Assembly (NCBI GenBank): GCA_905221615.1
Contig: CAJNDT010005368.1
Location: 416,513-480,512, forward strand
Direction: 5' to 3'
Source of the DNA: Symbiodinium sp. CCMP2592
Taxonomy: Eukaryota; Sar; Dinophyceae; Suessiales; Symbiodiniaceae
Length of the DNA: 64,000 nt
Each line of letters begins with the position of its first letter. Position 1 is the stretch's first letter. A program made the translations under genes and the position numbers. Below the pieces are notes generated by a model, which worked only from the letters and a program-made list of their open reading frames with translations, was not told the origin of the DNA and made no database searches. Shown here piece after piece: positions 1 to 64,000 of this stretch.

Positions 1-458
1 AAAGTATCATGGGGCCTCCAGCTGTATGCACTTGTTCAGCCACTCTGCTCCTGCTGCACTGCTGCTGCCGCTGCTGCGGCCACTGCTGTCACCACTGCTT
101 GCGACTGCCGTGATGGAGCCAATAATGCTGCTGGTACTGGTATGAGCAGCACCCATCTTTACGTGTGTTTGACGGGCTGGTGTCGCACCTCGACTTCTGC
201 TTGTGCATAAGATGCCGTACTCTGCTCTACTATATTGTACTATGTTGTCAATGCTATGCCATGCTATACTAGACTATACCATACTATACTACACTATGCT
301 ATACTACACCGTACTTACGTCGATGTCTATCGCCACTATCTTCGGTGCTTGAGGCTCAGGGCCTATGACTTCCTGCAGACTCGGTGTTATGGTGACCCTT
401 TATGGGGATTTTTCTCAACTTCTGCAGGAACCTTTGCAGTGACCATCATAGTAACCTC
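1..458. other. No clear gene
   Basis: Starts with a CTG-rich stretch (30-150), then TACTATACTATAC-type AT repeats (225-310). A short frame at 6-50 could be an exon cut by the window edge, but nothing supports it. Confidence 0.4.
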
Positions 459-760
459 TATAGTGACTTTTATAACCCTAAACCCTACACCCTAAGACCC
501 TAGACCTTTAAACCCTTAAACCATTGCACTTAAAAAAAAAAAACCCTTAAACCCTACACCCTAACCCCTAAACCTCTACAACCTAAACCCTAAACCCTAA
601 ACCCTGAGGCGAGCTCTGGCCCCAAGCCTGCTGGATATTGGAGAAAGGGTTACTGCGTCAAAAAAAAGAAAATCCCTAAACTCCTAAACCCTAAACCCCA
701 AACTCCTAAACCTTAAACCCTAAACTCCTAAACCCTAAACCCTAAACCTCTAAAGATCGC
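459..760. repeat. CCCTAAA telomere-like tracts
   Basis: Imperfect CCCTAAA units, with a short unique island at 600-660, before exon-like sequence at 764 and 868. Interior position, not a chromosome end. Confidence 0.85.
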
Positions 761-763
761 TAG

Positions 764-829
764 GGTCGAGTCCCCGCCTTCTACGATGTAGATTCCGCCG
801 ACCTTAACTGCAAGGAGGAAAAAGGCTTT
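764..829 (+). CDS. Possible exon upstream of the kinase core
   Basis: Open frame VPAFYDVDSADLNCKEEKG between two CCCTAAA runs. It could be the N-terminal part of the kinase. Against this, a similar run AAGGAGGAAAAAGGC recurs in non-coding context near 41420, so it may be repeat-derived. Confidence 0.25.
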
Positions 830-867
830 AAAAAAAAAACTCTAAACCCTAAACCATGAACTCTGAG

Positions 868-919
868 GCACATCGTCAAGCTGTACGAAGTCTTCGAGGA
901 TGCTGACGTCGTGTCCCTG
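868..919 (+). CDS. Kinase exon, subdomain IV-V
   Basis: Encodes HIVKLYEVFEDADVVSL, the beta4-beta5 stretch of CaMK-type kinases. The acceptor is CTCTGAG|G, right after a short CCCTAAA run. The donor is best placed as CTG|GCCCCT (GC type), which joins in phase to GTC ATG GAG in the next exon and gives VVSLVMERC. Confidence 0.75.
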
Positions 920-3900
920 GCCCCTCGGACTGAACAGAAGGATGCAAGGGTCCTTAATTTGTTTAGGGTTTAGGGGTTTAGGGTTTAGGGTGGTTTAGGG
1001 GTTGAGGGGTTTAGGTGTTTAGGGGTTTAGGGTTTAAGGTTTAGGGTTCAGGGTTTCAGGGGTTCAGGGGTTTAGGGGTTTAGGGACGTTTAGGGTTTAG
1101 GGGTTTACTAGGGCCTCAAGTCATGAAAGCGAGCAACTAAGCTTGTAAGCCTTTCTCAAGGAACTTCTGCCGTGGCATGATCGTCGTGTATAGAGTATAG
1201 AACGGTAGGGTACACTTTAGTACATATATAATGGAGCATGAGGCATTATGGTCTGTTATAGTGTATCGTGATGCATTGCATCTTTTGTATACCATGCGTT
1301 TGTAAAACAAGTCAGTGCACTTGTTGTGTGTGCACTGGCCCTGGGTGACAAACCCATGAAGCCTTTGACACCGGATGGGCAAGGAATGAATGAACATACC
1401 ACTCCTACCGCTTTTTTTCTGCAAGGGATTTACACCACATTCTTGAACCCTGATTCGAAGCGAATGTCATGCTGTTGCATTCCATGCCTGCAGTATGCAT
1501 GGTTTGCGCAGATGCATGTGCAAGTGGATGGCTGGAAGGAAGGACGGAAGGAGGATGGATGAATGGATGGATGGATGGCTGGATGGATGGATAGGTCGAG
1601 GCATATTTTATACATAGACGTTGGGGACAGGGACATAAGCATGGATTATGTTTCACACATGTCAAGCGGAACCTCATTCTCGTAGCTGCGTGCCATGATT
1701 TCCCAGGCCATTGCAGGGCTCATGCCCGGCAGCGCGGTAGGCAATGCTGAGTTTAGGCCAAATCTGGAAATTGAGTTCAGAACAGACTTAGTAGTCTGAA
1801 GGTTGCTTTGATATCTACTGTTTACTGCCACGCGGCGATCTTGGCCCAGTGTCGAAGAGCTACTATAGTCTGCTAAAGCCTGCTGTGGTCTACTATAAGG
1901 TACTATCAAGTACAATAACTTACCGTAACGTACTGATATCTACTGTAAGCCGCTAGGTTCTCTTCTATACAGTGCTACAAACAGTTACTATGATATACGA
2001 TAAATTATTATTCAGAATAACCTACTGCAACCTACTAGAAGCCTGCAAGTCATTAATTCAGAATATACCCTCACAAGGTCATGGAGCGCTGCAATGGCGG
2101 CGACCTCTTTGATCTCATTGCCTCGCACGCCGACAAAGGCGGCTGGGAAGCTCGTGAGGGTACTATGGAATTACAGACAGAGGTTCTAAGTTCTATAAGG
2201 GTACTACAAAAGCTCTACAAGAGTACTGGAGCAGTCGGTTCAACTAGGGTTTCGGGTTTAAGATTTATGGTTTGGGGTTTAGGATTTAGGGTTTAGGGTT
2301 TGGATGCCATGCACGTTGAACCCTTCTTATGGTTCAACTTGTGAGAGGCATTTCCAGAGCAGGATGGGAAGCCACTGTGAAAGACTGGGGGGCTCTCAAT
2401 CTTCCCAGTCCCCAGATGGTGGGAAACCCGGATTGCGACTGACTTGAGATCCTAGAAAAAGTTGCCAGGCAAGGCTTTCCAACCGTACATGACGCGGCCA
2501 AGGCCATCTCAGAATTACTGTACAGGGGATTGCAGGCAGGCCCGTTTTACACACAGTCTCAACCCCAAGCCGAGGCCCCAAGCCCTAACCCCTCAACCCT
2601 GCATGGCTCTTGGGTTGTTGATGTGAGGCGGATTGACGGAGACTTGTTCTGCACGAGTACAAGTGCGCCTCGGACTTGTAGAATTCGGATTTAGTTTGCA
2701 TCGTTCTATACAGTGATGTTCTATACCTGCTTTTGCAGGATCCCTGAGAGTTGTGTAGGCAGTGTTTTGTGTGGGGGTGGGTGGTAAAGGGTTCGTAATT
2801 TACCTTTAGCGAATCTTTATCTGGGGCTTGCTAGGCTTAGTCGATGGTTTTGTAGGTAATACCGGAATGTTGCATGAGGGTTTCTTACGGTTGGATTACG
2901 ATAGCTTACGCTCCACATAACATCGAGAAGATGTGTTTTCATGTGAGGCACATTCGAACATCCATATGCATCTCATTATGACCCGATGGGTTCACTTGGC
3001 CTGTTTGCCCGGGTTGCGAATGTCAGGTGGTGCAGTTGAGTGCCGTGCCCATCCGCATTTCCAGCGAGCCAACACGGTTCTGACATGGACCTTGAGATCA
3101 TAAAACGCCGAAAAAAGACCGTCGAGAAAGCCCTTGTAAAAACCCTATACAGGCCCGTATAGAACCCAGTTTGACAACTGGTCACCAACTCCCCGCCCGC
3201 CTCCCCACACCACCATCATAATATACTGTACGATGCTAGAGTATATACGGGATTATATTCGAATATGCTACGACAGCCTCTTTCTTAGATTGTAACGGGC
3301 TAAACTCTACCATAAGAAAAGCCACAGCAGAACATACCACGCTCTAATGCCGGCAGATTCCTGGTGCACAAGGGCTTGCTATGCATGCCAAGCATGGTAT
3401 ACCATAAAAGCTGCAATATACTATGGCGCACTAATCACATAAGATAACCATAACCTAGACTAACGCTAGCAATAATGTACCTCCGAGGCATCTGCTTTCT
3501 GCCTTGGCATTCCTCCACGATATCCCTGTGGTTCACCGCGACGTGAAGTGCTGCTGGGCTGGCAATGGTACTGTCAAGGGAGTTCTGAGATCTGGCTACT
3601 TGAATCAGTTCTTTGGCACCAACGAATTCCTGAACTAGTCGGCTCCTCGTAATCGGTTGGGGTCCCTTTGGTGATACTTCTTGCCTGTTGCTGTCCTGAG
3701 AGACCAGAGGAGCTTCCAAGGAGCTGATTTTCAGATCTCCGCTCCTAAGGGTTTTAGGGTTTTGGGTTTAGGGCTTAGGGCCCAAATGTCCATGGTTTAT
3801 CCCATCATAGCAACACCCTAGAACCAATAAGTAGTGTTTATGATCATGCTCACAAGAAGCTCGAAGGTGAGAACGTGCTGCTCTCGCAGAAAGGACTGCC

Positions 3901-6900
3901 TTCCTCGCTCTGATTTAGGGTTTCTAGTGGATTCATTTCTCTACTATAGAGGCCTAGACAATTACCAATACTATTTTGGGGTTTCTCATAATGGCTATAG
4001 TACACTGGACCCCAGACTCTATTCCAATTATCAAGGCGCTTATACTCTGCTCTAAACACCTGACCACCCGAACTACCGCTCCCCCGCTACACCGCCCATT
4101 TCGCCCGCCCAAGGGCGGACCGTTCTCTGAGCAGAAACGGGTCGCAAACTCCAGAAGCCCCAATCGCTACATCCTAGACCCTCAACCCTATAATGCTTAC
4201 CCAAAGGCCTCAAAGTAGTTCCTTTGTGGGGTTCGTATAGAGGATCCTATAAGGTAATCCCCAAAAGGAACTACTTTGTGGCCTCTGGGTAAACCTAAGC
4301 CGACAGGAATCCCGCCGGAGCAAAATACGTACAAGCTCTGCGACTTCGGCTTCGCTGCGCGACCGGAGCCTCCGAGACTGGCCCCAACTTTCAGAAAAGA
4401 GTAAAGTTTAGGGGCCTTAATAGTTAGAATATGGTTTCGGGGCCCATTATACTATAATGACAATAAGGAACCCCCCACAATAGTATTGGTAATTATTTCG
4501 GCCCCTGTATTAGAGTTTCGGTTTTGGTCTTCATGTGGAGCTGACCAAGCCTTTGCGCTTTGCAGATGGGAATGTGCAAAGCTTAATATGAAGAGGTATG
4601 GATGCAGCTTGACATTGGCTGAGGGTGAGGAGTGATTAGCAAGATTGAGGACTGGAGCGACTAGAGTACTAGAGTCTCGACGAGACAAGCAGGAGAAGTC
4701 GAATCTGTCCAGAAAGATTTGGGAATGGTTTGGAGGCGGTAATGGTCCTTTCCAGAGCACTCGAGGAGAATTTGTCGCGGCCTGGGTGTTGGACAGAAGC
4801 ACCGTCGGGCCATCCTAACAACAGCCAAACCGTTCTGAACTCCTGAAGCGACATTAGAAGTATCAACTCAGGGAATACCGGCTGAGCACGCGAATGGGCT
4901 CTCCAGACACCGTCGCCCCAGAGGTGGATGGTATCATCGTTCTGAGGTTTGGGGTGTCGAACTTTAGGGTTCAGGAATTTCATTACGTAGCAGAACTGTT
5001 CTACTCTTCTACTCGTAGTTACAAGTTCTATCATGTTAGTTTCCCGTCCTTGCGGTATTGCTTCTTCTCATTCTTGTCGGTGGCGACGGTCAGAAGGATA
5101 GCTACTATTTGCTTAAGAACCACCCAAAAAATAAAAAATATATTCCTTATGGGGGTAATATAGGGATTATTATTTTTATTTTTGGGGGGTTCTTAAGCAA
5201 ACAGTAGATAGGGACCTGAACGAGGCACGGGACCAAAATCAAGATGGTAGGAGCGGTGGTGCTGATGTTGCTGATGGAGTCGGATGTTTTATGATGAGTA
5301 CCATGAGAGGTGTTTTGCCGAGTGATGTCAATTTGGACCAAAAGCAGCTCGGGCTGGTTGCACACGCTGCATACTTGCAGGGATACACCGGAGCTTTAAA
5401 CCCTTAGCCCTGAGCCTTTTTGGGGCAGGTGCACCACGACCACCAAGACCACCACCACCGCCACCGCCGACGACCGCCACCACCCCAACCGCCACCGCCA
5501 CCGCCACCACTACCACCGCCACCACCACCACCACCACCACCACCACCACCACCACGACCACGACCAGTATCGCTACCCCTTTCACTACCACTACTACCAC
5601 TACCGCTACCACTATCACTACTACACTACTACGACGACTACCTACTACGACTACTCCTACGTCCACTACGACTATTACGACGACTACTGCGACTACTATG
5701 ACGACTACTATGACTACTAGTACTACGACGACGACTACTACTAGTGCGGTTAAAGTTCATTATGAGATCATTACTACTATTCTCATTAGTCTTGTCAATA
5801 ACGGGAGCAGTAGGCATGTTAATCAAGAAGAGGCAACCCAGAGACTCCAATATCCCGTAATTAAGGAATATACCGTACATCATATTTATTAGGGATCCTA
5901 CTATAATTTAAGGTATATTCCTTAATTAAGGGATATTGGAGTCTCGGGAAATCCATGACCCCTTGCAGGTCGTAAGGGGCCACGCGTACTGGACGCCGGT
6001 CGACTGCTGGGCTGCAGGCTGTGGTGGTGAGAGTTTACTTCTTTGGGGTGAGGGTTTGGGGTTTAGGGTTTAGGGGTGCTTATTTGGGTTGAGTGTTTGG
6101 GGTTTGGTTGTTTTGGCGGTCAGTGTTTGGGGTTGAAAGCTTAGGGGCTTGAGGTTCGGGAACTTTAAGTGACCTTGCAAAAGGGGGTTGGGTTGATCTG
6201 TGAAGGTTTATGCTGAGAGTTTTCACGAGGGTCAGAGGTGCCACGCACGCGAAGGCCTTGTATGCGGAGGCTGAGGCGGACAGAAGCTCTTTGATTGCTG
6301 TAACCTAATGGTGCAAGCAGAATGAAGACAGCGATCAGAATGCTGCTGCTCAGGATGATGGCGGTGGAGACCATGATGACGAGGACTATGAGGATGATGC
6401 TGCTGCGGCCGGTGCTGATGATGATGCGATGATGACGACGGTGATGAACAAGTCATCAAGATGATGAAAATTATTGTGAACAGCAATAAACTGCATCTAA
6501 GTCCTGCTGATCCGAAGCTTTGCAGGTGTGCTCCTGTACATGTCCCTGAGCGCCACACCGCCCTTCTATGCCACCTCCGACGCAGAGGCTGGCATTCAAC
6601 ACGCGGTAGTCTGTTGTGGCTGAATCAGTTTCAGTCGCAATCTAGCAACAAACGACAGGTGTTGTACCGAGTAAAAGACGAGCCAAACTTCCATAAGCCC
6701 TTTATCGTATCCATGTTGATCAATAGCCAGATCAGTATCGTTCGGGTGGTCTGCAACAGCACTGCCGCGTTTCCTGTCATTTGCATTTTTGCGTTAGACT
6801 ATGTCTCTAGAAGGGAACCCCCCAAAACAGTATTAGTAATTATTTTGGCCCCTATAAAATTCTGCCCTCGGTTGCAGGCGATCCAGGGCCTCGAATGAAG

Positions 6901-8463
6901 GGAGTGCGCTCGTAGAGAAGCATGCGTTGCAGGTTCTCCAGAAGGTGAAGCATTGTCTGTACAAGCGACCTGGCCGCATTTGCCAGCCATTTTGCAGATG
7001 CATGAGGCCGTCCCCAGAGAGCCCAATACCCCCTAATTAAGCAATATACCTTAAATTATAGGGGGCTTCATATTATGATTTAAGCTATATTCCTTAATTA
7101 AGGGGTATTGGGCTCTCTGGGTCTTTTAGCATCTTCCTTGCGCCTCAAGCCTGTCAGTATCGGTATGTGTTGGACTGGAAGAATTTCCACGTATTCCGCT
7201 GGAGCCCGGCGAAGTTCGACGACCTTCCATGTTGAGATGCATTTTGATGTTGGGCCGGTGCGTGGGGTATAGTCTAGGGTTATTACAGCAAGAACACCGA
7301 AGAGCAATTCTGATGCCCGCTCGACGGAACCCGAACTGAGAAGCAGCACAGTGTCTACAGAGGCCATAGCCGAGCCTAGATCCCCTCCTTGCCCCTTCTC
7401 TGCACCCAACATCTGCAGTGAGGATGGAGGGCAGCCGCTGGGAGCATGTTTCCGGTGAGTCAAAAAGCCTCTTGAGCCGCAAGTGCATATAACAAAACCC
7501 TAAACTCTAAACGAAATGGGCAAGGGCATGAGGTTCGGGTTGTCAAGCTGGGGTGAAGACTACAAAAGGCATCGTCGTGGGCAGTAGGGAATACAGAAAT
7601 TGTCTCCCTGACTAATTCCTACTGCTCTTCTTCAGGGGTTCCTTCAAACCTTTAAAACCCTGAACCTCAAACCTGAACCAGACAGACGCTTAACTGCTTA
7701 GCCGTATTATAACCTGTTAACCCTAAACCATCATAAGCCGCAGAAAACCCGAAAGCACGCGTGATTTGGGGCATCCCATCCCTGTTCAGGATTCTAAATT
7801 ACGATCTCTGACTGGTCTCTGATGTTCTGAAACTTTCATTTCTGCAGAAACAGCAATCACCGCTAAGTCGTAAGTCATACGGATGGCAGAGCTCAGCTGC
7901 ACCGGTACGTACAACGCCGTCGGCAATAACGAAACAGTATTCGCCCGGAACCGTGACGTTGTGTCAATCAACATGAAATCATGATGTCATTTCTGCTTCT
8001 CACGTCTACTAGAGCCCTGCACTCTACCCTAAAGCCCTTAAACTCTAAAGCCCTCAAGCCTCAATGCCCCAAATCCTAAAGCCCTGAGGTCCAAAACTCC
8101 AAAACCATGAACCCACAACCCTTATAGCAACCCTCCTTACGGGAACCGCTAGACTGCATAAGAAGGCCTTGAAGGAACCCTGATAGCAATCTTTCAAGGG
8201 ACCCTGATCTTAAAACCCTCCTCCCAAAACCCAAAAGAGCCGAAACCCCATAGCCCCAACCCAAGAAACCTGATTAAATCCCAAACCCTAAAAGCCGGCA
8301 CCCGAAAACCCTACAGCCCTAAACCCTTACACACCTAAACCCTAGACCCTAGAAATAACCCTTCTAGTAAGCCTTGCAGCTCCGTTAAAGGAACCCCTAA
8401 ACCCCCAAATCCCTATATAGAACCTTTTTTTGATCCCTTAAAGGAACCCCTAAACCTCCAAAT

Positions 8464-8512
<49 letters not shown>

Positions 8513-9510
8513 TAGAACCCTTATAGATCCCTTTAAGGAACCCTGAAGCGAGGCCTGATCCGCCAGCTCATGTGCTTCGAGCAATCCTCGCGAGCCACAG
8601 CGCAGCAAGCTCTTCAGCCCCGGCCTTAAGAAGGGGTTTAGGGTTTAGGATTTTGGGTTTAGGGTCTTGGGTTTTGGGGTTTTGGGTTTAGGGTTTTGGG
8701 TTTAGGATTTTGGGTTTTGGGTTTGGGGTTTTGGGTTTAGGGTTTTGGGTTTAGGATTTTGGGTTTTGGGTTTGGGGTTTTGGGTTTAGGGTTTTGGGTT
8801 TAGGATTTTGGGTTTTGGGTTTTGGGTTTAGGGTTTTGGGTTTAGGATTTTGGGTTTTGGGTTTTGGGTTTGGGGTTCAGGGTTTTGGGTTTAGGGTTTA
8901 GGAGGCCCATGATACTCTACTTAGAATGACGAACCCCCAAAATAGTATTGGTAATTATTTAGGCCCCCCAGATGAAGCAGCAGCATCCTAGGGGTTTTAG
9001 GGTTTCAGGATTTTGGCTTTCAGGGTTTCAGGGTTTTTTGGGTTTTGGGTGTTCGCGGTTCTGGTTTGTTGGTTTCACCTGTTTTGGGCCGGCGTGCTGT
9101 GGGAGGGCTTCGTAGATTTTTTTTAGCAGGTGTAGGCGGTGCGATTGTTTTTGGGTGAGTTTCTTTGGGTGTTTTTGGGGAAGCCAGACAGAGTGCGGCA
9201 AGCTTTGGTTGGGGTAACATGGGAGTTTCCGAATATTTGGGGTACTTCATTTTGGGGTCCTTTTGATAAGGATCCTACTGTTTAGGGTACTATATTCGGG
9301 TCCATGTAGGTACTGTTTGGAGGGCTCTTTATTATAATTATAGTACAGTATACCCCGAAACCCTATTCTAGTTATTAAGGCCCCTATAGTATGTTTCTTG
9401 GACCATTTCCGAGAGCAACCTGCCTGAGTACGTTTCAGGATAACATGCAGCGTCTTTGGGTACGCGGCATGCGCTATGCCTTTCTGAAGATGGTCGAACG
9501 TGGTCGCAGA
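868..9510 (+). CDS. CaMK/CDPK-like serine/threonine protein kinase gene (spliced, about 13 exons)
   Basis: Kinase subdomains appear in order on one strand: IV-V (HIVKLYEVFED, MERCNGGDLFDLI), VIb (VVHRDVK, then ENVLLS), VII (YKLCDFGFAAR), VIII (GSPDTVAPE), IX (VDCWAAGC), IX-X (LLYMSLSATPPFY) and XI (RWEHVS, LIRQLMCF). The family phosphorylates Ser/Thr using ATP. VIb Asp and Asn and the DFG Asp are all present. The Gly-rich loop and the subdomain II Lys were not found and may lie in unseen exons or left of the window. No EF-hand was found downstream, so a calmodulin-type rather than CDPK-type regulator cannot be excluded. Donors are a mix of GT and GC. Introns hold telomere-like repeats and inverted-repeat elements. 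APE+1-loop Tyr is Thr (SPDT). Confidence is high for the family and moderate for exon limits. Confidence 0.85.
957..1110. repeat. TTTAGGG telomere-like tract after a kinase exon
   Basis: Starts 38 bp after the exon ending at 919. Units vary between TTTAGGG and TTTAGGGG. Confidence 0.9.
1111..2070. other. Intron of the kinase gene
   Basis: Holds a GGAT microsatellite (1540-1592) and a TACTATAGTCTGCTAAAGCC-like tract of TACTATAG variants (1855-2060). No exon seen. Confidence 0.5.
2078..2159 (+). CDS. Kinase exon, subdomain V to start of helix D
   Basis: Encodes VMERCNGGDLFDLIASH followed by ADKGGWEA, the hinge and helix D of a CaMK-type kinase. The acceptor is CACAAG|GTC. The exon ends at GTGAGG (2153) or GTACTA (2160). 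A TTTAGGG run begins about 85 bp downstream. Confidence 0.75.
2474..2511 (+). CDS. Probable kinase exon, helix E start
   Basis: Reads FPTVHDAAKAIS after an AAG acceptor. DAAK plus the expected number of residues to LHD in the next exon matches helix E spacing in CaMK kinases. The donor is not canonical, so the right end is uncertain. Confidence 0.45.
3488..3549 (+). CDS. Kinase exon, helix E and catalytic loop HRDVK
   Basis: Encodes HLLSALAFLHDIPVVHRDVK then the first base of the next codon, covering helix E and the HRD catalytic Asp and Lys. Ending at AAG T and splicing (GC donor) to the micro-exon at 3867 gives HRDVKCEN, a common loop form. An upstream start near 3470 (CTAG acceptor) is also possible. 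Confidence 0.8.
3867..3889 (+). CDS. Kinase micro-exon with catalytic-loop Asn
   Basis: About 23 bp between GAAG and GCAG reads ENVLLSQ in the phase needed after HRDVKC. It supplies the metal-binding Asn that the flanking exons lack. It sits 320 bp inside what would otherwise be one intron. Confidence 0.55.
3944..4045. mobile_element. Family A element
   Basis: TATAGAGGCCTAGACAATTA ... CAATTATCAAGGCGCTTATA around the shared ACTATTTTGGGG and TATAGTACA core. In a kinase intron. Confidence 0.75.
4198..4291. mobile_element. Family B inverted-repeat element (94 bp)
   Basis: TA-CCCAAAGGCC ... GGCCTCTGGG-TA: near-perfect inverted repeats, TA on both sides, 94 bp counting both TA. Lies in a kinase intron 8 bp before the DFG exon. 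Confidence 0.85.
4300..4380 (+). CDS. Kinase exon, DFG motif
   Basis: Encodes PTGIPPEQNTYKLCDFGFAA followed by RPEPPRL, with the magnesium-binding DFG Asp. The acceptor CCTAAG lies 8 bp after an inverted-repeat element (4198-4291). The donor is GC (CTG|GCCCCA), and another element starts at 4409. Confidence 0.8.
4409..4510. mobile_element. Family A element
   Basis: TAGGGGCCTTAATAGTTAG ... GGTAATTATTTCGGCCCCTG, core CCCATTATACTATAAT. Begins 28 bp after the DFG exon. Confidence 0.85.
4861..4923 (+). CDS. Kinase exon, activation segment and APE motif
   Basis: Encodes YQLREYRLSTRMGSPDTVAP plus E, i.e. the P+1 loop and the APE motif of subdomain VIII. The family usually has SPDYVAPE; here the Tyr is Thr. 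The donor is GAG|GTGGAT, joining in phase to GTC GTA AGG at 5969. Confidence 0.8.
5102..5216. mobile_element. Family M element with GATAG duplication
   Basis: TACTATTTGCTTAAGAACC ... GGTTCTTAAGCAAACAGTA, flanked by GATAG on both sides. AT-rich inner arms. In a kinase intron. Confidence 0.85.
5440..5745. repeat. ACC/ACT triplet repeat tract
   Basis: CCACCGCCACC blocks then CTACTACGA blocks. The long Pro- and Val-rich frames are repeat translations. Confidence 0.9.
5835..5950. mobile_element. Family C inverted-repeat element
   Basis: AA-CCCAGAGACTCCAATATCC ... GGATATTGGAGTCTCGGG-AA. Long arms with CCTTAATTAAGG-type cores. In a kinase intron, 18 bp before the exon at 5969. Confidence 0.85.
5969..6026 (+). 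CDS. Kinase exon, subdomain IX
   Basis: Encodes VVRGHAYWTPVDCWAAGC. VDCWAAGC is the DxWxxG element that anchors the catalytic loop. Both sites are canonical: TTGCAG|G and GGTG|GTGAG. A TTTAGGG run starts within 40 bp of the donor. Confidence 0.8.
6526..6587 (+). CDS. Kinase exon, subdomain IX-X
   Basis: With the split codon from the previous exon it reads GGVLLYMSLSATPPFY then ATSDAE, matching the kinase run VLYMLLSGTPPFY. The acceptor is TTTGCAG|G. The end is either the GC donor after GAG (6587) or a GT donor at 6606. Confidence 0.8.
6933..6954 (+). CDS. Short kinase exon, helix G
   Basis: After GTTGCAG it reads VLQKVKH, giving DAEVLQKVKH across the junction, typical of helix G in this family. 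The donor T|GTCTGT is in phase with the exon at 7419. A longer form into KHCLYKR is possible. Confidence 0.55.
7011..7123. mobile_element. Family C element
   Basis: TC-CCCAGAGAGCCCAATACC ... mirrored to CTCTCTGGG-TC. In a kinase intron. Confidence 0.85.
7419..7454 (+). CDS. Kinase exon, RWEHVS segment
   Basis: Reads RMEGSRWEHVS, the W..VS run before subdomain XI. Sites are CTGCAG and a full GTGAGT donor. Confidence 0.6.
8025..8450. repeat. Degenerate CCCTAAA-rich tract before a kinase exon
   Basis: CCCTAAA, CCCCAAAA and AACCCTTATAG variants, ending in a 50-bp (AT)n run (8462-8511) and GATCCCTTTAAGGAACCCT before the exon at 8549. Confidence 0.8.
8549..8617 (+). CDS. Kinase exon, subdomain XI
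   Basis: Encodes GLIRQLMCFEQSSRATAQQ then ALQ. The invariant Arg of subdomain XI is in SSRATA. A 420-bp CCCTAAA-rich tract lies before it and a 270-bp TTTAGGG-rich tract after it. A few residues expected between HVS and GLI are missing, so another micro-exon is likely. Confidence 0.7.
8629..8900. repeat. TTTAGGG/TTTTGGG higher-order repeat
   Basis: A unit of about 50 bp built from TTTAGGATTTTGGG, TTTTGGG and TTTGGGG is repeated about five times right after a kinase exon. Confidence 0.85.
9219..9305. mobile_element. Family F element, right end lost
   Basis: GGGAGTTTCCGAATATTTGG and the shared core GGTCCTTTTGATAAGGATCC. The right arm is missing and a family A element follows. Confidence 0.7.
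9308..9390. mobile_element. Family A element, left end decayed
   Basis: Right end CTATTCTAGTTATTAAGGCC and CCTATAG with the family core; the left end runs into an F fragment. Confidence 0.7.
9451..9510 (+). CDS. Probable last recognisable kinase exon
   Basis: After CATGCAG it reads RLWVRGMRYAFLKMVERGR. ALQ|RLWVRG resembles the family's ALQHPWVRG end of the catalytic domain. What follows in the protein is not clear. Confidence 0.45.
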
Positions 9511-9770
9511 ATCTAGTAGTCGTCGTACTGGCCGACGTCGTAGTGGCAGTCCCAGTCCTAGTCGTAGTCGTACTCAGCCGTAGGAGTCGCAATATTGGGA
9601 GCTGCAGCTGTAGACATTGCAACAAGCACGAGTTTGGCATCAATAACAGAAGAGTATAGTTACCACAATATTCTGACATCAAGCACTGCAGGCAACCTGG
9701 TTCCCAGAAGCATTAGTCTAGAAGAAGCTCCTGTGCCCATGCTTCCCTGTTCTTTGAGCTTTAAGCCCCT

Positions 9771-9960
9771 AACCCTCTAAAAACCCTTAAATGCCTACTC
9801 CTGAAATCCCCGCAGCTCTTGACCCTAAACCCTAAACCCTAATCCTCTAAAAACCTTAAATGCCTACTCCTGAAATCCCCGCAGCTCTTGACCCTAAACC
9901 CTAAACCCTAATCCTCTAAAAACCCTTAAATGCCTACTCCTGAAATCCCACAACTCTTGA
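9771..9960. repeat. Three tandem copies of a 65-70 bp unit
   Basis: Each unit contains AATGCCTACTCCTGAAATCC, then GCAGCTCTTGACCCTAAACC. Copies are nearly identical, so the duplication is recent. Confidence 0.85.
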
Positions 9961-9978
9961 CCCTACATGGTGCACCCT

Positions 9979-10084
9979 GAGCCCCTTGACCCGTCTCAAG
10001 GCATCCCTTCCTCAAACGGTCCAGGGCCCCAGTGGATGACGGGAAGTGAGATGACGGCTTCGGGTCTTTGGGAGCTGGAGCCGG
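9979..10084 (+). CDS. Exon, product unknown
   Basis: Open frame with EPLDPSQGIPSSNGPGPQWM and then SEMTASGLWELEP. The acceptor is CCCTGAG after a CCCTAAA array, and the donor is GTTTAGGG. It may be part of the kinase C-terminus or of the next gene. Confidence 0.4.
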
Positions 10085-10238
10085 TTTAGGGTTAGGGAGC
10101 CGGGGTTCTGGCAGAGGTTGGCAGAAACCTTAAACCCTGACTCTTCAAAGCCTAAACACCCCTAAGGCCTTTTGAGGCGTAGGAGGAGGAGATGGCGTCC
10201 ATTGAAACTTGTGTTCTCTCGGATTTCAGAGTAGCTCC

Positions 10239-10365
10239 ACTTGGAGGTTCAGGGGACTCAGCAAGTAGGGTTATAAGTAAGGTTACTATAATATAGTTTG
10301 ATCTACCTGTATCCCCAATCAGATACCTGCTAACTCCACTTTCTAGTCCCCTGATCCTCCAAGTA
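10239..10365. mobile_element. Degenerate family D element
   Basis: ACTTGGAGGTTCAGGGGACT and AGTCCCCTGATCCTCCAAGT at the ends; the core has drifted. Confidence 0.6.
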
Positions 10366-10543
10366 CTGAGACTCAACGACCGTTGTAGTAGCCCTTGTGT
10401 GGTACTCCTTGTAGTAATCCGGAATCCCCACAGGTCCCCTCATACTACAGCTTATGGCAGCGACCCTTCTGGTAACTCTTTCTGTAACCCTTATGGTAGT
10501 TCCCTTACTTGTACAGTACCCCTATAGGCAAAGCACAGGTTTA

Positions 10544-10615
10544 GACTTGGACACGACTCCGCTGAGGTACATGGCACAAGCTGAGCTGAGGCAACCTACG
10601 CCTCCAGATTCGTAG
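10544..10615 (+). CDS. Possible terminal exon, product unknown
   Basis: DLDTTPLRYMAQAELRQPTP then PDS and a TAG stop, followed by a TTTAGGG-rich stretch. It fits a 3' exon of the upstream gene, but only the open frame supports it. Confidence 0.3.
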   Translation, partial: DLDTTPLRYMAQAELRQPTPPDS

Positions 10616-10846
10616 CCTTGACGTGAGACCCGTGGGTTCCATTAAAGTTTGGGCTTTACACGTCAGGGTTTAGGGTTCATGGTTTATTTTGGGTTTAGGG
10701 TTTGAGGTTTGGGCTTCCGGTTTAGGCTCGGAGTTCCGCCAGGAAGACTGGTTTGCCTGGCCGCTGCAAGACCCGTTTGATTAGGAGACTCCAAATCCCG
10801 GAGCCGCCTTTCCCGGAACGAAAGGTTTAAGGGTTGACGGTCTTTA

Positions 10847-10949
10847 GGGGTGGTTGTCAAAATTATGGTCCCTTTTTGGGTCCCTAATATAATACAGCAC
10901 CTAATATTTAGGGTATCCATAAAGGAACCCTAATTTTGACAACTACTCG
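10847..10949. mobile_element. Family E element
   Basis: GGTTGTCAAAATTATGGTCC ... CCTAATTTTGACAACTACTC with GTAC/TATA-rich core. Confidence 0.85.
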
Positions 10950-11399
10950 TAACAGGGGTTCAAGGGGTTTCAGGGTTTGGGGGTTTAGGGTCGGGTTTGA
11001 GGGTTTGCGGCTTTAGAGATTTCGGATATAAGGTTGAAGTGTCTAAGGTTTACGCTTCAGGGTTTCGGGTTCAGGTTCAAAGCGTGACAGGAACGTCTGT
11101 AGGTTCCGCTAGAGCCGCTAAATGCTTGAGCACAGAGGGTTACAGAGGAGTGTCTCATTCCATACAGACCGTTATGACGCGTTGAAACCCGACATTCTAA
11201 AATTGACACTGGTGCCGTCCGGGTTAACTGTCAGTCGGATACAGGATTGCGGGCGTGAGAGCGAGAGCGCGAGAGACAGAGAGAGACACTGTGTGTGTGT
11301 ATGCATTTGTATTGGGGGCGTCACTAAACACGTTTCGAGGGACACTCTAAACTCAAGGATTTGTGGCAGCATTTGGCTTCGAGTTGAGGCTCACAGAGA

Positions 11400-12232
11400 A
11401 GGTTTTTTCCACATTAATCTGCGCCTCCAACCAAGGTTTTTCCACATAAAACGGGGCGCGCAGGCATACTTTTCCACATAAGTCTGGGCCCCCAAGAAGG
11501 GTTTTTGCACATGAATCGGGGCATCGCAGGCATACTTGTCCATATAAATCTGGGTCCGCAAAGAAGGTTTTCTTCATGAGTCCGGGGCATCAACGGCATG
11601 CTTTGAAACAACGTGGAAACATCCGGGCTGGTTGCGGAAAAAGCTGTGGCAACATCCGGGCTGGTTGCGGAAACAGTTGTGGAATCATCCGGGATGGTTG
11701 CAGAAAAAGCTGTGGAAACATCCGGGCTGGGTTCGGGAAAAGTTGTGGAATGTGATGTCGATTCGTGTTGTCTCTAAATTTACCTGATCAAAACCAAGTT
11801 TGTCCGCAAACTTATCCGCAAACCGCTTGAGTTTCTCCACAAGTTTTTCCGCACATCGGGCCGGTGTCTCCACAAGCTTTTCCGCAAGCTTCCTTTGTGA
11901 TTGCGCATTGAGTGAAACTGCATGTAAAACTCGGCCGGGGGCGTGGCCGTGGTCGTGGAAAAAACAGGCCGTAGGTGTGGAAAAACCCGGCCGGAGGCGT
12001 TAAAAAACCAGGCCGTAGGCGTGGAAAAACCTGGCCCGGGGTGTGGAAAAGCAAAGCAAGGCCGGAGGCGTTAAAAAACCAGGCCGTAGGCGTGGAAAAA
12101 CCTGGCCGGGTGTGGAAAAACGCGTGGAAAAACCAGGCCGTAGGCGTGGAAAAACTTGGCCGGTGGTGTGGAAAAACAAGGCCGTAGGTGTGGAAAAATC
12201 TGGCCGGTGGGCATGGAAAGAACATCGAAGTG
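11400..12232. repeat. Minisatellite region with mirrored halves
   Basis: Left (11400-11580) has TTTTTCCACAT-type units. Middle (11590-11760) has four copies of about 38 bp with ACATCCGGGCTGGTTGCGGA. Right (11930-12215) has units of CCAGGCCGTAGGCGTGGAAA. The right half is roughly the complement of the left. Long minus-strand frames here are repeat translations. Confidence 0.8.
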
Positions 12233-12336
12233 CAGATGGAGTTTAGGAAGCTTTGTTGACGGACCCGCCCAACATTTGTACCTTCTGCCGATTGTCTAGA
12301 ACAAGCCTGTACAGTCACCCAACAATGCACCAGCTC

Positions 12337-12436
12337 CCTGTAGTCTCCATTGTAGTTCCTTTTTGGGGTTACCTTATAGGATCCTTAATATATACTTGGT
12401 TAAACCATGAAAAGGAACTACAATGGAGACTACAGG
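12337..12436. mobile_element. Family B2 element
   Basis: CCTGTAGTCTCCATTGTAGT ... mirrored at the right end. The core (GGATCCTTAATATATA) relates it to family B. Confidence 0.8.
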
Positions 12437-12768
12437 TACACCCCAAGCCCAAAGGCCCAAATCCTGAAGCCAGATGCTGTGACATCTGTGAGTGAGTGTG
12501 ATGTGCCTAAGTAATCCGAGTGTGGATGCTGAAGTGCGTCTTCGATGAGGAGGCAAAGGTGTTCGGGCGGAGCACCGTCAGTGCATTTTAGGGTTAAGGG
12601 TTTAGGGGTTTAGCTGTTTAGGGTTTAGGGTTTTAGGGTTTCGGGTTTAGGGACCTTGCGATTGCTCCGGGAAATGCAGCCGGGCTGATTGTTTAATCAT
12701 GCAGCCTCCGACCGGAGCAAGCTACCATCGAAGGAAAGAGAGGTGTCTCTATGTAAGGGGCCAGTATA

Positions 12769-12883
12769 ACCTAGGATGCCCAGTAGTACCCTTATTCCCT
12801 TTTTGTAGTCCTAGGTTCCTTATAAAGTTACCCAATACCAAAAAGAGAGGCCTTTTTATTCTTAGGTTACTGGGTATCCTAGT
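12769..12883. mobile_element. Family I element
   Basis: CTAGGATGCCCAGTA ... TACTGGGTATCCTAG around TTATTCCCTTTTTG/CAAAAAG-type inner arms. Confidence 0.65.
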
Positions 12884-13043
12884 AACGGTTCCATGAGGGT
12901 AAGATAAGAGCTCTATGTAAAGGTTCCACAAGGGCTCCCTCAGGGCTTGAGGGTGTCGCTGTTGCTCTCTAGAAGAAGTGATTTCTGCAGCTTGCTGATG
13001 CCGCGCGTGCCGTGAACAGAGCTTTCGGGTAATAGAGCGGTCT

Positions 13044-13143
13044 AAAGAACTACCAACACTATTTTGGAGCTCCAAATTATTATACTTATCGTATAATATG
13101 ATTACCCCAGCTTCCCGTCGTAATCGTTAAGGCCCATATAGCA
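13044..13143. mobile_element. Degenerate family A element
   Basis: ACTACCAACACTATTTTGGA ... GTAATCGTTAAGGCCCATAT. Confidence 0.6.
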
Positions 13144-13223
13144 GCTTAAGACTTGAGTCTGGTGTCTTTGCAAGAACTACTCTCTCTGAGAAGCGGCGAA
13201 GCTTCACCGTCTCTTTCTTCGAT

Positions 13224-13260
13224 GAACCCCAAAAAGGAACTACCATGGGGCCTTAGGGTA
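13224..13260. mobile_element. Half of a family B element
   Basis: Only the right arm remains (CCCCAAAAAGGAACTACCAT and on to GGGTA). Confidence 0.6.
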
Positions 13261-13375
13261 GCTTGAGCAGGTCCCAGGTGGCATGTTTTAATTGCCGCGG
13301 TGGCTGCCGACTGCATGCAGTGCGCAGCGCTCTGCCTCAGCTGAAGCTAATCGAAGTAGAGGTCCTGACGTAACA

Positions 13376-13482
13376 TTGGGGCTTTAATCATTAGAATCGG
13401 GTTTTGGGGTATGGTATACGATAACAAATTACAATAAGGACCCCCCAAAATAGTGTAGAAAATTATCTAGGCCCCCGTACTA
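13376..13482. mobile_element. Family A element
   Basis: GGGGCTTTAATCATTAGAAT ... AAATTATCTAGGCCCCC. Confidence 0.75.
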
Positions 13483-13926
13483 CTACTGTTGCTAGATTCT
13501 TGCCCGATGGCGACTGGTAGTTTGCCCTGATGGATCTGCGCAGGCCTGCATCTAGCTTCCTCTGAATCCCAAAACAGGTCCAAAACCAATGCTATCTCCA
13601 GAAACCCTACCCCCAACGACCCTAAACCCCTTATCCCCGAAACACCCTAAAGCAATAATCATAGTAATTATAATAACAATAATAATAACCCTAAATCAAT
13701 ACGCGCCTTGGAGCCCCTAAGACCTCAAACTTAGGGGTTTAGGGCTGCGGGCTTGGTTTCTGGCTCCGCGGTTGTGGCAGTTCAGCTGCAGATTGTGTGA
13801 CAGATCGGCACCAATGATTTAGCGCGACTTCTCAGATGCATCGAAGCACGAAGTACAAGATCCGTCAACCCTAATCCCTAAAGATCCGTAAAAGTCAGAA
13901 AAAAAGATCCGTAAAGCTACTTGCAG

Positions 13927-14096
13927 GGTATGGGCCCTTGCTGACAGCTCAGTTCTTCGAGGCATTCTGACCGGTCGACTCCGCCTTATGCCAGGGAATA
14001 GAGGGCCTTCGCCCAACTTCCTAGTCCCGGAAGAAGAAAAGTTCCAAGTTTCATGTCGCGGACTGGTACCACATCTTCCGTTCTGTCGAGTTCTGT
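13927..14096 (+). CDS. Open frame, possible exon
   Basis: About 56 codons, including ADSSVLRGILTGRLRLMPG and NFLVPEEEKFQVSCRGLV, closed by TAG. It starts after a TTGCAG. No domain recognised. Confidence 0.25.
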
Positions 14097-14190
14097 AGCT
14101 GTAGCTCTTATGCGGCGTAGGTTGCTCTTGGAACTCCGTCGCCGATGCGAGAATACCCGCAGACCCACAATCAAGTAGTTCGGGTTCCAG

Positions 14191-14297
14191 CATGGGAGTT
14201 TCCGAACCTTTGGGGTACCTCATTTTGGGGTCCTTTTGATAAGGATCCTACTATTCAGGGTGCTATATTAGGGTCCCCTGTTTTCGGAAACCCCCAC
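14191..14297. mobile_element. Family F element
   Basis: CATGGGAGTTTCCGAACC ... GTTTTCGGAAACCCCCACAT with the DNA core GGTCCTTTTGATAAGGATCC. Confidence 0.8.
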
Positions 14298-14949
14298 ATC
14301 ACCCCTGCAGCTCTGACACGTTCGTGACTACTGTTAGTGTAGAACTCGCCTCGAATTTCAAGCCACGGCCGCCCCTAGAAATTATCCGGTCGATAGTATT
14401 ATGGCAATTTTCTATATTATGCTAGACTATCTACACTGTATATGTATATCTTGCAACTAGTTGCACTACCATTTTATACGCTTTATGCATCATCTATTAT
14501 TCTGCTATGTTCCTACTCCTACGGTCTTCGGGACTCTTCACGGTGTGAACAGCCTGCCTGGCAACGAGCACTTGGTGCGGTGCTTGATTGATCCAGCATG
14601 AGTATGGGCCACTGTTAGGGTTTAGCATTTGGGTTTGGGATGTAGGGCCGGTATAGCAAGCTGATTAAGAAAGGCCTATGGCTGTTCTGAATGTGTGAGA
14701 TCTTTTTTGGGGGGAACTACGCACGGGGCGCAAGGTTGAAATCAGAGTCCCGCATTGCCGAGTGATGAGTCCCAGGATGCAAGTATCTTGCCTGGCCAGC
14801 CACTGCCAGATTGTGTATCTTCATGCAATCACAGTCCCAACTTGCAAGAACATGCCAGGACTCTGGTAGTGACGTGCATGGTTGTGATGCTGGTTGTGTC
14901 TGATGATGACGGTGATGCCTTGCTCACTGCTGCTACAGGTTCATTTGCA

Positions 14950-15145
14950 GCCGGAGCTGCGACTCCTCGCTCCCGGATTTCATTCACCAGGCTGTCTGGA
15001 TGCAAGACCAGCCCGCACCAAGACGAATTATGCTTATCTGGCTATCTGGCTATCAGCTGCTTTTGCAAGGGATCATTTGAGGACTCTGCCATGTTTTAGA
15101 ACGTTGCGCAAAAGGTATAGTGCTCGATACCAACATAAATTGTGA
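14950..15145 (+). CDS. Open frame, possible 3' exon
   Basis: Begins at a TTGCAG and runs QPELRLLAPGFHSPGCLDAR onward to RYSARYQHKL and a TGA. Basic C-terminus; family unknown. A second frame is open over the same bases. Confidence 0.2.
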
Positions 15146-15312
15146 ATAAGTTATGCTTGATCCTCGGCAAGCAAGCTCTAACCCTCATCCCTAAGCCGCC
15201 CTGTGATTGTCACTCGCGCAAGCATGGCTTGCGACTCGACCCCCACTGTCAAGGACATGAGAGAATGGTAAGGTCGTGTAATAAGGGCCGTACATCACAG
15301 TGCTCCATAATT

Positions 15313-15412
15313 TATAGGGGCCTAAATACTTGCCACTACTATTTGGGAGGTTCTTTATCATAGTTATAGTATAGCGGGCCCCAAAAGCCTATTCTAATTA
15401 TTAAAACCCCTG
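15313..15412. mobile_element. Family A element
   Basis: TATAGGGGCCTAAATACTTG ... TCTAATTATTAAAACCCCTG. Confidence 0.8.
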
Positions 15413-16258
15413 TATCCCTAGATCCCTTATAGTACCCTTCTAGTATCCCTTAAAGGGTAAGGCCCCTGTATCACTGCTCGGGTCTCCATGTTTCGTCTGA
15501 CTCTGGGTAAGCATAACCTCGCACCCTAAACCCTAAACCCTAAACCCTAAACCCTAAACCCTAAACCCTAATCGCAGACTTCCCGATGCAGCTTTGCAGC
15601 CCGTTCCTGGGCCTTGTGACGGGGATATGCAGAGTCCCCCGACAGGCTCAAGCTCAGATCTCCTCCTGTCGCACTGGAAGGCATCGAGTCTGCATAATGA
15701 AGGGTTGCGCCATAGCTGCAGATCCCGAAACCCCAAGTACAAGACTTATATACGCCTTCAGTTCTACCGCAAAAGTCCTCTGCACCGTCGTTTTCTGAAC
15801 TTGTCAAAGAATTGAGACCCAACTTTGCATGAGACACCGTTTCTCGTAATTTGGAGCCGCACGCTAGATTTCAGCTCCGTTGCCTCAGGGAAACATCCAC
15901 CGTCGCAATTGAGTCAGCTTTGATAATGGGATCGATGGATGTCTTCCACAGCGACAGCGTTACGACTGCATTGGGAAGGGGCCGGCTTGACGAAGATTTC
16001 CTCACAATCTGGCTATACACGAGATTTGGAATCTATAAGCTCTGGGGGTATATGGGGATGTAGCTTGCTTCACATACAGTCTTATGATGTGCTCGTCTAT
16101 TGGTGCGATAGGCCTTGAGCTTCTTCGGGTTCTGCCCGGAAGGAGTCAGCGTTTTCAAGGGGCCGTCTGAAACATGACAACGGCCATCACCGCGAAGACT
16201 AAGAGGCACGTAAGACTGCGCTGAGGAAGAGGACGAGGACCCTAAACCCTAAACCGAG

Positions 16259-16305
16259 GAAGAGGAAGAGGAGGAAGGAGGAAGGAAAAGCCCTCCGCCT
16301 CGCCG
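16259..16305 (+). CDS. Acidic exon
   Basis: Glu-rich then basic: EEEEEEEGGRKSPPPR. The acceptor AACCGAG follows a CCCTAAA pair and the donor is GTGAGG. Short and low in complexity. Confidence 0.35.
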
Positions 16306-16309
16306 GTGA

Positions 16310-17690
16310 GGAGCAAAGTAAACCATGGCTAGGCTGGGGCCGGGATCTCTCAAACCAGATTGTGGCTCGGAATCCTTGCCAACTTCAAGTGCCCTGTGCA
16401 TAGAACCGGCTTCGAAGATGAGCGTGGTACAGCCAAGCCTCTGATCCGCGAAGAGTCCTTCTGTGGCAGTTGGCATTACTTCTGACAGAAGCAAGCGTGG
16501 TGATTGTTGTAGTCGTGCTCGCGATGGTGCCTTTGCTGCTTTTGCCCATGGTGATGCTGCTGCTCGTGCTAGGGCTGCTAGGGCTGGAGTCGGTGGTCAC
16601 GATTTTCACCACCATGCTTGTGCTCCTCCTCCTCCTCCTCCTCCTGCTCCTCCAACAGCCATAAGCTTCTTCTCTGCATCACCGTCGCCATTACCACCAA
16701 GATCGTGATTATCAGCACGACTGGGTTGTCAACGTCATGACCAATCACCATCGCCAGCAACAGCGCCGGCGCCGTCGCTATGGGTCACCGTCATCAGCAG
16801 CATCAGCAGCCTTACAATATCTACCATTCTATCATTCTATCATGATCCCTTCCTCATTACTTTCATTGTCGCTGGCTTAGGCTTCGTACTCATTACAATC
16901 ATCAACAACGTCATCCTAAGCACCGTCTTATCACAGAAGTGATAGTAGTCAGATTCCTTCTTCACTATCCTGCACGTTGATAGTCTTGGTATAGCGCTGC
17001 TGATCATTCTTCCTCTTTCTGCTTTAGATGGCACTGTATTGTTGGTGTACTTCTTCTGTTGTTGCTGCTGTTTTGCATTATTGCTGTTCCTGATGCGCTT
17101 GCTGGTGCCGCCATTGTCGATGGGGTTCTCTGTGATTCGTCGTGGCGGGAGTTGCCTTGGTTGCCACTGCTCTTCCTGTTCTTGATGTGTTGTTGCGGCT
17201 GCCGTTGTTCTTGGTTGTGGTGTTGCTGCATCGGCTGGACATGATCTTGCCATTGCTGCTGCCACTGCTGGTGCTGCTGCCGATACTGCAGCCGCCACTG
17301 CCTCTACCACTGATGATGATGCTGATGACAACGATGCTGATGATGATAACGATGGAGAAGAAGATGGTGATGATGATGGCATGGATCTTGCTGATGAGAA
17401 TGGTGATGATGATGACGATGGTGTTGCTGGTGCTATTGTACACAGCAGGTTTGCTTTCATCACAGATATGATATTCCGCGCGACGCCACTGAATGGCATG
17501 AGAAGGACATCTTGCAGCAAAGGCTTCGAGTCAGAGTAGCTGAGACGGCCAAAGCGTCATGAACTCCGGACCCTCGAATACAAGACGTGGGGTTTGCAGC
17601 TTCAATACTCACACTAACTAACTGCACGCCATGTAACCCGAGTCCTTAGCCCTGACCGTACCCCTTCTATTCGCAGTCTCTGAGCCTTTC
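16310..17690. other. Triplet-rich stretch without a clear gene
   Basis: TGG/CTG/GAT-rich sequence (16480-16830 and 17050-17420) gives open frames on both strands with Ser-, Leu- or Met-rich translations. I see no splice-bounded exon. Confidence 0.4.
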
Positions 17691-17699
17691 ACTTAGCAC

Positions 17700-17899
17700 A
17701 GTGCCCCTCACTTCTCGCACATACCTGTGAGCGGAGCTTAGTTGAACCAATGTTGAGAAATTTCTACCTCCGCGACAGCACAGAACGGCCCTTCACATTT
17801 CCAAGATTTGATGGACCGAGGGCGGGGTCGAAAAGCCACCGCATCGAAGATTTCCATTTTCGAGTCCCGAACACGGGACTCTCTGCCGGAGAGGGTTGA
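17700..17899 (+). CDS. Open frame, possible exon
   Basis: Reads LVEPMLRNFYLRDSTERPFT then FPRFDGPRAGSKSHRIEDFH and ends GEG-stop. Composition is protein-like and free of repeats. Function unknown. Confidence 0.25.
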
Positions 17900-18372
17900 T
17901 TGCGCCAGGGTCTAGCCATGATGTAGTGAAGTGCTCATGGTAGTGGTGGTAACAGCTTCAGCACATGGTTTTACGGAAGAGCTTGGAGCTAGCGGTGATA
18001 GAATCTCAACCTAACAGGGCACCACCCCTTCCGGACCGCTGACCATTGACAAAGCAACAGTGCACGAAGCCACTGACAGAGTTGAGGCAGTCGCTGCTTC
18101 TTGCTGGTGGAAGACAGCTGCTCAGAACACCCATGAGAATGAATAACAGCAAGCACGATAAAATGAACCCTAAGCCCTGTACTGTAGAGTACAGCCATGC
18201 GAAGGCGGCAGTGTCGGCCAAACCTCTGAGTGCAACCGCTTCCAATCGGCTCTTTGGCCGTTACTGCAGACCCAAACTGAAGGCTCTTGTCCACAAAGAA
18301 CCGTCTTGTTTGCATGCTGGAGCCAGTCTTTTGGTCAAGTGCAAGTGCGACAGTAGAGTCGCCGAGCCTAAG

Positions 18373-18615
18373 TCACAGTTGATCAGCATGCAGAGGATCA
18401 GACTCAAAGCTCTGCTGCCTAATGTCAGAGTGTGAGTTCATGGACTTGCTTGCCGCGCCATCAATTTCACCATCGTCTTCCCCATCGTCCTGCTCTCTCC
18501 GCATCATTCGCATCATCAGCGGCATGCTTGCATGCTTCGCGCACTTTCTCTTCAATGCCGCTGTGGCCGAAGGAAGCCAAATAGTCCCAGTGACAATAGG
18601 GACGAGTTCGCTGCC
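18373..18615 (-). CDS. Minus-strand open frame, acidic
   Basis: Contains ALKRKCAKHASMPLMMRMMR then REQDDGEDDGEIDGAASKSM. It is one of few minus-strand frames that look protein-like. It could be a shadow of a + strand frame over 18046-18435. Confidence 0.18.
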   Translation of the reverse strand, partial: GSELVPIVTGTIWLPSATAALKRKCAKHASMPLMMRMMRREQDDGEDDGEIDGAASKSMNSHSDIRQQSFESDPLHADQL

Positions 18616-19175
18616 ACAGTGGTGGAGATCGTTGTAGCCTAGGTTTGGGTTCAACATCAGGCCGTCGAGGATAGAATACAGATGTGCCCTGAACCCTTGT
18701 GAAAAATGTTGGACCCTATATCTTGGAGTTCCAAACCCCCTACTTAGACCCGAAACTCTAATGTGGGACACACATGCTGAACGCCTAACAACCAACAAAC
18801 CGGAAACTCTAATGAACGACGCAGAACAGGACCCTAAACTCTAAACCCTAAGTAAACAATATGCGCACCCAGAACTCAGAAGAGAGATTCGGTCGACCTC
18901 TAGCCCGACACTTCCAATTCTGTGCATGGACCTAATATACTAAAACTTAGTAGCTTCTGGGGCTAATAAAATCCTACCATAATTGAGAAGGTTAACCTTG
19001 CTTGGGCTAGGGTACTCAACCCCTCAGAAACCCACAAACAAGTAATAATCTCATTCCATGATAGTCCCTGATCCTAATCCTAGAGCCGTGTAGTAACCCC
19101 CAAAGACTCCTGTAAGCCCAACCCCTTAAAAGGCACCCATTTCCAGTTATTAGGCTCCTACTATGTAGTAATCCC

Positions 19176-19510
19176 AGACCCTAAACCCAAAGACATCCCT
19201 AAACCTTAAATCCCTAATCCTTAAACCCCTAAACATCCCTAAACCCCAAATCCCTAAACCCCTAAACCCTAAACCTTTAAACATCCCTAAACCCTAAACC
19301 CCCAAACATCCCTAAACCCTGAACCCCTAAACATCCCTAAACCCTAAACCCCTAAACATCCCTAAACCCCAAATCCCTAATCCCTAAACCCCTAAACCCC
19401 TAAACCCTAAACCCTAACCCCCTAAACCCCTAAACCCCTAAACCCCTAAACCCTAAACCCTAAAACCCTAAACCCTAAGCCCCTAAGCCCCTAAACCCCT
19501 AAACCCTAAG
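19176..19510. repeat. CCCTAAA array upstream of an exon
   Basis: About 335 bp of CCCTAAA, CCCCTAAA and ACATCCCTAAA units, ending in CCCTAAGCCCTC at the exon-like island. Confidence 0.9.
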
Positions 19511-19579
19511 CCCTCATGGCTGGGCCCACGCAGCGCCGGTCCATCAAGCAGCAGGGCAGGCCCAGAGTGTCTCGGGGGG
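19511..19579 (+). CDS. Exon between telomere-like arrays
   Basis: A short island between a 330-bp CCCTAAA array and a TTTAGGG array. It reads MAGPTQRRSIKQQGRPRVSR. The ATG at 19516 could be internal. Confidence 0.4.
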
Positions 19580-19589
19580 TTTCTGTGTT

Positions 19590-19975
19590 TACCGTTAGGG
19601 TTTAGGGTTTAGGGTTTAGGGTTTAGGGGTGTAGGGGCTTAGGGGTTTAGGGTTTAGGGGTTTAGGGTTTAGGATTTGGGGGAGTCCAATACCCCTTAGT
19701 TAAGGAATATTCCTTAAATCATATTAGGGATCCTACGGTAATTTAAGCTATATTCCTCAATTAAGGGGTATTGGAGTCTCCGGGGGGTTCCTGCAGGGGT
19801 TACTATAACAGGACCTGTGAGGGTGACTGCAAGGGTTTTGAGTTTGGGGCTTAGGGTTCAGGGATTTAGGGTTTAGGGATTTAGGGTTTAGGGCTTAGGG
19901 ATTTAGGGTTTAGGGTTTAGGGGTTTAGGGTTTAGGGATTTAAGGTTTAGGGTTTAGGGCTCGGGGCTTAAGGAA
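19590..19975. repeat. TTTAGGG arrays around a family C element
   Basis: TTTAGGG units at 19590-19676 and 19835-19975, split by the C element and a short unique stretch. Confidence 0.85.
19676..19785. mobile_element. Family C element
   Basis: GGAGTCCAATACCCCTTAGT ... mirrored at GGTATTGGAGTCTCC. It directly follows a TTTAGGG array. Confidence 0.8.
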
Positions 19976-20215
19976 GTGGAAAGCCTGTTGCCAAAAGGGT
20001 TCAGGGATGCAGCGCCTACGGGAACGCAGTTTGACTGAGTAAATTGCGGTTAAATGTTTCTTTGAGCGGCCCTCTTCGTCCTGAACCCTTTGTTATGTTC
20101 CTGAGCCGTTTCCCCTAGGGGTACTTAGAAATCATTGTTGGTTTTTGCTTCCTAAAATCCCTAAGGAACAGCTAGAATTACAATTGTTGCCAGGAGTCTA
20201 AGTTCAGTACTTAAA

Positions 20216-20327
20216 TGGTCATGGGACTTAGTAACTCGGGTCATTATTAGGGTAACTATACTTATAAGTACTTCTAACCCCAATTAAGGGACTTATAACT
20301 ATAGTTACTAAGTCCCATGCTCCTCGA
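20216..20327. mobile_element. Family D element
   Basis: CATGGGACTTAGTAACT at the left and AGTTACTAAGTCCCATG at the right, core with GTTACTATA-type arms. Confidence 0.85.
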
Positions 20328-20494
20328 GGTATATTCTAGTACCCTTATAGTATCCCTTATAGTATCCCTCATAGTAACCCCTTTAAAGGAACCCTAGGAA
20401 CCCTACCTCACCAGTGTCTCTTAAGGCTCCGAGCCTTTGGACTCTGAGCCCCAGAGGCCTCTTGAGTTTCAGATGATTGGTCAGACCCTAAGCC

Positions 20495-20588
20495 TACCCA
20501 AAGGCCCCAAAGTAGTTCCTTTTTGGGGTTCGTATATAGAATCCTATAAGGTAATCCCAAAAAGGAGCTACTTTGGGGCCTCTGGGTA
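20495..20588. mobile_element. Family B element (94 bp)
   Basis: Same ends and exactly the same length as the copy at 4198, with TA duplication; arms share AAAGTAGTTCCTTTTTGGGG. Confidence 0.85.
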
Positions 20589-20611
20589 AAACTTATGATT
20601 CCACTTAATAT

Positions 20612-20714
20612 CATCGGGCCTTAATAATTACTTATTCTATTTTGGGGGGCTTCTCATTATAATCATGGTGTAGTATACCACAAAAACCCGATTCTAATTG
20701 TCAAGGCCCCCTTA
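20612..20714. mobile_element. Family A element
   Basis: CGGGCCTTAATAATTAC ... TTCTAATTGTCAAGGCCCCC. It follows a family B copy by 24 bp. Confidence 0.8.
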
Positions 20715-21105
20715 TCAGGTCTGTGTAAGAGGCGTGGAGCAAGCCTTTCTGGTTTGATGGGAGTTTATGCTTGCCTTTGTGGCCTGGGTACGGCTATCCA
20801 ATTCGGGTTTAGGGTTTCGGGGTTTAGGGTTTAAGCCGTTTTGGGCAATGAGTCAGTAGCACAACGAGTCAGTAGCACGTAATGTAGAAGCAAAGAGCTT
20901 AGGAGCAGGAGAACTCATCCACGCAGAAGCAGAATCACAGTGCTGATGACAATGCTAACAACGATAACAATAACAAGAATAACAATACTAATTAACAATA
21001 ATAGCCACAATAAGCTATTACACATTAGTTGTAATAGTAATGGTATCCTGATGACTGTTATCACATCAGGGCTTGACACTGAATCAGCGCACCCTTGGAC
21101 CGCAG

Positions 21106-21166
21106 GGAGGCGGCCGTCGACGCCCTCCGAAAACGATGCTTCGATCGCGCCACTGGTCACATCATG
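21106..21166 (+). CDS. Exon, product unknown
   Basis: Reads REAAVDALRKRCFDRATGHI then M, between CGCAG and a strong GTAAGG donor. Helical, charged composition. No family recognised. Confidence 0.4.
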
Positions 21167-21203
21167 GTAAGGAACACGCTTGCACATCATAATAAAGTAA
21201 AAG

Positions 21204-21288
21204 CCAGAAAGTTGGAATATTATTATCCTAAGCCCTTTATGGTAAATTATAGGGTATCCTACCCTGAAACCATATTTCAACTTTCTGG
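21204..21288. mobile_element. Family G element
   Basis: CCAGAAAGTTGGAATAT ... ATATTTCAACTTTCTGG. Confidence 0.8.
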
Positions 21289-21394
21289 AGTTCCCTCTAA
21301 GAAGTCGCACGATTTCAGTACTGTCCTCTACTCTGTAAACAAGAGGCCCGAAGGCTTCTTGGGCTTTTCGGGAATGCTAAACCCTAAACCCTAC

Positions 21395-21515
21395 TTAAAG
21401 GATCATGGGACTTAGTAACTAGGGTTATTATTGGGGTAACTATGCTTATAATTATAATTTATAACCCCAATTAAGGGACTTATAACTATAGTTACTAAGT
21501 CCCATGATCCTCCAA
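21395..21515. mobile_element. Family D element
   Basis: GGATCATGGGACTTAGTAAC ... GTTACTAAGTCCCATGATCC, perfect 20-bp arms. Confidence 0.9.
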
Positions 21516-21736
21516 GCAAACCTTCCTTCATTTTGAAAGGCGGGAGTGGGAGTGGAGTGCCTCAACTCGACCCTTGCTCAGAAGGCTTCCAAGGTTGGGT
21601 AGCTCCGTAGAGTGCCGGAGTTTCCTGGGTGCCTTGTGGTAAGGAAGGGTCCCGAGTTTAGGTTTTAGTGATGAAATCATACTATTTTTTCTATGTACCC
21701 CTTTTTCTGCTACCATAAAGAAAGTTCCGTCAGAAG

Positions 21737-22007
21737 TACCCAATGGTGGCTTACCTTCGGGACAGTGGAACAGAAGCTTCAGGCTGCGAAGACAGGTTTT
21801 CTGTCATTGAACTCCGGGAAGTCTGCCAAATCCAGGAAGTCGAATCGGGAAATCGAAAACACCCACATCAAGCACAAAGCGCTTGGGGTGGCGGATGGTG
21901 GGGATGTGAGGGAGGATCATGTTGCGGGTTCTTCTTCAGCACCCACCTGGTCCCCATTACCGCACGAAAGAGGAGCTGCCGTTGTAAGACCGCTCGTTGC
22001 ATCCTGA
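21737..22007 (+). CDS. Open frame, possible exon
   Basis: Includes TVEQKLQAAKTGFLSLNSGK, SAKSRKSNREIENTHIKHKA and GVADGGDVREDHVAGSSSAP up to a stop at 22007. One of the longer repeat-free frames. Another frame is also open here. Confidence 0.3.
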
Positions 22008-22128
22008 AGTCATGCCCGGCAGGGCACAAACATGAACTCGGCAGGATTGCTTCAACCCTCCAGAACTTTGGGGAACCTGCAATCCAAAATCACAGCTTCA
22101 GCCTCCGGGTTGGTGCATCCCCACTCCC

Positions 22129-22234
22129 TACCTATAGTCTCCATTATAGTTCCTTGTTTGGGGGTTTAACCAAATATATATTAAGGATCCTATAAGGTAT
22201 CCCCAAAAGGGAACTATAATGGAGACTATAGGTA
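22129..22234. mobile_element. Family B2 element
   Basis: TA-CCTATAGTCTCC ... GGAGACTATAGG-TA with TA duplication. Confidence 0.85.
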
Positions 22235-22309
22235 AAGTCCACTCCCTAAATTCCTTCGTATCCTTATACCATAATACACCCTAAGGCCCTAAGGCCTGTT
22301 CTAACTAAT

Positions 22310-22510
22310 TGAGTTACCCAACCACCCTAAACCCGAAAGGCCCTAAACCCCAAACCCTAAACCCCAAACCCTAAACCCCAAACCCGAAACCCTAAACCCT
22401 AAAGGCCCTAAACCCCAAACCCTAAACCCTAAACCCCAAACCCTAAACCCTATACCCTAAACCCTAAACCCTATACCCCAAATCCCAAACCCTAAACCCA
22501 ACCATTAAGT
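22310..22510. repeat. CCCTAAA array
   Basis: Directly precedes the exon-like island at 22525. Confidence 0.9.
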
Positions 22511-22524
22511 CCTAAACTCCAAAG

Positions 22525-22598
22525 CCGCCAGCGAGGTCCGAGCCGGACGTGAGGCGCGCACCGCTGGGGTTCAAGGGAGCTTGCGATGGGAATTCTGG
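22525..22598 (+). CDS. Exon between telomere-like arrays
   Basis: ASEVRAGREARTAGVQGSLR then WEFW, with a CCAAAG acceptor after a CCCTAAA array and a GTGTAGGG donor that opens a 200-bp TTTAGGG array. A clear example of the strand rule. Confidence 0.4.
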
Positions 22599-22600
22599 GT

Positions 22601-22805
22601 GTAGGGTTGAGGGTTTAGGGTTTTAGGGTTTAGGGGTTTAGGGTTTAGGGTTTAGGGTTTAGGGGTTTAGGGGTTTAGGGGTTTAGGGGTTTAGGGGTTT
22701 AGGGTTTAGGGGTTTAGGGTTTAGGGTTTAGGGGTTTAGGGGTTTAGGGGTTTAGGGGTTTAGGGTTTAGGGGTTTAGGGTTTAGGGTTGGTTTAGGGGT
22801 TTAGG
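22601..22805. repeat. TTTAGGG array
   Basis: About 200 bp of TTTAGGG and TTTAGGGG units, opening at the donor of the exon ending at 22598. Confidence 0.9.
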
Positions 22806-23032
22806 GGCTCCTGACAGCTTGGCAACATCAGAATGTTGCGCAGTGCATGTGCAACTCTGGTTCGTTGCATTTTTATGATCATAGTTTAGCAGGTTTTGCT
22901 TGACTACATGGCCCCATGTCTGGATCACCATCTGCACATGAACATCTGTACGTTATGAACTATTGCCGAAGATATTCTAGCGTCTCTCGCTGTGTAAGTT
23001 CACCAACATGTTCACTTCTCATGAACCCGCAG

Positions 23033-23103
23033 AAGGGCCGTGCCCTGGGTCTGACATGGAAGCCCCTGAACCCTTGAAGCCCGAGGTGCAAAATGCCCGA
23101 AGC
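23033..23103 (+). CDS. Exon, product unknown
   Basis: After CCCGCAG it reads GPCPGSDMEAPEPLKPEVQN then ARS, ending where an inverted-repeat element (23104-23226) begins. Confidence 0.35.
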
Positions 23104-23226
23104 TACCCAGACCCCCGGGAGGATCTAAAAGTAGATCCCTTGATGGGGGTTCCTATAATCATAAAGTAGTAGTATAGGGCCCAAATTAGGGGACCTACTT
23201 TCTAGATCCTCCCGGGGGTCTGGGTA
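23104..23226. mobile_element. Family H element
   Basis: TA-CCCAGACCCCCGGGAGGA ... TCCTCCCGGGGGTCTGGG-TA, perfect arms with TA duplication. Ends resemble family C (CCCAGA). Confidence 0.85.
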
Positions 23227-24315
23227 ATAGACCGACTCCAAGATGTGCAATCTGATATGACCTCCGTGGCGACCACGCCAGAGGATCTTATTGTTCCCGT
23301 CGCCCTTTTTTCATCATCCTCCTCAGCAGTGGCTACAACAAATGTTGCCACAAGCGGTCGTGTGCTGCAGTGTGCTGCTGCATCAACTGATCATTAACTG
23401 ATACTCTCTAGTGACATCCATTCTGTGATTTGTACCACGAGTGCTTGCCAGTCACTCCTGGACAGCTTGCGCGGTTTGGCTGCGGACAGTCCCCACGGCT
23501 GGAGCCCTACGGCCCGGAAGCGGATTTGAACTGACAATTTCGAGGCTTTTTCCACTTCAGGGACATCCTGACATTGTAGGGAAACGGCTGGGAAGCGGCC
23601 GTGGCATTTTATGTTCGTTGGTGCAAGGTTTGCATTTCCTGCCAGGTGTTTCCGCCTACCAAAGCTGCTTCTTTGCGAGGTCTTGCGGTAGTAACACCTC
23701 AAACCCCTAAAGCCCCAAACCCCAAAACCCCTAAGCCCTACAGCCCTAAACCCAAATAGGATTCCTGGTTCTCCCCACAAACGCCGCTTCCCAAGGCACA
23801 GAAGGACAGCTTCGCCAGCTGGCGCACGAAGTCCTTCAGGCACGATAGAGCCTGAATACCCGCCTTGACACGGCTCCCAAAACGACCCTGAATAATAGCG
23901 GTGACATACAACAAACTAGTAAAAACAAGAATAGGATCCTTTTGATAAGGATAAGGACCCTCAAAGAAGGTACCTCCCTCAAAAGCAACGAATAGAGCAG
24001 TAGTTCCTTAGAGAAATCCGGCCAAGCGACGTTGCCAGCTCCAGCTTTCTTTTTGCAGCATTTTGTCTTGTCTTACCGATCACCGTCCGGGGTAGATTTG
24101 TTTAAACAGCATTTGGGAAAGCCTTGCGGCAAGCCTAACATGTTTTCTGTAGCGGTAGGTTGTATGGGTAGTGTGAATGTGAACATGATCGTGATCACTG
24201 GTCCTGGTCACTTGTCGGTTCTTTGTGTTGCTCTTTCTGAGGTTCCCTCGCAAACAAAGCTTCGTAAAGATCTCCGTTCGCCTTGCCCCTGAAACTGTTC
24301 ACACACTCATCATCT

Positions 24316-24492
24316 CTAGTCATTGTAGTTGAAAAATGCATCTGTTAACTTCTTAAGATATGCACCTCCGAAGACTTGAGAGGTCTTCTTAGCTTCACAC
24401 CAGCATACAACCAAGCTTCGAAGTGCGGCGTCAGCTGCCTCTGATTCGGAGGACGTGCCGCCAGACGACTGGCTTGACGAAGAGGCGCTACA
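24316..24492 (-). CDS. Minus-strand open frame next to an element
   Basis: Reads SASSSSQSSGGTSSESEAAD then AALRSLVVCWCEAKKTSQVF and ends NYND-stop. Bounded on its upstream side by a family A element (24498). Weak evidence for a minus-strand exon. Confidence 0.2.
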   Translation of the reverse strand, partial: CSASSSSQSSGGTSSESEAADAALRSLVVCWCEAKKTSQVFGGAYLKKLTDAFFNYND

Positions 24493-24497
24493 CGGAT

Positions 24498-24590
24498 ATA
24501 GGGGCCTAGATTTAATCATTTTGGGGGTTCCTTATTATGCTTATATTGGGTCCCCAAACCCTGTTCTAACTATTAAGGTCCCTATATTGC
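24498..24590. mobile_element. Family A element
   Basis: ATATAGGGGCCTAGATTTAA ... TAACTATTAAGGTCCCTATA. Confidence 0.8.
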
Positions 24591-24904
24591 ACACCGGGCA
24601 GGATAAGGCTCAGGAGTATAGCGAGTAGTCTTGATTCCCAACTCCTAAACCCTGAACCCCAAACTATGATTGGCCTAGCCTTCGGCGGCATTCCGGTGGG
24701 AGCTCATGAGTAATCTCGTGACAGGCGAAGACGGAATCTTGACGAGGGTTTCGGGCTAAGTGGGCGATTATCGGGGTTTATGTTCTGAGGCTTTCGCCCA
24801 ATCCTTCGCGCGATGCCCAAACCGCCTTCAGGGCTACTGCTGTACCACAAACCCTACGCTAAAGCGTCTGCTGTCTTTGTCTTCACGACATCGGGTGATG
24901 GAGG

Positions 24905-25214
24905 CGCCTGTGCTTGTCTTTCAGTTCCGTCGGACAGCTGCGTCTTTGTGAGGCCATGATTGCCCTGGAGCAGGACGCTTGCAGAATTTCAGATCAGTGT
25001 TTCGGTCCTTTTCATCGACCTTTGTCTCAGCGACCTTCATGCGTATATCTATCGAAGTTTCGAAATGCCTCTGCATGCGCAGGGTGTGTTGAAGAAAATA
25101 ACCAGCAAGTCAGAGCCTTCTGAAGCTATCGTCTGCATAATGCGGAAATACCGATCCGGCCGGAAGGAAATCTACGAAGAGCTCTGTGCCGAAGTGCAGC
25201 GAGCACAGGCGTGA
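24905..25214 (+). CDS. Open frame, possible exon
   Basis: The 3' part reads EMPLHAQGVLKKITSKSEPS then EAIVCIMRKYRSGRKEIYEE up to a TGA at 25214. A second frame is open through 25123, so the true frame is unsettled. Confidence 0.25.
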
Positions 25215-25494
25215 TGTGGGCTTTGCACAGGGCACCCCAACTTTCATGTACGGCATAGTACAGATCATAATCATATACTCGCAATCGGAATATTTTAACC
25301 ACGACAAAGATACCAACGAAGATTCTTCTGTTGACGAGAATGAAAAGTACTATCTGAGACTAGTGTTGGCTCACAGACAAGTAGACAACTAGTCGTGGTG
25401 ATAAGATGAGCCACAACAGCAGCAGCAAGTTCTGCAACAACAAAAACAACAACTGCACCTACTACAACCACGACCACGACCACGACGAAGGCGG

Positions 25495-25705
25495 CTACCA
25501 CCTACTATTACTGCCACGACTGGCGCTACTGCTACCACTACTGCTACAGCTCTTGCTACTGCTACTGCTACTGCTACTTGTACTGCTACTGCTACTGCTA
25601 CTGCTACTGCTACTGCTACTGCTACTGCTACTGCTACTGCTACTGCTACTGCTACTGCTACTGCTGCTGCTTCTGCTACTGCTACTGCTACTGCTACTGC
25701 TACTG

Positions 25706-25745
<40 letters not shown>

Positions 25746-25768
25746 CACTACTACTTCTACCACTACCA

Positions 25769-25838
<70 letters not shown>

Positions 25839-25860
25839 CACTACGACTTCTTCTTCCTTG
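25495..25860. repeat. CTG/CTA triplet array
   Basis: TACTGC units then CTA units, with ACCACT interruptions. All six frames stay open (poly-Leu, Ser, Val, Tyr), so no gene is inferred. Confidence 0.9.
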
Positions 25861-26209
25861 ACGACAACTAACACTGCTGCTTGCTGGTAGAGTAGATAGT
25901 GAGAGAAAGGTCTGCAAACATCGGAGCAGCGTTCGTGGCGAAATCGTCGTGTCGGGATCTAGTGCCCTTAACAGCCCTACACCCTAGCCCTTGAGGCTTA
26001 TGTCATGCTTAACACAGGTTATACATTAGACATAGATATATGCTTGTATACATATACACATCTGTATATGCTAATGTACACCTATTGCAAAAGATATAGG
26101 CAAATACTTTACATACGTATAGGTGTGTAATTAATGAAATAAAAAATAAATACATATATATATATATACACACACACAGACACACACTCTCTCTCTCTCT
26201 CTCTCTCTC

Positions 26210-26290
26210 TGTTTTGGTCATTGCCTGAGGATGAGGCACAGCGGCTCGAGGACTTGCAGAATGAAGAGGCCTGGCGAGCTTTTGGCTTAG
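26210..26290 (+). CDS. Coiled-coil-like exon
   Basis: Reads SLPEDEAQRLEDLQNEEAWR then AFG, a Glu/Leu-rich helical run, just after a (CT)n tract that could serve as a polypyrimidine tract. Limits uncertain. Confidence 0.3.
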   Translation, partial: CFGHCLRMRHSGSRTCRMKRPGELLA

Positions 26291-26559
26291 GTTCAGGGCG
26301 TGGGCTGTTGGTTCAGGGTTGTGCGCGCATTTTGAGGCAGGGGAGGGTTCGATGTCGAACTTGAAACTGAGATTCTGTAAGGTTTCTGGGCCTTTGGCAG
26401 GTTGGCACACGCAGACTTTATTGCCTGTTTTCCGGACATGTTGCAGCCCCTGCCCTCACGATTGCTCGTCAGCGAAGCCCAAAGCCTCCATGACAAGAAA
26501 CGACGGTGCGCACTCCATGACTCTATGTCGTGACTTCCCCAAAACAACCACGTGCAACA

Positions 26560-26700
26560 GACTCTGATCAGGACTGCGCTTTGTTCGAGCAGCACCTCTT
26601 GCCGGGAGTGCATTGCCCACTTTGCGGAGATGGGCGGCTGCAGAACGATGCAGGCCTCGTGTCAAATGTTCTGCTGAAGGTCATAGCAGTAGCAGGCGAG
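26560..26700 (+). CDS. Open frame with CPLC motif
   Basis: DQDCALFEQHLLPGVHCPLC followed by GDGRLQNDAGLVSNVLLKVI. The CPLCGDG pair resembles half of a zinc-binding site but no complete finger is seen. Confidence 0.2.
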
Positions 26701-26875
26701 TGTACCACTGTCCTTGTGCTCGACACACCACTCGTCGTGTTCGTCATGAGATGAGTATCAACAGGAGCGAGAGCTAGAGCAGATGTGGTAGTCGTACCGT
26801 CGTTTGTCAATCGCCGCCGTTGTCGTTGTCACTCGTCGTCGTCGTCGTCCATGATGTCGCGGTGGTGTTGGGAGG

Positions 26876-27112
<237 letters not shown>

Positions 27113-27299
27113 GCGGCTGCTAGCTGGACTACGTCTGTTACCACTGCCGGTACTACCACCCGTTACTACGGCTCCTCCTGCTCCTTCTCGCCGCATGCAC
27201 CCACAGCCACAGCCATTGCTGTTGCTATGGGCTATTTCAATTGGACGTTGTGCGAGCGGGCTCAACACGTTGCGGGCGGTTGGGCTATAACTACTGCTG

Positions 27300-27477
27300 C
27301 TACGACGACGACGACTACTACTACTACTACTACTACTACCACTATACCACGACCACCACCACCACCACCACCACCACCACCACCACGACGACCACGACGA
27401 CGACGACGACGACGACGACGACTACTACTACTACTACTAGTACTACTACTACCACCACCACCACCACCACCACCACG

Positions 27478-27558
<81 letters not shown>

Positions 27559-27562
27559 GATA
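27300..27562. repeat. ACC, ACG and CTA triplet arrays
   Basis: Blocks of ACC, ACG, ACT, ACC and CTA in turn; sharp block edges suggest separate expansions. Confidence 0.9.
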
Positions 27563-28413
27563 CTAATACCTACTGAAGACTAAGAACCGTTGTTTGGTAG
27601 TCATTTACAGACGATGCCTCAACCACTCTACTCCCTTTGTCGCCACCGCTGATGGTTCTGCTCTTGCTGCTGCTGCTGCTTCCGCTGCGTGCCATCGCGC
27701 CTGGTTGTCGTGCAGTGGGCGGCGGCTTCGGTTCACGGGAGAAGCATGCACTGCAATTCAGACTCGGGGGTAGCCCATCACCCCAGTCTACCATGTCCGG
27801 TCAGCCAGGTCAGCTGCGCTGCTCCAACTGCCAGGAACCGTTTGCAGACTCATCGGAATGATTGTTTTTGGAATTTCGGGTGTTGCAGGCATCTGACATT
27901 ATCGCCGAGCTTTCCAAGTCCAATGCCTTGGGCTCATGGTTCTTAATGCTTCCGATGTTCAGTTTGAAACAGCAGGCCATTTCACGACCTGTGGGCCTTA
28001 CTAGGCCTCGAAGTGTGCGTTGGCATGTGCAGAGAGTCAGAGGGTGCAAGGATGTTTGAAGCACCAACCCTGCAGCCAACACGCAAAAACCTCTTCTACA
28101 TGGCGTGCTGCATTCCCACCAGTCTCCATCTGGCACCGAAAATAGGTTTTCTCCAAACACCGCATGCGGACATGGTTTTGATTCTGATTGCCCATTCAAC
28201 TACATCACTCTGCTTCTTTCACAAAAGACTCATTACTGTCCTTGTGCTTTGTCTTGCTCCGACAAGCTTCGTGCCCATGTCCCTCTATCTGGACGCTGGA
28301 TCCGCAACCCTAATCCCCAATCACACGAGCCCTAAACACTGAATCCCTAAACGTGGAATCCAACTCCTGGACTTGAAATCCTAAGTCCTATAAAGCTCAA
28401 GCCCCACCTAAAG

Positions 28414-28505
28414 GACATGCGGGTGACCCTCATGGATGAGCTCCTGTCCCTCGACGACATCTGCGAGCAGCTGGGAGATGCTGAGGCGGGGGAGAGAGAT
28501 TCCAC
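28414..28505 (+). CDS. Coiled-coil-like exon
   Basis: DMRVTLMDELLSLDDICEQL then GDAEAGERDST, strongly helical. The acceptor is CCTAAAG and the donor GTTTTC. No repeats inside. Unknown family. Confidence 0.45.
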
Positions 28506-28882
28506 GTTTTCGGGGCTTTAACTTTAGCCTAAACCCCAGCCCAAACCTGAAACCGTGGTTCACTAACACTGTCGCTCTCATGCTTCCTCCTTGGCTTTCG
28601 TTGACGAGTTGTCCTTATCGTTCGAGTAGTCCCAGTGTAGCAGCAGTTAACCTAATGGTCGGCGGGTCGGCAGTTGTCGGTAGTTAGGTGGGTAGGTAGG
28701 TACGCAGGTAAGTAGGTGGACCGGCAGGTAGGTAGGTGGGTAGCTAGCTATGTAGGTATGGGTCGGGTTGCGCTTGAGAGCAGCAGCGGGAGCAGGAGTA
28801 AGATTTGTCTTGGCAGCGGCAGTAGCACCTGCGCCTCTGCACTGACAAGCCCACCGCCCTGTCATTATGAATTTGTCTTCAG

Positions 28883-28927
28883 GTGCGCCACCAGAAGGGT
28901 GGATGTCTTAAGCGCGGGCACTTCGAG
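28883..28927 (+). CDS. Short exon, product unknown
   Basis: Fifteen codons VRHQKGGCLKRGHFE between TTCAG and a GTGGGC donor, in phase 0. Too short for a family call. Confidence 0.35.
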
Positions 28928-29384
28928 GTGGGCCCCACAGCATCCCTTGGACCGCAAAAACCGTAGCTGCCAAGGGTTCAAGAGGGTGGTGAGCCGCGCT
29001 TTTGTGCCCACGGGTTGTGGATTGAGCGAGAGTGAGTAGTGGCCGTCAGTTGTTCCGTCGCTTAGGCTCACTCATGCTACTTCGCATGGTTTCAGTATGT
29101 GGGGTTGAGGCAGCATTGCACTCTTGGATGGGCTCCTTGCACCTTGATGCTGACGTACAACCGACATCGCAAAGCCCAAAGCCTCGAAAGCGCAAGACCT
29201 GAACCTTGGAAGCCCAATCCCGAGCCCTAGACAGGATGCCCTCCTAAAACTCTATACCCCCAGACCCCTAAACCCTCAACCCTAAACCCTAAACCCTAAA
29301 CGCGGACCCCTGAACCCTAAACCCCCAAAAGCACAAAGACTTGGCCTTTTTTGCTCCTTGAGTTTTTGCAACCCCCTGGCCGCT

Positions 29385-29620
29385 AAGAGCTCTCCAAGTA
29401 TGACCAGAGCAAGAGCGCGGTGGTATGGGTAGTTGTCAAAATTATAGGTCCTTTTTGGGTACCCTAAATATTAGGTGCCGTATTATAATAAGGACCCACA
29501 AAGGGACCCTAATTTTGACAACCACCCGTATGGTAGTGCACCACTTTTACAGCAGATATCACTACGTAAGCTTGCTGTCGTTGGTATTCCCAGCAGCAGG
29601 TATTGAAAAGCACCACTTTG
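29385..29620 (+). CDS. Open frame split by an E element
   Basis: Left of the element one frame reads ELSKYDQSKSAVV and another MTRARARWYG. Precise removal of the element plus one GTATG copy leaves the second frame open into APLLQQISLRKLAVVGIPSS. Product unknown. Confidence 0.25.
29423..29532. mobile_element. Family E element with GTATG duplication
   Basis: GGTAGTTGTCAAAATTA ... AATTTTGACAACCACCC, GTATG directly on both sides. Inside an exon-like stretch. Confidence 0.85.
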
Positions 29621-29646
29621 AAGGGGAGTTCATCTTACAGTAGAAG

Positions 29647-29731
29647 CCGGAAAGTTGGAATATCATTATCATAATCCCTTTAAGGTAAAATATAGGGGAT
29701 CCTACCATTAATCCATATTCCAACTTTCTGG
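29647..29731. mobile_element. Family G element
   Basis: CCGGAAAGTTGGAATAT ... ATATTCCAACTTTCTGG; core shares GGTA and GGGGATCCTACC with the copy at 21204. Confidence 0.8.
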
Positions 29732-29764
29732 AGTTCCCTTTACCACAAAAAGACTACTCAGCAC

Positions 29765-29832
29765 AGCAGGCCAGTGGCGACTCTGCGCTTATCCACCGTT
29801 GCGAAGCGTGCGGGTGGAATGAGATCGTGTTT
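29765..29832 (+). CDS. Possible exon with CxxC motif
   Basis: Reads AQQASGDSALIHRCEACGWN then EIVF-stop. CEACGW resembles one knuckle of a zinc ribbon. It lies between elements of families G and A. Confidence 0.25.
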
Positions 29833-29845
29833 TGAGAAAGGCCTG

Positions 29846-29945
29846 GGTCTTAATAAACATTTGATTGTTTATACTATGTTGGGGGGTCCTCATTATAATT
29901 GAAGTATGGTGGGCCGCAAAACCCTATTCGTATTCTGAAGGCCAG
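29846..29945. mobile_element. Degenerate family A element
   Basis: Core TGTTGGGGGGTCCTCATTAT and right end CCTATTCGTATTCTGAAGGC. Confidence 0.65.
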
Positions 29946-30825
29946 TAAAGTTTAGGATGACGGTGTTCTTGCAGTTAGGGACTTAGTGTGTGGGAAGCGG
30001 AGGGGGAGTTCTAGAGATTTGACGCAGGAAATTGCCAGGCCTGGTTGGTGCGTAGGACGGGGGAACCGAGGTAGTGATGCGCAGATGACTGGAAAGGGCG
30101 GATGTAGAGCAGGGGACACGTGGCTTAAAGTGCTGCTGCATTAGCATGTTCTGGCACTGAAAAAGTTGTTCTGAGTAGGAATACTCGACACTTTAGGTCA
30201 TGAGTCATGCGTTCATCCGGTTGTAGCTTGAGAGCAGCAATGCAGCTTGCACAATTTGATGCAAGTCGATACGCTTGCTCCCATGATGTCGAGCCCTTTC
30301 AATTCAAGCATCCTCCTTTAACTTTGTTTGCTTGTAGAATACGCGTCATGAAACCTAACCCCACATGCCAAAATCTCCAGACATCGGTCCGTTCAGTACC
30401 TCGGTGCACCGGCTTTTTCGGGAATCGGATAGTTGCACGTGCAGTGAGGTCCCCACGACATCGCAAAGCTTAATAAAGTCTGAACCTCTGTTCCTCTTCC
30501 ACAGAGCCGTCTTGTTTCGTTCGGAAAGCACTGCATTCGCTCTTGTGCTGACATTGGTAGTGTTTTGGTTTCGGAGCTGAAAGCAGCCCCAAAGCCCTGG
30601 AGCCGGTGTTGGGGAAGTCCAACACAAGCCTTGGCAGACCCAGAGAGGGGAAGGCGATTCTGTCAAGCCAGTCAGAAAAAATCTGCAGTGGTTCGTGGCT
30701 TGGGCCTGTCGCTCCTTGACGAACGTGCACATAGTGTGTTTCTGTGTTCCAGTTGCAGTGAGGGCTGTTTGCAATGGCGCAGCAGCTCGACGACTACCGC
30801 TTCACTTGTGATCTCGTTTGCTTAA

Positions 30826-31287
30826 CTTTCAATCTTCAAATCTCTGCTGGGCACCAGCAAGTTCGGTGATGGTTGCGCTGATCTCAATAGCACAGAAGAG
30901 ACTCTGAACACCCGGGGAAGCCAGAAGGGCAACTCGGGGAAAACCGCTCTGAATGTTCGGCTCGGCGGTGTGGCTTGGGTCACTTTGACGGGTGTGCAGA
31001 CTTCAGAGCTGCGGTCAACACCGGCTTATCTCCTCGGTGCCCGTCCATCGTCATCGACTCTGTACGATATCATGATATCGTTGGATCCCCGGGAACGGTC
31101 GAAACCCCGTAAACTAATCACAGCCGCACACGAACATCACAAGGGTCGCATCCACCTTGACGATCGTTTGGCTGCAAGGACTGTCACTCGACAGTGCGGC
31201 GATAGTCTGAAGCACTTCACGAGCTACTTGTACCAGTCTCTGTTCCTTCATCTTAGAAAGACAGGAAATGGACCGCTCGACAGGTAG
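30826..31287 (+). CDS. Repeat-free open frame of 153 codons
   Basis: Open from just after a TAA to TAG. Segments include KFGDGCADLNSTEETLNTRG, RSTPAYLLGARPSSSTLYDI and CGDSLKHFTSYLYQSLFLHL. It is among the longest non-repetitive frames here and has no early ATG, so it is more likely an exon than a whole gene. No domain recognised. Confidence 0.35.
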   Translation, partial: LSIFKSLLGTSKFGDGCADLNSTEETLNTRGSQKGNSGKTALNVRLGGVAWVTLTGVQTSELRSTPAYLLGARPSSSTLYDIMISLDPRERSKPRKLITAAHEHHKGRIHLDDRLAARTVTRQCGDSLKHFTSYLYQSLFLHLRKTGNGPLDR

Positions 31288-31511
31288 GTTCCTGCCCATG
31301 TCGCCACCTGCTGCTGAACTTCTACCCAGCCACGGCGGGCGATGAGCATTAAGGCCAGCTTCGTACCACCGGCTTCTATAATGCAGTAAAGGGTTCTTTT
31401 TCCAGAGCTAGGGTTTAGGCTGCGGGTTGAGGAATAGTTTTTTCACATACTGATCATTGCTCTTTGGGTCGTGAAGGTCACCGCGACGCTGGGACCTTTC
31501 CATTTCTGCAG

Positions 31512-31607
31512 CCTAGCTGGCCAAGTTTCCGAGAGCTTGACGAACAACTTGTCCCCATGACAGGCCTTGATACGACGGGCCAAGGACGGCGCGTGCTGCC
31601 TGTATAG
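31512..31607 (+). CDS. Open frame, possible exon
   Basis: After TCTGCAG: SWPSFRELDEQLVPMTGLDT then TGQGRRVLPV and TAG. Possibly an exon of the same gene as 31744-32122. Confidence 0.3.
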   Translation, partial: PSWPSFRELDEQLVPMTGLDTTGQGRRVLPV

Positions 31608-31743
31608 ATCGCAGGATTCCGGAAATGAGTGGCTCCGTTTTTCTGGAAATGATCGATGTGCACAGGGCGCTGAAGTCGACAGTCGGCGGCTTCGGTATGT
31701 TGATTACACAAGGTTTTGATGAGTCAGGCAGGCAATTTCCCGC

Positions 31744-32122
31744 ATGAGAATCTGGTGGGATGAGGTGTCCGGTGTTTGTTCGTGGCGCATCAACCAAGGG
31801 GCTGAAGTTAAGCATGAAGATGTTGATACTACCCTAAGGCCCTAAAGTAGTTCCTTTTAGGGGTTCATATTTAGAATCCTATTAGGTAATCCCCAAAAGG
31901 AACTACTTTGGGGCCTCTGGGTAGCTTGTGGTCAACCATCTGCAACGGTTGAACCAGGAGACCCCGCCCAAGGAGGCGATTGTCGAAGGCACAGCTGAAG
32001 GGCCGGGAGCCCAGAGAGATGCCACGTCAGAAAAAGGCATGGAGCTCAGTTTTGGGGCTAGTTCAGCTTTCGGGGGAGCTTTTGCGAACCAGAAAATGAA
32101 CTCGGCCGGTGTTCTACCGTAA
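31744..32122 (+). CDS. Two open exons split by a family B element
   Basis: Left part MRIWWDEVSGVCSWRINQGA then EVKHEDVDT; right part NHLQRLNQETPPKEAIVEGT then SEKGMELSFGASSAFGGAFA and a TAA. The element at 31830-31923 lies exactly between. Removing both TA copies keeps this frame; removing one keeps a different frame (MRCPVFVRGAST) open for a shorter distance. The right part is the better supported. Confidence 0.4.
31830..31923. mobile_element. Family B element (94 bp) inside an open frame
   Basis: TA-CCCTAAGGCC ... CCTCTGGG-TA. It separates two coding-like frames (31744-32122). Confidence 0.85.
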
Positions 32123-32243
32123 ACCCTACACCCCTGAACCCCTAAACCCCTATAAACCCTAAACCCCTAGACTCCAAACCCTCGGGCTGCGTGGAGAAGG
32201 AGCTCAAAAAAGCCTTAAATCCCTAAACCCAAAAATCCCTAAA

Positions 32244-32537
32244 CCGGTCCTTTCAAGTTTAGAGAACAGTTGGTTCCGGACTCTGACTATAGGTATGTAT
32301 TACTAAGGCCCCTATAATAGACCTCTAAATCCCCAAACCCCTAACTCCCTAAACCCCGAAACCCTAAACCGGTCCTTTCAAGTTTCAAGAACAGTTTGTT
32401 CCGGACTCTGAGGCCCGAGGAGGCCGTAATTTTGACAACCTTGTAGGAGCCCTGTAGATCCCTTTAAAGGAACCCTTCAAAGAGCCCTTATAGGAGCCCT
32501 ATAGATCTGGTTCCGGACTCTGAGGCCCGAGGAGGCC
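32244..32537. repeat. Three direct copies of an exon-edge segment
   Basis: TTCAAGTTT..AGAACAG..GG TTCCGGACTCTG occurs at 32249-32284 and 32375-32410, and TTCCGGACTCTGAGGCCCGA also at 32394-32423 and 32511-32533. The last copy forms the start of the exon at 32525. Confidence 0.75.
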
Positions 32538-32606
32538 CTAGCTCTGGGACCGCGGCCGCCGCCCCAGGCGGCCGCGGCGCTGCACAGCGTCCGCCTGGCC
32601 GAGGCA
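32525..32606 (+). CDS. Ala/Pro-rich exon
   Basis: PEEALALGPRPPPQAAAALH then SVRLAEA, between CTCTGAG and GTGGGG. A TTTAGGG-like tract follows. The 5' edge of this exon is duplicated upstream (32407-32428). Confidence 0.45.
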
Positions 32607-32619
32607 GTGGGGGTTTTGG

Positions 32620-32790
32620 GGCCCTTGGGGGCTTATGGTTCGGGGTTTAGGGCTTTGTGGGCTTTGGGGCTTAGGGTTTTGGGGGGCTTGGGACTTTGGG
32701 GTTTAGGGCTTAGGCTTAGGGTTTAGTGGGGGTTTGGGTTCGGCACTTTAGGGTTTAGGGTCTAGCGGGGATTCGGGTTTGGGACTTTAG
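32620..32790. repeat. TTTAGGG-like tract after an exon
   Basis: Degenerate TTTGGGG/TTTAGGG units following the exon ending at 32606. Confidence 0.75.
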
Positions 32791-32994
32791 GCGTCCTTTT
32801 TAGTGACTATGATCGCAGAAAACTAGCACGATCTTCAGAGGGCTCCCATGTTGTAGAAGCTCAGGATACAGCAAAGAGAGGGAATTCTGCGTGCAGGTTT
32901 GAAGATCGCTAGCAACAGTAGGAGAAGCAATGAAGAGTGCCCTTAATCCTAGTCCCTAAACCCCTAAACCCTTTACAAACCCTACCTTAACCCT

Positions 32995-33050
32995 GAATAA
33001 CCTACGTTTTTAAGGCTCTTATATAAGTCCTTAAAAAGGTAGGTTATTCC
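32995..33050. mobile_element. Family N short hairpin element
   Basis: GAATAACCTACGTTTTTAAG ... CTTAAAAAGGTAGGTTATTC, 56 bp, almost a perfect hairpin. Confidence 0.7.
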
Positions 33051-33105
33051 GCTTTTAGGTAAACCCTAGACCTGATGCGCTTTTGGGACGGTGCCTAGTT
33101 TCCAG

Positions 33106-33157
33106 GATTGGCTTCCAGCGGAGGCCGAGGAGCCGCAACGAGCGCGTCAGGTCGAGG
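33106..33157 (+). CDS. Short exon
   Basis: DWLPAEAEEPQRARQVE between TTTCCAG and a GTTTCTCGG donor, with CCCTAAA before and TTTAGGG after. Confidence 0.45.
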
Positions 33158-33290
33158 GTTTCTCGGTTTAGGGTTTTAGGGTTTTAGTTTAAGGTTGTAG
33201 GGTTTCAGGGTTTAGGAGTTCGGGCTTTAGGGTTTTCGGTTTTAGGGTTTAGGGTTCTTAGGGCTTGGGACTTAGGGTTTCAAGGTTGGG
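33158..33290. repeat. TTTAGGG-like tract after an exon
   Basis: Begins at the donor of the exon 33106-33157. Confidence 0.8.
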
Positions 33291-34231
33291 GGTCCACCCT
33301 ATCCGACAGCTTGTTGGCATGATTATAGATGGCGGTATGCCTTGTAGCCGAAGGAGATCCTCTTGCGCAACCTGAGACGTCGGTCGACTTCTCAGGCCAT
33401 GGAATCCAACTGTTGCTTGCCTGCTTACTACTGCTGTTGCTGCTGTTGTTGTCCAGCAACGACGACGACAACGATCACGACTATAACGGTGATAACGATA
33501 CAAGGATCACAGAGCAACTGTGCTGACGACGATGACGAGAATAATGATGGTGATGCTGATGGCGAAGGTGCAGATGAAGGTGAAGATGGCGGATGAAAGA
33601 TGAAACATTAAGATGAAGGTGAAAATCCACTTCAATACGCAAGAACACCTAGAAGATAATCATAATTTATGAAATGAAGTCACATATTAAGACTATCAAC
33701 AGCACTATGATGATGTTGTGGCCTTTGTCACTGATGGTGTCGCTGTTCATGGTGTTGTTGATGTTGGTGCTGATGACGATGTTGGTGCAGCGATGATGTC
33801 CGTGATGATACCTATAGCATGAGCATGCCGGAAGTGTTTGCAATTATTGTTGTGTTTGACCATGCCCCTTCGTCTACCACTTTATCGGGCCCCTCCGCCC
33901 ATTCTGTAATCCAGCTCTCCGGGTTTCCTTGTTGCCAGGTCCTTTGTGCTAGCTCGTCAGATGGTGGTTGTCGGAAAGTTGTTCTTTGCCATGATTGTCA
34001 GCATGGGCACTGCCGCTACTGTCACCAGCTTGAGCATCATTAGCTGCATCACTGCGTCGCCGCTCTCAGGTCAGCACAATCAGTGTATCAGGTGTATCAG
34101 CATCTTTTTCGATGTCGCAATCACCATACCATCACCATATGCATCGGCATTACAGCCCTCCAAGCCTTATATAAGTTGCAAGTCCTTTCTCCGGCCCCTG
34201 CACTGTTCTGCTGAGGCGTTCAGACTTCCAG

Positions 34232-34315
34232 ATGCTTCGCACCAAGCGGACGGCGCGATACGGCGGCGACCCGGGGCGCGGCACCAAGGGAGGGAGGGCA
34301 AGGGCTTGGCCAAAG
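34232..34315 (+). CDS. Basic exon
   Basis: MLRTKRTARYGGDPGRGTKG then GRARAWPK, between TTCCAG and GTAGTA. The reading resembles a ribosomal-protein-like basic, Gly-rich stretch but I cannot place it. Confidence 0.35.
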
Positions 34316-34821
34316 TAGTATGATAAAGATATTTTGCGAAAGGCCATGGTGACATGGTGACTTTGATGATGCTAATGGCCATGATGGATTGGGTTGCTGA
34401 GGATGATAGTTTGAGAGAATGATGATGTTTGACGAGGGTTGTGAGCGTGGCGGCGCGTTGATGCTGGCTCTGATGGTACTACTTAATGATGGCAGTGACG
34501 GCGATTAGCGTGCTGCTGCTGCTGATGGTGATGACGATGGTGATGACGATGGTGATGATGATGATGCTTGTTCTGGTGCTGGTGCTGGCCTGGCGCTGGC
34601 ACTGGTCTTTCATGTTCGGACAATGTTACAATACCATTCCGGAAGCCTTGTTCCACGAGGTTTCGGAAAAGGATGTTTGGTATTGGCTTCCTTATGAGAC
34701 CGTCGTTCCAGGACCTTGCAGGTTTCCGTGAGATGCAACCGAGCAGAATCCTTCTGTGTTGCCATGACTGTTACCCCCAGCGCGACCAGTCCAAAAGAAG
34801 AATCGTGAACCGATCGACACT

Positions 34822-35109
34822 ATGGGGGGAAGTCACACTGTCTCTGCAGTGGTCTTGACACGGTCCCACGAAACACCGAATGGTAATGCCCGGAGCAAGA
34901 GAAGCAGCATACTCATCAATGCGCTCCTCATCTCCCCGCCGCATGCCATGCCATCAGCTTGCTATACTCTTGTCGCAGTTTTCAACGATCCAGGGCTTGA
35001 AACTCCCCAGATCAGCATCAACGCCAACTCTGACTTGGACTCCAGAAGCCTTGCATTCTCCTCCGAAAAGACTTCCAGGAGTATTCTTCGCTCCAAGTCC
35101 TCCCGCTAA
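34822..35109 (+). CDS. Repeat-free open frame
   Basis: Segments SHETPNGNARSKRSSILINA, MPSACYTLVAVFNDPGLETP and SINANSDLDSRSLAFSSEKT, ending SKSSR-stop. Ser-rich. No family recognised. Confidence 0.3.
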   Translation: MGGSHTVSAVVLTRSHETPNGNARSKRSSILINALLISPPHAMPSACYTLVAVFNDPGLETPQISINANSDLDSRSLAFSSEKTSRSILRSKSSR

Positions 35110-35162
35110 AACAGTAGGGCTCATACAAGGAACCCTGAGGTTTCTGAATCAGGCTCCTAATG

Positions 35163-35265
35163 TAGGGGCCTTAATAATTAGAATAGGGTTTTGGGGCCCA
35201 TTATACTATAATTATATTAAGGAACCCCCACCATAATATTGGTAATTATTTAGGCTCCTACATTA
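35163..35265. mobile_element. Family A element, well preserved
   Basis: TAGGGGCCTTAATAATTAGA ... TGGTAATTATTTAGGCTCCT around CCCATTATACTATAATTATA. Confidence 0.9.
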
Positions 35266-35311
35266 AACCCTCAAACCTATCCCTAAACCCATCTAAACCC
35301 AAGCCCTGAAG

Positions 35312-35385
35312 CATGTCATTCCCGAAATCCAAGGCCGCCCTTCCTGCCTGAAGTGCTGCCGCCGGGAGCACATCTGCTTCGAGGG
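35312..35385 (+). CDS. Cys-rich exon
   Basis: HVIPEIQGRPSCLKCCRREH then ICFE. The CxxCC...H...C spacing suggests part of a zinc-binding domain such as a RING or B-box, which is inference. The acceptor CCCTGAAG follows a CCCTAAA run, and the intron opens GTTTAGGG. Confidence 0.5.
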
Positions 35386-35860
35386 GTTTAGGGTTTCTGG
35401 CCTTGCAAGGTTGCAGGGATTTAGGGGTTTGGGGGTTTCGGAGTTTGAGGTTTCGGGTTTCGGGGTTTGGGTCAAAAACAGGCCGTGCAGTCGCTCATCA
35501 CAGTCCAACGTGAATGTCGGGTGGCACTGCCAAGCCCATGTCCACTGCATCGAAAGCCCCCGCTCGCAAACCATCGCAAAGCATAAATGCTCGAAAGCTA
35601 TGAATTTCCGAGCCTGCAACACCGAGACCCGTAACCCCAAATTAAACAAAACAATAGTACTAATAATACTAAGAATACTAATGTTTATAAGCAAAAATAG
35701 CCATGATAATAACAACAAAAACAATGGTGGTGCTAATAATTATCATCAAAATGGTAGTGCTAATTATAAGCGGCTCAACCATAACCCTAAACCCTAAACA
35801 CAAGCGGCTCAACCTAAACCCTAAACCCTAATTATAAGCGGCTCAACCATAACCCAGAAG

Positions 35861-35915
35861 GCCCTGGCTCCAAGAGCTCTGCCTCGCCGTCGGCGACGCG
35901 GCAGCGTTGGTGGTG
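35861..35915 (+). CDS. Short GC-rich exon
   Basis: An island between CCCTAAA and TTTAGGG tracts after CCCAGAAG. Two frames are open (PRALPRRRRRGSV and LQELCLAVGDAAALVV), so the product is unclear. Confidence 0.3.
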
Positions 35916-35934
35916 GCCCCGGTGGTCAGAACCA

Positions 35935-36075
35935 GGGTTTAGGGTTTTGAGCTTAGGTCAGGGTTTAGGGTTTAGGGTCTAGGGTGTAGGCCCAGTTTAG
36001 GGTTTAGGGTTTAGAGTTTAGGTCAGGGTTTAGGGTTTAGAGTCTAGGGTTTAGGCCCAGTTTAGGGTTTAGGCG
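35935..36075. repeat. TTTAGGG tract with a tandem 60-bp duplication
   Basis: GGTCAGGGTTTAGGGTTTAG and TAGGCCCAGTTTAGGG recur twice. Confidence 0.8.
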
Positions 36076-36500
36076 CAGTTTCCTTAACATTTGGATCCTG
36101 CCAGCTGCTGGTTCGTTTTTCTTTTCCCGCGCTGCCGCGTGTTCCTGAGATTCGTATGTCAAGAGGGTTCAAGAGGTAGGGCTTTGAGTTTACGGTTGAT
36201 TGAGCATCCTCGGCTCTTTGGCCTTCTGGACTTGATTTGCGACTTGGGTGCTGGGTAGTGCAGGATCCAGCATTGCACATTTTAGGGGTCTCGTAATTCC
36301 GCAGGAATGCTTGTGTCTGTTGGTCGCTATGATGGGCACGAGACTTCTGCGTCTCCAGGGCATAATACTAGTACCCGGCCGAAATGCACCTGTAGCATCT
36401 TTTGCTTGGAAGAGCACCGCAATGAGAAAACTGGCGCCTCAAGCCACTGCATACGTGCCGCCTGTCCAGTTACACATAAAATCCGCCTTTGCTTTCAGAC

Positions 36501-37274
36501 ACGGGCATACTGAAGTCAATGATCATAAAAAAACCTGACGATGTCGGCTCAAGTTTGCTCATCGCTCACATCGCCAACTCTGCAGAGCGGAAGCTTATTC
36601 TGATGGCGTTCGCACCTATGCCAGGAATCAACGAGGATTCCGCGACAACGCTGCTTCCAGTGCCTCCGAACAAGCCGAAGAAACTTTCTCCAAGAAGCCT
36701 GATGGCTCTTCGTAGCCGGCGATTCGCACCAAGTTTAAGAGAAACTCAAGAAAACGCTGGGCCGGGTTTCTTCGATGAGCTATGCAACTCGCAGCAGACA
36801 GGCTCGCAGATTTTGCCCAGCCTCGTTCAGCTGCAAGCCTTCCACAAGCACAAGTCCATGGTGAGAGAGAGATTGCACGGCTCCGCCTTGTGTTGGGGTC
36901 GGCAGGAAGAGCGCGAGATGAAGCTGCACGAGATGCTTCCGCACTTGCACGACATCTTCGAGTGCGAGCAGGACACTGCCGACGAAGCCGAGGACGAGCC
37001 CTCCTGGCCGTGGAGGCAGTATCAAGTCAAGGAAGCTGACACCGACAAGTTGGCTCACATCCACGTGGAAGATGGCATGGCCGCGAAGAGTGATGTGGTG
37101 ATTTCGGACATCGCATGATCCAAGGAGCATTTGCAAGAAGTTTCCGAGTCCCTGTTGGCGCACTTCGAGTTCCGAGAAGCGCGCTTCCAAGTTCCTGCTT
37201 TTTTTTCGTCGTGTTCCCTGCCTGATAGTCAGAGCATAACTGGGCGACAGCCAAGCAAGAAAGTAGTCTTAGTT
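36501..37274 (+). CDS. Longest repeat-free coding-like frame, interrupted by one TGA
   Basis: From TTTCAG at about 36498 the frame runs TGILKSMIIKKPDDVGSSLL, GFFDELCNSQQTGSQILPSL and an acidic HDIFECEQDTADEAEDEPSW to a TGA at 37116. It then continues in the same frame (SKEHLQEVSESLLAHFEFRE and on) to TAG at 37275. This may be an intronless retrocopy, a selenocysteine or read-through gene, or a pseudogene. No domain recognised. Confidence 0.4.
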
Positions 37275-37852
37275 AGTTAGTTTTAAGGATACGTACCGAA
37301 GACAGCGTAAGATACGATCCGGTACTGTTCTTAGCTCGTTGGCGGCTCGGGTGCTATGGCTCCAGGTGGTCATTACCCTGTCTGAAAGAGACACAGGTCC
37401 TCACAAGAGGTTACAATTTTCCGCTCTAAGGCACTTCATGGCCGGTTTCCGTTTGATCTTGCGACACGCGTCTAGCTTCACACAGCTTCACATATGATGC
37501 ATGACGAAGGTCTTAGCTTTAGCTCCACCCCTTTGGGTAATCTGTCTCATATACCGCTGGAGTATGGTGTGTCCTAGTAGTATAGTATACGGTACGAGCA
37601 AGCACAGCAACGAAGCGAAGTTGCCGATGTGCAAGTTCGAGGATGTTTCCGATGAGCGGCTAGCTCGACGATATCCACAGGATTGTTGAAAGCTGCTGCG
37701 CGAGAAAGCTGTTACTCTGGCTATTTCTAGAAATCTGAGCTCCAAAGCTGCATGTCTGCATCGGGTTGGTCGCCTGCCGCTGCAAGCCTACGGCCTGCAC
37801 AGTGCATGCCAGCCCGCTCAACAAATACATTTTGCAACAGCATTGCTTGACA

Positions 37853-37877
37853 GTGTGTGTGTGTGTGTGTGTGTGTT
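37853..37877. repeat. (GT)n microsatellite
   Basis: Pure GT run of about 24 bp. Confidence 0.9.
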
Positions 37878-38020
37878 CGCCGTGCTTCGTCAACCTTAAC
37901 GCTCGCGAGTTCGAGTGCACATCTTGAGCAGGTATAGAGCAATGGCAGAATGTGAGTTCCGTGATAAGACTGTCGAGCAATCACTGTGGTGCGTCACCGG
38001 TTACGGTCTTGGAAAGGTGA

Positions 38021-38350
38021 GGAAGCCATGCGCTAGTAAATCCAGCATTCGGTCTTCGTAAAGGAGCATGCCGGAGTGGTTGTAGGCGATGGGCATATGC
38101 TGCACAGCAGTTAACGTTGGAGGAGTTCGGAACCGATGATGCACAAGATCCCGCTTGCGCATTCTTTGCTGCATGGGGTCGGACAGTTTTGCCCTCGATA
38201 GGGTCTCCTCCTCTTCTCCGGAAGGACGATGTCTCTCCGGTGCTGTCTCTCCCACGCAGATGCGGCACCCTCGCTGTGCAACTTCGAGACGACGTCTGTG
38301 CTTCTTGGTGCTATCCTGTGTCTCTGGTGGTTGGAAACCGGAGCAAACAT
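38021..38350 (+). CDS. Exon or ORF before a family A element
   Basis: Frame open from a TGA at 38018: NPAFGLRKGACRSGCRRWAY, EEFGTDDAQDPACAFFAAWG and LRDDVCASWCYPVSLVVGNR. It ends where a family A element starts (38351), which suggests an exon-intron edge. Confidence 0.4.
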
Positions 38351-38445
38351 AATCTAGGGGCCTTCATAAGTAAATAGGGTTTGGGGTATATTACTGAGTA
38401 CAATCGTGATGAAGGAACTCCCAAAACCCTCTTCTAGTTTTTCAA
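38351..38445. mobile_element. Family A element after an open frame
   Basis: CTAGGGGCCTTCATAAGTAA ... CTCTTCTAGTTTTTC. Starts where the frame 38021-38350 stops being coding-like. Confidence 0.7.
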
Positions 38446-38595
38446 TATGTTTTGAGCTCCGTGCATTACTCGATAAAGTATCCCCCACATGACGTGGTTC
38501 ACCACGAAGCGGTCGAAGAGGAGCTTCGCCTGCTTTCGTGCGCGACAGCAGGCGGAAAATTGTAAAAGTCTTTGCCGAGTTTTCCCCCTGGGGTA
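38446..38595 (+). CDS. Possible exon between two family A elements
   Basis: Two overlapping frames look protein-like (VHHEAVEEELRLLSCATAGG and VRDSRRKIVKVFAEFSPWG). Position between two elements supports an exon. The frame is unresolved. Confidence 0.25.
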
Positions 38596-38752
38596 GTATA
38601 GGGGCCTCAATGGTTACCACTGTTTTGGGGAGTCCTTGTTAGAGTTATAGTACATATACCCCAAAACCCTTTTCTAATGATTCAAGGCCCATTACACTAT
38701 ACTTATAACAAGGAACCCCTGAAATGGTTTTGGCAATCATTGAGGCCCCTAT
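38596..38752. mobile_element. Family A element with internal duplication
   Basis: TATAGGGGCCTCAATGGTTA ... AATCATTGAGGCCCCTATAA. About 157 bp: two A cores head to head between one pair of ends. Confidence 0.85.
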
Positions 38753-38867
38753 AATCGATGACGGTTCTGCCGAACTGGAAGACTCTTGGTCCCAGTCTTT
38801 CCGGCCCAGTCGGCCACAGTGTGCCCATGACATGCAGGTCGAGCGGGGTGTGGAAAAGTCCTTCTGA
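38753..38867 (+). CDS. Possible exon after a family A element
   Basis: DDGSAELEDSWSQSFRPSRP then QCAHDMQVERGVEKSF and TGA, starting at the element edge. Likely part of the same gene as 38021-38350. Confidence 0.35.
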
Positions 38868-39219
38868 CTCCCGGGATTGGGTTCAAACAATACTAATATA
38901 GCGGCCCGAATGATCAGAATAAGTTTTTTGGGGGAGGTATATTATACCATAGCTATAATATGGAGCCACCTAAACAGTACAGAGCTTGTTCCGGAGAGTA
39001 TACTGACTGCACCGTCAATGCGGAAGGCTCCAGCAGTCTCTGCTGTGCGTGTCTGTATCCTTACAGCAGTTTTAGGGGTTTCGGGCACAGGGGCTTAGGA
39101 CTTAGGGTCTAAGCTTAGGGCTCAGGGCTTACAAGGTTTCAGGTTAAGGCTTGGGACTTGGGGTTGAGTGTTGGGGTTCAGGATGCATCATAAGGCATCC
39201 CCGTTTATGCTGTTTTCAG

Positions 39220-39351
39220 CCGTGGGACACAGAGCGACGGCCAGCCGTACTCTTTTTTGAGTGCGAGTATGGTCATCAGCACGATGAGTATTCTATGTCG
39301 CGTGTTATCCTGTGCTATGCCCGTCACCACGAAAAGCTGTGTCGGTTCTGA
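39220..39351 (+). CDS. Possible terminal exon
   Basis: After TTTTCAG: PWDTERRPAVLFFECEYGHQ then HDEYSMSRVILCYARHHEKL and CRF-stop. Repeat-free, with His and Cys residues. Unknown family. Confidence 0.35.
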   Translation, partial: PWDTERRPAVLFFECEYGHQHDEYSMSRVILCYARHHEKLCRF

Positions 39352-39967
39352 TGGTTATGTGCCACTCCTTTAGTCTCTGGGGTAGGCACCATTTCGGGCT
39401 CGGAGCATGGGGAAGTGCACTGCAAGCGGCACCCTCGGTTCCTCGATGATAATTCACATATCTGTGACAAGCCTTAAGCCTTAAGATACATTGCTGCATG
39501 TGTGGTATAGTCACAGTGGACCCTTATAGATCCCTTATAGTAACCCTTATAGATCCCTAACAGAAACCCTTATAGACCCACCCGCCTGCTCCGATCTACC
39601 CTCATCCCTAAGCCCTCCTTCCGGAGGGCGCTGAGACCAGGAGCCCACGCCGAATCACGTCTTGGTGAACCACTACCAGCCGGGCCAAGGTCTGGCCGGT
39701 TTTGGGAGATTTGGGGATTCAGGGTGATGGAGGGTTTGGGGGTGAGGGGGGTCGATCGGTGATCGTTGAGGTCAATGGAAGCTGTGTTTTGCAATATATT
39801 CGAATCATGTTTTGCAGAGGATTGCAACCAGTTTTGAAGCAGCCTTCCATGATCGAGCTGTCGCAGAACACATCTGCTCTCATGCTATGCCAGTCAGACT
39901 CCATGCGATCAAGTAGCCGAAGCCGTAAGTCGAGAATGCAAAGCACAACCCAAGTCGAAGCCTGAAT

Positions 39968-40141
39968 ATGAACCGCTCCATGGCACAAGCCTTGATTCCC
40001 GCGAGCTTTAACTTCCCGACTCCAGGCATACTGCCTCACACGGACGGACCGGCATACTCGCCTTGGGCCGCGATCGTGTCCCTGGGCAGTGCAGTGGTGC
40101 TTGCCCTGGAGCGGTGGATGAGAGAATTAAGCAAGTATTGA
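39968..40141 (+). CDS. Small ATG-initiated frame
   Basis: 57 residues: MNRSMAQALIPASFNFPTPG then YSPWAAIVSLGSAVVLALER and a TGA. A single hydrophobic stretch could be a membrane helix. It may also be a 3' exon. Confidence 0.25.
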   Translation: MNRSMAQALIPASFNFPTPGILPHTDGPAYSPWAAIVSLGSAVVLALERWMRELSKY

Positions 40142-40222
40142 AGTTAGTGCTGAGCGGATGTGGAGACAACCCAAAACTACTCTGAGACAACCTAGCAAAA
40201 CCGACAAGCTGAAGCTTACATC

Positions 40223-40328
40223 GGGGCCTTAACCACTAATTACCTATACTATTTTGGGGGTTCCTTAGTGTAATGATAGCAGAAGGGTCACCGAAACCCT
40301 ATTCCAAGTATTCCAGCCCCTATATTAC
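40223..40328. mobile_element. Family A element
   Basis: GGGGCCTTAACCACTAATTA ... CAAGTATTCCAGCCCCTATA. Confidence 0.8.
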
Positions 40329-40535
40329 ATGACCCTTATAGTATCCCTTATGGAACCCCTTATAGACCCCTTATATTCTAATTATTAAGGCCCCTATAAT
40401 AGCAGACATTCCTGGTTTGGAGGAGGATTTCTATAATACTATACAGTACCCTTATAGGGCCCCTTTAAAGGAACCCTATTCTATTTGGGAGGTTGTCAAA
40501 ATTAGGGTTCTTTTTTGGGGAGGAGTTCACCTGAG

Positions 40536-40596
40536 GTCTTTGACTTCTGGCGCGACCATGCCCACGTGGCAGGCCGGAGCTCGAGATGGCTAGCGG
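40536..40596 (+). CDS. Short exon
   Basis: VFDFWRDHAHVAGRSSRWLA between ACCTGAG and GTGGTT. TTTAGGG-like sequence follows. Confidence 0.4.
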
Positions 40597-41471
40597 GTGG
40601 TTCTGCAGATTAGGGTTTCGGGGTTTGGGGTTTAAGGTTTAGGGGTAGTGGTTTAGGCTAACGGTTTAGGGTTTTAGGGTATGGCCAGCGGGTAGTTCTG
40701 TAAATTAGGGTCCCTTTTTAGCACGGCACCGTAAAATCGACCCCAAAAGGAATCCAAAAGGACCCTAAAAGGGACGCTAAAAAGGCCCCTAAAAGGGACC
40801 CTGAAAACGACTCTAAAAAGGAAAGTCATTTAGATAACCCCCCCAGTATCCGCAGTCATCGTCCTCGTGGTCACGGTCGGTGGTGGCAGTGCTTTGCTTG
40901 CGTGATCATAGTGGTCGTGGCGGATTCCCGGATGTCGTGCTGTGGGCCTTATCAATGCATTGCCAATGTTTGTTTTCTACATTCGTTGTTCTTATTGCCC
41001 CAGCCTGCACCGGAGAACATCTGTAGTTTGTGGGTGAAATCTTGTTTGGGGTTAGGGGTTCGAGTTTCGGCGGTGTCGGTGTGGTTTGAGGCGAAGTCGT
41101 CACAGTGCATGTCAGCCCATATAGTAGGTTCTGACACGCAAATAAGGTCTTCGGATGGGGTTGTTGGACCACGCGGTCATCAATTTCGGGCACTCACTAC
41201 AGCGCGTTATTGTTAAGATGGAGCTATTTTTGGAACTCCATCCATCGAGAGGATGGATCTGCAGGGATCCGCATGAAAACTTGGGACGACGACTACTACT
41301 CTCAAGAACTGTTGTTCGAAAAGTTATCTCGGAGAGCTCTCAACCCCAAGCCCTCAACCTTAAAACCCTACAAACCCCGAGCACTAAGCCCAGAACCCTA
41401 ATCCCTAAAGCCTGAACCCAAGGAGGAAAAAGGCGCTCAACAAAAAAAAACTGAACCCAAAGCCATTGCAG

Positions 41472-41538
41472 GAGGCGAGGCGCCGGTCGCCTCGCTTCTA
41501 GTGCCCCCGTCCCGGCCCCATCGTGGTCTTGCCTTTGG
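41472..41538 (+). CDS. Short exon with canonical sites
   Basis: GEAPVASLLVPPSRPHRGLA then F, between ATTGCAG and a full GTGAGT donor. CCCTAAA-rich sequence lies upstream. Confidence 0.5.
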
Positions 41539-42105
41539 GTGAGTCAAACATCCGATGCAAACTACCCAGACGTTCCAAAGCCCCTTAAGCCAGGAATAGA
41601 CCTACAATCACACAAAGGACCTCAGACAGAGTGGATAAGCGTTTGTTTTGGTGTTTTTAGGATTAAGGAGTTTTGGTGGTATTAGGGTTTAGGGATTTTA
41701 GGGTTTCCTTTAAAGGGATCCATAAGGGTTCCTTAAAGGGATCCATAAAGGTTCTATATAGGGTTTAGTGTTTGTTACCCCTCTGTGGGACACACTCCGG
41801 CAGCTCGCACGTCGAGTAGCGGGGGATGGCTTCGCCCTTTTCCCGTAAACCCTCATATCGAGGTCTTCAGAATTACCTCTTCTTTTTGCGGGATGCCTTA
41901 TAATTATAGATGTATGATAACTTCAAAGCCCTTTTCTAATTTTTTTCAGGCCCCTATACTACTGTTTAGGGCTTTAGGGTGTTAGGGTGTTAGGGCTTCG
42001 GGTCTCAGGGTTTAAGTTTTAGGGCTACAGCTTTCTACTGCGTCACGGTTGTAAAGTCTCACTAGCATTCTAAGTCCCGTCGAACTGTTTAGCACCGGGT
42101 CTGAG

Positions 42106-42165
42106 GCGCAGTTTGCTGGTGTTCTCGGACGAGGCCGTCGTTGATCCCATAAGAACCCTGAACTG
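42106..42165 (+). CDS. Short exon
   Basis: After GTCTGAG: RSLLVFSDEAVVDPIRTLN then TGA. Confidence 0.3.
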
Positions 42166-42467
42166 ACATGGTCGCACTTTTTTTGCTACATTTCAATGTT
42201 TAGTGAAGACTTCCTTCCTGGGCGATTCCCTCTCTAACCCTTCATGAAGGATTTCGTGGGGGCGATGTTTTTTTTAAATGAAGGTGTGTTAAGTTTGATT
42301 TTCCAGGGCTTTCAATCGTTGTAGAAGCATTCGCAGGGCCTTGTCAATGGTTTGTTTCATGTTTTGGGTTATCAACCCTAGTCTAGCAACTCCAGTAAGT
42401 AACACATCCGAAACTGTGCACGAAGATAAAGGGGTATAGTGCGGTATAGCGTTTAGGTTTGGGTGTC

Positions 42468-42590
42468 ATGCACTACTACAAGGGCTTTCTGGGAGTTGCA
42501 AGCTCGTTGGGAGCTCTCGTATCTCTAGCATCCGAAGCCCACCTCGTCGGTATGATCCGGCTGTGTCTGATGATGGTGGTGGCCATGTAA
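42468..42590 (+). CDS. Small hydrophobic ATG frame
   Basis: MHYYKGFLGVASSLGALVSL then ASEAHLVGMIRLCLMMVVAM and TAA; forty residues, mostly one or two membrane-type helices. It abuts a family A element (42599), so it may be an exon. Confidence 0.3.
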   Translation: MHYYKGFLGVASSLGALVSLASEAHLVGMIRLCLMMVVAM

Positions 42591-42598
42591 GGGTCATG

Positions 42599-42698
42599 TA
42601 ATATAGGGGTCGGAACGCAATTATTCCTAGTGTTGTTTTTCATAGATTTACTATGAGGTATCCGAAGCCCTATTCTGATAATCAAGGCCCCTATACTG
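42599..42698. mobile_element. Family A element
   Basis: ATATAGGGGTCGGAACGCAA ... CTGATAATCAAGGCCCCTAT; left half diverged. Confidence 0.7.
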
Positions 42699-42904
42699 GT
42701 AGACCAAGAATGACAGAAGGGTCTGCTTACACTGCGTGCGCACAATCATTAAACTTTTCGTAGGGATCTTTAACAAGGCATGAAGGGATCTTGAACCTTA
42801 AAAGCCCTGTTGCACTTATTCTTATTAAACAAGAGGCTATGTGAGGAACCCCGGAAAGTCCTTAAACTCTACATGAAATGTGGCACTTCCTTTCATCCAC
42901 CGCA

Positions 42905-42996
42905 AGAAAGACTCCTAAACCCTAAACCCTAAGGCCCTAAGCCCCAAACCCTAAAACCCTGATACCCTAAAGCCCTAAAGCCCTAAAGCCCTAAAG
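42905..42996. repeat. CCCTAAA/AGCCCTAA array before an exon
   Basis: Ends in four AAGCCCTA units that lead straight into the acceptor CCCTAAAG of the exon at 42997. Confidence 0.85.
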
Positions 42997-43086
42997 CGCA
43001 GCCTTCTTCTGCCGGAGGCGTACAAGCAGCACTTGCATGGCATTTCAGACCGACTGGCCGATGACTTGCAGGCTCTCCTTTTTGGG
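42997..43086 (+). CDS. Exon, product unknown
   Basis: RSLLLPEAYKQHLHGISDRL then ADDLQALLF. The acceptor CCCTAAAG comes from a CCCTAAA array, and the exon ends in a partial E element (GGGTGGTTGTC). Helical composition, no repeats. Confidence 0.5.
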
Positions 43087-43184
43087 TGGTTGTCAAAATT
43101 AGGGTCCGGCCCCTAGGGTTCCTTTAAAGGGTTCCTTAAGGGGATCTATAAGGGTTCTATAAAGGGTTTAGAGCTTAAGGAGAT

Positions 43185-43262
43185 ATGGGTGGTTGTTAAA
43201 GTCAGGGTTTCTATCTGGGTCCCTATTATAACACGGCACCTAACATTTAGGGTACCCTAAAC
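43185..43262. mobile_element. Partial family E element
   Basis: Left arm and core only (GGGTGGTTGTTAAAGTCAGG ... ATTTAGGGTACCC). Another left end lies at 43084-43105; further fragments at 32426-32445, 40489-40520 and 40683-40720. Confidence 0.6.
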
Positions 43263-43301
43263 CCTAAACACTAAGGCCCTAAACCCTGCACCCTAAACCG
43301 G

Positions 43302-44098
43302 TACCCAGAGACTCCGACACCCCCTTAAATTAAGGATTATATTCTATAAATCATCTATTAGGGCTCCTATTATATGTTAAGGGAGATTCCTATTCTGCTT
43401 AATTAAGGATTATATTTTTTAAATCATGTATTAGGGCTTCTATTATACTTTAAGGAAGATTCCTCAATTAAGGACTATTCTTTGAATCATGTCAGGGTTC
43501 CTATTATTTTTAAGGGGCATTCCTTAATTAAGGATTATACTCTTTAAATCACATTGGGGTTCCTATTATATTTTAAGGGAGGTTTTCTAACTAAGGACTA
43601 TTCTTTATCCTACTATTATAGCCGGGCGCGGGATGTAAGACGTACCCTGGTTTTAAGCAAAAAACAGAGGTTTCTGGTATCAAAGAGCGAATCTTTAACC
43701 GACATCGGGTGTTTACCATAAGATAGGTGGTAAAGCTGAAATACGTATGCCCCGCACCCGGCATAGGTGTGTTTGGTAAGTCTTTAGTGCCGTGTCATTG
43801 GTCAGTTTTTTGGGTTTCAGGGGTTGGAGTTTGAAAATGTGCCCAGCAACCAGGAGCGTCTTGAATATTCGGCCGTATTTAAGAGACAAAGAATAGTTAA
43901 TTCGGTAGGGTTGTAATAAAGAAGCAATAGGAAGGCTTTGTCAGTGCAGAACTTGTGTGGAGTCTGTAAGGACCCCGAGTAAGGTGGGAATTGCAAGGAA
44001 ATCCGCAGTTTGTAGACCCTCACATCTTGCATCCCGCGCCCGCCTTATAATTTGAGGGGGAGATTCCTTAATCGAGGGGGTTTTGGTGTCTCTGGGTA
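43302..44098. mobile_element. Composite family C element with internal tandem copies
   Basis: Outer ends are TA-CCCAGAGACTCC and GTGTCTCTGGG-TA. Inside, a unit of about 70 bp (TTAAGGATTATATTCT ... AGGGCTCCTATTATA ... TTAAGGGAGATTCC) is repeated about four times to 43615, then a second element is inserted. Confidence 0.75.
43621..44043. mobile_element. GC-ended inverted-repeat element nested in the C composite
   Basis: GGGCGCGGGATGTAAGA at the left and TCTTGCATCCCGCGCCC at the right, flanked by TTATA on both sides (5-bp duplication). About 423 bp with no protein recognised inside. Confidence 0.75.
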
Positions 44099-44369
44099 TT
44101 GCAGCTTTTGACCATGTTTGATATAGCCTAAGCCCTAGCCCTAGAACACCCGAAACCCTGCAACCCGAAGCTCCACAACGGGAACACCCGACACCCCAAA
44201 AGCTCAATGACATACAACCCTACAGCCGTACGTCCCGAGACTGGCAGGGTTTGGACAACTGGAGCCCCGATGCTCGGTACTCAGCTGTTCGGCTGCGCGC
44301 GCGGTTGAGCTAACGGATTGACACGTGAGTTTTCTGGGTCCTCTTAATGGGGATCCTACTTTGACTTTA

Positions 44370-44537
44370 CATTCTGACGACAAATTCCATGTGATTGGTT
44401 TGCTTCTTCGTCATGGAATGCATGGCAGCAAGTGGCTGAAAGAAGCTAGAGCCTTTGCAAGAATGCCCTTCACAGGACCTCTACCAGAGGACGGAGTCGA
44501 TTTTGATTTCACGAAAGCTTACACCCCTCAACCCTAA
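44370..44537 (+). CDS. Open frame, possible exon
   Basis: DDKFHVIGLLLRHGMHGSKW then LKEARAFARMPFTGPLPEDG and TKAYTPQP-stop. A short exon-like island at 44240-44276 (WQGLDNWSPDA) precedes it. Confidence 0.35.
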   Translation, partial: HSDDKFHVIGLLLRHGMHGSKWLKEARAFARMPFTGPLPEDGVDFDFTKAYTPQP

Positions 44538-45065
44538 ACCCAAGCCGAGAAAAGGAAGACCCGGTTGTGCCTCCGCCTTTTGTTGAAAACTCCCCCCCAC
44601 ACTGCACGCTACTGGTTTGAAGCCATAAGGCAGGTCATGGGTTCATCATGTCTGCAGGGCTGGCAGCTCATCGATGTTGATGAGCTGCTGGCGATGATAC
44701 TGATCCGAATGTCGCCATCATCATGATCATGACCATCCTCATCATTTCCATCGCCATCATCGCCACTATCATCACCATCATCATCCTCGTCATCATCGTC
44801 ATCAACAACAACAACCAACTATATCATCAACATCATCTTCCCACCGTCATGCCACGAGTATCATCATCGTCTTTCTTGGCCCTCGTAATCGCAATCGTCA
44901 CCACCCTGATCGTCATTATGGTCCATATACCTATACCACACACCTACTATGATATGCTAGATAGAAAATACCATACCATGATATTATAAAGAATATTCGT
45001 GTGCACAGGCCACCCCCCGGGGTTCCTGGGCCGTCCGGCAGCTACGCGGCGATGGGCCACAACCC

Positions 45066-45356
45066 TCAGACATTCCGAGATGAGGGTGTAGGGTGTAGGG
45101 CGTCGAGGACTGAGAGCTTTGCAAACCTCGTTTTGTTGCTGTCAGGTCTGCTAACTCGGATCTCGTGACTTAGCGGGTCGTGGGCAGAGGGCTTCCAAGA
45201 GTCCGGGATCAACATGCTAGTTTTACTTGCTGGTAGGTAGATCTTCAATGTGTCTCTTGCTATGGTGAAGATCACGAGTCCAATGGTTTTGTTACCACTG
45301 CGAGTTGATAGCACTGCCAGTATGGCGAACATGATCATGAGGGCGAGGCTCTTCAT
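45066..45356 (-). CDS. Minus-strand small secreted-type frame
   Basis: 96 residues from an ATG: MKSLALMIMFAILAVLSTRS looks like a signal peptide, and the rest is basic and hydrophilic. No family recognised. It runs against the main gene direction, so it may be chance. Confidence 0.25.
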   Translation of the reverse strand: MKSLALMIMFAILAVLSTRSGNKTIGLVIFTIARDTLKIYLPASKTSMLIPDSWKPSAHDPLSHEIRVSRPDSNKTRFAKLSVLDALHPTPSSRNV

Positions 45357-45525
45357 GTACGATTAGCTGATGTGCTGCTTCTCTTGAAGTGCTTGTTGCT
45401 GTTACAACCCTCGCCGCCTTGATCATGTTTGCAGCTACTGCCAAGCAATTGCGTTTAGGGTTTAGGGTTTTGCGCAAGGTTTATGTTCATGTCTCTTTGG
45501 TTCCTTGAAAAGTTGCACGTGATGA

Positions 45526-45921
45526 GTGCTCATTCTCATCCCAGCACGAACACACGGAGCTGCTTATGCAGACCTCGTATTTGATGCTGCGATATCGGGT
45601 ATGTTGGGCTGGCAGGCTTTTGTTTCGGGGTGTCCCTACATTCAGCTGACCTTGTCATGGATTGGATCGCAGTGTGCAGAAACACCTTTCTTGCATGGGG
45701 CAGAAGCATTCACGAAGCGTTCTGTTTGCTATTTGTCTGACTGGCTGTCCTCATCTATGAGCAAAGACTCCACGCAAGGTCACTGCAACGTGAGGACCGG
45801 AAGAGACCTGACCCGAGATTTCGGATTTCAATATTATGGGCGTAGGTTGTTTTTTCAGGGATTGGGTTGTCAAAAACCTGGGCAGCCTGTAAAAGCTGCC
45901 TTCCGCAGTGGTTTCTGCTGA
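45526..45921 (+). CDS. Repeat-free open frame of 131 codons
   Basis: Segments YADLVFDAAISGMLGWQAFV, ETPFLHGAEAFTKRSVCYLS and RDFGFQYYGRRLFFQGLGCQ. Non-repetitive. The start is uncertain and no family is recognised. Confidence 0.3.
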   Translation: MLILIPARTHGAAYADLVFDAAISGMLGWQAFVSGCPYIQLTLSWIGSQCAETPFLHGAEAFTKRSVCYLSDWLSSSMSKDSTQGHCNVRTGRDLTRDFGFQYYGRRLFFQGLGCQKPGQPVKAAFRSGFC

Positions 45922-46190
45922 TTCAGCGCAATTGTTGATAGTTCGGAACATGCTTGCGGGCTCTCCTCGCTCTCCTGGGTAACCCCACAGATTTCAGCAG
46001 ATCTTCTTGCGACATGCCTTTGGCAATAATCTCACCGGAAGTCGTGATTTGTGCAGGAGCGGTACTCGCTGACAATCCGGCATGTTCCGGCGACGGCGTG
46101 ATCTGCGGAAAACATCAAAGTGAAGTTGGTGGAGCGGGAGTGTCATCACGTGGAAAAGCGGAGAGGGAGAGACACAGAGAGAGAGAGAGG

Positions 46191-46291
46191 GCACTTGGTA
46201 CACTTCTCGATGTGTGCGTGCCAGTGTCATCCTTTCGCAGGGGCCGTGCTAATCTTCTTTGTATCGCTCTAATTTTTATCGGATGGTCCCC
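46191..46291 (-). ncRNA. U6 snRNA-like sequence, divergent, probably a pseudogene
   Basis: On the minus strand GGGGACCATCCGATAAAAAT leads to GCGATACAAAGAAGATTAGC, then CACGGCCCCTGCGAAAGGAT and GACAC, aligning along most of U6. U6 pairs with U4 and the 5' splice site in the spliceosome. The ACAGAGA box reads ACAAAGA, three bases (TGG) are added after GACAC, the 5' stem-loop is altered, and there is no T-run at the 3' end (a CT/GA repeat instead). Family identity is clear; function is doubtful. Confidence 0.75.
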
Positions 46292-46480
46292 TAAGGAAAT
46301 CCGAAGAAGAAGGAGGGCGAGAGAGAACAAGCCAACGAGAGAAAGAGAAAGACCGAACCACCTGGCCAACGGATGAAGTCTGTAGGTTAGTTGGCACAAG
46401 GAGAAGTGCGAGTGTGGGTTTTCTCCGTGCACTTGTAACCTACAGGGCATTGGGTTGAGGCAGAAAGTGCATGTTGAACG

Positions 46481-46574
46481 TACCCAAAGACCCAAAAGTA
46501 GCTCTTTTTGGGGGTTCGTGTATAGAACCCTAAAGGGTAATCCCAAAAAGGAACTACTTTGGGGCCTCTGGGTA
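46481..46574. mobile_element. Family B element (94 bp)
   Basis: TA-CCCAAAGACC ... GGCCTCTGGG-TA, same length as the other full copies. Confidence 0.85.
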
Positions 46575-46644
46575 TGCGCATGCTTTCAAGGCGCTATGCG
46601 GGTCTACCGCGGCCTTTGAGTGGAACTTTAGCGGCCCTAGGGTC

Positions 46645-46774
46645 CATTAGGGACCCAAAAAAGCACATTAGCATAAGCATTTTATCGGGATATCCCTACC
46701 TTGTTGGGCTTGGGGTTTATGTGGGGTCTCCCTATCCTAATTTTTGCTTATGTGCTTTTTTGGGGCCCTAGTCG
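46645..46774. mobile_element. Family O element
   Basis: GGGACCCAAAAAAGCACATT ... TATGTGCTTTTTTGGGGCCC. Single copy; exon-like frames lie on both sides. Confidence 0.75.
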
Positions 46775-46776
46775 AG

Positions 46777-46978
46777 GCATCGTGGATTGTACTGGGCAGC
46801 TCCGCCTGCAACCTTCCGGAGTATATGGGGGTTTCCGGGGTTTCCGAAAATAGGACCCCAAAGTAAGCTACCTGTACCGAATCTTCGCAAACTCCCATAT
46901 GGTCCGCTGATCTTCCAATCACGTTGCGTTGAGGACGTTCGGGTCCTTGCGCTCAGGGCTGATGGAAGACCTCAGTGA
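46777..46978 (+). CDS. Exon pair split by an F element
   Basis: Left part IVDCTGQLRLQPSGVYG and right part PLIFQSRCVEDVRVLALRAD. The F element at 46823-46901 is flanked by ATATG on both sides. Removing it with one ATATG gives a continuous frame across the junction (SGVYGPLIFQ) to a TGA at 46976. Confidence 0.45.
46823..46901. mobile_element. Family F element with ATATG duplication
   Basis: Shorter copy (GGGTTTCC ... CAAACTCCC), ATATG on both sides, inside a frame that closes up cleanly when it is removed. Confidence 0.75.
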
Positions 46979-47009
46979 TGCAAAGATCACTGAATGAATC
47001 TGCTTCCAG

Positions 47010-47135
47010 TTCCGATATAATGACTGGTGTATAAGATACCCCCAAGTCCTGTTCTGTTCAGTAAGAGTCCCTGTATGTTCCGATATAACTACTGTAGCGT
47101 ATAAGATACCCCAAAGTCCTGTTCTGTTCATTTAG
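47010..47135. repeat. Tandem duplication of about 68 bp
   Basis: TTCCGATATAA ... GTATAAGATACC ... AAGTCCTGTTCTGTTCA occurs twice just before the exon at 47136. Confidence 0.8.
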
Positions 47136-47209
47136 GGTCCCGGTGCGTCGAAGAGAATGGAAGATCAGGCGATGACATTTGTCCGAACCCGCCACTCTTG
47201 AGCATGAAA
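47136..47209 (+). CDS. Exon upstream of a 67-bp GT-AG intron
   Basis: SRCVEENGRSGDDICPNPPL then LSMK, between ATTTAG and a GTAAGC donor. It ends in phase 0, and the next exon opens in phase 0. Confidence 0.55.
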
Positions 47210-47276
47210 GTAAGCTCCTATGCTTCAGGGCAGTAGTTTAGATTGGCCGTTTTCGTGTCTCCGAGCGATTCCGCAG

Positions 47277-47387
47277 CGAGTTAGAATCAAACCTTCCCCC
47301 TCTGTTGCTGGCGATCACAGCCACGCTGCTGGAGCACAAGGCTCGTGGGAAGGCCCGCTGGGAGTGGGGCTTGGACTTGGGCGGCAT
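47277..47387 (+). CDS. Exon downstream of a 67-bp GT-AG intron
   Basis: RVRIKPSPSVAGDHSHAAGA then QGSWEGPLGVGLGLGRH. 111 bp between CCGCAG and GTATGT; the following intron opens with a GTAT microsatellite. With 47136-47209 it forms one of the cleanest two-exon readings outside the kinase. Confidence 0.55.
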
Positions 47388-47689
47388 GTATGTATGTATG
47401 TACGTACGTACGTATTGTCACAGTATGTAGGTATGTGCGTATCATTACGTATCTATGTCTACATCTTTTTCTGACTGTCTTTTGGTCTATCTCTTATATA
47501 TGCTGTTGCCTGTGCTATGCGCTTGGGGTTTAGGGCTGAGGGCTTCGGGAATTCCCTGAAGGCCGAGCAGTTCAGCTTTTGTGAGGGTCGTGCCATGGCG
47601 TACAGGGACTAAGCCCTAAACCCCAAACACTACCCGTGCTCCAAAAAGCCTACCTTCATCAGGAACTATTGCCTATATTATATATATAT

Positions 47690-47882
47690 ATATATGTATG
47701 TATGTGTGTATGTATGTATGTATGCATGCATGCATGCATGCATGCATGGATGGATGGATGGATGGATGGATGGATAGATGTATGTATGTATGTATGTATG
47801 TATATGTGTGTATATATATATGCATATATATATATGTACAGATCTAGATCTAGATCTATCTATAGATAGATAGATAGATCGG
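47690..47882. repeat. Mosaic 4-bp microsatellite
   Basis: Blocks TATG, CATG, GATG, TATG, AT and GATA in turn, each a one-base change from its neighbour. Confidence 0.9.
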
Positions 47883-48095
47883 TAGAAACCGTAATACGGA
47901 GCCCTAAAAAGGAAGGTCTTTTCGGCTACAGGTAACCCTAAACTCTTTCTGCCTGCTTCCCCATTTGCCCCTGAACCCAACATTTCCGGAAGCTCTGCGG
48001 CATGCGTGAGTTTCGGGTTTACAGTTTGGGGCGTCGAGGTTAAGGTTTAGGGTTTAGTTTGGGATCGGAGTTTTAAGTTCAGGTAGTTCCTGAAG

Positions 48096-48177
48096 CCTGT
48101 GGGCCGTGTAGACGAAAAGACATCGCAGCCGCAAAGGGCTTCGATGAAGGGCTCCCGTCACTTTTTCAGCAAGACCG
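48096..48177 (+). CDS. Exon, product unknown
   Basis: PVGRVDEKTSQPQRASMKGS then RHFFSKT between CTGAAG and GTGAAC. Basic, polar; family unknown. Confidence 0.4.
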
Positions 48178-48316
48178 GTGAACCACTGTAAAACACAAAA
48201 AGTGCTGCAAAGGGTAGCCAAACCCTCATTCAACCCTAAACCCTAAACCTTAAGGTTTTGGGTTTAGAGTTTTCGGCCCCTCGGTCGTCGAAGCCCGAGA
48301 CCGAACCGCAATTCGT

Positions 48317-48412
48317 AATATAGGGCCTAAATAATTACCAATACTATTTTGGGGGTTCCTTTTAACAATTATAGTAGAATGGCTAGAATTCTAATCATTA
48401 AGGCCCCTATAT
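48317..48412. mobile_element. Family A element
   Basis: AATATAGGGCCTAAATAATT ... CTAATCATTAAGGCCCCTAT. Two more right ends follow at 48474-48525 in tandem. Confidence 0.8.
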
Positions 48413-48527
48413 CCCTAAATTCCTTATAGTACCCTTATAGTATCCCTTAGAGGAACCCTTTAAAGGAACCCTGTTCTAATTATTCAGGCCCCTATAGTCT
48501 GTTCTAATTATTCAGGCCCCTACAGTA

Positions 48528-48807
48528 GCCTTTGTCCCCGGACTTGTTGCTCTTCCTGAGCTCGAGGATGAGCATGCACACCACGCAGGACGCCGGCACT
48601 CAGCTACTTCAGGGGCCGAACCCAGGGACGCCAATATGCCTGAATTGAGGGATATACCATAAAGGATCCCTGATATGGTTTAAAGAGTATTCCGTAACTA
48701 GGGGATATTGGAGTCTCTGGGAACCATTCGGCAATACTATCACCTTAGAGTCCAACTACAGCTTAAGGGTAGAGAATGTGCCAATATTCCCCAGGACTCC
48801 ATGCTGA
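48528..48807 (+). CDS. Open frame split by a family C element
   Basis: Left part FVPGLVALPELEDEHAHHAG then RRHSATSGAE. The C element (48619-48723) follows. Removing it with one AA copy gives SGAEPFGNTITLESNYSLRV then ENVPIFPRTPC and TGA, in the same frame. Product unknown. Confidence 0.5.
48619..48723. mobile_element. Family C element inside an open frame
   Basis: AA-CCCAGGGACGCCAATATG ... TATTGGAGTCTCTGGG-AA. Removing one AA plus the element restores a continuous frame. Confidence 0.85.
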
Positions 48808-48877
48808 CTACTAGGGCGAGTTAGTTTGTTAGGCTCGCGTTTCCCTAAGCTTTCCGGGACTTTTTAAAGATGTGTGA

Positions 48878-49300
48878 CTGAGGATCGTGAAAACAATCCA
48901 AGATTTCCAAGATTGTGTCCTATGTCCACGCGAAAGTCTGAAGGTTTCGGATGTTAAGCTTCTGGAGGTTGATCTCCTCAGTTTCGCACGCTTTCGAAAT
49001 CAGCGCCTACACCACATGCAAGTGCTTCTACGACTTCCGCATCTAAACTTGAGCGCAGTTCGACACTATCTTCAGTCCCACCCACGATACACAACTGCCA
49101 TCCGTGAGCGGACATGCAAGAAACGACGGTTTACGGGCCATCTAGAGTATAAGGCTTTGCAACCTTGCTTGTCACACCAACATTGGCAGTTAACCCTGGT
49201 TTGCACAGGAGTGGGTGCAGCATGCCCAGTTCAACATGTACCAAGCGCCGTGCCAGCATGTTTGTTTTGCCGCTTCCCTTCCGCTCTCGCGATCCGGTAG
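48878..49300 (+). CDS. Repeat-free open frame of 140 codons
   Basis: KTIQDFQDCVLCPRESLKVS, LLEVDLLSFARFRNQRLHHM and RHYLQSHPRYTTAIRERTCK, closed by TAG. A minus-strand frame overlaps its 3' half. No domain recognised. Confidence 0.3.
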   Translation: MRIVKTIQDFQDCVLCPRESLKVSDVKLLEVDLLSFARFRNQRLHHMQVLLRLPHLNLSAVRHYLQSHPRYTTAIRERTCKKRRFTGHLEYKALQPCLSHQHWQLTLVCTGVGAACPVQHVPSAVPACLFCRFPSALAIR

Positions 49301-49582
49301 ATTTTGCTGTGGAAATGCTGAAGTAGACGGTCAGAAGAACATCTACTCTCCGGCTCACTCCGCATGTGATGATAGATGATACTGCCCCCCAAAACAACTT
49401 TTGCCTGCGGTGGGAGAAGGGGCGTTTAGCCTGCCCAATCACTAGCCACGTCCGAGTGACCGTCAATGACCGTCACATCACACCCGGAGCTGAGCTGAAG
49501 CAAAGTACAGCCACCCATGCATCGAGGTATAAAATCTCAACAACATCTCGAATACATTAACAGCGGAGCGTGTGAGTCATTG

Positions 49583-49606
49583 TTATATATATATATATAT
49601 AGATAC

Positions 49607-49646
<40 letters not shown>

Positions 49647-49698
49647 CATATACACACATGTATATGTACATTGACAAGTATATACATACATACATACA

Positions 49699-49734
<36 letters not shown>

Positions 49735-49745
49735 TACACTATGCG
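49583..49745. repeat. AT, CT and ACAT microsatellites
   Basis: (TA)n, (CT)n, (TA)n and about twelve ACAT units. Confidence 0.9.
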
Positions 49746-50210
49746 TGTATTCATGTGTATATGTATGTATATGTATGTATCAGCTATGGAGTAGCCACAC
49801 TGACTCTGACTTCATGCCAGGCAAAGTACGCATCGAAAGGCGCCTCAGTCAAAGGGGGGTTTGCACGATTGCAGTAGGCCTAGACGGGCTGTTCAGACTG
49901 TCTCTTGCACTTGAGACTGACTCGGTTTGTCACCATGTGGACCATGCCGACTTATACCGTGCCCTGCGTGCAGAATGTAGTGGAAACGGCGTCGCGGTAC
50001 TGTGTAGTACCTCCAGCCCCTTCTTGTCGTAGTACAGCTCCGAATAGATCTCTGAAGCCTTTGGCAACTGCAGCTGCCCCACCATGGCCGCTGCGAAATT
50101 CCTGGCGCAATCGCGGAATCGTTTTCACGTAATCCCTCAGTGCGAATCTTCATCAATGTACGATACTGCAAGAAATTGAAACTTAAAAGCCTTCACTCCC
50201 GCTCGTTACA

Positions 50211-50474
50211 TTGGCTAAAAATTGCCGTTTTTCCTCGGAGCAGCTCCCTGCCTGCCGCAGGCAAACGATCAGCAGGAACGTTCGGCAAAAGCTCACAGTG
50301 AGGTGCCTTGAAAGTAGGACTCAGTGGTTTCAGGCTTCTGCTGCGGTTTACGGGGATGCAAGAGTTATGACCTTGCCTGATGTTAGTCACTACCGCCAGG
50401 GCTCAGTCGCCTTTTCACTTCCAATCGAGCTGGAGCTCTTGCACCCTCCTCAACCGTGGGTCGCCCCACCTTAA
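50211..50474 (+). CDS. Open frame, possible exon
   Basis: RQKLTVRCLESRTQWFQASA then AVYGDARVMTLPDVSHYRQG and a TAA. Repeat-free and without a known family. Neighbouring frames at 49830-50032, 50084-50179 and 50543-50850 are similar in quality. Confidence 0.25.
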   Translation: MAKNCRFSSEQLPACRRQTISRNVRQKLTVRCLESRTQWFQASAAVYGDARVMTLPDVSHYRQGSVAFSLPIELELLHPPQPWVAPP

Positions 50475-51177
50475 AAGCCTTAAGCCAGTGCTGCAGCTTC
50501 CGACGATGGGCCCTTGGAATCCCTACGGAGATACCACTCGGGATCTCTAGGCCTGCGCATGTGATGGCCAGGTGATGTCGGACAATATGGGCATGTGCGC
50601 CCAAGCTCACCGAGGGAGACTTAAACCAAGCTTCAGGAACTCCTCTTTCCTGCTTTGTTCCACCACAGACGGGACGAATGTCGAAACATATATTATACTA
50701 GTATTCTTGCCAGTGTCCTTGCGGCCAGTTCGGGCAACCCTGTCCGACATGGGCTTTCCAACCAGGGACACTGGGCGCGCAAACTTGAAAGGCTATCCGG
50801 TGTTGCTGTGCCGTCGACGCCCCTTGTTATGGGTAAACCCTAAACCCTAAGCCCCTAAACCCTAAACCCTAATCCTAAACCCCAAACCCTATGAGCCCTA
50901 AGACCTCATCCGTCTGTGCAGGTACGCCTTCCTTATGTGACTTTCATCCGAGCCTCTCATCTTCGGAGGTTGTCATTTCCCTTAAAATAGATCTCAAGAT
51001 TAGTAGCTATATTCACAATAATGTTTCATGGTTAGAGTCGTGATCGAAGTTAAAAAACTGAACTTTTGGATCATACCATCACCTGCATACCTCCGCAGGA
51101 TGTCCAAAGTAGGAAGGACGAGCTTGCTGCGAGAGATGCTCAAAGACAATGCGGCTGCGTAAGTCCTCAGTGAAGAC

Positions 51178-51334
51178 AGGGGTCTTCTATGCGCTACCCG
51201 ATGACAGAAGCTTGAAATTTGCCGGCTCTTGGTACTTGGATGCCCTGCTGTGGTGGTTGCGATATCTTGCATCTCAAGCATTGTATCATACAGGCGCGCT
51301 GCATAGGGGAGGGGTCCGCACTAGCGGCACTTAG
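51178..51334 (+). CDS. Open frame, possible exon
   Basis: VFYALPDDRSLKFAGSWYLD then ALLWWLRYLASQALYHTGAL and TAG. A short upstream frame YLRRMSKVGRTSLLREMLKD (51090-51158) ends near a TAAGT and may be its neighbour. Confidence 0.3.
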
Positions 51335-51376
51335 TGCGATGTTGCTGCGGCTACAAAATCCGTTTGCTTCTGTTTA

Positions 51377-51558
51377 AGCCTCTCAGTCAGCTTTAAGACC
51401 TGCTTCTCGGCAAAGTACTGGGGTAGTTGTGTCGACTGAAGGCGACCATGCGCAGTCTCTATTTTGCATGATCGCAAGGTACGGTGAGCTTCACACGTCG
51501 TTGGATCACAAGGCGTGGTGCGGAAGTCTGCCGTCCAGAGCGGAACTCGTCGTGTCTT
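51377..51558 (+). CDS. Exon ending at a family B2 element
   Basis: STEGDHAQSLFCMIARYGEL then HTSLDHKAWCGSLPSRAELV, open from a TAA to the TA that starts the element at 51559. Confidence 0.35.
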
Positions 51559-51660
51559 TACTTATAGTCTCCATTGTAGGTTTTTTGGTTTAACCAAATA
51601 TGTACTAAGGATCATTTATAAGGTAACCCCAAAAAGGAACTACTTTGGAGACTATAAGTA
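51559..51660. mobile_element. Family B2 element
   Basis: TA-CTTATAGTCTCC ... GGAGACTATAAG-TA, directly after an open exon-like frame. Confidence 0.85.
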
Positions 51661-51683
51661 GTGTTGATGCAGGCGACAAATAG

Positions 51684-51766
51684 GTCGAAGAGGACTCTGG
51701 TCTCTTGCGCTGGCTCCGAGATGATGTACGCATGCCGATCGCATCACTGATAAGTGTGCGCGGTGG
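51684..51766 (+). CDS. Exon after a family B2 element
   Basis: VEEDSGLLRWLRDDVRMPIA then SLISVRGG, between AAATAG|G and GGCAG|GTGAAA. A second frame (VKTSQRLLDKLMHRAPRRQQ, to 51916) overlaps its end. Confidence 0.35.
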
Positions 51767-52492
51767 CAGGTGAAAACCTCCCAGCGGCTGTTGGACAAGC
51801 TCATGCATCGAGCTCCTCGGCGGCAGCAGAAGAGAGTCTCGCTGACACGAATAAGGATAGGTAGACTGGGACAGACAGATCGACGGGTGGCTAGATCGAC
51901 AGAGCGAGACGCATAGATGCATAAGTCATGGCTTGGAGCACCTGCCAGTCGCGAGCACGCATCATCGTTGTAGCAGAAGAGAGGCTTCCGCTTGAGGGAA
52001 TTTGCCATTTCCGGAGTTAGGGTTTGGGGCCCATTTAAAGGAATCCATATGGGTCTGAGGGTTCCTTTAAAGGGATTTACAGGGCTTCCTTTAAGGGGGT
52101 TTAGGGTTTGGGCTTGGGCTGGACTTTTCCGGGCTTGGAAAAGCTTCAGCGACGGCCCACAAACTGGTGTCGGGCAGGGCTTTCTGCTTTGGGGCGCCGG
52201 TGCAAGCTGGTCCTGGCTTTTGAACTGTTATTCGTCGGGGAAGGGGCTGCCCTAAGCTCCAGCTTTATTTTTGAGAAGGGTGGTTGGGAAGGGGTTCAGG
52301 GATTGAGGGTTTAGGGTTTTGGCGGGGTTTAGGGGTGGCGGTTGAACTGAGGGCTCGTGGCCCACCGAAAGCTATGCCTGTCAGCCCTATCTCGTGTTTA
52401 GGGCCTTTAGGGCTTTAGGGTCTACCTCGGACAATGCTGGCGTGCTTTCCACTCATCGTCCTCTTGAAACAGATTGCCTGGCTGCTAGCTAG

Positions 52493-52642
52493 TGGTCACC
52501 GGGTCCGAATTCCGACGACGGGAAAACCCACAATGCTGCGTTGGCGGCACGGGCGCTAGCCCGTCAGGTTTTACGCTTGAGGGTTCCGACTGAGATCAAC
52601 TGGAACACTAACGAGAAGGAGAGCAAGCAGAACAGCAAGTGA
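52493..52642 (+). CDS. Open frame, possible exon
   Basis: PNSDDGKTHNAALAARALAR then QVLRLRVPTEINWNTNEKES and TGA. No recognised domain. Confidence 0.25.
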   Translation, partial: WSPGPNSDDGKTHNAALAARALARQVLRLRVPTEINWNTNEKESKQNSK

Positions 52643-53099
52643 GACAAGTAATGAAACAAAGTTTAACAGTCGAAACAATAGTAGCCGCAAGCAGCAGCAG
52701 CAGCGGCGGCGGCGGCAGTACAACTACAAATCGTGACATCACTTCCAGCGACAAGAATGAGCCGAGGCGCAGTCCGTGGAGAACTCACTTCAACATACGA
52801 GGCTGTCGGAAAGTTTCGAGGATTGAGTTCTTGGGACCTTGTTGGGTTTAGTTCGTTCGAGGTTGCTCTTCAGGGTCTTTTGGGTTGAGGTTCGTGGGAC
52901 CTTGTTTGGGTTTAGATTCGATTCTTTTTGCTTGTTTTGTTTGTTCAGGGCTTGTGGTTCAGGGTCTTGGTTTAGGTGCCGTTCTTTAGAAGAGGTTTCA
53001 CGCATGCTGGGCTCGAGACCCCGGCAGTAAGTGAACAGTGACCGGCAGCATACGAGCAACAGTCAGCCCTAAATCCAAAACAGCGATGCACTGACCAGG

Positions 53100-53245
53100 C
53101 CCTGAACCCTAAAACCCTTAAACCTTAAACCCTAAACCCCCAAACCCCTAAACCCTGAAACCCTGAAACCCTAAACCCGTCTAAACCCTAAAACCCCTAA
53201 ACCCTAAACCCGAGACCCGTCTAAACCCTAAACCCTAAACACAAA
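53100..53245. repeat. CCCTAAA array
   Basis: About 145 bp. A tandem piece with CCCGTCTAAACCCTAAA occurs twice. Confidence 0.85.
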
Positions 53246-53418
53246 ATTCGAAGCTCCCTTCAGAGCTGTCATCTGGCCTTCCCAGGCTCTTTGCTGTCAT
53301 GCCCCACCCTGCCTAACTACTGCATATGGCTGTTGTCACGGAGTCTTAGCATCTTGGGATTTTAGGATCTCTTGATGAAGCGATGTGTTTGTGGTGTTTG
53401 GCCCGATGGGTATATCAT

Positions 53419-53535
53419 AGGAGGCCAAAAGGGGCTTTAGCCTATGAGGGTTTAGTAGGGATTAGGGTTCCCATAATCGGGTTCATATTAAGGAATCCCT
53501 ACCCAAGAATCATAAAACCCCCTTTTGGCCTCCCA
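53419..53535. mobile_element. Family J element
   Basis: GGAGGCCAAAAGGGGCTTTA ... AAACCCCCTTTTGGCCTCC. Single copy here. Confidence 0.75.
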
Positions 53536-53705
53536 TCAGTATAGTTCAGCGCTACAAAGCCTAAGGAGCCTCATAGAACCTCATAGTCCTTTTGCTGTAG
53601 ATTGAGCTCCAACCCTCATCTTCAAGCCCTCATCCTTAGGCCTTATTAAACCCTAAACCCTCATCCCCTAAAGCCCGAAGACTAAGATTGAGCCCGAAGC
53701 CTCAG

Positions 53706-53764
53706 CAGCTCCAGGGCGACGCTGCACAAGCTGGAGGAAGCCCTTGCCGCGAAGGAGGGATCCG
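53706..53764 (+). CDS. Coiled-coil exon
   Basis: SSRATLHKLEEALAAKEGS, a heptad-like helix, after GCCTCAG with GTTCTT as donor. It may belong with the exons at 54054, 54819 and 55674. Confidence 0.45.
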
Positions 53765-54053
53765 GTTCTTACAGGATTCCTTTCAGAGTTCCTTTAACAG
53801 GTTGTTTAATGGGTTTCTGTAAGGCGGATCGGGGTTCTTGGGTTTTTGCTACTCAGGGGAATGGTGTCTGTATCCGAAGTTTGCAAGCTTCGGGTTTCAG
53901 AGGTTTGAACTTGAACTTGACACACTTGCACGGTCCTTGGACGGTAATTAGTTTTGGGTTTATACAGAGGTCTGAACAATCCTTAGCAACCCCAGCACCC
54001 TCTTCTGATTATTCAGCCCCTTAAAGAGTCTTTCACTGCACTGCTGTTTGCAG

Positions 54054-54155
54054 GAAGCTCCTTTAGCACTGTGCATGTGGCGCATGGAGCAGCGCGAGCG
54101 ACGGCCCCTTCGAGAGCAGGCACTCGTTGAAAAGGGGCTCACGCTCTTTCGGTTC
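54054..54155 (+). CDS. Exon with strong splice sites, charged helix
   Basis: 34 codons in phase 0: EAPLALCMWRMEQRERRPLR then EQALVEKGLTLFRF. Sites are TTTGCAG|GAA and TTC|GTGAGT. TTTAGG-like sequence follows. A confident exon of unknown family. Confidence 0.6.
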
Positions 54156-54308
54156 GTGAGTCGTTCAGGTTTAGGGGTTTGGAGGTTTAGGATTTAAGGA
54201 GGAAGCGAGGTTTCGCGTGTTGTTGGCTTTGGGGTGCTTAGGGTCTTCTTTCCGGATATCCGAAGTTCAGCATGCCGAGCTTAGGAGCACAACCTGAGCC
54301 AAGCTCCA

Positions 54309-54415
54309 GTGGGAGTTTTCGAAAATAGAGAAAAACTAATATGATATCCTAAATAGTAGGATCCTTAGTACAAGGGCCCCAAAGTAAGGTACCCCTAATT
54401 TTCGGAAATTCCCAA
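54309..54415. mobile_element. Family F element
   Basis: TGGGAGTTTTCGAAAATAG ... AATTTTCGGAAATTCCCA. Its right-end sequence recurs at 54480-54508. Confidence 0.8.
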
Positions 54416-54818
54416 ACCCTAAACCCTTTATAGAACCCTTATGGATCCCTTTAAGGAACCCTTTTGGATCCCTTTACAGGTACCCCTAATTTTCGGAAAC
54501 TCCCCAGTCAGGTTCGCGACACAGTGGAGGTTTGCCTCGAGGCGACCCTGCAGACCGCTTGCTGTTGCTTCGGACCCCCTGGCGACCTTAAGCCCTAAGC
54601 TTTGATGCACCCTGGAATCGAGCAGGTGATCTTCTTTACTACCCAAGGTTATCTCTTCTTTAAATTGGGAAACTTCGGGCGTTTCGTTCCTCGGAATGTG
54701 ATAGCGCGCACGCCTACGGACGGACTGAGTCTGCAGACTGTTCGGCTTGTAGTTCAAGCTCCGACGCGGCACAGCAGTGCGTCAGTCGTCGACTGAAGTT
54801 CTGAGCCTTGCCCTCTGA

Positions 54819-55112
54819 AGACTGGAAGTCGATTCACAGGTAGAGAAGGCGACGCTCATCGACGCCCAGCGAAAGCTCAAGGCGAGACAAAGCGCTTTCG
54901 TTGCCCTTCCAGTTTGCCCCGGGCGCCTTCTGTTCCAGTTGTTTCTTGAAGTACGGGCATACCCTGTTGCCCCCCGCCGCAGTGAAGTAAGGCTTAGGCT
55001 GGAGGGCACAGGTTCTATGGTTGAGTATCACTGGCTTGATTCGCAACCATTGTCAGTTTTCAGATTTCGAATGTGTCTTGGGGCAAGCAGAACAGGGGGG
55101 GCGTATCATTAA
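54819..55112 (+). CDS. Exon or open frame, coiled-coil start
   Basis: 97 open codons beginning RLEVDSQVEKATLIDAQRKL then KARQSAFVALPVCPGRLLFQ. The first 30 codons look best; other frames are open later on both strands. Confidence 0.35.
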   Translation, partial: RLEVDSQVEKATLIDAQRKLKARQSAFVALPVCPGRLLFQLFLEVRAYPVAPRRSEVRLRLEGTGSMVEYHWLDSQPLSVFRFRMCLGASRTGGAYH

Positions 55113-55227
55113 TGCTATACTGATAGTAGGGACCCCTCTGGACCGTTCTTCACACTTTTGCTTCGTAGAAGCAGAGAAGCCGAAGGTAATTAGGTCTGTA
55201 GATGTTCATATTGCAGAGAACTGAATA

Positions 55228-55322
55228 TGAATTGCTACCACTATGCCTCGGCTTCTTTGGTATACTCATAGTAGAGCATAATACACCTCAAAGCCCTTCT
55301 GATTATGAAGACCCCTATGTCA
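55228..55322. mobile_element. Degenerate family A element
   Basis: ATTGCTACCACTATGCCTCG ... TTCTGATTATGAAGACCCCT. Another decayed left part lies at 55934-56000. Confidence 0.55.
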
Positions 55323-55673
55323 GTCAGTGATGGTCCTGGCTGCCCAGGATTCTATCAAGAAGACCCGCGCTACCATTGCGGCTTTGGAGAGTGGATAGCT
55401 GAGTCTGTGCTTCTTGAACGGCTTGTTTGTTTGGCAAACTACTCTTAGTACTATTATTATCGTTGATGCTGTAGATCCATCGCTTTGTGAGGTTGCACCT
55501 GACGGTTGTCAAGTGTATACGCTCGAATCACGGAGTTTAAACCTGGCCTCTTTTTCCCGCGTAGGTTTTATGCTACAGCACCGTCTCTCGACGTTGATCG
55601 GCCCGTACCCTTGCAGACAGGCTGCGGCCTCAACCCAAACTTCTGCGCTCGCATCCTAAAGCATCTACAATTG

Positions 55674-55731
55674 AGGCAAGCTCGACGAGTTGCGCCACGA
55701 TATTCAGCAGAAAACGCAGGCATCCGCGTTT
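55674..55731 (+). CDS. Short coiled-coil exon
   Basis: KLDELRHDIQQKTQAS after AATTGAG. A second frame (55506-55814, with RILKHLQLRQARRVAPRYSA) overlaps. Confidence 0.3.
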
Positions 55732-56188
55732 TGCCCTGTGGCTGTGTTGTGTATGCGCCCGACGTCCACGAAGCAGTGCCTCCTAAGAGGGATCCCTTAT
55801 GTAATATATATTAACCTGTTTAACATTCCCCCAACACCTAGTCTAAACATGGTCCTTGTACTGGCGCAATTGCTGTGGGACTTATCGAAGCCATAGCAGC
55901 GAAGAAGCTTACACACTTCGAGATGTTGGGAATATCGGGGCTTAAATAATTACCCATCTTGTTCCTCAAACCTCCTCTTGTAACTATACCCTCCTGCACC
56001 CCACTACACTAACCCCCCGCCCCTTGACTTCTTATGTCAACAGTTCCTATGTTAATCAAAATGATGATACCAAAGTTCATGGAACAGAGTACGTCTTCTC
56101 CTATACGTTTTTTTTTACATTCCTCAGCCTACGAAACCCACCGGGGATGTTTGGCCCCACCGGGCCGGTGCTCGCGACGAGCACACTG

Positions 56189-56396
56189 GGAGGATCATGG
56201 GACTTAGTAACTACCCATTGGCCCCAAAGTAGTTCCTTTTTGGGATTACCTTATAGGATTCTATATATGAACCCCCAAAAGGAACTACTTTGGGGCCTAT
56301 GGGTATAGCTATAAGCCCCTTAAGTGGGGTAATAAGTAATTATACGTATAGTTACCCCAGTAGTAGCCCTAGTTACGAAGTCCCATGATCCTTGAA
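56189..56396. mobile_element. Family D element carrying a family B insert
   Basis: GGATCATGGGACTTAGTAAC ... GAAGTCCCATGATCC with a 94-bp B element in its left arm, so D is older than this B copy. Confidence 0.9.
56212..56305. mobile_element. Family B element nested in a D element
   Basis: Reverse orientation, TA-CCCATTGGCC ... GGCCTATGGG-TA, inserted in the left arm of the D element at 56189-56396. Confidence 0.9.
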
Positions 56397-56530
56397 GCAC
56401 TCAAGCTTCAGACCTGAAGCTCTTCGTCCCTGTCAGGTAAACCCGGTAGGACACAAAGAATTCCAATACAATCCTATAAGCCGGATATGTACAGTGTAAA
56501 TAAATAAATAAATAAATATATATATATATA

Positions 56531-56563
<33 letters not shown>

Positions 56564-56723
56564 GGTCCGAGATTCTTATGAATCCCTTAAAGACCCTATA
56601 AGGCCCGAGAAGTCTTTGTGAGGCGCTCTCCGTGGATGAGCTGTGCCTTCGCACCACGCAAGGGGCTTAGCAAGGGGCCCACGCAAGGTCTGAGTGCGCT
56701 TGATGCATGGATTGACTGTATAG

Positions 56724-57036
56724 GGGCTTGCGGTGGGAGCTGTCGATTACGGCGTAACATATGTTCAGCAGGTATACCAAGCTGACCTGCAGCATGTCAA
56801 CCCCCTGCTTCAAGTCCTCATGCAGTGTGTTTCGGGTGGTTACTTGGAGGATCATGGGACTTAGTAACAATAGTTATAAGTCCCTTAATTGGGGTTATAA
56901 GTAATGATAAGTCTAGTTACCCCAATAATAACCCTAGTTACTAAGTCCCATGATCCTTTAAGTATATACAGTTGAGAGAATGCTGCTGGCCGTGATGGAC
57001 ACAGCGGCTATTGAGACAACTCCACGATTGTTGCAA
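56724..57036 (+). CDS. Two exons around a D-element intron
   Basis: Exon 56724-56835 reads VDYGVTYVQQVYQADLQHVN then PLLQVLMQCVS. Exon 56972-57036 reads ERMLLAVMDTAAIETTPRLL then Q. The intron 56836-56971 opens GTGGTT, ends ATACAG and is almost entirely one D element. Leu-rich helical product, possibly a repeat-helix protein (inference). Confidence 0.5.
56843..56962. mobile_element. Family D element forming an intron
   Basis: Same 20-bp arms as the copy at 21395, inverted relative orientation. It fills almost all of a GT-AG intron (56836-56971). Confidence 0.9.
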
Positions 57037-57039
57037 GTA

Positions 57040-57560
57040 CTTCTTATTCCAGTTGGCTTGACTCTTCCTGTTTCTCTCGGCTTTGGCTTCTGAGGTGCTG
57101 GCATTTCTCCAGATCTCCAACCCTCAGCCTCTTCCCCAACCTTAAGCCCAGAAAGATTTATCCTCCAAGCAGCCTGAAGAGCAAGCCTAACTCAGATGAA
57201 GCATTGCCAATATGCAAGCCTCTGATGCGACTAACACCCAAGCCCCAGACCTGAAACCCCCTTAACAACCTCTAAACTTTCTAAACCGCTAACTCCCTAA
57301 GCCCCTGAACCCTGAACCCCCCAAAACCCTGTAATAAACCCTTCATCCCAAAGCCCCTGTCTCCTGCAGCCCATAAGATGAAATCCTCTGGTGCTCAAGG
57401 GGCTTGCACAATCAGCTGTACTATTCCTTAGGTTTATGAAGTATAGGTATAGTGGAATCTTCCCCCTAGACTCCTAGACCGTATTTAAGAATTTTACAAC
57501 CACCCTATTTCAAGAACTCAGACCCCCATACTACCTAAGGGCCCTACACCCGAGACTCTA
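57040..57560. other. Intron or spacer
   Basis: Degenerate CCCTAAA-type sequence (57240-57350) and short chance frames. No gene supported. Confidence 0.4.
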
Positions 57561-57619
57561 TAGAAATTGAGGGCTCTTGGGACCCAAAACCCCGAAGCCC
57601 ATATTCATTCAGGGCTTTT

Positions 57620-57711
57620 CTTACCTTTGGTTAGTAGGGAATGGAGGGACGGGGTACAATTACAACTACTATTACTACCATTTTTCAATTCCCATACTAA
57701 CCAAAGGTAAG
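57620..57711. mobile_element. Family L element
   Basis: TTACCTTTGGTTAGTAGGGA ... TCCCATACTAACCAAAGGTAA. A looser outer repeat (CCCAAAAC/GTTTTGGG) may extend it to about 57566-57726. Confidence 0.8.
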
Positions 57712-57737
57712 TTTTGGGCTCTCTGGAAACCTTCCAG

Positions 57738-57801
57738 GACCCGCAGCTTTGATGCAACTGCCGACCGCACGACGAGCTTTCGCCCTGAGCCTGGAAAGAT
57801 G
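57738..57801 (+). CDS. Short exon
   Basis: TRSFDATADRTTSFRPEPGK then M between TTCCAG and GTAGAGG, followed by TTTAGG. It lies just after the family L element. Confidence 0.45.
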
Positions 57802-58470
57802 GTAGAGGGTTTAGGATTTAGGGGAGTATTGACGGACATTAAACTGATATAGTGGTTTTGGCATTAACGATGGTCTTTATCACTACGGGGTGTTTTTATG
57901 GTTGTGCACTGGTTTTTTGTTCGGAAAGATTTCTTATGGTCGCCTAGGGTTGCTTAGGCTCAAGGTCTCAGGGTCTCGGTTTAGGCTTTAGGCTTCGGCT
58001 GGTTTAGCGATGGTTTCGGGCTTATTTTAAAGGTGCGGGAGAAATCCGGATTATTCGGGGAGAACAGGCCGAGTCATTCGGGAAAGCCTGCTCCAGCCAC
58101 CTGGGGCTAGTAAAAGGCATAGGGAACAGTATTGCAAACTAGTCTCCTATGCTGTTACACCTTGCCGCAGATTCATCTTGAGGCGTTTGGCCCTTTGTTT
58201 CAATCGCAACAGAAAATCTGAAAGCTGCTAGCTGTGCATCTTATCAGCATTGTTTCACCATCATAAACTTTATCAGTCTTAGGGCTTTAGCATTAGGGCT
58301 TTAGCATTAGGACAAACCTTTATCGTAGAACTTGTCGTATCACTGATCGGAGCTCAATATGGCAACCCGTAGAGTAATTATCCTTTCTAGTCTCCCTTAT
58401 CGTAGCCCTTGTACTTGTAAGCTTCGACTGTGGGAACGAAGCAGGTCCGTCCGGATCAGCTGGCCAGAAC

Positions 58471-58770
58471 ATGCCGCCCTCCTCTCACGCGAGACGTAGG
58501 GTCGCAGGGACGTCGCCGCTTGGCTGCACCACCAGAGGGTGCTCCATATCCCAGGATGTCAGGCTCCAGGCAGCTATTGTGATGCATGACGTGGACCCAC
58601 CTTGGACCATATTGCCATTGATGGCCGTAGCTGCGCGTGATTTTTGGGGCGGATCGCATGACGACGTGAGTTTTGGTGCACATTGCTGCAGATATTGGAA
58701 CACAATATCTCCAGCTATCGAAGTGTCTAGCCAGTTATTTACCTCGCTTCGCGCTTCCTGGCACATCTAG
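58471..58770 (+). CDS. ATG-initiated open frame of 99 codons
   Basis: MPPSSHARRRVAGTSPLGCT, VMHDVDPPWTILPLMAVAAR and a TAG. The frame stays open upstream to 58378. Minus-strand frames overlap. Confidence 0.3.
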   Translation: MPPSSHARRRVAGTSPLGCTTRGCSISQDVRLQAAIVMHDVDPPWTILPLMAVAARDFWGGSHDDVSFGAHCCRYWNTISPAIEVSSQLFTSLRASWHI

Positions 58771-58779
58771 TCAGCCACT

Positions 58780-59400
58780 GCGGCTCATCCTCCCTCAGTC
58801 TGGTTGGTTTGTTGATTTTTTACATCGGCCCCATGCCTGAGCCACGAAATGAGACTGTATAATAAACCCCGCGCTGTTAAGTTTAGTCTTGACATGTCCG
58901 TGCTCGGTTTTGATGGTTTTCCGTTGAAAACAATAAGAAGAGAATAAAACGATAGCACAACGAGAACGCATTTGTCGTGGTAAAACGATCAGAAGAAAAT
59001 AGAACGATCACAATATTCAGGGATAAGGATTTTTTTACGAGGTTATTGTACAACCCCAAATGGAAATCTAATTAAGCTTTTCGCTGCCGGCATCTGAAAC
59101 TCGACGGGTCAGGCTTGAAGGGACGGTGAGTATGCAACGCCAAGGGCTCGCCTTTGTCACGAATGGGTTAGTAGTTATCGCCCTAGCGCAGACCTGCTGC
59201 GGCACGGCAGTACTGGTAACTAGCAGTCGGTGCAAAGAAGGATGACGATGATGATGATGTTAGCAGCCATGTCCTAAAACTACAATGATGCTACTAGCTA
59301 CTATATCTACTACGACGACGACTACTACTACTACCGCGGCTGCAGCTAGCACAAGTATTCTCCATCAAAACCAAACAATGACGAAGTTCAGTTTGCGAAG
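58780..59400. other. AT-richer spacer
   Basis: Lower GC than its surroundings, with AACGATA-type near-repeats (58930-59010) and a short CTA run (59320). No exon or element seen. Confidence 0.4.
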
Positions 59401-59441
59401 CTATGGGTAGTTGTCAACTATGTGCATGCGTGGTGCCGGTA

Positions 59442-59545
59442 TATGAGGGTTTCCGAAAACAGGGGACCCTAATATCGTACCCTAAACAGTAGGATTCTTA
59501 TCATAAGGACCCCCAAATAAGGTATCATGAATATTCGGAATATGG
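59442..59545. mobile_element. Family F element
   Basis: TATGAGGGTTTCCGAAAACA ... ATTCGGAATATGG; TATG on both sides. Confidence 0.75.
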
Positions 59546-59727
59546 AGACGTGCAAGATGCAAGTATGTACACATCCCCAGCTGCATGACGTCAGAGGAGC
59601 AGGCAATTTCTAGCCAGGCTACCGTTTGTTCGGCCATTATCTACTTACACGACACATTGGCTTGATATGCCACGTTTTGTTGCATTTCCTGCATGTCTAG
59701 AAGCCTCTCAGCTTGGCAGCGGGCTAA

Positions 59728-59880
59728 ACCGTACCAAAAAAACGATTCAGGAGTGCACGCCACGAGGTGGCGGCGCACGAGAGTGCGCGCAACGAGGCCG
59801 TTCAGTTGGTTTTAGAAGAAGAGGTTGAAGAGTTGAAGAGCGTAACGAGCACGATCAATATATCATTATTGTCACTGTTT
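59728..59880 (+). CDS. Coiled-coil-like exon
   Basis: RSARHEVAAHESARNEAVQL then VLEEEVEELKSVTSTINIS, strongly heptad-like. The 5' edge is unclear; a TAA lies just before a run of seven A. Confidence 0.3.
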
Positions 59881-60166
59881 ATGATACATATGCATTTTGT
59901 TATTGTCATTATTAGGCCCTTTTGTCAGCGTTGGGATTCTCAGTGCTTGCGCCTGCCTGCCAGTGCCGGTAGGGCATGCAAGCGAAACTCTTACTCGTAA
60001 CCACGTGGGCCGACGCAGGTAGAATATAGTGTAATTTATGAATAATTATTAGCTATGATACAATATAGTAAAATGCAATATGCTACAAACACCGCGTTGT
60101 CAGGGAACCCATCCTAAACCCGACATAAACCTCTGGGTTGACGTGCGATCCAGATGCTCTCAGTAG

Positions 60167-60301
60167 ATGAGGACCTCCAGGGACCGTAGCGTTTCAAACT
60201 CACGGAGCAACGGACATGGAGAGTCAGCCCCGAAAAATTGCAAGCGAAGGGGCCAAGTGAGCAAAACGTGCCTCTCCAGGCGAGCTGCTAAAAAGGAGTA
60301 G
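60167..60301 (+). CDS. Small basic ATG frame
   Basis: 44 residues: MRTSRDRSVSNSRSNGHGES then APKNCKRRGQVSKTCLSRRA and KKE-stop. No family recognised. Confidence 0.25.
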   Translation: MRTSRDRSVSNSRSNGHGESAPKNCKRRGQVSKTCLSRRAAKKE

Positions 60302-60394
60302 GACTTATTGGGAGGGCTCATGGCCAGGCATTTGTTCTGAATTCTTGAGATGATCATATGGCCAACAGCCGAAAGACATCAGTATACCATATTG

Positions 60395-60440
60395 TATGAT
60401 ATCATATGATATCAAATGATATCATCTGATATCATATCTT
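60395..60440. repeat. Tandem GATATC palindromes
   Basis: TGATATCATA units at a 10-11 bp period; each unit is self-complementary. Confidence 0.75.
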
Positions 60441-60483
60441 ATTCAAGTTCATAGGAGACGGTAACCCAACTCCCAAACCCAAG

Positions 60484-60580
60484 CCGCGGCCATGGCTCCG
60501 GGCGGCCGAATCGTGAGGGCACCAGGTGCCCCGGAGCAGATCCTCGAACTCTGCAGGGCAGCTTGGAGAAGGAACTTTGG
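60484..60580 (+). CDS. Possible first exon with ATG in good context
   Basis: GCGGCCATGG start at 60492: MAPGGRIVRAPGAPEQILEL then CRAAWRRNFGFG. The acceptor-like CCCAAG precedes it and the donor GTTTGTGG leads into a TTTAGGG array. Confidence 0.5.
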
Positions 60581-60582
60581 GT

Positions 60583-60712
60583 TTGGGGTTTGTGGTTTAG
60601 GAAGTTTAGAGTTAGGGTTTAGGGTTTAGGGTTCCGTGTTTAGGGTTTAGGGTTCCGTGTTTAGGGTTTAGGGTTCCGTGTTTAGGGTTTAGGGTTCCGT
60701 GTTTAGGGCTTA
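60583..60712. repeat. TTTAGGG array with 24-bp higher-order unit
   Basis: GTTTAGGGTTTAGGGTTCC plus GT recurs four to five times after the exon ending near 60580. Confidence 0.85.
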
Positions 60713-60719
60713 GAGTCGA

Positions 60720-61070
60720 CACTGCCACTGACACTGCCGCTGCTGCTGTCACCGCGACTGGTGCTGCTACTACTCTCTCATGCTCGTGCTTTCGCTCCTG
60801 CGCCTGCTCCTGCTCCTCTGCAGCTACGGCTGCTGCTGCTGCTGCTGCTGCTGCTACAGCTGCAACTCTTACGACGGCTACTGCCACGACTACTGCTACT
60901 ACCACCGCCGTCGCCACCACCACCACCACGACAACTACTGCGAATACTGCTGTTTCTGCGGTGGCCACGACGACCACGACGACGACTACTACGACGCCTA
61001 CTAACAAGGCTGCAGCTGCGGCTACTGCTACGGCTATTTCGACTACCACTATGGTGCGATTTCGACGACG
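60720..61070. repeat. CTG/CTA/ACG degenerate triplet tract
   Basis: GCTGCTGCTG, ACCACCACC and ACGACGACT blocks after the TTTAGGG array; frames on both strands are open only because of the repeats. Confidence 0.85.
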
Positions 61071-61489
61071 ATGACTACGACGTCTATTTCTACACTACTT
61101 ATGCTTTTCTTGTACCCCACCTACATCTACATGTACATCTACTTCTACCCCTACTGCTACTGATATGCATGTTTCTGCTTCTGCTTTTGCTACGTTTAGC
61201 CCAGCTCTGCTGCTTGTGCTGGTGCTACTGTTAGCTGCGAGGGCGAGTGCTAACTGATACTGACTCCTCCTACTAGCCAATCCTACGGCTCTGTCTACTA
61301 CTACTGCAAATGTCATCGCCCATGACTGTTGAAAACTGTTGTAATGATGCGAACAAATGGGTGCAACGCCTACATTGGCAATACTATTCCTGTGGATTCC
61401 TTAGTATGGCTTTTGTATGTTTTGGTAGAAGATACCCCCCGCCCAAAAAAAACACCTCTTCTAATGATGTGCCACCACAAATGCTGCAG

Positions 61490-61577
61490 GCGTTTTGTAC
61501 TCCACCGAGGCCCATGCTGTGCGCGACAAGGCCTCAGTCGCCGGGCCGAGTATTGTGGTCAGAGCCCTGGACCTGCG
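61490..61577 (+). CDS. Exon, donor is GTTTAGGG
   Basis: VLYSTEAHAVRDKASVAGPS then IVVRALDL. Acceptor GCTGCAG; donor GCG|GTTTAGGG, so the telomere-like repeat itself supplies the splice donor. Unknown family. Confidence 0.6.
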
Positions 61578-61832
61578 GTTTAGGGTTTAGGGTTACCTGA
61601 AACCTAAACACCCTACGCCCTAAACCGTATAGGCTGGGGTCTATGGATTTGGGTTTAGGGTTTCTGTAGGGTTTTGGGTTAGGGTGGGGTTTTGCAAAGG
61701 GTATGAAGGTCCACTACAGGGCTCTTTATGGGGTGCTGTAATGAGTCCTTTGTGGATTTTTCTTGTAAGGCTGTCGGAGCTGTAGACAGGGTTGCGGGTT
61801 TACAGTTCAAGAGTCTTCATGGGCTTTACAGT

Positions 61833-61949
61833 ATGTAGGTGGTCGTCGAAGTTATGGTCCCCTTCTGGGTCTTATAATACGGCACCTATTAGTTAGGGTA
61901 CCCAACAAGACTTCAAAAAGGAACCTCAATTTTGACAACTACCCATGTA
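61833..61949. mobile_element. Family E element with ATGTA duplication
   Basis: GGTGGTCGTCGAAGTTATGG ... AATTTTGACAACTACCC, ATGTA on both sides. 5-bp duplication as in the 29423 copy. Confidence 0.85.
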
Positions 61950-62406
61950 TGTAGCACAGGGCGTGGACTGTCGGGGTCGAGGGGGTTTCAAGTTTGGGGT
62001 TTCGTGCTTGCTCCTGCGACTAGAGAAGATGGAGATTGTGGTTCTAGTAGCCCTGAACCCTAAGCCCAGGTCAACAGAATGCTTGGCATCTTTGCACCTT
62101 TCCAAGTGAAACGTCAATACCTTTAACCACGCATCAACTGGTTAGATGGCCCCGCTACTCCCTTATAGTCCCGTTCTAGTATATAATAATACAATATCCC
62201 CCGAGACCCGAGACTATAGTCTAGCTTTTCATAGTAAGCGTCAAAATAACCCCATTCTTACTATATGACGGTCCCAACATCATTCGGTGCTGGTCAGGTT
62301 ACATCACCAGCAGGAAACATCGCACCCGGAGGCCCAACCGCTGCGACTCTTTTCGGGAAGACGGTTCATATACAAGCCTGGTTAGGGTAGAGGGCTTAGC
62401 ATGAAC

Positions 62407-62516
62407 TAGGACCTGGAGTAGGCCCTTATTCCCTTTTTGCAGGGTTCAGGTTCCCTTATAAGCCCCTTGAAACCAAAAAGGGCACCCTTTTTATTCCCAG
62501 GCTACTCTTGGGTCTA
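62407..62516. mobile_element. Family I element
   Basis: Shares CCTTATTCCCTTTTTG and TTTTTATTC cores with 12769-12883; outer arms more decayed. Confidence 0.6.
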
Positions 62517-62622
62517 GTGAAGAAGTCGCAAGCAAATAGTAAATCCTCTCCTAAACCCTAAACCCCTAAACCCCTAAACCCTAAACCCCTAAACCCCTAA
62601 ACACTAAACCCTAAACCCTAAG

Positions 62623-62766
62623 CCGCCCCCCCCCGGAGCAGCCTCAAGAGCTCCCCCTGGAGCTGGCTTCCGTCCTTGAAGGCCCCTCGGTTCAGTCGGA
62701 GAAGCCGAAGCTGAAGGCCAAGTACAGCAGCCGAGCAGCACCCCAAGGCCTGAGGAAGAGAGAGGG
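62623..62766 (+). CDS. Exon flanked by CCCTAAG and GTTTAGGG
   Basis: EQPQELPLELASVLEGPSVQ then SEKPKLKAKYSSRAAPQGLR and KRE. The acceptor CCCTAAG is the last unit of a CCCTAAA array, and the donor GTTTAGGG is the first unit of a TTTAGGG array. Unknown family. Confidence 0.6.
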
Positions 62767-63419
62767 GGTTTAGGGTTTAGGGTTTAGGGTTTAGGGGGCC
62801 TTTCGAGGTTTGGTTTTTGGCTTGGGTTTATAAACGGGCCTCGAATCGGGAATCTTGTGCGCTAAAGCTATGTCGCCTCCATTGTGGAGAGTGCATGGGG
62901 GATGGATGCGCGGTTTTGCATTGCTTCCGATGTTCAGAGACCTGCTGGCCTGAACAGATTTCTCGTTGGCCTCTGTGCGCAAGCGTAGCTTGACGTTTGA
63001 CCAGCTGATGCAGAGATTATAGAAAGTATTGTATGGTCTCCCACCAGCACGGACCACAAGCTCTTCAGAGATTGAGGAGCTAAGTCTCTCGACGCTTATA
63101 AGTAACGGGATTTGTGTTACCGAGCTGGTCGGGGCCGACACCCCATCGATAGTCTAAGTAAGTACCGTTAGAAGTATCATGTTTGTGGTTAAAAGTAGTT
63201 ATCAGAAGTATGATTACCTTGCTTATATCCCTAGTTAGTGCGCTCATCCTGCCTTCTTCCTAGATGCGTGTTAGCGCTTGCAATGCACTAGACATGACAG
63301 TGCCGTGAGAAGTCACAAACGCGAAACTCCCCATAGTAAAGCGGGTTCGAAGAGCGCGGGTTCGAAGAGAGAAGTCCGCGATTTCACACTCTGCAGCTGA
63401 AGCCAACAACGGTTTAGGT

Positions 63420-63519
63420 TAGAAGCTGCCCCCACCCTGTAATAGTGACCAGAAAGATTATATTAGGGCCCTATTATATTCCTATTCTACCACTATTAGA
63501 GGGTGGGGGCAGCTTCTAA
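63420..63519. mobile_element. Family K element
   Basis: TAGAAGCTGCCCCCACCCT ... AGGGTGGGGGCAGCTTCTA, perfect 19-bp arms. Single copy here. Confidence 0.85.
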
Positions 63520-63657
63520 GGTTTAGGGTTTAGGTTTTCACAATCTCCGCATGAATCTTCAAGGCCCTCGAGCATCATCGTATCGCCGAAGGCTGCGGCG
63601 TGAGCCCTCTGTAGCGACACTCTTCAGTGGTGCCTGGTCCGAGTTTTGCCACACTAA

Positions 63658-63788
63658 TTTCGGCGCCTAAATCAATACCAATACTATATATATACATATA
63701 TATATATTTTTTTTGTGGGTGGTCCTCATTATAATTATAGTATAATGTGCCCCAAAACCTTATTCTAAATATTAAGGCTCCTATATTA
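63658..63788. mobile_element. Family A element with AT-repeat insert
   Basis: CGGCGCCTAAATCAATACCA ... CTAAATATTAAGGCTCCTAT, with an (AT)n and T-run expansion inside. Confidence 0.8.
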
Positions 63789-64000
63789 GGGCTTGGGGCT
63801 CGAATAGGAAGGGTCGGTGGAATAGGAAGGGTCGGTGGAATCTTCTACTGCGAGGTTCTTTGGACATTGCATGCTTGCACGCACTGCATGTACAGATCCT
63901 GCTGGTGTATGGAGAAGCACAAGTTGTGCACGACGTAGATTACCCTGGCAGGTGTCCAACGGTCCAACTGCCCAAAGTGCGCACAAAGGCGCACAAGCAA

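Follow-up and report, generated by a model that had tools for sequence, protein, structure and literature searches.

Oriented telomere-like repeats near intron ends in a dinoflagellate genome: an apparently splicing-linked feature, mostly distinct from the splice sites

A kinase gene and interstitial telomere-type tracts

The stretch of DNA analysed here (the window, 64 kb) begins 416 kb into its contig in a dinoflagellate genome of 1.1 Gb. It carries a protein kinase gene on the + strand, from 868 to about 10,036, which was found by homology independently of the repeats (PF00069; best piece, exons C–G joined, E 9.7e-21, 74.8 bits), together with many tracts of TTTAGGG or its complement CCCTAAA (Table 1). 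For Fugacium and other dinoflagellates, TTTAGGG has been reported as the telomeric unit (PMC11453091). Counted as exact units, the window contains 148 TTTAGGG and 146 CCCTAAA, compared with 4.3 TTTAGGG predicted from base composition. These tandem copies lie well inside the contig, as in interstitial telomeric sequences, for which non-terminal tandem copies are one criterion. Across the genome, the 14-mer of the repeat was counted 487,741 times versus 433 for the backward-read control, mostly in short arrays (a perfect 140-base array gave only 226 overlapping matches). The tracts named in the initial annotation were all found, with exact units in 7/7 CCCTAAA ranges and an exact unit within 35 bases of 10/10 TTTAGGG positions; numerous others, for example those in 13620-18838 and 23705-31846, were absent from its list and adjoin no known exon.

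The kinase junctions were chosen by protein continuity, and the donor of exon B and the 3' edges of exons G2 and I are uncertain. Exons A and B joined gave E 9.1e-07 (29.0 bits) and exons H and I joined gave E 0.0043 (16.9 bits), both under the PF00069 cut-off of 31.7 bits. Because its exons are short, the kinase was missed by whole-frame Pfam scans of the three + strand frames of 1-14,999 and 15,000-29,998, of which the sole output was a Lamprin match below cut-off, which we rejected. Twenty typed domain queries, the kinase pieces and a dynein frame, searched against the window plus stretches of two other contigs (C1 and C2), returned one more kinase exon and nothing else at E <0.1. Exon G2, 3' of which the first exact TTTAGGG occurs only at 8637, was excluded from the edge tests, which covered 8 donors and 9 acceptors.

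Table 1. Kinase exons, repeat tracts and candidate exons in the window (a slash marks a putative splice junction)
Feature	Position	Strand	Remarks
CCCTAAA tract	476..853	-	10 exact units, directly 5' of exon A
Kinase exon A (HIVKLYEVFEDADVVSL)	868..919	+	acceptor CTCTGAG/G, donor CTG/GC, from protein continuity
TTTAGGG tract	962..1102	+	12 units, begins 42 nt into intron A-B
Kinase exon B (VMERCNGGDLFDLIASHADKGGWEARE)	2078..2158	+	donor set at GG
TTTAGGG x2	2285..2298	+	126 nt into intron B-C, counted from assumed donor
Kinase exon C (HLLSALAFLHDIPVVHRDVK)	3488..3549	+	donor AAGT/GC; first TTTAGGG 203 nt intronic
Kinase exon D (ENVLLSQK)	3867..3893	+	donor AAAG/GA; TTTAGGG at 3914, 20 nt intronic
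Kinase exon E (IPPEQNTYKLCDFGFAARPE)	4307..4367	+	donor CCGGA/GC; TTTAGGG at 4407, 39 nt intronic
Kinase exon F (EYRLSTRMGSPDTVAPE)	4872..4923	+	donor GAG/GT; TTTAGGG at 4963, 39 nt intronic
Kinase exon G (VVRGHAYWTPVDCWAA)	5969..6017	+	donor GCAG/GC; TTTAGGG at 6062, 44 nt intronic
Kinase exon G2 (VLLYMSLSATPPFYATSDAEA)	6526..6589	+	tblastn, typed CDPK-like query, E 0.004
Kinase exon H (RGLIRQLMCFEQSSRATAQQALQ)	8549..8616	+	acceptor CCCTGAAG/C, donor TTCA/GC
TTTAGGG tract, intron H-I	8637..9002	+	8 exact units, 49-bp higher-order repeat
CCCTAAA tract	9823..9905	-	4 units, ends 96 nt 5' of exon I
Kinase exon I (HPFLKRSRAP)	10001..10036	+	acceptor CTCAAG/G; TTTAGGG at 10085
CCCTAAA tract	19179..19503	-	28 units, left of GC-rich island 19504-19600
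TTTAGGG tracts	19601..19959	+	7 + 11 units, right of island 19504-19600
CCCTAAA tract	22244..22496	-	14 units, left of island 22497-22613
TTTAGGG tract	22614..22806	+	25 units, right of island 22497-22613
CCCTAAA tract	42920..42995	-	6 units, left of candidate exon 42996-43245
CCCTAAA tract	62556..62615	-	7 units, left of candidate exon 62616-62768
TTTAGGG tract	62769..62796	+	4 units, right of candidate exon 62616-62768

Within the window, exon status by homology is limited to the kinase exons; none of the exon edges listed earlier near 19504, 22497, 33158, 35384, 42996, 60583, 61578 and 62616 was supported by homology. Dynein-trained codon-usage scoring gave 6.08 for 50 islands lying between a CCCTAAA and a TTTAGGG tract and 6.27 for GC- and length-matched controls (p 0.46), so that coding potential provides no proof that the islands are exons. 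Around 140 tracts, the inner flanks scored slightly higher in codon usage than the outer flanks (p 0.035), and the difference in GC content was not significant (p 0.20). When two islands were translated and searched against the genome, two candidates were scored and only the window itself was returned.

Tract order and position relative to exon edges

The two tract types do not alternate at even distances. In the window, the median distance was 180 bp between a CCCTAAA tract and the TTTAGGG tract that follows it, and 535 bp between a TTTAGGG tract and the CCCTAAA tract that follows (p 0.023 by label permutation; p 0.013 when the number of gaps <300 bp was compared), indicating that tract polarity in the window exceeds chance. 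In 100 kb of contig C1, 35/52 C-to-T gaps and 20/52 T-to-C gaps measured 50-300 bp. Genome-wide, at a spacing of 90-120 bp, the order with CCCTAAA on the left and TTTAGGG on the right was observed 6,324 times versus 1,139 for the reverse order, with a backward-read control of 0 in both. When 6-mers were required to occur at least 40 times in 164 kb, both as the word and as its reverse complement, orientation asymmetry was strongest for GTTTAG and TTTAGG, followed in third place by a microsatellite word, ATGTAT. A second G-run repeat, AGGGTTC and its relatives, occurs near kinase exon H and near one dynein exon (L045), and no clear polarity of its own was found. Since CCCTAAA-island-TTTAGGG equals its own reverse complement, the arrangement alone does not reveal the transcribed strand.

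We therefore refer tract position to exons defined by homology. TTTAGGG starts within 60 nt of the putative donor at 6/8 kinase donors, with offsets of 20, 20, 39, 39, 42 and 44 nt, and farther away at the other 2/8, while CCCTAAA lies within 60 nt at 0/8; the donor-side enrichment of TTTAGGG gave a circular-shift p of 0.005. On the acceptor side, CCCTAAA was detected up to 110 nt upstream at 3/9 acceptors and TTTAGGG at 1/9; the final unit of the first tract stops 15 nt short of the putative acceptor of exon A, and exon H has CCCTAAA 95 nt upstream and TTTAGGG 20 nt past its donor. When G2 was scored as a miss, the values became 6/9 donors and 3/10 acceptors.

For comparison, 16 dynein loci were picked by family and not by repeat, with distances measured from the match edges. 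The same polarity relative to transcription was found at 3/16 exons, on two other contigs: L043 (CCCTAAA from -121 to -31, TTTAGGG from +2 to +50, starting about 5 nt or less from the putative donor), L045 (nine CCCTAAA, TTTAGGG at +37) and L042 (CCCTAAA at -95 and -60). The strand polarity around exons proposed in the initial annotation is thus present at the kinase gene and these three dynein exons, and absent from the other 13/16. Sense-strand G-runs no more than about 100 nt from the donor, a trait of intronic splicing enhancers, accompany as TTTAGGG 6/8 kinase donors and 2/16 dynein exons, most dynein exons lacking them. Taking kinase and dynein edges together (24 donors and 25 acceptors, within 110 nt), 14 showed the proposed polarity, two were contrary (dynein L051, CCCTAAA at +69; kinase exon D, TTTAGGG at -94) and the others showed neither; these edges are not independent, because a single kinase gene, together with dynein exons located on two contigs, provides the polar signal at known exons. 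Ten of the 16 small dynein loci have no tract at all, and six larger dynein stretches (50.5 kb) contain at most 0.27 units per kb, which indicates that splicing there does not need tracts. Further dynein exons (23 matches in a DHC_N2 search and 17 in an AAA_8 search) stand outside the 16-locus counts. The polarity of tracts at intron ends is therefore real but regional.

A looser G-richness was seen on contig C4952, in which other exons, without exact tracts nearby, retain GGG after and CCC before the exon; at L044, GGG/CCC counts were 5/0 after and 0/12 before. Over 14 exons without exact tracts, the G/C skew had only a weak polarity (0.04 on the 3' side of the exon and -0.10 on the 5' side; p 0.14). 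In four further dynein introns the C-rich 3' end was not found (skew 0.20 and 0.16). This weak skew and the four introns leave a general G-run rule unsupported.

Splice sites, pairing of intron ends and origin of the tracts

It had been proposed that the repeats themselves supply the splice sites, with GTTTAGGG as donor. The putative kinase donors are GC, GA or GT dinucleotides located 5' of the repeat, and the exon edges do not fall at GTTTAGGG, so the proposal is not supported for the donors of this gene. For acceptors it may hold in a loose sense, as CTCTGAG/G and CCCTGAAG/C could, by their sequence, be decayed repeat units. The accompanying proposal, that both ends of an intron carry complementary tracts, is mostly not supported in the kinase gene: with exact units, 7/9 kinase introns have TTTAGGG only, 1/9 CCCTAAA only and 1/9 both (H-I). 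With one mismatch allowed, 3/9 introns (B-C, D-E and H-I) have both tracts at the proper ends, TTTAGGG-like units falling in the initial 150 nt and CCCTAAA-like units in the final 150 nt.

Pairing in RNA between the complementary tracts of one intron, joining its splice sites, is an unlikely explanation. The two tract types are complementary by sequence, intron H-I holds 9 exact TTTAGGG and 4 exact CCCTAAA with an end-to-end duplex (-144.8) that exceeds all eight cross-pairings, the introns with both tracts at one mismatch fit, and the introners of Amoebophrya, with inverted repeats of 8-20 nt, are drawn in PMC7789003 as hairpins that join exon ends. However, 8/9 kinase introns have one exact tract type only, H-I alone forms a stronger duplex with its own 3' end than with that of every other intron, and in 5/9 the own duplex is weaker than mean cross-pairing. 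Pairing would equally permit the opposite arrangement and so leaves the polarity unexplained. The strand symmetry of the arrangement suits instead a process at the DNA level, in which breaks beside exons are repaired or capped by telomerase with telomere repeats and then rejoined, transcription being irrelevant; CCCTAAA-segment-TTTAGGG resembles a fragment with telomeres at both ends, like a tiny chromosome, and in primates and rodents telomeric repeats are reported to be inserted when breaks are repaired (PMC7215372). Against this account, which we judge decidedly improbable, the narrow donor offset of 20-44 nt suggests a tie to splicing, and in the kinase gene donors are marked more often (6/8 within 60 nt) than acceptors (3/9 within 110 nt), although these numbers are small.

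Descent of the introns from introners or MITE-like elements with telomere-like terminal inverted repeats, or their identity with such elements, seems more improbable still. Symbiodinium microadriaticum has been described as carrying introners with terminal inverted repeats and 4-bp target site duplications (PMC9860276), other Suessiales as carrying introner elements (PMC10522408), and the TTTAGGG array of dynein L043 is flanked by an imperfect 12-bp direct repeat. Yet the tracts share no common body (a repeat match in the 300 bp past multi-unit tracts was obtained for 72/133, versus 85/133 random places), lie 20-44 nt away from 6/8 donors and vary widely in unit number, and exact inverted repeats at both ends occur in 1/9 kinase introns, an exact second terminus missing in most. 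Least probable, in our judgement, is unselected growth of a TTTAGGG microsatellite in introns with purifying selection clearing the exons: the abundance of the repeat in mostly short arrays agrees with it, but it predicts equal orientations at both ends, in conflict with the genome-wide order and with the 14 versus 2 homology-defined edges.

Oriented tracts as candidate intron-definition elements

We tentatively favour a reading in which the tracts are orientation-dependent intron-definition elements, kept or recruited, with their orientation set by splicing. Short, partly decayed telomere-type arrays, presumably derived from telomerase or telomeres, would lie inside introns close to their ends. 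In the pre-mRNA, this would place G-rich UUUAGGG about 20-45 nt past the donor and C-rich CCCUAAA up to about 150 nt before the acceptor, and the two types would act, or be tolerated, as separate elements. By analogy with animals, G-runs past a weak GC, GA or GT donor might serve as an intronic splicing enhancer or an RNA G-quadruplex, and the C/U-rich tract might aid recognition of the 3' splice site. Selection would purge tracts in the reverse orientation because sense UUUAG/GG resembles a 3' splice site (YYYAG/G).

A genome-scale oriented repeat at a near-fixed distance from the donor would be a concrete, testable candidate for the signal by which dinoflagellates recognise their numerous introns, whose donors are weak and often not GT. 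It is conceivable, if doubtful, that the telomere heptamer is a genome-wide, orientation-coded intron-end mark that helps to define long introns in their thousands, where the GC, GA or GT donor is weak. If so, it would constitute a splicing code made of telomeric DNA, tie telomere repeats to intron evolution and offer gene finders a cheap clue where exons are short. A full-text literature search found no description of oriented telomere-like repeats at intron ends, which look like an undescribed feature linked to splicing, the repeats mostly not being splice sites themselves.

The tracts resemble interstitial telomeric sequences in being telomere-type, non-terminal, short and decayed, but differ in being placed by exon edge, oriented and very numerous; the account of such sequences in PMC6410037, as far as it concerns introns, mentions them without exon-edge or oriented placement. 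With dinoflagellate introners and the introner elements of Amoebophrya they share an inverted repeated sequence at intron ends and non-GT donors, but they have no common element body, vary in array length, are offset from the donor and often mark one end only. The intronic G-run enhancers and RNA G-quadruplexes near animal 5' splice sites likewise place G-runs a few tens of nt into the intron, and potential G-quadruplexes are described as common near mammalian 5' splice sites (PMC5778605). Unlike those elements, the G-runs described here consist of the telomere heptamer and have a C-rich counterpart at some acceptors.

Abundance, order and regional density of the repeats

The window lies on contig C4922 (416,513-480,512; 64 kb) of an assembly of 1.098 Gb in 5,383 contigs and contains 148 copies of TTTAGGG and 146 of CCCTAAA, the expectation for TTTAGGG from base composition being 4.3. 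TTTAGGG is the telomere unit reported for dinoflagellates in PMC11453091. All 17 tracts named in the initial annotation are present. Genome-wide, the 14-mer TTTAGGGTTTAGGG occurs in 242,927 + 244,814 copies (backward-read control, 209 + 224), and the dinoflagellate spliced-leader sequence in 217 + 212 exact copies (control, 0), which identifies the organism as a dinoflagellate. The combined density of the two 7-mers is strongly regional: 4.59/kb in the window and 3.64/kb in C1:100001-200000, at most 0.7/kb in each 10-kb piece of C2:1300001-1400000, and 0 to 0.27/kb in six larger stretches (50.5 kb) around some dynein AAA_6 matches. The 100 kb taken from contig C2, of which 5 kb is N, contained only 17 + 19 copies.

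The order of the tracts is polar. After merging the window repeats into 79 tracts, the median gap from a C-rich (CCCTAAA) to the next G-rich (TTTAGGG) tract was 180 bp, versus 535 bp in the opposite order (permutation p 0.023). The same polarity was observed in 100 kb of contig C1, where gaps of 50-300 bp accounted for 35/52 from C-rich to G-rich versus 20/52 in the opposite order. Genome-wide, 14-mer pairs spaced 90 to 120 bp apart numbered 6,324 for CCCTAAA-then-TTTAGGG and 1,139 for the reverse order (backward-read controls, 0), both counts being inflated by overlapping matches within arrays. In a ranking of 6-mer asymmetry over 164 kb, covering words with at least 40 copies each of themselves and their reverse complement and including non-independent copies within arrays, GTTTAG and TTTAGG came first, followed by a microsatellite word. 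A CCCTAAA-island-TTTAGGG unit is its own reverse complement, and therefore known exons are required to assign the transcribed strand.

Other features were also met. A second dispersed repeat of type AGGGTTCCTTAAAGGGATCTATAAGGGTTCTAT, which itself shows no clear polarity, adjoins exons or islands at window 8500-8549 and 42996-43245 and at the dynein loci L042 and L045. Long ACT/GCTACT/CAC microsatellites (window 5432-5743, 25525-25836, 26891-27574) yield open frames, with nothing there to indicate genes. A U6 snRNA match (46189-46301, minus strand; 55.1 bits, gathering 44) has ACAAAGA for the Rfam consensus ACAGAGA and a 3' end without a T-run, and is perhaps a pseudogene or divergent copy. C1:113331-125957, with long open frames and a stretch whose residues read as integrase-like, is probably a retrotransposon.

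Tracts at kinase and dynein exons

A plus-strand protein kinase gene (868 to about 10,036) was recovered as nine pieces (exons A-I) in three frames by motif scanning and by-eye reading, and a tenth piece, G2, by a tblastn match (E 0.004). Joined pieces matched PF00069 with E values of 9.1e-07 (A+B), 9.7e-21 (C-G) and 0.0043 (H+I), the Pfam cut-off being exceeded by C-G alone; C-G also matched PAK kinases of known structure (E 3.8e-14). Junctions were set at AG/G-type acceptors and GT, GC or GA donors predicted to restore the kinase sequence across the split codon, and the eight tested donors were five GC, one GA, one GT and one uncertain (B, set at GG). With G2 excluded, TTTAGGG was found within 60 nt of 6/8 donors and CCCTAAA of none (circular shift of donors within the gene, p 0.005), and within 110 nt of the acceptors CCCTAAA was found at 3/9 (-15, -95, -96) and TTTAGGG at 1/9 (-94); G2 has neither tract nearby, and its inclusion gives 6/9 donors and 3/10 acceptors. 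The proposal that GTTTAGGG itself is the donor fails in this gene, because the first TTTAGGG begins past the predicted donors, a few tens of nt deeper in the intron.

Positions (nt) of tracts relative to predicted kinase donors (first TTTAGGG) and to dynein family-match edges
Feature	Contig	CCCTAAA	TTTAGGG
Kinase A donor	C4922		+42
Kinase B donor (uncertain)	C4922		+126
Kinase C donor	C4922		+203
Kinase D donor	C4922		+20
Kinase E donor	C4922		+39
Kinase F donor	C4922		+39
Kinase G donor	C4922		+44
Kinase H donor	C4922		+20
L042	C5362	-95, -60	-167, -146 (further up); none downstream
L043 (P-loop exon)	C5362	-121, -76, -38, -31	+2, +18, +34, +50
L045	C4952	nine, -156 to -29	+37, +291
L046	C4952		-273 (single, stray)
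L050			+223 (single, stray)
L051		+69 (single, stray; contrary to rule)	

A family search for dynein AAA_6 exons gave 44 matches, of which 16 small loci were read with flanks, distances being measured from the match edge and not from the splice site. Polarity relative to transcription was observed in 3/16 loci (L042, L043, L045), and tracts were absent from 10/16. By our own tally of kinase and dynein edges (24 donor, 25 acceptor), 14 edges had a tract within 110 nt in the proposed polarity and two had one against it. Near L044 and L046 (both C4952), which have no exact tract close to the exon, GGG/CCC counts were 5/0 and 3/0 after the exon and 0/12 and 3/8 before it. The G/C skew was only weakly polar in 14 exons without exact tracts (p 0.14), and a C-rich 3' end was absent from four further dynein introns. 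Polarised tracts around exons are shown for the kinase gene and for dynein exons of two contigs, and the CCCTAAA-then-TTTAGGG order for the whole genome. The feature is regional: it is lacking at 13/16 of the dynein exons read.

The dynein heavy chain matches at C4952 168521-289447 lie on one strand and span some 120 kb; a single gene made up of them would have very long introns. On either side of the TTTAGGG array just after the L043 exon stands one copy of an imperfect 12-bp direct repeat (ACCACGAAGGAG / ACTACGAAGGAG) resembling a target-site duplication.

A proposed role in intron definition and its alternatives

We favour the interpretation that the tracts may act as oriented intron-definition elements, with G-runs placed behind weak donors and C-rich tracts placed ahead of acceptors. 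The polarity could be kept by selection against sense TTTAG/GG near the acceptor, where it would be harmful because it resembles a 3' splice site.

Pairing of the intron ends, by which complementary termini would fold the splice sites together, remains a rival. Among the nine kinase introns, exact copies were TTTAGGG alone in seven, CCCTAAA alone in one (G2-H) and both in one (H-I). When one mismatch was tolerated, TTTAGGG-like copies lay within the first 150 nt in 7/9 introns and CCCTAAA-like copies in 0/9; within the last 150 nt lay CCCTAAA-like copies in 5/9 and TTTAGGG-like copies in 3/9, and both types stood at their proper ends in 3/9. The end-to-end duplex energy of an intron beat every cross-pairing only in H-I (-144.8), whereas in A-B, B-C, F-G, G-G2 and G2-H the cross-pairings were stronger on average. 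Pairing may occur in some introns, but it is no general rule across the nine. Descent of the tracts or introns from introners likewise remains a rival to intron definition; flanks beyond 133 multi-unit tracts gave a match in 72 cases versus 85 for 133 random places, being no more alike than these, and therefore no common element body was seen. A DNA-level capping process behind the arrangement also remains.

The known introners of this group, as described in PMC9860276, PMC10522408 and PMC7789003, have TIRs, some with TSDs. No description of telomere-type repeats at intron ends was found by full-text searches of PMC, a set that mostly leaves out the subscription literature. The feature is related to interstitial telomeric repeats and to intron-end signals, both of which are already known.
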